This document shows, one piece after another, positions 1 through 22,185 of a stretch of DNA of 22,185 nucleotides (its first letter is position 1; every line of letters begins with the position of its first letter). The translations under genes and the position numbers were made by a program. Below the pieces are notes generated by a model that was not told where the DNA came from, did not search any database, and worked only from the letters and a program-made list of their open reading frames with translations. Location: the IMG/VR virus record IMGVR_UViG_3300028831_000378, positions 64,001 through 86,185 of that record; one strand, given 5' to 3'. Origin of the DNA: a virus.

Positions 1-936
1 TGGAACGCGAGCGTGCGCGGGATGACGATCGAGGGCATCCGCCGGCAGCCGCAGGGATCCGTCGACTTCGTTCCGCGTGGTGGCGCTGGCGGCCGGCTGC
101 TGCTGTCGGAGGGTCAGACGCCGGATCCGGATCTCGTGGAGTGGCCTGAGCCGGGGTGGCGAGATGAGGATGTGGCGCTCGTGGTATCGCTTGCAGAAGC
201 GTTCTACTCTGCCGAGCAGATGACGGGGAGCGGCATTCCAGACTTCAGGGCGATGCAGCCGAGCGAGCTGGCGGCGTGGGTTCGAGAGAACGCACCGCAC
301 CTCGCGCCGGCGCTCGCTGAGCAGAACGCGCCCACAGGGCCGCCGGCTGGTGGGGCGCCACCTTCGCCGGCCGGCGGTCCGCCCGCCGCTACGGGGATGT
401 CGCTTACGCGCGATGACGTGCAGCGGATGATCTCGGAGGCGCAGGCGCCTGCCGGCATGACGGCTGACGAGATCGAGGAGCAGGTGGAGGAGCGCCTGCG
501 CGAGCGCGACGAGCAGCGTCATCTCGCCGGCATCGCGGCGGAGATGATTCGTGTCGCGGAGGGCATCCCTCAGACGTGGAAGGCTGATCTCACGGCGCGT
601 TACGCGATGTTGCCTTCGGGGCCGTCGCAGGCGTTGCTCGTGGAGGAGGAGCAGGACGACAAGGGCGCGACGCTCTCGGAGGAGCAGGTGCTTCGCCGCA
701 ACGTGACGCGTGACCTGGAGCACGTCCGCGACCTGATCGCGGAGGCGATCGGCAAGCCGCGCGTGAAGGGTGAGGGCGGTGCGTCGGCGCAGTCGACGGG
801 CGCGACGCCGGCGAAGACGAAGGCGGCTACTCCGTACTGGCGGACGGCGTTCGCGGATATGGGTGTCGTCGAGTCCGAAGACGACGCGCTGGCGATCCAC
901 GGTGTCGCGCGCGAGACGGCGAAGGTGGGTGACTGA
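1..936 (+). CDS. Prohead protease C-terminal part / scaffold-like protein (5' partial)
   Basis: The reading frame is already open at base 1, with no stop and no ribosome-binding site before the first possible start (GTG at 13), so the gene almost certainly begins upstream. The visible N-terminus contains VDFVPRGGAGGRLL, a pattern I associate with the end of the protease domain in phage head-maturation proteases. After it come an acidic helical region, a Pro/Gly/Ala-rich linker (about residues 105-130) and a charged coiled-coil stretch (DEIEEQVEERLRERDEQ, about 155-172), as in scaffolding proteins. The C-terminus is hydrophilic. The position, two genes before the major capsid protein and with its stop sharing one base with the next start, fits a protease/scaffold fusion. 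The catalytic residues would lie outside the window, so protease activity is inferred. A plain scaffold protein is the alternative. Confidence 0.6.
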   Translation, partial: WNASVRGMTIEGIRRQPQGSVDFVPRGGAGGRLLLSEGQTPDPDLVEWPEPGWRDEDVALVVSLAEAFYSAEQMTGSGIPDFRAMQPSELAAWVRENAPHLAPALAEQNAPTGPPAGGAPPSPAGGPPAATGMSLTRDDVQRMISEAQAPAGMTADEIEEQVEERLRERDEQRHLAGIAAEMIRVAEGIPQTWKADLTARYAMLPSGPSQALLVEEEQDDKGATLSEEQVLRRNVTRDLEHVRDLIAEAIGKPRVKGEGGASAQSTGATPAKTKAATPYWRTAFADMGVVESEDDALAIHGVARETAKVGD

Positions 937-1649
937 TGCCGAGCGAGGGTCCGGGCAGCCGGTATTCGGTCCTGGCGACGAAGGCCGTTGCGCATGGTGC
1001 GCCGGCCGTCGAGAACCGTCATCCGGGTATCGCCGCGAAGTCCGCGCAGGCGCAGCCGGCGGCCGTGTCGGTCGCGAACGCGCTCGCGGCGCAGCAGATC
1101 GCGATCGGCGAAGAGATGGTCATCATGCTCGCCGGTCTGCACGACTTCCCCTCGTCGTTCCTGCCGGCGGCGGCCGCGGTCGGCGATCCGCTGTGGATCC
1201 GGACGGCGGACAACTCTCTGACCAATCAGGCCGGGGCTCTCGCAACGCTGCTGACGGGCGTCGTCGCGTCGAACAACGCGATCCGCTGGACGTCACGCGA
1301 TGCGCGTGTGCCGCGGGTGTCGCTCGTCGATCCGGGTGGCGCGAGCGCGTCGCTGTCGGTCGATGTCGACGGGCTCGACATCATCGTGTCGCTCGCGACG
1401 AACGGGTCGAGCGTCGTCACGAGCACGGCGGCGCAGGTCATCGCCGCGGTGAACGAGCACGACGCGGCGTCCGGGCTCGTGACGGTCGCGAACGAGGGCG
1501 CTTCGACTGGCGCCGGCGTCGTCGCGCCGGTCGCGATCACAGCTCTGGCGGTCGGCGGGACAGCGGTCGTGAAGTTCGGGCGCATCAGCGCGATCGACAC
1601 GACGTTGGCGATGGCGTCCGTGAACCTCAATCTCCGGGACACGTTCTGA
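936..1649 (+). CDS. DUF2190-like capsid decoration protein with inserted repeat domain
   Basis: A 237-residue protein whose ATG shares one base with the previous stop (TGATG). The first half (VENRHPGIAAKSAQAQ, then an Ala-rich stretch and GEEMVIMLAGLHDFPSSFLPAAAAVGDPLWI) resembles DUF2190 and related small capsid-decoration proteins, which commonly sit just before or after the major capsid gene. Residues about 125-205 look like a separate beta-rich module: SLSVDVDGLDIIVSLATNG, then TSTAAQVIAAVNEHDAASGLVTV and an AGVVAPVAI-type end. I know this pattern as a domain scattered among phage structural proteins. The extreme C-terminus (VVKFGRISAIDTTLAMASVNLNLRD) returns to the decoration-like part, so the module appears inserted rather than appended. 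It probably coats the outer capsid surface. The location supports this but the exact family is from memory. Confidence 0.6.
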   Translation: MPSEGPGSRYSVLATKAVAHGAPAVENRHPGIAAKSAQAQPAAVSVANALAAQQIAIGEEMVIMLAGLHDFPSSFLPAAAAVGDPLWIRTADNSLTNQAGALATLLTGVVASNNAIRWTSRDARVPRVSLVDPGGASASLSVDVDGLDIIVSLATNGSSVVTSTAAQVIAAVNEHDAASGLVTVANEGASTGAGVVAPVAITALAVGGTAVVKFGRISAIDTTLAMASVNLNLRDTF

Positions 1650-2803
1650 TGGCACGTCGAAACGGCAAGTATGGGCGCTTCGGGAAGCACATCGAACTGT
1701 TCGAGATGTTCGAGTCCTGGCGCGACGATCCGGACGCGCAGACCGCGCTGGCCGTCGAGGAGGGCTGGATCGAGGAGGGCGAGGAGGACAGCTACCGTGA
1801 CTCGCTGTCGGAGGCGTCCGGGACCGGCGCGCCGGAGGGCCGCGCCGACTTCCCGCTGTTCCTGCTGAGCGTCACGCGTCACAAGATGCGGCAGGGTTTC
1901 CAGCGCCGCTCGGCGCAGTGGACCCGGTACGTCGGGACGGAGCGCGCGGAGGACTTCCGCATCCATACGGTGTCGCAGCTCAACGGGCTTTCGGGCATGG
2001 GGCCGGTGCCCGAGTTCGACGAGTACCCGCGGATCCGCAGCTCGGAGGAGATGGGGCCGCCATACAGCGTCGGCAAGCACGGCGGCGTCTACGGCGTGAC
2101 GTACGAGATGGTCGTGAACGATCAGACGAACGAGATCCTGAACCGCACGCCGCGGGAGCTGGGCCGCATGTCGGCGGCGTACGTGTCGCTGGTGATCGTC
2201 GGGCTGATCGAGAGCAATCCGAACTGGATCGACGGGCTGCCGTTCTTCACGGCGACGGCGCGGCAGGGGCTCCCGAACGGCAACGAGTTCACGGGCTCGG
2301 CGGCGGAGCCGAGCGAGGACAACCTGATCACGATCGTCGCGTCGCTGAAGAACACGGTCGACTCCGAGGGGTTCCCGATCGACATCGACCCGGGCGTCGT
2401 GATCACGAAGGACGAGCGCACGAAGTACATCTTCCGCCGGATCATCCGGTCGCAGCAGACCGGGGCGACGGCGAACGACACGGGCACGACGGTCTTCGAC
2501 AAGGGCACGGCAAACGCGGCGGAGGGCATCCTTCCCGAGGACGGCGTGATCGTCGAACCGTACCTGCGTGACCCGAACGACTGGATCATGCTCGCCGAAG
2601 TGGGCCGGCCGGCGTTCATCATCGCGTTCCTGCGCGATCAGCGCGAGCCGTTCATCGGTATGCAGGATCCCGGTGTCCGCTCGATCGGTGGTGGCCGCGA
2701 CCCGTACACGCTGGACTTCGACGAGCTGCCGATGAAGATCCGTCACGTCTTCGGCGTCGCGCTCGGCGATCCGCGGGCCGCGCGTCGCGCGCGGAGGGCG
2801 TAG
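1649..2803 (+). CDS. Major capsid protein (HK97 fold, Mu gpT-like)
   Basis: A 384-residue protein starting at the ATG that shares its A with the preceding TGA. The open frame extends far upstream (to about 770), but that part is a shadow of the previous genes. The N-terminal 70 residues are acidic and helical. The core has the order expected for a gpT-type HK97-fold capsid subunit: helical FPLFLLSVTRHKMRQGF, a P-domain-like segment EYPRIRSSEEMGPPYSVGKHGGVYGVTYEMVVND, then GLPFFTATARQGLPNGN, NLITIVASLKNTVDSEGFPIDIDPGVVITKDE and a basic C-terminus. The FFTATARQG / DSEG-P-DI-PGVVI pattern matches the family's LFH-HGN / D--G-P--I-P signature. It would form the capsid shell. Its place between the decoration and connector genes is canonical. 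Confidence 0.82.
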   Translation: MARRNGKYGRFGKHIELFEMFESWRDDPDAQTALAVEEGWIEEGEEDSYRDSLSEASGTGAPEGRADFPLFLLSVTRHKMRQGFQRRSAQWTRYVGTERAEDFRIHTVSQLNGLSGMGPVPEFDEYPRIRSSEEMGPPYSVGKHGGVYGVTYEMVVNDQTNEILNRTPRELGRMSAAYVSLVIVGLIESNPNWIDGLPFFTATARQGLPNGNEFTGSAAEPSEDNLITIVASLKNTVDSEGFPIDIDPGVVITKDERTKYIFRRIIRSQQTGATANDTGTTVFDKGTANAAEGILPEDGVIVEPYLRDPNDWIMLAEVGRPAFIIAFLRDQREPFIGMQDPGVRSIGGGRDPYTLDFDELPMKIRHVFGVALGDPRAARRARRA

Positions 2804-2807
2804 CCGG

Positions 2808-3719
2808 ATGGCGCTCGAAGGCGTGCGCGTAGGGCCGCTCGATCCTGATCGGGGCGAGATGTTCGGGCAGGTCGGCGCGAGCAGCGCCGCGCGCCAGCTC
2901 ATTCGCCATCACGCCGCGATGCATCCGCCGGCGCTCGTGTCCGCGCTTGGGCGCACACATCAGAAAGAGCGCTCCGACGCGCTCGATCGCGGCGAGCTGC
3001 TGGAGGCCGTCGTCGACTTCTACGCGGAGGCCGGCGAGGCGCTGCCGGACGGCGCTGTCATCGACGGCGCCGCGGTGCGCGGCGAGGACGACGGGCGGCA
3101 GCAGGTCGTGACGTTCACGTGGGTCGTGCCCGTCGAAGAGGGCGGCTCGGGTCGCTCCGGGAAGGGGTTCATCCCGTACGACGCCGATCATCTGCCGGCG
3201 TCGTTCGCGCTCGGAAACGACGCTGTGCGGATCGCGAAGCTGAAGGAGGCCGGCCTGCCGTGGCATCCGGAGGCCGTCAATCGCGAGGTGGCGGGCATCG
3301 CCGGGACGGGCGTGCAGGCCGACCTGGTGAACGCCGGCGACCTGGACGACGCGCTGGAGGAGAACGCGACGCTTCGCGCGGAGATCGAGTCGCTGCGCCA
3401 GCAGCTCGCGGTGCAGCAGTCGCAGTCGCCGGCGGTCCCGCCGGTGCCGGCCGCGCCGCTGACGGTGGAGAGCGGATCCGCGCTCGTGCCGCCGCCGGAG
3501 CCCGAGCCAGCGGGAGAGCCCGACGCCGGTGATCCCGGGCCGCAGACATACGAGCCGTGGCCGGGGTACGAGGGCCAGAACGCTGACGTCGTGCGTCGCA
3601 AGCTGCGCGAGTCGGACGATCCCGATCTCGCGCGCCGCGTGCTGGCGTACGAGAAAGCGACCGCGAACCGTGGCACGGTCGTCTCGCTCGCGAACCAACT
3701 GATCGACCGGCCTTCGTAG
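2808..3719 (+). CDS. Head-module protein of unknown function with coiled coil and Pro-rich linker
   Basis: A 303-residue protein. The ATG is preceded at good spacing by GGAGGG (2792-2797), which overlaps the end of the capsid gene. The N-terminal 165 residues form an alpha/beta region with a readable strand (QQVVTFTWVVPVEE) and the motif GFIPYDADHLPASFALGNDAV. Residues about 178-205 (DLDDALEENATLRAEIESLRQQLAV) have leucine/heptad spacing and should form a short coiled coil. A Pro/Glu-rich linker follows (about 208-245). The C-terminus (EPWPGYEGQNADVVRRKLRESDDPDLARRVLAYEKATANRGTV) fits a small helical domain that recurs at the ends of phage proteins, with the pattern W-GY---NA--V---L------A--V--YE---R. 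I do not recognise a function. The position suggests a minor head or connector-associated protein. Confidence 0.6.
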   Translation: MALEGVRVGPLDPDRGEMFGQVGASSAARQLIRHHAAMHPPALVSALGRTHQKERSDALDRGELLEAVVDFYAEAGEALPDGAVIDGAAVRGEDDGRQQVVTFTWVVPVEEGGSGRSGKGFIPYDADHLPASFALGNDAVRIAKLKEAGLPWHPEAVNREVAGIAGTGVQADLVNAGDLDDALEENATLRAEIESLRQQLAVQQSQSPAVPPVPAAPLTVESGSALVPPPEPEPAGEPDAGDPGPQTYEPWPGYEGQNADVVRRKLRESDDPDLARRVLAYEKATANRGTVVSLANQLIDRPS

Positions 3720-3740
3720 GCCGGCGCCGGTAGGCCGGCG
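3707..3740 (+). repeat. Hairpin plus 10-bp direct repeat at a gene junction
   Basis: CCGGCCT (3707-3713), loop TCGT, AGGCCGG (3718-3724) gives a 7-bp GC-rich stem spanning the stop codon of the upstream gene. The sequence TAGGCCGGCG occurs at 3717-3726 and again at 3731-3740, ending on the first base of the GTG start of the next gene. The second copy can pair with the same left arm, so two alternative hairpins are possible, one of which would hide the start region. No U-tract follows, so a classical terminator is unlikely. Confidence 0.5.
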
Positions 3741-4297
3741 TGGACACGCCGACTGCGACGCAGATCAGGGCTCGCTCGAAGCTGCTGCGCGGCCGCTACC
3801 CGGCCGCGGACCCGGAACCCGCCGACCTGCTCGCGGCGATCGAGGACGCGTCGGCGGTCGTCGGCGCGCTGACGGGCCGCCTGATCGCGCCGCTGACGGC
3901 TGGTGAGGAGGTGCCGGCAGGGCTCGTCGGCGTCGCGTTGCGCGCGGTCGCGCGGATGGCGGAGCTGATGGACACGGAGGGCGCCGCGGACTTCGCGGAC
4001 ATCGCAGCTCGCGGCCGGCGGCTGCGGGGGTTCACGGCCGGGCCGTACTCCGAGCAGTATTTCGCTCCGGGGGAGCTGATCGTGTCGAAGGGCGCGCGGC
4101 CGCAGTTCTCTCCCGATCCGACGCTCGATCGGCTGCTGTGGGCGCTCGCGACGCAGGACGCGATCGACGCGCTGTTGGCGCTTGCAAGCGGTCTGCAACC
4201 GCCGGCCGGTATGGCGACGGAGTTCGACTATCGGGCTGGTGGCGGCGGGTACTTCGGCTCGGGCTCGTGGGTGGGCATAGGCCCGGACGGGTTCTAG
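3740..4297 (+). CDS. Head-tail adaptor (connector) protein
   Basis: 185 residues starting at a GTG just after a GC-rich hairpin, with no clear Shine-Dalgarno sequence. The protein is mainly helical: IRARSKLLRGRYPAADPEPADLLAAIEDASAVVGALTGRL, then VGVALRAVARMAELM. It ends with the connector-like motif RLRGFTAGPYSEQYFAPGELI and a helical segment DPTLDRLLWALATQDAID. The signature G-F--GPYSEQY---GEL followed by L--LLW-L is typical of gp6/gp15-type adaptor proteins that attach below the portal ring. A Gly-rich tail closes the protein. The order capsid, unknown, adaptor, stopper agrees with this role. The portal itself is not in the window and should lie upstream. Confidence 0.65.
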   Translation: MDTPTATQIRARSKLLRGRYPAADPEPADLLAAIEDASAVVGALTGRLIAPLTAGEEVPAGLVGVALRAVARMAELMDTEGAADFADIAARGRRLRGFTAGPYSEQYFAPGELIVSKGARPQFSPDPTLDRLLWALATQDAIDALLALASGLQPPAGMATEFDYRAGGGGYFGSGSWVGIGPDGF

Positions 4298-4298
4298 C

Positions 4299-4724
4299 GT
4301 GGGGCAGCTTCGTCACGTGCTCGTACATTCGGCGTGGCGGATGCGCGTCGAAGAGGACGAGGACGCGCCGGAGTGGATCGAGGGTGAGCCCGGCGACGGG
4401 CCGTCCGCGGTCGCGGGGCCACAGTTCCCGGCGGTGCTGTTTTTGCCGCTCGGGCAGGAGGAAGCGGGGCCGCGAGCGCGGAAGGTGACGCGCCCGACGC
4501 TGCTGTGGGAGCCCGTGAACGCGGACACGGGCGAGGCCGTCGACCCGCCGGGGCCGGACGACGAGCTGCTGATCAGCGCGCCGGAGTTGGCCGGCTGGTT
4601 TGAGCAGGCGCCCGGCGAGGAGGATGGCGTGGGCCGCTGGCAGGTCGACGGGCCGCCGCAGCCGTTCGGGCCGCCGGGTACGGTGATCGGGGTGCAGGCG
4701 ATCCTGAAGGCGGTGCGGGGCTGA
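4299..4724 (+). CDS. Head-closure (stopper) protein
   Basis: 141 residues. The GTG start at 4299 lies one base after the preceding TAG. The sequence is beta-rich with acidic linkers: LRHVLVHSAWRMRVEEDED, a middle block ARKVTRPTLLWEPVNADTGEAV-PPGPDDELLISAPELAGW, and the ending GRWQVDGPPQPFGPPGTVIGVQAILKAVRG. Phage head-closure proteins commonly finish with a strand like W-V-G-P-----PGT--G--A-L--V-G, and here that ending sits in the expected gene position right after the adaptor. It would plug the connector channel and offer the docking surface for the tail. Start choice is uncertain since no clear ribosome-binding site is visible. Translational coupling to the upstream gene is likely. Confidence 0.55.
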   Translation: MGQLRHVLVHSAWRMRVEEDEDAPEWIEGEPGDGPSAVAGPQFPAVLFLPLGQEEAGPRARKVTRPTLLWEPVNADTGEAVDPPGPDDELLISAPELAGWFEQAPGEEDGVGRWQVDGPPQPFGPPGTVIGVQAILKAVRG

Positions 4725-5053
4725 TGGTCGGTCGTCGTCGAGCGGACACGCCGCTGGATTGCCTGCCGCCGGATGTGCGGCCGGGCGACTACTGGCGGTG
4801 CCTCACGGTGGACGGCACGCGAGCTGTCGACGTCACGGATCGGCCGAGCAACCTGACGGGCGAGATGTGGATGTTCAGCGCGCCGAACGGATGCGGCATC
4901 GGCTCGCTACGGGCTCACACGGTCCGCGAGCACGAGGACGGCACCGCGTCGATCGCTCCGGGCGACGGCTCGTCGAACTCCGTGCTGATAGGCGGTGGCA
5001 CCGGGCGCGTGTGGCATGGCTACCTGGAGCGCGGCCGGTGGCGGGAGGTCTGA
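4724..5053 (+). CDS. DUF6527-like small protein in the connector module
   Basis: 109 residues, with the ATG sharing a base with the preceding TGA. The central and C-terminal pattern WMFSAPNGCGIGSLRAHTVREHEDGTASIAPGDGSSNSVLIGGGTGRVWHGYLERGRWREV is very distinctive. It has a GCG turn, then EHEDGTASIAPGDGSSNS, then WHGYLE-G-W. It resembles what I recall of DUF6527 (a GCG turn, PGDGSSNSI, a terminal WHGYI--G-W), a family of unknown function often found in phage genomes. Function is unknown. Placed between the stopper and the gp10-like gene, it may be a small virion component, but it could equally be an accessory gene travelling with the module. Confidence 0.55.
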   Translation: MVGRRRADTPLDCLPPDVRPGDYWRCLTVDGTRAVDVTDRPSNLTGEMWMFSAPNGCGIGSLRAHTVREHEDGTASIAPGDGSSNSVLIGGGTGRVWHGYLERGRWREV

Positions 5054-5055
5054 CG

Positions 5056-5601
5056 GTGCCCTACCGGGGAGGACTGCTCGTCGATCTCGCCGATCCGCTG
5101 GAGGCCGGCGTGAAGCGCTTCGCGTCGCGCGCGACGCGGGAGGTCGGCGAGGATCTGCACGCGAGGGTCAAGCGTCACACGCCGATCGCGAAGCCGTCCG
5201 CGGCCGCGCTCGCGAGCTACGGCGACGGGAAGGCGTGGGAGGCCGCGCGCCGGCGGCGGCCGGGGCATCTCTACAACTCGTGGGAGGTCGGCGACGTCGA
5301 GATCGAGTCGCGGGCTCGCGGGGAGCATCGCCGCGTGGTCGTGTTCACGCTCGATCCTGTCGCGCCGCATGTCGAGTGGGACACGTTGCCGCACGTCATC
5401 CGGCCGAAGCGCGCGAAGGCGCTGACGGTGCCGACGATCGGCGGGATGACGCTGCGCCGCAGCGTGCATCATCCGGGCACGCGCGGGCAGCACATGATGG
5501 CGACGGCGCTGCTGGAGATCGCGGTGACGTGGCGCGTGACGGTGATGGAGCAGTGGGTGCAGGAGACGCGCCGGATCTGGCTGGGGCACGTGTCGGCGTG
5601 A
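5056..5601 (+). CDS. HK97 gp10-like tail-completion / minor virion protein
   Basis: 181 residues from the GTG at 5056, with GGGAGG at 5043-5048 as ribosome-binding site. The open frame extends upstream only as a shadow of the previous genes. The N-terminal part has a helix DLADPLEAGVKRFASRATREVGEDLHARVKRHTPIAKPS, then RPGHLYNSWEVGDVEI, then HVEWDTLPHVIRPKRAKALTVPTIGGMTLRRSVHHPGTRGQHMMATALLEI. The series HTPI, G-LY-SWE-G-V, PH-EW-T-PH-I-PK-AKAL and V-HPGT-G--MM--AL is the usual layout of HK97 gp10-like proteins, which help complete the tail or the head-tail joint. The C-terminal helix (TWRVTVMEQWVQETRRIW) is tryptophan-rich. Confidence 0.7.
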   Translation: MPYRGGLLVDLADPLEAGVKRFASRATREVGEDLHARVKRHTPIAKPSAAALASYGDGKAWEAARRRRPGHLYNSWEVGDVEIESRARGEHRRVVVFTLDPVAPHVEWDTLPHVIRPKRAKALTVPTIGGMTLRRSVHHPGTRGQHMMATALLEIAVTWRVTVMEQWVQETRRIWLGHVSA

Positions 5602-5611
5602 TCACCGTGGT

Positions 5612-6268
5612 ATGCCAATCATGCGCAGGCGGGGAGTGGGCCGCAAGAATGGCAAAGCCGTGAACTTCACGCTCGACGATCGGCAGCGCTCGATCCGGCG
5701 GTTCGTGATGAACGCGCTGGGCTCGCCGCCGTGGCGGGTGCGTGTCGAGCGGGTGCCGGTCGCGGATGAGGAGCGGCCGGTGGCGGTCGTCGAGCCGGCG
5801 GCGCCGGAGGGGACGACGCGGTGGCGTACGAGCGTTCCGCAGGGCGACGTCGAGAAAGCGCAGACGTTCACGCTCACGCTGTATCCGGCGATGGTCGACG
5901 AGGGTGGCGTGGCGCTGTCGGCGGCCGCGGCGCGCCTGGCGGTCGCGCAGCTCGCGGAGCGGCTGGACGCGGCGATCACGGTCGGCCTGGTGCACGACGA
6001 CGACACGCTGCTGTCGGCGCCGCGAATGGTGCCGGTGTACGACTTCGAGGGCGTGCCGGCGGACGGTGCGGCGCGCGCCGGCGCCGCGGAGCCGTACGGG
6101 TGGCTGTGGGTGGAGGACGCGCCGGTGCAGGCGATCCCGGACCCGGACGATCATCTGCGGTGGACGGTCACGTGCGACCTGCGCGTGTCGTGGTCACAGG
6201 CCGGGCGATTGCGGCCGCCGGCACCGATCGTCGGGTCGATGCCGGGCAGCTTCGTTACCGGCCCGTAG
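5612..6268 (+). CDS. Tail-terminator-like protein
   Basis: Up to 218 residues. Start codons at ATG 5612, ATG 5621, GTG 5636 and GTG 5660 are all in frame and none has an ideal ribosome-binding site. Homology is likely to begin near VNFTLDDRQ (5660). The protein has a first strand WRVRVERVPVAD, a Pro-rich turn, FTLTLYPAMVDEGG, a long helix ALSAAAARLAVAQLAERLDAAITVGL and the block APRMVPVYDFEGVPAD, VWVEDAPVQAIPDPDDHLRWTVTCDLRVSWSQAGR (slightly abbreviated here). A P-YDF-GV segment, then V--V--IPDPDD---TV--DLR-SW, is the pattern I know from tail-terminator/tail-completion proteins of actinobacteriophages. It would cap the head-proximal end of the tail tube. It is the last recognisable structural gene in the window. 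Confidence 0.6.
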   Translation: MPIMRRRGVGRKNGKAVNFTLDDRQRSIRRFVMNALGSPPWRVRVERVPVADEERPVAVVEPAAPEGTTRWRTSVPQGDVEKAQTFTLTLYPAMVDEGGVALSAAAARLAVAQLAERLDAAITVGLVHDDDTLLSAPRMVPVYDFEGVPADGAARAGAAEPYGWLWVEDAPVQAIPDPDDHLRWTVTCDLRVSWSQAGRLRPPAPIVGSMPGSFVTGP

Positions 6269-6340
6269 TCCGATGGTTTCGCGCGTCGGCGGGGGGTAGC
6301 CTGACCACAGCGATCAATGTCGGCTATGGAGGTGTATTGC

Positions 6341-6592
6341 GTGAAGAAGTTTTTGACGGATCTCGGGCTCTACGCGAAGGAGCAGGTCGCGGCGAACTTG
6401 CCGGCGATCCTGACGGCAACCGGCGTCGCCGCCGGCGGGCTGATCGGCAAGACGAAGTTGCCGGGGCCGCTGAAGACGCTGGTGAAGGGCACGCTCGCGG
6501 CGTCGCTGACGGTGCTAACCCACAACGCCGGCGGGCCGGCTGACCCGGCGAATTCGGCGGTGCAGCGCGTGCTCGCGAAGGGGCCGCGCTGA
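6341..6592 (+). CDS. Small Ala/Gly-rich protein with one weak hydrophobic segment
   Basis: 83 residues from GTG at 6341, chosen because GGAGGT lies at 6328-6333 with a 7-base spacer. The longer frame from ATG 6317 would place that ribosome-binding site inside the gene. The sequence starts MKKFLTDLGLYAKEQVAANLPAILTATGVAAGG and continues with LPGPLKTLVKGTLAASLTVLTHNAGG. It has a short hydrophobic middle and basic residues, but no clear full-length membrane span. No family recognised. It is the first of three tiny genes between the head module and the terminator at 6923. A role in lysis (holin-like or spanin-like) or a membrane-associated role is possible from context only. Confidence 0.6.
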   Translation: MKKFLTDLGLYAKEQVAANLPAILTATGVAAGGLIGKTKLPGPLKTLVKGTLAASLTVLTHNAGGPADPANSAVQRVLAKGPR

Positions 6593-6720
6593 TGGGCGGC
6601 GGTGGCTCGTTTCTCGGGCTCGGGCTTGCGCTCGGCGCCGGGTTCTTCAAGTTCCTCGCCGGCGCCGCGGTCCTGGCGTGTAAGGCGCTGACGTCGTTTC
6701 CCTACTGCGGCGGCGCCTGA
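6592..6720 (+). CDS. Tiny hydrophobic (one-TM) peptide
   Basis: 42 residues. The ATG shares its A with the TGA of the upstream gene (TGATG), the coupling style used throughout this genome. The sequence begins MGGGGSFLGLGLALGAGFFKF and continues LAGAAVLACKALTSFPYCGGA, giving one glycine/alanine-rich hydrophobic segment long enough to span a membrane, and two cysteines near the C-terminus. No Shine-Dalgarno sequence is needed if translation is coupled. No family recognised. The run of hydrophobic residues without rare interruptions and the tight junctions on both sides argue for a real gene. Confidence 0.5.
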   Translation: MGGGGSFLGLGLALGAGFFKFLAGAAVLACKALTSFPYCGGA

Positions 6721-6861
6721 GTGGGTTGGGGCTGGTTTGCGTGGAGGCCGCGTGACCGGCGCTTCGCGGCTGATTGGGACGGCCGCGCGTTCATATGGGG
6801 CTGCTGGATCGTGCTCGCGCTCTTCGTCGCGGCGTGCGTGGCGAAGGGACTACTGTCGTGA
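6721..6861 (+). CDS. Tiny one-TM peptide with Trp-rich N-terminus
   Basis: 46 residues from a GTG lying directly after the preceding TGA (6718-6720). The N-terminus is tryptophan-rich and basic (VGWGWFAWRPRDRRFAADWDGRAF) and the C-terminal half is one clear transmembrane segment (IWGCWIVLALFVAACVAKGLL). There is no independent ribosome-binding site, so expression probably depends on re-initiation. The organisation suggests a small inner-membrane protein. As the last gene before a strong terminator, it closes the late/structural transcription unit. It could be part of a holin/antiholin-type set with its two neighbours, but no sequence motif proves that. Confidence 0.45.
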   Translation: MGWGWFAWRPRDRRFAADWDGRAFIWGCWIVLALFVAACVAKGLLS

Positions 6862-6922
6862 CGGCGCGATGGTGTAGAACTCTCGACGGCGCTGCTGTGG
6901 GCGCCCCATAATCACCGGCGTA

Positions 6923-6948
6923 GCGGGCCGTCCTTCGGGGCGGCCCGC
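6923..6948 (+). terminator. Strong UUCG-tetraloop hairpin terminator
   Basis: GCGGGCCGTCC (6923-6933), loop TTCG (6934-6937), GGGCGGCCCGC (6938-6948): an 11-bp stem with a single G-T wobble and a stable UUCG loop. Only a weak T-rich stretch follows (TCGTTC), which is common for terminators in high-GC actinobacteria. It separates the structural/membrane gene block from the promoter at about 6980. The remaining bases 6862-6922 hold no gene that I can support. Confidence 0.8.
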
Positions 6949-6965
6949 GGTCGTTCCCGGGCACC

Positions 6966-7019
6966 CCGCACACGACGCCGATAACTCTGTTATCATCGGG
7001 CTTACCCGAGCACGAGGAG
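6966..7019 (+). promoter_or_regulatory. Promoter/operator unit 1 (palindrome, CCCGAG box, RBS)
   Basis: GATAACTCTGTTATC at 6980-6994 is a perfect inverted repeat (6-bp arms, 3-base centre). TATCAT (6991-6996) is the likely -10 box and overlaps the right arm. The -35 is weak (CGCACA/GCACAC, 6967-6973). TCGGG (6996-7000), CTTA, CCCGA (7005-7009) form a second dyad, with the expected transcript start just before CCCGAG. GAGGAG (7014-7019) is the ribosome-binding site. Confidence 0.8.
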
Positions 7020-7025
7020 ATGGAG

Positions 7026-8462
7026 ATGGCGACGATGGCAACGGAGCGGCAGACAGCGGAGCAGGTCTACGGGATCCAGCGCGACCGCGATATGGCGTGG
7101 TCACGGCTTGCCGGCGCAGGCGACCCTGCCGTGCTGACCGGCGCCGAGCGCGCGCACTACCGCAGGCTGGAGACAGCGTTCGCTGCCGCCGACGAGCTGC
7201 TGCGCGAGGCGCGCGCGGAGATCGGTGGCCGCGTGTACCGCGTGCCCGACGAGAACCTGCACGGGCTGGAGCAGCGCGTCGCGAAGATCAACCGGCGCGC
7301 CGCGAAGCTCGACGTCGCGCCCGTCCACTTCGACGTCACGAGCGAGACGTGGGAGCTGGTGCGGCGCAGCGACACGACGGGCGAAGTGATCGAGGTCGTC
7401 CCGCACACGTTCGTCGTCGTCGGCGCGCAGGTCGTGAAGCTCGCCGGCTGGCAGTTCGCGGCCACGATCGAGCACGACGAGGAGGGCAACATCATCCGGC
7501 AGGTGCCCGGCGTTGAGGCCGATCTCTCCGAGTACCGGACGGCCGCGCCGTGGTGCTTTCACTGCCGTACGACGCGCCGGCGCATCGACACGTTCGTCGT
7601 GCTGCACGAGGACGGCCACACGGAGCAGGTCGGCCGGAACTGCCTCGTCGACTTTCTCGGGTCCAGCGCGAAGGGCGCGGCCGCGCAGGCGGAGTGGCTG
7701 CACGAGCTGATCGCGGCGCTGGAGGACGCGGAGGACGCCGGCGCCGCCGGCGCGCGCGGCGTCGCGACGTTCGGGCTGGAGGAGTTCCTGACGCACGTCG
7801 CGCTGGACATCCGCCGGAGCCGCTGGACGAGCCGCAGCCGGGCGCGCGAGTGGGGCGAGACGGCGACAGCCGATTGGGCGGCCGGGAACATGAACGAGTG
7901 CCGGAAGGCCGGCTACCGCGAGCCCGGCGTGGACGATCACTACACGCTGCCGACTGACGCTGACGCCGCGCAGGCGCGCGCCGCGATCGAGTGGGCACGC
8001 GAGACGTGGCTCGCGAAGCCGCTCGACGAGCGCGATGACTTCGAGCACAACATGGCCGTGGCGGTCGCGCACGACTACCTGCCTACGCGACGCACGGGGC
8101 TCGCGGCGTACGCGGTGCAGGGCTACCTGAAGACGATCGAGGAGCAGGTGCAGCGCGAGGCCGCCGCGACGTCGGAGTTCGTCGGGTCGGAGGGCGAGCG
8201 GCTGCGCGGCCTGCGGGTCAAGGTCGCGAAGGTCGTCGCCATCGCCGATCACTACAGCTTCGACGGTGGCACGAAGCCGCTCTTCGTCTTCGTTGACGCT
8301 GACGGGAACTCGCTGAAGTGGTTCGCGTCGAGTTGGGCGACGAAGCTGGAGCCCGGCGAGGAGTACCTGCTGACCGGGACGGTCAAGCGTCACGAGGACG
8401 ACGAGAAGTTCGGCAAGGCAACGATCATCACGCGATGCAAGGTGGAGGAGGCGAAGAGCTGA
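7026..8462 (+). CDS. Zinc-knuckle protein with C-terminal OB-fold-like domain
   Basis: 478 residues. ATG 7026 is preferred because GAGGAG (7014-7019) is 6 bases upstream. ATG 7020 touches the ribosome-binding site, and ATG 7035 is also possible. The N-terminal 100 residues are helical. Around C177-x2-C180 the sequence reads APWCFHCRTTRRRIDTFVVLHEDGHTEQVGRNCLVDFLG, adding C206, a putative zinc-binding module that I have seen in phage and plasmid proteins of unknown function. The C-terminal 80 residues (LRGLRVKVAKVVAIADHYSFDGGTKPLFVFVDADGNSLKWFASSWATKLEPGEEYLLTGTVKRHEDDEKFGKATIITRCKV, shown to indicate strands) look like an OB fold ending in the GTVK-H----G---T--TR-K signature. It is the first gene after promoter unit 1, so probably early and abundant. 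A nucleic-acid-binding role is inferred. Confidence 0.65.
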   Translation: MATMATERQTAEQVYGIQRDRDMAWSRLAGAGDPAVLTGAERAHYRRLETAFAAADELLREARAEIGGRVYRVPDENLHGLEQRVAKINRRAAKLDVAPVHFDVTSETWELVRRSDTTGEVIEVVPHTFVVVGAQVVKLAGWQFAATIEHDEEGNIIRQVPGVEADLSEYRTAAPWCFHCRTTRRRIDTFVVLHEDGHTEQVGRNCLVDFLGSSAKGAAAQAEWLHELIAALEDAEDAGAAGARGVATFGLEEFLTHVALDIRRSRWTSRSRAREWGETATADWAAGNMNECRKAGYREPGVDDHYTLPTDADAAQARAAIEWARETWLAKPLDERDDFEHNMAVAVAHDYLPTRRTGLAAYAVQGYLKTIEEQVQREAAATSEFVGSEGERLRGLRVKVAKVVAIADHYSFDGGTKPLFVFVDADGNSLKWFASSWATKLEPGEEYLLTGTVKRHEDDEKFGKATIITRCKVEEAKS

Positions 8463-8827
8463 TGGCGGGCGCGACGGAGGAGCGCGTGGCGGAGCAGGTA
8501 GCCGCCGCGTGCCGCAGGGCAGGACTACGGGTCGTCGGGCCGATCGACACGGCGACGGGGATGGTCGGCGCGGTCGTCGCGCATCCGTTCACGAGCGGAC
8601 GGCTCGACGAGCTGGACGAGACGATCTACCGCACGGTGCCCACGGGCCGCGAGCACACGCTCGTCGTGCTGCGCGACTCCGCGCCGGCGGTGCTCGTCGT
8701 GACGTGGTGGCAGGGCACGGATGCCTACTGCGAGGTGTGCTCTCACTACCACGGGGTCGACGAGCCGTGCTGGTGCCCGGAGTGCGGGCTGCCGGTGCCG
8801 TGCAAGGGCCGCGGAGGGTCGCACTGA
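8462..8827 (+). CDS. Unknown protein with C-terminal zinc-binding cysteines
   Basis: 121 residues, with the ATG sharing the A of the preceding TGA. The N-terminal 85 residues form a small alpha/beta domain (VAEQVAAACRRAGLRVVGPI, TGMVGAVVAHPF, REHTLVVLRD, AVLVVTWWQG). The C-terminus carries a cysteine cluster: C90-x2-C93, then H96/H98, then C103-x-C105-x2-C108 and C114. This would suit one or two zinc sites. No family recognised. It is second in the operon driven by promoter unit 1 and is followed by a further coupled gene. Small zinc proteins in phages are often nucleic-acid binding or anti-host factors, but nothing in the sequence decides this. Confidence 0.6.
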   Translation: MAGATEERVAEQVAAACRRAGLRVVGPIDTATGMVGAVVAHPFTSGRLDELDETIYRTVPTGREHTLVVLRDSAPAVLVVTWWQGTDAYCEVCSHYHGVDEPCWCPECGLPVPCKGRGGSH

Positions 8828-9102
8828 TGGGCGACACGGCAGACATCTACCGGCGCCATCTACGCGACCGGCCGATCCGCGGTCTGACGGACGAGGAGTT
8901 GCGCGCGCTGCTGACGATCGGCGATCACCTCGCGCTGTTCGAGGCGGGCCTGACGGAGACGCTGGGCGTGATCGTGGAGCTGGCGCAGGCGGAGGAGAGC
9001 GACCGGGTGCAGCAGGAGATGCTGGCACGGCGTCCGGAGACGGCGATCGACACGATCCGCTCCGCGATGAAGGAGTCCGACAGACGCCGGGGGGTGCAGT
9101 GA
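8827..9102 (+). CDS. Small helical protein of unknown function
   Basis: 91 residues coupled through TGATG to the gene before and after. The sequence is charged and should be nearly all helix: ADIYRRHLRDRPIRGLTDEELRALLTIGDHLALFEAGLTETLGVIVELAQAEESDRVQQEMLARR and a basic C-terminal tail (KESDRRRGVQ). No cysteine, no membrane segment and no recognised domain. The LTDEELRALL segment is a general helix-capping pattern, not a family signature. Coding is supported by conserved stop/start coupling on both sides and strong third-position G/C. A small DNA-associated or regulatory role is only a guess. Confidence 0.55.
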   Translation: MGDTADIYRRHLRDRPIRGLTDEELRALLTIGDHLALFEAGLTETLGVIVELAQAEESDRVQQEMLARRPETAIDTIRSAMKESDRRRGVQ

Positions 9103-9314
9103 TGCCGCGGCTCGCGAAGCTGGTGGGCGGCGTGTCGGGTGCGATGGGATCGGATCATCTGCCGGCGTCGGCGGTCGCGTCGATCGCGGTCGATCGCGGG
9201 CTGCGCGGAGGGTCGCTTGACGTCGTGCCGCTCGACGAGGCGCAGCTCGCGCAGGTCGTCGCGGATGGCGCGACGGTGCTCGCGCGGCTCGCGAAGGGCC
9301 GGGTGGCGTCGTGA
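9102..9314 (+). CDS. Short unknown protein
   Basis: 70 residues, ATG overlapping the preceding TGA by one base and stop overlapping the next GTG start by four bases (GTGA). The sequence runs MPRLAKLVGGVSGAMGSDHLPASAVASIAVDRG and then DVVPLDEAQLAQVVADGATVLARLAKGRVAS, with alternating hydrophobic residues but no membrane span. No family recognised. Its reality rests on the double overlap within an operon of similarly arranged genes. Confidence 0.5.
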   Translation: MPRLAKLVGGVSGAMGSDHLPASAVASIAVDRGLRGGSLDVVPLDEAQLAQVVADGATVLARLAKGRVAS

Positions 9315-9676
9315 GGATCACGGACGCGATGGTGCGTGACTTTCTCGTGTGGGCGCGCAACTACGGCGAGATCGAGCACTTCGAGCGGCTGGAGGGCGGC
9401 GGCCGCTGTTGGAAGATCACGCTGCCGGGCATCTGTCGGGCGCATGGCGGCGACGGGCCGCTGCTCGGCGAGTGGGGGGACGAGCCGCATCGCGTCGTGC
9501 CGCGCGAGTTCGTGCTGACGTCACGCGAGGCGTTCGCGTTTGGCTATGGCGTGGCGGTCGGCGGAGCGGCGGAACGGCGAAGCGAGTTCGCGGCGCGCGA
9601 GTGGAAGTGGGGCGTGGAGGAGCCCGAGGAGGAGCCCGAGCGGGCTCCCGGCGAGTTGGCGAAAGGCGGTGGGTGA
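9311..9676 (+). CDS. Unknown small protein
   Basis: 121 residues starting at a GTG that overlaps the upstream stop by four bases. The N-terminal half reads MRITDAMVRDFLVWARNYGEIEHFERLEGGGRCWKITLPGICRAHGGDGPLLGEWG. The middle has EPHRVVPREFVLTSREAFAFGYGVAVGGAAERRSEF, followed by an acidic Pro/Glu tail (EEPEEEPERAPGELAKGGG). It has two cysteines but no spaced metal-binding set. No family recognised. It is followed by another coupled gene. The composition is typical of soluble, single-domain phage accessory proteins. Confidence 0.55.
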   Translation: MRITDAMVRDFLVWARNYGEIEHFERLEGGGRCWKITLPGICRAHGGDGPLLGEWGDEPHRVVPREFVLTSREAFAFGYGVAVGGAAERRSEFAAREWKWGVEEPEEEPERAPGELAKGGG

Positions 9677-10029
9677 TGGCGAGCGCGGTGCGCGAGGTGC
9701 TGACGCAGGACGTGCTGAGTGCCGACCGCGAGTTCTGCGGCATCGCCGGCGACGCGCAGGGCGAGGCGCGGGTGCGCGCGGAGATGCGGCTGCTCGCGGA
9801 GTTGCCGGCCGGCTTCGAGATCGAGCGAACGAGCGTCAAGAATGGCGGCGGGCCGCGTGGCTTCGAGTTGGCGTTGGTCGACGCGCGTGCGCGCCCGCGC
9901 CGGCGGCTCGCCGCGGCGCACCGGCGCTACATCGGCCGGCCGATGGTGTCCTGGCAGAGCGCACCGGGGCTCGTCGGTCCGGACGCTGCTACCGCGTTTT
10001 CCGTGCTGCTGCGGCTCGCAGCGAGCTAG
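9676..10029 (+). CDS. Basic unknown protein, last gene of operon 1
   Basis: 117 residues from the ATG that shares a base with the preceding TGA. Recognisable parts are SADREFCGIAGDAQGEARVRAEMRLLAELPAGFEIERTSV, GGGPRGFELALVDARARPRRRLAAAHRRYIGRPMVSW and a short hydrophobic C-terminus DAATAFSVLLRLAAS. The middle stretch is strongly basic, which would suit nucleic-acid binding. No family recognised. The stop (10027-10029) lies in front of the degenerate promoter/operator unit 2, and no separate terminator is seen, so transcription may read on into the SSB operon. Confidence 0.5.
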   Translation: MASAVREVLTQDVLSADREFCGIAGDAQGEARVRAEMRLLAELPAGFEIERTSVKNGGGPRGFELALVDARARPRRRLAAAHRRYIGRPMVSWQSAPGLVGPDAATAFSVLLRLAAS

Positions 10030-10071
10030 GCATCGGCCGATCATCCGGTTATCGTGTGCCGCTATCCCGAG
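10027..10071 (+). promoter_or_regulatory. Promoter/operator unit 2 (degenerate)
   Basis: GATCATCCGGTTATC (10039-10053) matches the operator palindrome with several differences in the left arm and centre. TATCGT (10050-10055) is the -10 and TAGGCA (10027-10032) a possible -35 at 17 bp. CCCGAG lies at 10066-10071, 27 bases after the palindrome start. ATCGGCCGAT (10032-10041), itself a perfect palindrome, overlaps the left edge. The ribosome-binding site of the next gene is GAGGAGGAGG (10091-10100). Confidence 0.6.
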
Positions 10072-10105
10072 TATTGGTCGAATGATCGAAGAGGAGGAGG
10101 ACTAG

Positions 10106-10474
10106 ATGGCTGGTGCGATTGAGGAGCTGGTGGCTGCCGCTGCTGCGGTGCCAGAGGTGCCGGAGTCGGGCTCGGAGGCGCGGAAGGCCGCGCACGCGCG
10201 CCTGGAGGCTGCGGCGGCCGCGGTGCGCGCGGGCGGCTTCACGGTGGAGGACGTCGTGGCGGTGCTGAAGGCGCAGCCGCTCGTCGGCGTGAAGGCGGGG
10301 TCGATGATCCTGGGGCTGGCGCCGCCGAACTTCCGGCGCTACCGCGAGCGGCTGGCGGAGATCCCGGTGGAGGAGTCCGCATCGGTGTTCGTGCGCTCGC
10401 AGGTGGAGGGCCTGGCCGCCGATCTCGCGGTCGCGCGCGAGAGCCGCGGAGCGGGCGCGGAGGTGTCGGGCTGA
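10106..10474 (+). CDS. Helical unknown protein upstream of ssb
   Basis: 122 residues. The start is set by the strong purine-rich ribosome-binding site GAGGAGGAGG (10091-10100), 5 bases before ATG. The protein is alanine-rich and helical: IEELVAAAAAVPEVPESGSEARKAAHARLEAAAAAVRAGGFTVEDVVAVLKAQPLVGVKAGSMILGLAPPNFRRYRERLAEIPVEESASVFVRSQVEGLAADLAVARE. The GGFTVEDVVAVLKAQPLVGVKAGSMILGLAPPNFRRY part resembles a small helical DNA-binding arrangement, but I cannot name a family. It is first in the operon with ssb and the HerA-like ATPase and is coupled to ssb by TGATG, which suggests a DNA-metabolism partner. Confidence 0.6.
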   Translation: MAGAIEELVAAAAAVPEVPESGSEARKAAHARLEAAAAAVRAGGFTVEDVVAVLKAQPLVGVKAGSMILGLAPPNFRRYRERLAEIPVEESASVFVRSQVEGLAADLAVARESRGAGAEVSG

Positions 10475-10953
10475 TGGCCGCGACGAACATTAACCGTGTG
10501 GTGATGACGGGCAACCTGACGGCCGATCCGGATCTTCGGAACCTGCCGTCCGGGACGGCGGTCTGCAAGCTGCGGTTGGCGTGCAACACGCGCCGGAAGA
10601 ACGCGAGCGGGGAGTGGGTCGACAAGCCGAACTACTTCGACGTGACGGTGTGGGGCGCGCAGGGCGAGAACTGCGCGAAGTACCTGTCGAAGGGCCGGCC
10701 GGTCGCGGTGGACGGGCGCCTGGAGTGGCGCGAGTGGGAGTCGGAGGGTGGCGGCAAGCGGCAGGCCGTGGACATCGTGGCCGACTCCGTGCAGTTCCTC
10801 AACGCGCGCGGCGACGACGGCGGCAACTCGGGTGGCGGCGGGTTCACGCCGCGCCAGCAGTCCGACGTGCCATCGGATGCCGGTGGGATGGACTTCGCGC
10901 CGGCGGGTGGCGGGAACGTGCCGGCGCCGGCCGACGACGACATTCCGTTCTGA
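10474..10953 (+). CDS. ssb: Single-stranded DNA-binding protein
   Basis: 159 residues. It has the full OB-fold signature of bacterial-type SSB: INRVVMTGNLTADPDLRNLPSGTAVCKLRLACNTRRKN at the N-terminus, then KPNYFDVTVWGAQGENCAKYLSKGRPVAVDGRLEWREWESEGGGKRQAVDIVADSVQFL. A Gly-rich flexible linker follows (about residues 115-150), ending in the acidic tip DDDIPF, the tail used by SSBs to recruit repair and replication proteins. Length is normal for the family. It coats single-stranded DNA during phage replication or recombination. It is the second gene of the operon from promoter unit 2 and is coupled to both neighbours. Confidence 0.96.
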   Translation: MAATNINRVVMTGNLTADPDLRNLPSGTAVCKLRLACNTRRKNASGEWVDKPNYFDVTVWGAQGENCAKYLSKGRPVAVDGRLEWREWESEGGGKRQAVDIVADSVQFLNARGDDGGNSGGGGFTPRQQSDVPSDAGGMDFAPAGGGNVPAPADDDIPF

Positions 10954-11342
10954 TGGGCGAGCCCGAGCAGCGGCCGCTGTACGCCTATCTGTGGCGCGGT
11001 GGGCCGATCGTGTCGCGCCGCGAGGGTGGGGCCGTCCGTGCGCTGCTCGCGGCGCTCTCGCGGCGCAAGCCGGCGCGGCCGTGGCGCGCGCCGGCGGATG
11101 ATCCGTGGCGCGCGCTGCGATCGGTGGCGGACTTCGAGGAGTGCGCGCGCGCTGCGGCGCCGGTGGGCTCGCGGGTGCGGGTGCGGGCCGCGGCGAACGA
11201 TCCGAAGATGCCGCTGGGCGCGGTGGAGGTGCGGGTGCGTGGGCCGTGGCGCCGGCGGCTGACGAAGGCCGAGCGCGGCAGGGTGCACGCCGCGCTCGTC
11301 GAGCACGCGCCGGTGATGCTGAAGCTGGAGGTGAAGTCGTGA
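10953..11342 (+). CDS. Basic unknown protein between ssb and HerA-like gene
   Basis: 129 residues from the ATG sharing the A of the ssb stop. The open frame also runs upstream through ssb in another phase, which is a shadow. The protein is arginine-rich: YAYLWRGGPIVSRREGGAVRALLAALSRRKPARPWRAPADDPWRALRSVADFEECARAAAPVGSRVRVRAAANDPKMPLGAVEVRVRGPWRRRLTKAERGRVHAALVEHAPVMLKLEVKS. The RVRVRAAANDPKMPLGAVEVRVRG part suggests a short beta-sheet. High basicity suits DNA binding. No family recognised. It is tightly coupled to the ATPase gene that follows and may act with it. Confidence 0.55.
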   Translation: MGEPEQRPLYAYLWRGGPIVSRREGGAVRALLAALSRRKPARPWRAPADDPWRALRSVADFEECARAAAPVGSRVRVRAAANDPKMPLGAVEVRVRGPWRRRLTKAERGRVHAALVEHAPVMLKLEVKS

Positions 11343-13189
11343 TGCCGCCGGCGATCTACTTCGCGAAGAGCGGCAAGCGCGAGGCGCCGACGCTGCCGGC
11401 GGACGCGGTGACGAGGACGTTCGGGATCTTCGGGGTGAAGCGCTCCGGGAAGACGACGACGGGCCGCGTGATCGCGGAGGGCATCTGCCGGCTGGGCGGC
11501 CACGTCGTGATCTTCGATCCCGTGGGCGTGTGGTGGGGCATCACGCGCGCCGGCGAGGGGCCGGGCGTGTCGGGGATAGTGATCGGCGGTGAGCACGCGG
11601 ACGTGCCGCTGGAGGAGACGGGCGGCCACCTCGTCGCGGAGGTCGCGATGACGCGGCAGTGGCCGGTCGTCGTCGTCGACCTGGTGCTGCTGCGCAAGGC
11701 CGCGGCGCGCAGGTTCATGGCGGACTGCCTGGAGGAGGTCTACCACCGCAATCGCCGGCCGCTGCATCTGATGTTCGAGGAGGCCGATCGGGTGTTGCCG
11801 CAGTCGCCGCGGGGGATGGATCCGGTGCTCGGGCGGGTGCTCGGCGCGGCGGAGGACATCGTGAAGCTGGGCGGCTCGCGCGGGCTCGGCTCGACGTTCA
11901 TGTCGCAGCGGATGGCGACGGTCACGAAGAACGTGACGGAGCAGGTCGAAGCGATGTTCTGGCACGCGCAGATCGGCTCGAACGATCGTCGCGCGGTGAA
12001 GGACTGGATCGAGGGCAACGGCGATCCGGCGCGGACGAAAGCGATCATGGACACGATGGCGTCGCTGGATGTCGGCGAGGCGTGGCTGTACTCGCCGGGG
12101 TGGCTGGGGCTGCTGGAGCGCGTGCGGATCAAGACGCCGAAGACGCTGAACTCGTCGGCGACGCCTACCGACGACGAGCGCGCGGTGGAGGAGGACGCGC
12201 CGCGCGCGAAGGTCGACCTGGGCGAACTGAAGCGGCTGATGTCGGAGACGGTCGAGCGGGCTGCCGCGAACGATCCAAAGGTGCTGAAGGCACGGATCGA
12301 GGAGCTGGAGCGCGCGCTCGAAGCGAAGGTCGAGCCGGTCGTGTCGGTCCCGCCGGAGCGTGTGCTCGTGCCGGATCCGGGGCTGATGACGGCGCTGTCG
12401 GAGTGCGTGGCGTCGATCGAGGCGGCGCAAGCGGACTTCGAGCAGCAGCTCGCGCTCGCGCGTGACGCGGTGCGTGATGCGGCGGAGGTGGCGGCGCGAG
12501 CTGTAGGGCCGCTCGGCGAGTGGGTGCCAGCGTTGCGTGAGGTGCTGGAGTTCGCGGCGAGCCTGCCGCCGGAGGGCCGGCTCGCGGTGCCGCGGCCGAA
12601 GGAGCGCCGCCGTGGGCTGTCGACGGAGGAGGAGTTCGAGATCGAGCAGCGGGTGCACGAGCACGCGAAGCGGACGGGGCCGACGATCGGCGGAGAGGAC
12701 GCGGTGCCGCTCATTCGAGCGGCGATGCGTGAGGACGCGGAGCGCGGCGATATGAGTCGCGGCGCGTCGAAGCTGCTGGCGCAGATGCAGCGGCTCGTGC
12801 CGCTGCGTCTGACGCGCATTCAGCTCGCGACGATCCTGAACCGTGGCGTGAAGTCGTCGACCCTGACGGGCGAGTTATCGGAGCTGAAGGACCGCGGGCT
12901 GATCGAGGGGACGGACTCGACGGGCTACGTCGTGGTCAACGCGGAGAACGGGCACGTGTCGCCGGCGGACCTGCGCGAGCGCTTCAGGCTGGCGCTCCCG
13001 GACGGGCCACGCGCGCTCTTCGACGTCGTGCTGCGCGCCGGCGAGATCGAGCGCGACGAGTTGTTCACGCAGGCGGGGTTCTCCGCGACGTCTTCGACGC
13101 CGGTCACGCATCTGAAGCTGCTGAAGGACAACGATCTGGTGGAGGTCGCGGCGGGCCGCGTACGGCTCGGACGGCTCGTTCGCACGTAG
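11342..13189 (+). CDS. HerA-like (DUF87-type) ATPase with C-terminal tandem winged helices
   Basis: 615 residues. Walker A is GVKRSGKTTT (31-40), followed by VIFDPVGVWWGITRAG (56-71) and IGGEHADVPL (81-90). Walker B is LHLMFEEAD (141-149), and a conserved SQR (188-190) sits where HerA/FtsK-type ATPases carry a sensor or trans-acting arginine. The series DP-GVWWG, GG-H-DVPL, EEADR-LPQ, SLDVGEAWLYSP and LNSSATP is characteristic of a HerA-like family in prophages and plasmids. Residues about 285-380 form a coiled-coil-like linker. Two winged-helix segments follow (about 475-535 and 552-612). It probably pumps or remodels double-stranded DNA as a ring. Unlike bacterial herA, it has no nurA nuclease partner visible here. 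Its operon includes ssb. Confidence 0.85.
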   Translation: MPPAIYFAKSGKREAPTLPADAVTRTFGIFGVKRSGKTTTGRVIAEGICRLGGHVVIFDPVGVWWGITRAGEGPGVSGIVIGGEHADVPLEETGGHLVAEVAMTRQWPVVVVDLVLLRKAAARRFMADCLEEVYHRNRRPLHLMFEEADRVLPQSPRGMDPVLGRVLGAAEDIVKLGGSRGLGSTFMSQRMATVTKNVTEQVEAMFWHAQIGSNDRRAVKDWIEGNGDPARTKAIMDTMASLDVGEAWLYSPGWLGLLERVRIKTPKTLNSSATPTDDERAVEEDAPRAKVDLGELKRLMSETVERAAANDPKVLKARIEELERALEAKVEPVVSVPPERVLVPDPGLMTALSECVASIEAAQADFEQQLALARDAVRDAAEVAARAVGPLGEWVPALREVLEFAASLPPEGRLAVPRPKERRRGLSTEEEFEIEQRVHEHAKRTGPTIGGEDAVPLIRAAMREDAERGDMSRGASKLLAQMQRLVPLRLTRIQLATILNRGVKSSTLTGELSELKDRGLIEGTDSTGYVVVNAENGHVSPADLRERFRLALPDGPRALFDVVLRAGEIERDELFTQAGFSATSSTPVTHLKLLKDNDLVEVAAGRVRLGRLVRT

Positions 13190-13198
13190 CCTCCCGCC

Positions 13199-13247
13199 GA
13201 TCACTCTGTTATCATCGGGTGAGCCCGAGTTGATCTACCGAAGGAGC
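13199..13247 (+). promoter_or_regulatory. Promoter/operator unit 3 (drives ku)
   Basis: GATCACTCTGTTATC (13199-13213) is the operator palindrome with one arm base changed. TATCAT (13210-13215) is the -10. TCGGG (13215-13219), TGAG, CCCGA (13224-13228) form the second dyad. The leader then contains TTGATCTACC, an insertion relative to the other units, before GAAGGAG, which lies 9 bases upstream of the ATG at 13253. No convincing -35 is visible, so this copy may need an activator. Confidence 0.75.
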
Positions 13248-13252
13248 ATGAA

Positions 13253-14311
13253 ATGGCTGATGCAGCGAAGCGATCGAGCGCGAACACGCAGCTCTACATC
13301 GGAACTCTGAAGGCGTCGATCGGTCTGTTCAGCACGCGTGCTGACCCGGCGAAGACGGCGAAGTTCGACACGGCCGGCCCGAACGGCGGGCACCTGAAGT
13401 ACGAGCAGCGCGGCGTCGCGGTGCCGGTCGGCGAGGAGCCCGAGCAGGCGGGGCCGTCCGATCCGCTTGCGGGCACGCACGAGCTGGAGCGCGCCGCGCT
13501 CGCCGCTGCACACAAGGACGAAGACGACGCGTTCGAGCGCGAGTTCGGTGCGTTCGCGGGCGGGAGCTTCGCGGAGTTCGCGTCGGCGCCGCCGGCGGCG
13601 CCCGTCGAGCCCGGCGGCGTGCTGGTGGACGGCGAGTTCCGGCAGGTGCTCGTCGAGGAGGGCTCCGGCGAGATCGTCGAGGCCGGCGCGGTGCGGCGTG
13701 GCGTGCGTCGCGATGACGGCGCGTTCGTCGACTGCACCGATCAGCTCGACGCGATCGAGACGCGCACGAAGCTCGATCGGATGGAGATCGTGAAGTGCAT
13801 CGACGGGACGCGGATCCGGCGTGACCGCGTGATCGGCTCGTACTTCGTTGGCGCGCAGGACGGCGACGCGAAGGCGAAGCTGCGGCTGCTGTACGACGCG
13901 CTGCGCGAGCGCCGCGAAGTCGCGGTCGTGAAGTACACGACGCGTTCGCGCCAGCAGCTCGGCGTGATCGTTCCGAACGGGACGAACGGGACGCTCGTGC
14001 TGCTGACGCTGGTGTTCGCGGAGGACGTCCGCGAGGCGCCGTCGAAGGCGACGTCGATCCAGAAGGTGCAGATGCCGAAGGAGCAGGTGCTCGTGATGTG
14101 CAAGCTGCTCGCGGCCCTGCACGGGCACGTGGACGATCTCGACGCGCTGCGCGACGACGCGGTGGCGCTGCGCGAGGAGCTGATGGTGCGCGCGCTCGCC
14201 GGCGAGATGGATGCGAGCGTCGTCGAGCCGCTGCCGGCGCCGGAGGAGACGCCGGATCTCGCGGAGGCGCTGCACGCGTCGCTGGAGGCCGTGCGCGCCG
14301 GGAAGGTCTGA
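13253..14311 (+). CDS. ku: Phage-encoded Ku homologue (DNA double-strand-end binding)
   Basis: 352 residues against about 270-300 for bacterial Ku. The N-terminus (LYIGTLKASIGLFSTRADPAKTAKFDTAGPNGGHLKYEQRG, 14-54) follows the Ku pattern W-G-I--GLV--PV-LYSA-----RF------GG-I-Y. After an acidic, low-complexity stretch (about 55-145), Ku homology resumes: VRRGVRRDDGAFVDCTDQLDAIETRTKLDRMEIVKCID, then IGSYFVGAQ, KLRLLYDALRERREVAVVKYTTRSRQQLGVIVPNGTNGTLVLLTLVFAEDVRE, matching the YY-------AY-LL--AL and R-RE-L--I-P----L-L-TL---EDVR signatures. The inserted region replaces the usual V-C--CG segment. The C-terminus (about 263-352) is acidic and unlike the LigD-binding tail. It would bind DNA ends as a ring-shaped homodimer. 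No ligase D is in the window. Confidence 0.9.
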   Translation: MADAAKRSSANTQLYIGTLKASIGLFSTRADPAKTAKFDTAGPNGGHLKYEQRGVAVPVGEEPEQAGPSDPLAGTHELERAALAAAHKDEDDAFEREFGAFAGGSFAEFASAPPAAPVEPGGVLVDGEFRQVLVEEGSGEIVEAGAVRRGVRRDDGAFVDCTDQLDAIETRTKLDRMEIVKCIDGTRIRRDRVIGSYFVGAQDGDAKAKLRLLYDALRERREVAVVKYTTRSRQQLGVIVPNGTNGTLVLLTLVFAEDVREAPSKATSIQKVQMPKEQVLVMCKLLAALHGHVDDLDALRDDAVALREELMVRALAGEMDASVVEPLPAPEETPDLAEALHASLEAVRAGKV

Positions 14312-14326
14312 CAGGGCTGGTGGCGG

Positions 14327-14353
14327 GCGGGCACCGGGCCTTCCGGTGCCCGC
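14327..14353 (+). terminator. Intercistronic hairpin after ku
   Basis: GCGGGCACCGG (14327-14337), loop GCCTT, CCGGTGCCCGC (14343-14353): a perfect 11-bp GC-rich stem just after the ku stop. It has no U-tract, so it may be a terminator of the actinobacterial type or an RNA-protecting 3' end. No promoter/operator motif follows before the next gene at 14387, so some read-through is probably needed. Confidence 0.65.
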
Positions 14354-14386
14354 AGGCAGGTTCAATCGAGCGGAGAGTGAGTGCAG

Positions 14387-14767
14387 ATGGCGGACGAGGG
14401 CAACGGCGCTGGCGCGCCGGCGCAGGACGAGGAGTCGGGCAACGTCACGGTGCGAACGGTGATGAAGCGCGAGCGGGTGCTCGTGCTGCCGGAGGATCAG
14501 GACATGAGCGCGGAGCTGCTGGGGGAGATCGCGAAGGTGCTCGGCGTGAAGCCGAAGGCGCTGCGGCTACTGCCGGAGAGTTGGCACGTCGTCGGCGAGT
14601 TCGAGGGCGCGTCGAAGCGCGAGGCGATCACGGCGCACACGGGGCCGGTCGGCGCGATGGATACGAAGATCGGCGTGTGGAAGGCGCCGCCGGCGCGCGG
14701 GTGGGCTGGTGGCCTGAAGACGAAGGCGCCGCCGCGGCCGCGCGTCGAAGCGGAGGCGATCGACTAG
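14387..14767 (+). CDS. Unknown acidic/basic small protein
   Basis: 126 residues from ATG 14387, with GGAGAGTGAG upstream as ribosome-binding site. GTG 14381, two codons earlier, is also in frame but would be too close to it. The sequence is GNVTVRTVMKRERVLVLPEDQDMSAELLGEIAKVLGVKPKALRLLPESWHVVGEFEGASKREAITAHTGPVGAMDTKIGVWKAPPARGWAGG followed by a basic, Pro-rich C-terminus. The pattern ILG-KPKALRLLP---W-VVGEF-G-SKREAI--HTG--GA--TK-G-WKAP looks like a real folded domain with well-spaced turns, possibly the conserved core of a phage-specific family. I do not recognise it. Confidence 0.6.
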   Translation: MADEGNGAGAPAQDEESGNVTVRTVMKRERVLVLPEDQDMSAELLGEIAKVLGVKPKALRLLPESWHVVGEFEGASKREAITAHTGPVGAMDTKIGVWKAPPARGWAGGLKTKAPPRPRVEAEAID

Positions 14768-14943
14768 TGCTCGTCGCGCTGCTCGTGCTCGTGGTGGTGC
14801 TGTCGGCCGTCTCCGGGGCGTGGTTGGAGGCGGCCGGGCTCGCGGTGTTCACGGCGGTCGTCGCGTGGGCGATCGGTCGTGGCGCCGGCGAGCGGCCGCG
14901 GGGCGTGCGGATCTGGTGGCCCGGTGGCGGCTGGCGCCGGTGA
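14767..14943 (+). CDS. Small two-TM membrane protein
   Basis: 58 residues from a GTG overlapping the preceding TAG by one base (TAGTG). Two hydrophobic segments are evident: VLVALLVLVVVLSAVSGAWL and AAGLAVFTAVVAWAIGRG, followed by a basic Trp/Gly-rich tail (ERPRGVRIWWPGGGWRR). The hairpin topology with both ends on one side is a natural reading. The open frame continues upstream only as a shadow. No family is recognised. A membrane-associated superinfection-exclusion or lysis-timing role is possible by analogy with other small phage membrane proteins, not by sequence. Confidence 0.55.
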   Translation: MLVALLVLVVVLSAVSGAWLEAAGLAVFTAVVAWAIGRGAGERPRGVRIWWPGGGWRR

Positions 14944-15346
14944 GGCGGTCGCGAGCGGTGCTGCGCGCGCCGTCGCGGAGCGTGCCGAGCGTGACGCGCT
15001 GATCCGGCTGCTAGTCGACGTCGTGCGCGCGCTCGACGCCGCGCACGGCGAGCTGATCGCGCTGTCGGAGCTGGAGGACGTTCCGCTGCCGGACGACATC
15101 CGGAAGGAGCTGGAGCAGCGCGACGCGCTCGTGGAGACGATGAAGCGCCTGCCGCCGGCGTTGCAGCCGCGAGCGCGCGAGGTCTTCGTGGAGGAGTTCG
15201 CGAAGGCGGTGCGGCTCGACGATGGTCCGGCGCCGCATGTCGACGAGGACGTGATGCGCGAGATCGACGCGGCGTTCGAGCTGATGCGCGTCGCGCGGCT
15301 GACCGATTCAGCGCTCGATCTTGCCTTGCGGCACGAGGGCGCGTAA
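14924..15346 (+). CDS. Helical acidic unknown protein
   Basis: About 140 residues if GTG 14924 is the start, which overlaps the membrane-protein gene by 20 bases. An upstream in-frame ATG at 14879 is also possible. The main part is clearly coding and helical: AERAERDALIRLLVDVVRALDAAHGELIALSELEDVPLPDDIRKELEQRDALVETMKRLPPALQPRAREVFVEEFAKAVRLDDG and EDVMREIDAAFELMRVARLTDSALDLALRHEGA. Heptad-like spacing in the first half suggests a coiled coil. No family recognised. Its stop (TAA) shares a base with the next ATG. Confidence 0.55.
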   Translation: MAAGAGEAVASGAARAVAERAERDALIRLLVDVVRALDAAHGELIALSELEDVPLPDDIRKELEQRDALVETMKRLPPALQPRAREVFVEEFAKAVRLDDGPAPHVDEDVMREIDAAFELMRVARLTDSALDLALRHEGA

Positions 15347-15582
15347 TGCCGTGGCCGGGCTCGACGTGCGAGCTGCGCGCGGAGTGGTGGGACGGGCCGC
15401 TGCCGGAGCCCGACGATTTTCTGAGGACCGCGACGGGGAGTTGCTACCGCATCGAAGGGGTGCGCGAGTGCGGCCCGGACGCGAAGGAGCGCGCGGTGTT
15501 CTCGTGTGTGCGGCTGGAGAAGAACGCGGTCGGCGAGGATGATCCGGGCGTGTATCCCTGGAGCTGGAGTCCGCGGAGTTGA
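15346..15582 (+). CDS. Small Trp/Cys-containing unknown protein
   Basis: 78 residues, ATG overlapping the preceding TAA (TAATG). The sequence is MPWPGSTCELRAEWWDGPLPEPDDFLRTATGSCYRIEGVRECGPDAKERAVFSCVRLEKNAVGEDDPGVYPWSWSPRS. It has four scattered cysteines, aromatic ends and predicted short beta-strands (SCYRIEGVREC, RAVFSCVRLEK), which suggest a small beta-barrel or SH3-like fold. I associate similar short proteins (W--G----P-DF-RT--GS-Y-I--V) with phage genomes in general, but know no function. The stop lies within the TTG start region of the next gene. Confidence 0.55.
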   Translation: MPWPGSTCELRAEWWDGPLPEPDDFLRTATGSCYRIEGVRECGPDAKERAVFSCVRLEKNAVGEDDPGVYPWSWSPRS

Positions 15583-16229
15583 CGCCGGCGCCGAAGAGCG
15601 GCCGTGCGTCGCGGCCGGCGCGTGCTCGCGCGAAGAGCACCGGCGGCGGCGCGAAGAAGGCCGACGCGGCAGCCAAGCGCGCGAAGGACGCCGGCGCGAC
15701 GGGGCCGCGGCTGCCGGCGGCTCGGCAGGCGCTCCGCGATTCGATGATCATCGCTCGGGCGGCGCAGGGGATGCCCTACGCGGTGATCGCGGCGGAGGCG
15801 AAGGTGTCCGTGCGGCAGGTCGAGCGGATCGTGGCGGGCAACCGTGGCGTGCGGTCGCCGCTGGAGGACACGCCGATGGAACTGCTCGACGAGCTGGCGG
15901 TGGGCTACCGGCTGGCGATCGGCGATTTCGAGGCGATGGCGTTGGCGTGGTTCGACACGAATCAGTCCGCGTCGCTGGGCGCGAAGAAGGCGGCCGACGA
16001 GTCGCGCGCTCGTCTCGCGACGCTGCTGGAGGTCGTCGGCAAGCTGCCGGAGAACATGGAGCTGTTCCGGTCGGAGGCGCAGATGCAGCGGATCGCGGAG
16101 ACGATGGCGCAGACGATGCGAGCTGTCGCTGATGGTGAGATGGATGCCGGCGCGGCGGTCGACGTCTTCGAGGAGCTGATCGGCCGTAAGCCGGCGCGTG
16201 TGATCGGAATCACGGAGAGAGCAGGTTGA
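15579..16229 (+). CDS. Helix-turn-helix DNA-binding protein with basic N-terminal tail
   Basis: 216 residues from a TTG that overlaps the preceding TGA by four bases (TTGA). A later start such as ATG 15744 would cut off the basic tail. Residues 1-45 are Ala/Lys/Arg-rich (SGRASRPARARAKSTGGGAKKADAAAKRAKDAG), like histone-type DNA-binding tails. Residues about 55-88 (MIIARAAQGMPYAVIAAEAKVSVRQVERIVAGNRG) form a helix-turn-helix. The rest is helical (GYRLAIGDFEAMALAWFDTNQSASLGAKKAADESRARLATLLEVVGKLPENMELFR), with a short acidic end. It could be a transcription regulator or a small-terminase-like protein. A large terminase is not nearby, so I favour a regulator. It is one of two candidates for the factor reading the repeated operators. 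Confidence 0.65.
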   Translation: MTPAPKSGRASRPARARAKSTGGGAKKADAAAKRAKDAGATGPRLPAARQALRDSMIIARAAQGMPYAVIAAEAKVSVRQVERIVAGNRGVRSPLEDTPMELLDELAVGYRLAIGDFEAMALAWFDTNQSASLGAKKAADESRARLATLLEVVGKLPENMELFRSEAQMQRIAETMAQTMRAVADGEMDAGAAVDVFEELIGRKPARVIGITERAG

Positions 16230-16237
16230 ACGCGTCC

Positions 16238-16255
16238 GGTCATTCGGTCATAGTG
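16238..16255 (+). promoter_or_regulatory. Possible degenerate promoter/operator unit
   Basis: The stretch GGTCATTCGGTCATAGT (16239-16255) aligns with the GATAAC-N3-GTTATC-AT unit, but with many differences. CATAGT (16250-16255) could be the -10. No CCCGAG box or good -35 is present, and no ribosome-binding site precedes the next gene. It is listed because it sits in the same place relative to a gene start as the other units, but it may be chance. Confidence 0.3.
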
Positions 16256-16268
16256 GTTACACCGATGG

Positions 16269-16484
16269 GTGATCCACGTGACTGCTGCTCCGACTCCTCA
16301 GACGCCGATCGAGGCGCGTTGCCCGTACTGTGAGGGTCCGCTGCTTGTGCAGCGGGCCGCGCCGGGCGATCCGTTGCTCCGCGTCGTGTGTGAGGACTGT
16401 GGCGTGGAGGCGATGATCTCCGCCGCGGTGATGCAGCCGATCCGGCTGGGGCCGGATCCGCGTGTTCTCGCGGACGCGGCGTAG
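16269..16484 (+). CDS. Zinc-ribbon peptide
   Basis: 71 residues from GTG 16269 (GTG 16278 is an alternative). The pattern C18-x2-C21 (RCPYCEGPLLVQ) and C41-x2-C44 (VVCEDCGVEAMI), separated by 19 residues, is a classical four-cysteine zinc ribbon. The sequence between contains a beta-turn (RAAPGDPLL) as expected. Short zinc ribbons of this kind are used in nucleic-acid or protein contacts. The gene lies between the HTH protein and the winged-helix protein and is monocistronic-looking, with no coupling to either. No Shine-Dalgarno sequence is visible, so the transcript may be nearly leaderless. Confidence 0.65.
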   Translation: MIHVTAAPTPQTPIEARCPYCEGPLLVQRAAPGDPLLRVVCEDCGVEAMISAAVMQPIRLGPDPRVLADAA

Positions 16485-16504
16485 CGTCCGGCGGGCCAGC
16501 GTGT

Positions 16505-16525
16505 GATAATCGGGTTATGCCCGAG
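16505..16525 (+). promoter_or_regulatory. Promoter unit 4, predicted leaderless
   Basis: GATAAT (16505-16510) aligns with the TATCAT -10 box of the other units and is followed directly by CGGG, a five-base gap and CCCGAG (16520-16525). The ATG (16517-16519) falls between the TCGGG and CCCGAG halves, 7 bases after the -10, so the transcript should begin at the start codon. There is no ribosome-binding site. No good -35 is seen. Confidence 0.55.
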
Positions 16526-17671
16526 TTGCCTGCTGTACTACGCCGGACACTGCCCGCGTTCGATCAAGCGGTGCTGACCGCGGCCGCGGAGGGCGGCCCG
16601 GATCTCGTTCGTAAGACGGTCGACGGGATCCGATCGCTGGAGCACGCGGAGGAGACGATCGCGCGTGTGCGTCGAAGCGCCGCGGTCGTGATCGAGCGCA
16701 CGCGCGAGCGCAACGGGACGCCGCGGGACGTCGTGATCGCCGCGCTGGAGGCCGCGGGCGTTCCGGCCGAAGAGGCTGGGACGATCCTCGCGGATGGTGA
16801 GGGCGCCGGCGAGGAGCGGATTCCCGAAGGGGAGCCTCCCCCGCTGCCGCCGGCGCCCGAACCGTCCGGCGTGACGGTGCCATCTTCGAGGGAGGAGCCC
16901 GTGAGTCCTGCGCCGCGGAACCGTCTGGAGGAGTCCCGCAAGCGGCGTGACCGGATCGTCGAGCTGCTGGAGGAGCGGCCACGGTCGATCAAGGCGCTGG
17001 CCGTCGAGTTGGGCGTGGACATCACGACGGTTCGCAACGCGCTCGGGCCGCTCGGGAGCGAGGGCCGTGCGATGGCGACGACGGAGCGCGCGTTCGACTG
17101 GCCGGGCGCCGTGCCGGGGAAGGGCCGGCCGTCCGTGGTCTGGGGAACGAAGGACTTCGCGCCGCCGCCGGACGACGAGCCCGACGAGGCGTTGCTCGCG
17201 CGGGCTGCTGTCACGAGCGCGCGGCTCGCCGATCGGCTCGCCGGCGTTACCGGCGACGAGCTGGGGCGCGCGCCGATCGTGGTCGGGCCGCTGGAGGTCG
17301 CCGGCGTCGTCGAGCGCCTGGGCGACGTGCAGGATCGTGTACCCGACGAGCCCGAGCCGCCGGCGGAGGTGCAGGATCTTGTCGTCCCGGATGCTCCGGC
17401 GGCTGAGCCGGTGCAGGATCTTGTAGAGCCGGCCGCGGCTCGTCGGCTGCTGGCGCGTTGCGCGGAGTCGCGTCGCGCGCACGCCGCGCTGGCGCAGGAG
17501 GTCGCGCAGCTCGCGGCGGAGATGGTGGAGGCCGCGGAGGGCGAGTTGCCGGAGGGGCTGCTGTGCGCCCGGTACCTCGCGGCGCTGCTGCGCCGGATCG
17601 AGGCGGGTGACACCTCGTCGGAGCTGCTGGACAGGTTCGAGCGCGTCGCCGGATTGCACGACGGCCGATAA
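16517..17671 (+). CDS. Winged-helix DNA-binding protein with 14-residue tandem repeats
   Basis: 384 residues. The first 95 residues are helical (VRKTVDGIRSLEHAEETIARVRRSAAVVIERTRERNGTPRDVVIAALEAAGVPAEEAG). After a Pro-rich linker (about 100-130) comes a winged helix at about 140-212: RRDRIVELLEERPRSIKALAVELGVDITTVRNALGPLGSEGRAMA, closed by a wing GRPSVVWGTKDF. At residues 271-304 the unit VQDxV recurs three times at exact 14-residue spacing. The C-terminus is helical (ARRLLARCAESRRAHAALAQEVAQLAAEMVEAAEGELPEG). It could be the regulator of the repeated operators, or a replication initiator-like protein. Its TAA stop (17669-17671) lies inside promoter/operator unit 5. Confidence 0.7.
   Translation: MPELPAVLRRTLPAFDQAVLTAAAEGGPDLVRKTVDGIRSLEHAEETIARVRRSAAVVIERTRERNGTPRDVVIAALEAAGVPAEEAGTILADGEGAGEERIPEGEPPPLPPAPEPSGVTVPSSREEPVSPAPRNRLEESRKRRDRIVELLEERPRSIKALAVELGVDITTVRNALGPLGSEGRAMATTERAFDWPGAVPGKGRPSVVWGTKDFAPPPDDEPDEALLARAAVTSARLADRLAGVTGDELGRAPIVVGPLEVAGVVERLGDVQDRVPDEPEPPAEVQDLVVPDAPAAEPVQDLVEPAAARRLLARCAESRRAHAALAQEVAQLAAEMVEAAEGELPEGLLCARYLAALLRRIEAGDTSSELLDRFERVAGLHDGR
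17327..17424 (+). repeat. 42-bp tandem repeat inside the winged-helix gene
   Basis: GTGCAGGATC plus KTGT occurs at 17327-17340, 17369-17382 and 17411-17424, exactly 42 bases apart. The frame is kept, giving a 14-residue periodicity (VQDRVPDEPEPPAE, VQDLVVPDAPAAEP, VQDLVEPAAARRLL). The bases between the 14-base cores are more diverged but keep a Pro/Glu-rich character. This looks like recent duplication of a flexible acidic linker, or a retained set of binding peptides. Confidence 0.75.
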
Positions 17672-17710
17672 CTCTGTTATCATCGCTCGCGTACCCGAGT
17701 TGAAGGAGCA
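17654..17710 (+). promoter_or_regulatory. Promoter/operator unit 5
   Basis: TTGCAC (17654-17659), 18-bp spacer, TATCAT (17678-17683). The palindrome GATAACTCTGTTATC is at 17667-17681, identical to unit 1. CCCGAG is at 17694-17699 and AAGGAG at 17703-17708. The stretch GTACCCGAGTTGAAGGAGCA (17691-17710) is identical to 18756-18775 in unit 6. The palindrome contains the stop codon of the upstream gene. Confidence 0.85.
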
Positions 17711-17714
17711 GGCA

Positions 17715-17954
17715 ATGTTCGAGGCGCTGGTGACGGAGTACCGGGCGATGGGCTACAGCGAGGCCGACGCGCGCGAGGAGGCTGCACGCGAGGTTCGCCT
17801 GACGACGGGCGACATCTACTTCGGTCGCTCGCCGGAGGAGCTGGAGGAGATGCAGCGCTCGGAGGCCGAGATGTACGAGGCGGTGCGTCGCTCCGCCGGC
17901 GCGTGCGACGAGTTCCCCAATGGAGAGTTCGCAGTCGCGGGCTACAACTGCTGA
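17715..17954 (+). CDS. Small acidic unknown protein
   Basis: 79 residues from ATG 17715, the first start after promoter unit 5 and its AAGGAG site (6-base spacer). The open frame begins far upstream but that part is not coding. The sequence is MFEALVTEYRAMGYSEADAREEAAREVRLTTGDIYFGRSPEELEEMQRSEAEMYEAVRRSAGACDEFPNGEFAVAGYNC. It is acidic and helical, with a cysteine at the very end. No family recognised. It is the first gene of a two-gene operon with the TGT-like protein, coupled by TGATG, so it may be a partner or modulator of that enzyme. Confidence 0.65.
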   Translation: MFEALVTEYRAMGYSEADAREEAAREVRLTTGDIYFGRSPEELEEMQRSEAEMYEAVRRSAGACDEFPNGEFAVAGYNC

Positions 17955-18721
17955 TGCGCCCGTCGAGCGAGCGCGTGGTGGGCGAGCATCTGCTGCTGGT
18001 GACGACAGCGTTCCCGTCGATGCACGAGCATCCGGGAGCGAACGGGCAGGCGATCCACCCGAATCTCGGGCGCCTGATCCAGCCGCGGCACACGTCGTCG
18101 ATCGAGAAGACGGAGGCCGCGGGGATCCCGTGGGCCGCGGACAACGACTGCTTTCAGGGGCTCGATCCGATCGCGTTCGAGCGGATGCTCGATCGGATCC
18201 GGCCGGTCGCGGGCAGCACCTACGATCCGGAGACGGGTGTCGTGACCGATCGCCGCGCGACGCGGCTGTGCAAGTTCGTCACGGTGCCGGATGTCGTCGC
18301 TGACGCGTACGCGACGGCGCAGCAGTTCGAGCGGTGGGCGCCGGCCGTCGAGCGTCGCGGCCTGCCGGTCGGGCTCGTGCTTCAGAACGGCATCGACCGC
18401 GCGTCGATGCGGAGGTGGCTGGATCGCACGTGGCATCGGCTCGACGCGGTGTTCGTCGGCGGTGACGACGATTTCAAGCTCGGGCCGATCGCGGCGGACG
18501 TCGCGCGTGAGGCGAAGAGCCGCGGGCTGTGGGTGCATTGGGGCCGCGTGAACTCGCGGACGCGGATGCGCTACTGCGTGTCGACGGGCGCGTGCGATTC
18601 GATGGACGGGTCGATGTGGGCGCGGTTCCGGAAGACGCATCTGGACAAGGGGCTGGGGTGGCTGTCGGAGATCCCGGTGGAGCGCGCGGCCGCGGCGGCG
18701 CAGATGACGCTCGTCGCCTAG
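17954..18721 (+). CDS. TGT/DpdA-like base-exchange (transglycosylase superfamily) protein
   Basis: 255 residues from ATG 17954 (the upstream frame is a shadow). The motif series is WAADNDCFQGLDPIAFERML (60-79), CKFVTVPDVVADAYATAQQFERW (106-128), GLVLQNGID (140-148), DAVFVGGDDDFKLG (164-177), GLWVHWGRVNSRTRMRYC (191-208) and GACDSMDGSMWARF (212-225). I know this series from phage proteins usually labelled queuine tRNA-ribosyltransferase-like. The TIM-barrel TGT superfamily swaps guanine for a 7-deazaguanine in tRNA (TGT) or in DNA (DpdA). The VPD aspartate and the DSMDGS segment are the most likely active-site regions, but that is inference. It is shorter than tRNA TGT (about 370 residues). 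No queuosine-precursor genes are in the window, so substrate is uncertain. Confidence 0.75.
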   Translation: MRPSSERVVGEHLLLVTTAFPSMHEHPGANGQAIHPNLGRLIQPRHTSSIEKTEAAGIPWAADNDCFQGLDPIAFERMLDRIRPVAGSTYDPETGVVTDRRATRLCKFVTVPDVVADAYATAQQFERWAPAVERRGLPVGLVLQNGIDRASMRRWLDRTWHRLDAVFVGGDDDFKLGPIAADVAREAKSRGLWVHWGRVNSRTRMRYCVSTGACDSMDGSMWARFRKTHLDKGLGWLSEIPVERAAAAAQMTLVA

Positions 18722-18775
18722 TTGACGCACGGACGATAACTCTGTTATCGTGGCTGTACCCGAGTTGAAGGAGCA
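18722..18775 (+). promoter_or_regulatory. Promoter/operator unit 6
   Basis: TTGACG (18722-18727), 18-bp spacer, TATCGT (18746-18751): the best sigma70-like pair in the window. The palindrome GATAACTCTGTTATC is at 18735-18749. A purine at 18758 is 7 bases after the -10, and CCCGAG starts at 18759. AAGGAG (18768-18773) precedes the ATG at 18780 by 6 bases. The TCGGG left half-box is absent here. Confidence 0.87.
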
Positions 18776-18779
18776 CAAG

Positions 18780-19109
18780 ATGGCCGGTCGGACGAACCTT
18801 GGAGAGCAGCGCCCGCCTCGCGAGTGGATGCGGACGGAGCGCGTGATCGTGACGCAGCGTAACGCGGCGGAGCAGATCGAGCGCGAGATCGAGATCGAGC
18901 GCACGTGGCAGGGCGACGAGGTGCGGCAGACGACGGTGCGCGTGACGGGCTACGACACGCTGACGTCTGAGGCGCACGAGCCGCGCGCGATGGTGACGGA
19001 CATGGCGCGCGTGCTGATCGCGGAGGCCGAGCAGCGCGGGATGCTGACGCGGCCGGGAATCACGACGTCGCAGCGGGCGCGCGCTCGCGCGGAGAGGGGT
19101 GCGTGCTGA
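18780..19109 (+). CDS. Unknown protein, first gene of operon 6
   Basis: 109 residues. ATG 18780 is preferred over the upstream GTG in the same frame because it follows the AAGGAG site of promoter unit 6. The sequence is basic and beta-rich: REWMRTERVIVTQRNAAEQIEREIEIERTWQGDEVRQTTVRVTGYDTLTSEAHEPRAMVTDMARVLIAEAEQRGMLTRPGITTSQRARARAERGAC. The central part (VRVTGYDTLTSEAH) has regular strand spacing, and a long helix follows. The C-terminal tail is arginine-rich. No family recognised. It begins a run of seven coupled genes with no other promoter motif between them. Confidence 0.6.
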   Translation: MAGRTNLGEQRPPREWMRTERVIVTQRNAAEQIEREIEIERTWQGDEVRQTTVRVTGYDTLTSEAHEPRAMVTDMARVLIAEAEQRGMLTRPGITTSQRARARAERGAC

Positions 19110-19693
19110 TGGGCGCGCTGAAGCCGAAGACATGGGGCGCAGTGGAGGGTCTGCTGCGCCGCGCGAACCGGATCGGGCTCGTGATCCGCGTCGATGGCGG
19201 CATCGCCGAGCTGTGGTACGAGGAGCGCGACGGGGACAAGCCGTACGAGGAGCGCGCGATGGGCGGCCGGTGGCAGGTCGACGTGTCGTCGATCGTCGGC
19301 GACGCACCGGATCCGGACGCCGCGAAGGTGGTCCTGGCCGGCAGCACGCGCTTCACGGTGCCGTCGTGGTATGGCGACGCGGAGATCGACGGGAAGCGCG
19401 AGTGGGCGACGTTCGACGAGGCTGTCGCGGCGGCGCGCTCGACGATCGTGCGGTTCGAGTATCCGGGGCAGACGCCGGATCATCGCTACTCGACGGCGTG
19501 TGTCGCGCTGCGCACGGAGTGGCGCGACGCGCCGCAGGGCGCCGGGCTCGGGTCGGACTCCGAGCTGATGCGGTGGACGGTCACGCAGTCGCGGGTGATC
19601 GTGTGCCCGCTCGGGCGTGGGCTGGCGGCCGAGCAGGTCGCGGCCGCGGAGGCGTTGCCGGACTCGAAGGCACGGAAGGCGGGGTGGGCGTGA
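19109..19693 (+). CDS. Unknown protein
   Basis: 194 residues. ATG 19109 follows the local TGATG coupling style. GTG 19103, in frame and better spaced from GGAGAGG (19091-19097), is an equally possible start. The protein reads KTWGAVEGLLRRANRIGLVIRVDGGIAELWYEERDGDKPYEERAMGGRWQVDVSSIVGDAPDPDAAKVVLAGSTRFTVPSWYGDAEIDGKREWATFDEAVAAARSTIVRFEYPGQTPDHRYSTACVALRTEWRDAPQGAGLGSDSELMRWTVTQSRVIVCPLGRG. Strands and turns alternate, and it looks like one compact soluble domain. No motif that I can tie to a family. Function unknown. Confidence 0.6.
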   Translation: MGALKPKTWGAVEGLLRRANRIGLVIRVDGGIAELWYEERDGDKPYEERAMGGRWQVDVSSIVGDAPDPDAAKVVLAGSTRFTVPSWYGDAEIDGKREWATFDEAVAAARSTIVRFEYPGQTPDHRYSTACVALRTEWRDAPQGAGLGSDSELMRWTVTQSRVIVCPLGRGLAAEQVAAAEALPDSKARKAGWA

Positions 19694-20016
19694 TGCCGGC
19701 CGATCGCGAAGAGCACGTGTACGACGTCGAAGTCGTCGTCGATCGGGCGCGTGGGATGAAGGTCGCCGCGCTGAAGGACGCGGCGCGCGCGACGTACGAG
19801 GTGGCCGGCCGGACGTACCCGCAGTATCCGGACATCGCGGCGTTCTCGGCACTTGTCGTCGGCGGTGCGGTGGAAATGACGTTCGAGCTGCGGCAGGACT
19901 CATCGAACATGAGCGGCGCGGCGGTGCGCGCGTTGACGATCGGCACGATGCTCGTCGAGCGTGCGGGCTACGGTTCGGAGCCGGACGTGCTGCGGTTGAA
20001 GGTGGAGGTGGCGTGA
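19693..20016 (+). CDS. Unknown small protein
   Basis: 107 residues from the ATG overlapping the preceding TGA. The sequence is MPADREEHVYDVEVVVDRARGMKVAALKDAARATYEVAGRTYPQYPDIAAFSALVVGGAVEMTFELRQDSSNMSGAAVRALTIGTMLVERAGYGSEPDVLRLKVEVA. It opens with a beta-strand followed by a helix, and the last third also reads as helix then strand. There is no cysteine, membrane span or known signature. The frame is supported by coupling at both ends and consistent third-position G/C. Confidence 0.55.
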   Translation: MPADREEHVYDVEVVVDRARGMKVAALKDAARATYEVAGRTYPQYPDIAAFSALVVGGAVEMTFELRQDSSNMSGAAVRALTIGTMLVERAGYGSEPDVLRLKVEVA

Positions 20017-20300
20017 TGGCCGGCCCGGTCGTGGTGATCGAGCGCATCGCGGAGCCGCTGGCCGGCGGTCGCGCGCAGCTCGTCGAGTACGTGTTCGAGG
20101 ATGGCGTGCAGGACGCGGCGGCGACGTGCCGGCGCGGCTCGCCGGCGGCGATGGCGGTCGTGCGCGAGCACGAGGAGACGCTGACGATCGACGACGATGG
20201 GATCCGGGTGCGTCGGATGCGGCCGCTGCGCAGCGACGCGACGCGTTCGTCGGGCGCTCGTCGGCGGAGCGCGGCGCGGCGCGCAGGGAGGCGGTCGTGA
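20016..20300 (+). CDS. Unknown protein with Arg-rich C-terminus
   Basis: 94 residues from the ATG overlapping the preceding TGA. The first 70 residues are a small beta-rich region (VVVIERIAEPLAGGRAQLVEYVFEDGVQDAAATCRRGSPAAMAVVREHEETLTIDDDGIRVRRM). The last 25 are Arg/Ser/Ala-rich (RSDATRSSGARRRSAARRAGRRS), typical of a disordered nucleic-acid-binding tail. The upstream extension of the frame is a shadow. No family recognised. Confidence 0.5.
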   Translation: MAGPVVVIERIAEPLAGGRAQLVEYVFEDGVQDAAATCRRGSPAAMAVVREHEETLTIDDDGIRVRRMRPLRSDATRSSGARRRSAARRAGRRS

Positions 20301-20914
20301 TGGTCGACGAGGAGACGCGTGTGCCGACGCTGGAGGAGATGGCGCAGGCGATCGACGCGAAGCGCCGCGAGCGTGAGACGGCGCTCGCGCGGCTCGCGGA
20401 GCTGACGCCGGCGTACGACGAGGCGCGCGAGCGTACGCGGCAACTCGCGAAGGAGCTGAAGGAGATGGAGCGCGCGATGGGCGGCGCGCAGCAGGCGCAC
20501 GCGATCGAGCGTGCGCTCGCCGAGGCCGGGATCGAGTTCGAGGGGCCGCGGCTGGTGCCGGTGCGGGAGTACAGCGGGCATCGGTGGTACGTGCTCGCGG
20601 CGGTCGGGCCGAAGGGCACGGGGCTCTATCTCCACACGCCGGATCGCAGCGGCCGCTACAGCGGCAAGTCGTGGGCGGTGCTTCGCGAGCGGGCGCTCAC
20701 GCAGGGCTTCGACCCGGACGCGCCGAGGGGCAACCGTCACGATCTGACGCAGAAGTCGCAGGAGGACGCGGGGCTGCTGGCGTGGCAGGCGCGTGGCAAA
20801 GGCGACTTCGGCTTCAGCGGGGCGTTCCGGCCGACTGCGCCGCCGGAGGGTGGGAAGTGGCGATGGCTGAAGGTGCGCGAGCAGGAGTCTCTGGCGAAGG
20901 GCGAGGTGGCGTGA
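20300..20914 (+). CDS. Coiled-coil protein with C-terminal soluble domain
   Basis: 204 residues from the ATG overlapping the preceding TGA. Residues about 10-65 (LEEMAQAIDAKRRERETALARLAELTPAYDEARERTRQLAKELKEMERAMGG) show heptad spacing and should form a long coiled coil. The rest has a compact, aromatic-rich domain: HRWYVLAAVGPKGTGLYLHTPDRSGRYSGKSWAVLRERALTQGFDPDAPRGNRHDLTQKSQEDAGLLAWQARGKGDFGFSGAFRPTAPPEGGKWRWLKVREQESLAKGEVA. No family is recognised. The coiled coil suggests a dimer. It is the fifth gene in the operon from promoter unit 6. Confidence 0.6.
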   Translation: MVDEETRVPTLEEMAQAIDAKRRERETALARLAELTPAYDEARERTRQLAKELKEMERAMGGAQQAHAIERALAEAGIEFEGPRLVPVREYSGHRWYVLAAVGPKGTGLYLHTPDRSGRYSGKSWAVLRERALTQGFDPDAPRGNRHDLTQKSQEDAGLLAWQARGKGDFGFSGAFRPTAPPEGGKWRWLKVREQESLAKGEVA

Positions 20915-21177
20915 TGGTGATGGAGGACAGGTCGAGCAACATCGACTTTCAGGACTGCGACGAGTGCGCGGAGGAGTCGGGCTCCGGCGTCTGCGCGAAC
21001 TGCGAGGCGGATGGCGGCTACTGCCCGGACGAGCCTCCGGGCTGCGGCGGGAGCGGCCGGTGCTGTTACTGCGAGGGCACCGGGCGCGTCCGGATCGAAG
21101 TGGATCCGGCCTACCGGGCGGAGGTCGAAGCTGCCGGCCCGCTCGTCGACCCGTCGACCGTAGAGGGTGGCGAGTGA
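20914..21177 (+). CDS. Cys-rich zinc-finger protein (DnaJ-type CxxCxGxG)
   Basis: 87 residues from the ATG overlapping the preceding TGA. Nine cysteines lie in residues 15-53: C15-x2-C18, C27-x2-C30, C37, C44, and C50/C51-Y-C53-E-G-T-G. The last is the CxxCxGxG repeat of DnaJ-type zinc fingers. This spacing could bind two zinc ions. The remaining C-terminal part is short and acidic. Small phage proteins with such repeats are often annotated as DnaJ-like zinc fingers, but here there is no J domain. A role as a protein- or DNA-contacting adaptor is inferred. Confidence 0.65.
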   Translation: MVMEDRSSNIDFQDCDECAEESGSGVCANCEADGGYCPDEPPGCGGSGRCCYCEGTGRVRIEVDPAYRAEVEAAGPLVDPSTVEGGE

Positions 21178-21647
21178 TGGGCGAGCTGATGCGAGACGTC
21201 AAGCGCGCGGCGTATGACGCGAAGGTGGGTGAGCTGAAGGGTTCGCCGGGCGTGATGGAGGGCCGGCGGCTGCGGTTCGTGTCGGCGCGTGGTGGCGCGG
21301 GGTACGACGTCGTTGCGGTGGGCGCGGGGATGGACGGCGGGCCGATGGAGGTGGCGCTCGGGTTCGTGCGCCGTGAGGTCGCTTCGACGGACTCGCGGAT
21401 CGCGGGGACGCGTCTGCGCCGGCCGGGCAAGGGCCGCACGGTGTGGCGTGCGGAGGCGCCGCGCGATGAGGCGTCCGCAGTCGGCGGTGGCGGCGCGCGC
21501 CAGCTCGTGCAGCGCGGCCTGAGCGAGCGGACACTCGACGTCGCGTGGAGCGGCTGGGACTACCAGACGCGCGGCGAGGCCGCGGAGGTGCTGGTGGAGT
21601 GGCACGATCATCCGGAGCGCCGGCGCGGGCCGGCGACGGGCCGGTAA
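21177..21647 (+). CDS. Unknown protein, last gene of operon 6
   Basis: 156 residues from the ATG overlapping the preceding TGA. The protein starts with a helix (MGELMRDVKRAAYDAKVGELKG) and continues with glycine-rich strands (RRLRFVSARGGAGYDVVAVGAGMDGGPMEVALGFVRREVASTDSRIAGTRLRRPGKGRTVWRAEAP). It ends in an acid/base-mixed helix and the segment DVAWSGWDYQTRGEAAEVLVEWHDHPER. A WD-rich stretch is present, but I see no WD-repeat or other known domain. The TAA stop is followed by 157 bases with no gene, two hairpins and promoter unit 7. Confidence 0.5.
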   Translation: MGELMRDVKRAAYDAKVGELKGSPGVMEGRRLRFVSARGGAGYDVVAVGAGMDGGPMEVALGFVRREVASTDSRIAGTRLRRPGKGRTVWRAEAPRDEASAVGGGGARQLVQRGLSERTLDVAWSGWDYQTRGEAAEVLVEWHDHPERRRGPATGR

Positions 21648-21678
21648 CGAGCTTGGGCGCCGGTTGGCGCGCGCAGAG

Positions 21679-21698
21679 TCTCAGCTCGGGTGCTGAGA
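21679..21698 (+). other. Small hairpin in the 157-base gap
   Basis: TCTCAGC (21679-21685), loop TCGGGT, GCTGAGA (21692-21698) gives a 7-bp stem. The loop sequence TCGGGT matches the half-box found at 21775-21780 in promoter unit 7. It could be part of the RNA 3' end or a second binding element. The gap 21648-21804 has no supportable coding frame. Confidence 0.4.
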
Positions 21699-21701
21699 AC
21701 C

Positions 21702-21733
21702 GCGGCCGGTCCTGTGCTCCCGGGGCCGGCCGC
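21702..21733 (+). terminator. Hairpin terminator candidate
   Basis: GCGGCCGGTCC (21702-21712), a 10-base loop, then GGGCCGGCCGC (21723-21733): 11 bp with one G-T wobble. It is followed by CTTCTATGTC-like sequence with only a weak T content (TTCTAT). Location just after the last gene of operon 6 and just before promoter unit 7 supports a terminator role. Confidence 0.65.
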
Positions 21734-21746
21734 TTCTATGTCCGGG

Positions 21747-21798
21747 TTGCACGCCGATGATCACTCCGTTATCATCGGGTCTACCCGAGCACGAGGAG
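21747..21798 (+). promoter_or_regulatory. Promoter/operator unit 7
   Basis: TTGCAC (21747-21752), 17-bp spacer, TATCAT (21770-21775). The palindrome GATCACTCCGTTATC is at 21759-21773. TCGGG (21775-21779), TCTA, CCCGA (21784-21788) follow. TACCCGAGCACGAGGAG (21782-21798) is identical to 7003-7019 in unit 1. GAGGAG precedes the GTG at 21805. Confidence 0.85.
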
Positions 21799-21804
21799 CG
21801 CGAA

Positions 21805-22185
21805 GTGACCATCGAAGCGACTGACCTGACTGTCCTGTCTCCGCCGGAGATCGACGAGATGTGGAGCGAGGCGACGGCGCCGGCCGCGGCCGCGATGCAG
21901 CGCGCGAACGAGACGGTGCGCAGCGCGAAGCGCTACCTGAAGTTCGGTGGGTACCACACGGCGACGGGCGAGCGCCTGATGGCGCAGGGCACGGCCGCGC
22001 AGGACGCCGCTCGCGTCGCGTACCGTGAGGCGAGCGCACCGTTCGACGCGGAGTTCGAGCGTCGCGGCGGCTGGACGCGCTACCTCCAGGTCGTCGCGTC
22101 CAACGGCCACGTGCACTCTCCGTACTGCCACACGCTGACGCCGGGGCAGACGTTCGTGCAGCCGGTGTTCGAGCTGAGTGGGCAG
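21805..22185 (+). CDS. GHVHS-domain protein, 3' partial
   Basis: The frame starts at GTG 21805, 6 bases after GAGGAG (21793-21798), and runs to the window end without a stop (127 codons visible). It is missed by stop-to-stop scans for that reason. The sequence has a helical N-terminus (TIEATDLTVLSPPEIDEMWSEATAPAAAAMQRANETVRSAKRYLKFGG, then MAQGTAAQDAARVAYREASAPFDAEFE) and the segment GGWTRYLQVVASNGHVHSPYCHTLTPGQTFVQPVFELSG. The W-R---V----GHVHS---C-T-----TF-----LSG pattern is a domain I associate with actinobacterial plasmids and phages. Its function is unknown to me, though the conserved His/Cys suggests metal binding. It lacks the usual second cysteine of a CxxC pair in this stretch. Confidence 0.7.
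   Translation, partial: MTIEATDLTVLSPPEIDEMWSEATAPAAAAMQRANETVRSAKRYLKFGGYHTATGERLMAQGTAAQDAARVAYREASAPFDAEFERRGGWTRYLQVVASNGHVHSPYCHTLTPGQTFVQPVFELSGQ

Follow-up and report, generated by a model that had tools for sequence, protein, structure and literature searches.

A family of palindromic promoter-like units with a CCCGAG leader in the genome of a probable actinobacterial myovirus and its two relatives

The locus and its genes

The window is the whole stretch of 22,185 nucleotides analysed here, and comprises positions 64001-86185 of a virus genome of 86,185 bp in IMG/VR (IMGVR_UViG_3300028831_000378); a record position minus 64000 gives the window position. It holds six copies of a short intergenic unit, one degenerate copy, and the genes of two HTH proteins (Table 1). 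Each unit contains a palindrome, GATMACTCYGTTATC, which overlaps a TATCRT -10 box at every counted unit, and a second motif, TACCCGAG, which lies 7-11 nt downstream of the -10 box and once 17 nt downstream. The copy at 10039 is diverged, and G001, a relative described below, has a unit at the matching position. The palindrome of the degenerate copy at 16505 is broken (score 13.1), and this copy may drive a leaderless mRNA. An Rfam search of the window returned no match.

Most copies in the genome stand ahead of early or DNA-metabolism genes, and most early gene clusters of the three viruses have a unit before them, the label "early" being a reading of gene content. They precede a Ku-like gene, RecT (record 50037) with exonuclease, helicase loader, and RusA genes downstream of it, and many early genes without assigned function, while a unit in G001 precedes a DNA polymerase exonuclease subunit. 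Only one unit, 32541, falls in the virion blocks (record positions of about 26-49.8 kb and 63.4-70.3 kb), at a rearrangement junction relative to G001. Terminator-like hairpins occur just before at least record units 22096, 70980, and 85759, as expected of separate transcription units; in the window these include a hairpin at about 6924-6949, directly upstream of unit 6980, and a stem at 21702-21733 upstream of unit 21759.

Table 1. Units, related sites, and candidate regulator genes (window coordinates, except for the last two rows; -35 hexamers with their spacing)
Feature	Position	Strand	-35 hexamer	Palindrome core	CCCGAG	Gene behind or remark	G001 counterpart
Unit 6980	6980-7010	+		GATAACTCTGTTATCAT 6980-6996	7005-7010	gene 7026-8462	54104, paired by position only
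Unit 10039	10039-10071	+		GATCATCCGGTTATCGT 10039-10055	10066-10071	gene 10106-10474	55215
Unit 13199	13199-13229	+		GATCACTCTGTTATCAT 13199-13215	13224-13229	Ku-like gene 13253-14311	57809, orthologous unit before the Ku gene
HTH protein, 216 aa	15579-16229	+				candidate regulator only	conserved
Degenerate unit 16505	16505-16525	+		GATAAT, -10-like, 16505-16510	16520-16525	ATG at 16517
HTH_11-like protein	16517-17671	+					no homologue
Unit 17667	17667-17699	+	TTGCAC (-35-like), 18 nt	GATAACTCTGTTATCAT 17667-17683	17694-17699	genes 17715-17954 and 17954-18721	61696
Unit 18735	18735-18764	+	TTGACG, 18 nt	GATAACTCTGTTATCGT 18735-18751	18759-18764	gene 18780-19109	62630, core 100% identical
Unit 21759	21759-21789	+	TTGCAC (-35-like), 17 nt	GATCACTCCGTTATCAT 21759-21775	21784-21789	gene with GTG start at 21805, runs off contig end
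Armless promoter-like site with leader	G001 63814					intergenic
Armless promoter-like site with leader	G002 23436					intergenic

Source genome, relatives, and host

The start of the record is found again at offset 86046 as a direct terminal repeat of 139 bases, and the record therefore looks complete. It has a G+C content of 71% and 143 genes with a coding share of 94%, according to our own gene caller, from which all gene starts given here are taken. The presence of tail sheath, baseplate, head protease, and terminase genes assigns it to the myoviruses. Judging from the G+C content and from an mIHF-like protein with similarity to the integration host factor of mycobacteria (mIHF, 6tob; E 3e-11), the host of the virus is probably an actinobacterium.

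Only two relatives were found in IMG/VR, namely G001 (IMGVR_UViG_3300044899_000017, 77,780 bp) and G002 (IMGVR_UViG_3300015089_000001, 28,959 bp). Both have dozens of proteins in common with the record (G000), at about 35-87% identity, and the unit family is sampled from these three genomes, one of them partial. A comparison with 50,697 phage records gave only distant matches for the terminase and the protein at 7020, and none at all for the portal-like, Ku-like, HTH, and mIHF-like proteins. No viral contig with a related locus was found with the Ku-like protein or with the 694-aa protein at 11105, no prophage was found in genomes with the head-protein alignment, and searches with the portal-like and H2TH proteins yielded no cultured phage.

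Distribution and structure of the units

A total of 25 units was counted, with 13 in the record, nine in G001, and three in G002. Those of the record are located at 569, 14754, 18149, 22096, 32541, 49979, and 62919 (minus strand), and within the window at 70980, 74039, 77199, 81667, 82735, and 85759. The initial annotation of the window had proposed five near-identical palindromic units, and all five are present: 6980, 17667, and 18735 are exact copies of GATAACTCTGTTATC, whereas 13199 and 21759 each differ from GATAACNNNGTTATC at one position. The overlap with a TATCAT or TATCGT -10 box is exact at the five sites, the start codon follows 45-54 nt after the start of the palindrome, and the -35-like hexamers listed for three of them were confirmed with their spacing (Table 1). 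The five sites are real, but they belong to a larger set of 13 putative promoters. Likewise, the palindrome over the -10 box stands as proposed, but the CCCGAG leader had been overlooked. Also overlooked were the diverged copy at 10039, the degenerate copy at 16505, and the seven copies elsewhere in the genome.

The proposal of a family confined to intergenic positions and to a single orientation holds for every copy. All 25 units lie between genes, or overlap merely the last bases of the preceding gene, and all are oriented toward the next gene. Unit 62919 faces a minus-strand ORF of 137 aa (L011 2499-2912) that was not chosen by the gene caller.

The 17-base core reads GAT(A/C)A(C/T)TC(T/C)GTTATC(G/A)T. 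All 25 units share GAT, TATC, and the T that ends the core (position 17), A5, G10, and T11 are conserved in 23-24 of them, and the two arms match on average at 5.2 of 6 positions. The dyad overlaps a TATCNT -10 box in every unit, and this box agrees with the actinobacterial -10 form TANNNT. The invariant GAT of the left arm lies outside the core promoter and is missing from other promoter-like sites of the same phages, and it therefore needs another reader, which would most simply be a dimeric protein.

Most copies have a weak -35 box, those of G001 and G002 in particular. A generic sigma-70 scan recovered the 18735 unit alone, because such a scan demands a good -35. The weakness of these boxes could mean that help is needed, with the dyad serving as an activator site, or as part of the promoter for a phage-modified RNA polymerase, that turns the genes on. 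This is an unlikely reading, although not a negligible one. Actinobacterial promoters often have a weak -35 box as well, a dyad over four bases of the -10 box is in the usual location of a repressor site, and no phage sigma factor or polymerase was seen among the commonest families listed.

Statistical support and conservation

Matches to the palindrome with at most three mismatches number 10 in the window, against 1.48 expected and a maximum of five in 100 shuffles. A comparison of matrix scores at gene starts and inside genes, as suggested by the initial annotation, was run with a matrix built from G001 and G002 only. It recovered all 13 units of the record (scores 15.9-34.1), each intergenic and with CCCGAG, whereas the top match inside a gene scored 15.0, below every unit. 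With the matrix of all 25 sites, no match of at least 20 arose when the genome was shuffled 60 times with dinucleotides preserved, and outside the 25 units the only real match at this level was the 82735 palindrome read backwards.

Between G000 and G001, seven unit positions are paired via an orthologous gene at or near the operon start, and three of the unit positions of G002 are shared; an eighth pair, 70980/54104, is paired by position only. At matched positions, the core is on average 83% identical vs 33% for the 40-nt flank. Outside the window's own record, which the scan left out, the full unit pattern was found in IMG/VR in G001 and G002 only. In 84,980 genomes, it gave nine scattered single matches, which is about the estimated chance level, and none of the nine was in a named actinobacterium. 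The palindrome string had no match in the literature searched.

These data bear on the notion that the palindrome reflects an RNA hairpin or chance base composition, which is scarcely tenable. GGG or CGGG precedes CCCGAG in about half of the copies, which speaks for it, but RNA is predicted to start downstream of both arms, and no shuffle reached a score of 20. As a hairpin of RNA, the palindrome was rejected, since the left-arm changes GATCAC, GATCAT, and GATAGC are uncompensated in the right arm. Hairpin and chance are thus largely refuted.

The CCCGAG leader

CCCGAG, which was one criterion in collecting the units, is present in all 25, about where RNA is predicted to begin, and is usually part of the longer motif (A in 22 and T in 17 of the 25). 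Its distance from the -10 box varies little (sd 2.0), whereas the distance to the start codon is 16-40 nt (mode 21, sd 5.7), and the tighter spacing ties the motif more to the promoter. The GGG or CGGG found before many copies may also form a small stem with it.

A search for the leader alone (TANNNT-N5-10-A-CCCGAG) in the 193 kb of the three genomes gave 24 matches, 23 of them intergenic. These comprise 21 palindrome units, two intergenic sites without an arm, and one site inside a gene. Each half of the unit therefore leads to the other in searches, and the two armless promoter-like sites that carry the leader (Table 1) show that arm and leader are separable. Because promoters without the palindrome have it, the leader may define a regulon of its own that overlaps with that of the palindrome.

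Candidate regulators

The initial annotation had named the HTH proteins at 15579 and 16517 as possible binders of the palindrome. The latter is missing from G001, which keeps the units, and so cannot be the shared regulator of the family. The protein at 15579 is 53% identical to its G001 copy; its Pfam matches to HTH_28 and HTH_23 are below cut-off, and it matches phrog_836 with an E of 1.4e-6. Its structural model is of low confidence (pLDDT 56) and too weak for a fold search, as is that of the 18202-family protein (pLDDT 63), and the HTH alignment gave insignificant LacI/GntR matches only against the PDB. Nothing was found that ties the 15579 protein to the palindrome, and its role may be a different one, such as that of a small terminase subunit.

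No HTH_3 match above cut-off, tyrosine integrase, or serine recombinase was detected in the three records, and a lysogeny repressor is accordingly not supported. Among the proteins of the three genomes, no regulator could be assigned to the dyad. This would suit a dyad that binds a host regulator exploited by the phage, so that early genes respond to the state of the host. Such an arrangement appears improbable, as the full unit, searched for as dyad and leader together, occurs at chance level in the 84,980 genomes.

Proposed mechanism

We hold with moderate confidence that the units are early SigA-type promoters with a dyad operator over the -10 box, a shared dimeric repressor, and a separate leader module. 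The unit would be an actinobacterial SigA-type promoter with a weak or partial -35 and a strong -10, TATCRT, and RNA is predicted to start at the A immediately 5' of CCCGAG. The 15-bp dyad GATAAC-N3-GTTATC would cover the -10 box from about -24 to -9, and a dimeric DNA-binding protein on it would compete with RNA polymerase, so that about a dozen operons would be turned down together, at a later stage of infection or else in a carrier state. The units appear to be under common regulation, and one regulator probably switches the unit-bearing genes together, judging from their sequences. CCCGAG, which is predicted to stand at the 5' end of the mRNA, would be a module of its own, perhaps for translation or mRNA control.

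A two-layer form of control is possible, though it is regarded as doubtful. In addition to the operator at the -10 box, CCCGAG would act as a 5' tag for translation, stability, or shut-off, which a phage or host factor would read to select early transcripts.

Comparison with known systems

Cluster K mycobacteriophages have intergenic extended start-associated sequences (ESAS) of 46-47 bp with a SigA-like promoter and inverted repeats, and start-associated sequences (SAS) at start codons (PMC11373665, PMC3203893). Their authors consider that a repressor may bind, which one not being known (PMC11373665; PMC3203893). The comparison with start-associated sequences made in the initial annotation is borne out, and the closer match is the extended form (PMC11373665). 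Like ESAS, the units are present in many near-identical intergenic copies, in one orientation and mostly ahead of non-virion genes, although one copy here (32541) departs from a strict non-virion pattern by its location in a virion block. In both, an inverted repeat lies over elements of a SigA-like promoter and another conserved motif follows in the leader, and neither has an assigned regulator. In contrast, the ESAS of Adephagia has imperfect, spaced arms of 15-17 bp over both the -35 and the -10, whereas the units here have a single 15-bp dyad, with 6-bp arms and a 3-nt centre, on the -10 only. The 13-bp SAS, GGGATAGGAGCCC, lies a few nucleotides from the start codon and overlaps the ribosome site, unlike CCCGAG, which stands where RNA is predicted to start, 16-40 nt before the start codon. 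No SAS next to a start codon was seen here; CCCGAG and ordinary Shine-Dalgarno sequences are found instead. The 34.6 kb of Adephagia that were compared have no sequence similarity to the units and no match to the dyad.

The conserved inverted repeats of phiC31 are bound by its c repressor. As in the units, a near-invariant palindrome (in phiC31 CTACTCACGTGAGTAG, AJ006589) recurs around the early region, and phiC31 is a phage of actinobacteria. The phiC31 palindrome differs from the dyad in sequence and length, and phiC31 has a known repressor and an integrase, neither of which was seen here.

The stoperators of cluster A mycobacteriophages (L5) are 13-bp asymmetric sites that are bound by a monomer and lie partly away from promoters (PMC9283540). 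The units share with them a copy number above 20 and a uniform orientation of the repeated sites, which in cluster A serve one repressor. The units could on this ground be stoperator-like, with the bound repressor blocking elongation as well as initiation, since they are dispersed, intergenic, and in a single orientation relative to transcription. This is very improbable, and the stoperator comparison of the initial annotation is a poor match, because every copy is within a -10 box and none was found away from a promoter. In addition, the core is a dyad, while stoperators are asymmetric and monomer-bound (PMC9283540).

The view of the initial annotation that sequence and architecture differ from known systems was upheld against ESAS/SAS, phiC31, and stoperators. 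As far as sequence can tell, the units work like ESAS/SAS and phiC31 operators and are a member of neither by sequence or geometry. Their sequence, geometry, and lineage are new.

Significance

The units provide a second, unrelated case of a design that combines an operator-promoter with a leader motif, alongside the cluster K mycobacteriophages. As the copies are near-identical and have been kept even by distant relatives, a single binding assay or a single map of RNA 5' ends would tell much about the control of the whole early set. Moreover, the unit is compact and lends itself to reporter tests in a laboratory actinobacterium, for which the phage itself is not needed.

Genes and structures at the predicted promoter units

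Two of the predicted early promoter units are each preceded by a near-identical copy of a terminator-like hairpin. One phage protein is related to mIHF/sIHF, the integration host factor of actinobacteria (E 3e-11 against 6tob and 7.6e-5 against 4itq). Its gene is kept in all three phages, namely the studied record and its relatives G001 and G002, and lies directly 5' of a unit in the latter two. The protein had no match among 50,697 phage records. The Ku-like gene, whose product is conserved in G001, has its own unit, and the inverted module with the FtsK/SpoIIIE-like protein also follows a unit of its own (record 62919); counterparts of the module's genes were sought in G001 and none were found.

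Features near the units and related genes
Feature	Coordinates	Strand	Basis
Terminator-like hairpin, GGGCCGTCCTTCGGGGCGGCCC	window 6924-6949; record 22031-22095		
Phage-encoded mIHF/sIHF relative	record 21258-21590 (stretch L009 1258-1590)		Pfam H2TH_5, PDB matches
mIHF-like homologues	G001 10724-11050; G002 19374-19715		
Inverted module	record 58355-62912 (stretches L010 18355 to L011 2912)	minus	FtsK/SpoIIIE-like protein, weak NucA/NucB-like match
Ku-like DNA end-binding protein	window 13253-14311		Pfam Ku E 9e-18

Gene starts and genome rearrangement

In several further genes (record 63446 and 47026, G001 75327, G002 27220), no more than about 7 nt separate a TANNNT box from the start codon, which suggests leaderless mRNAs. 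The terminases of G001 and G002 may truly start at an in-frame ATG 5' of the called start. The head-gene block differs in location between the two genomes (record 63446-70268 versus G001 22961-29245), a translocation whose old junction is the site of the unit at record 32541.
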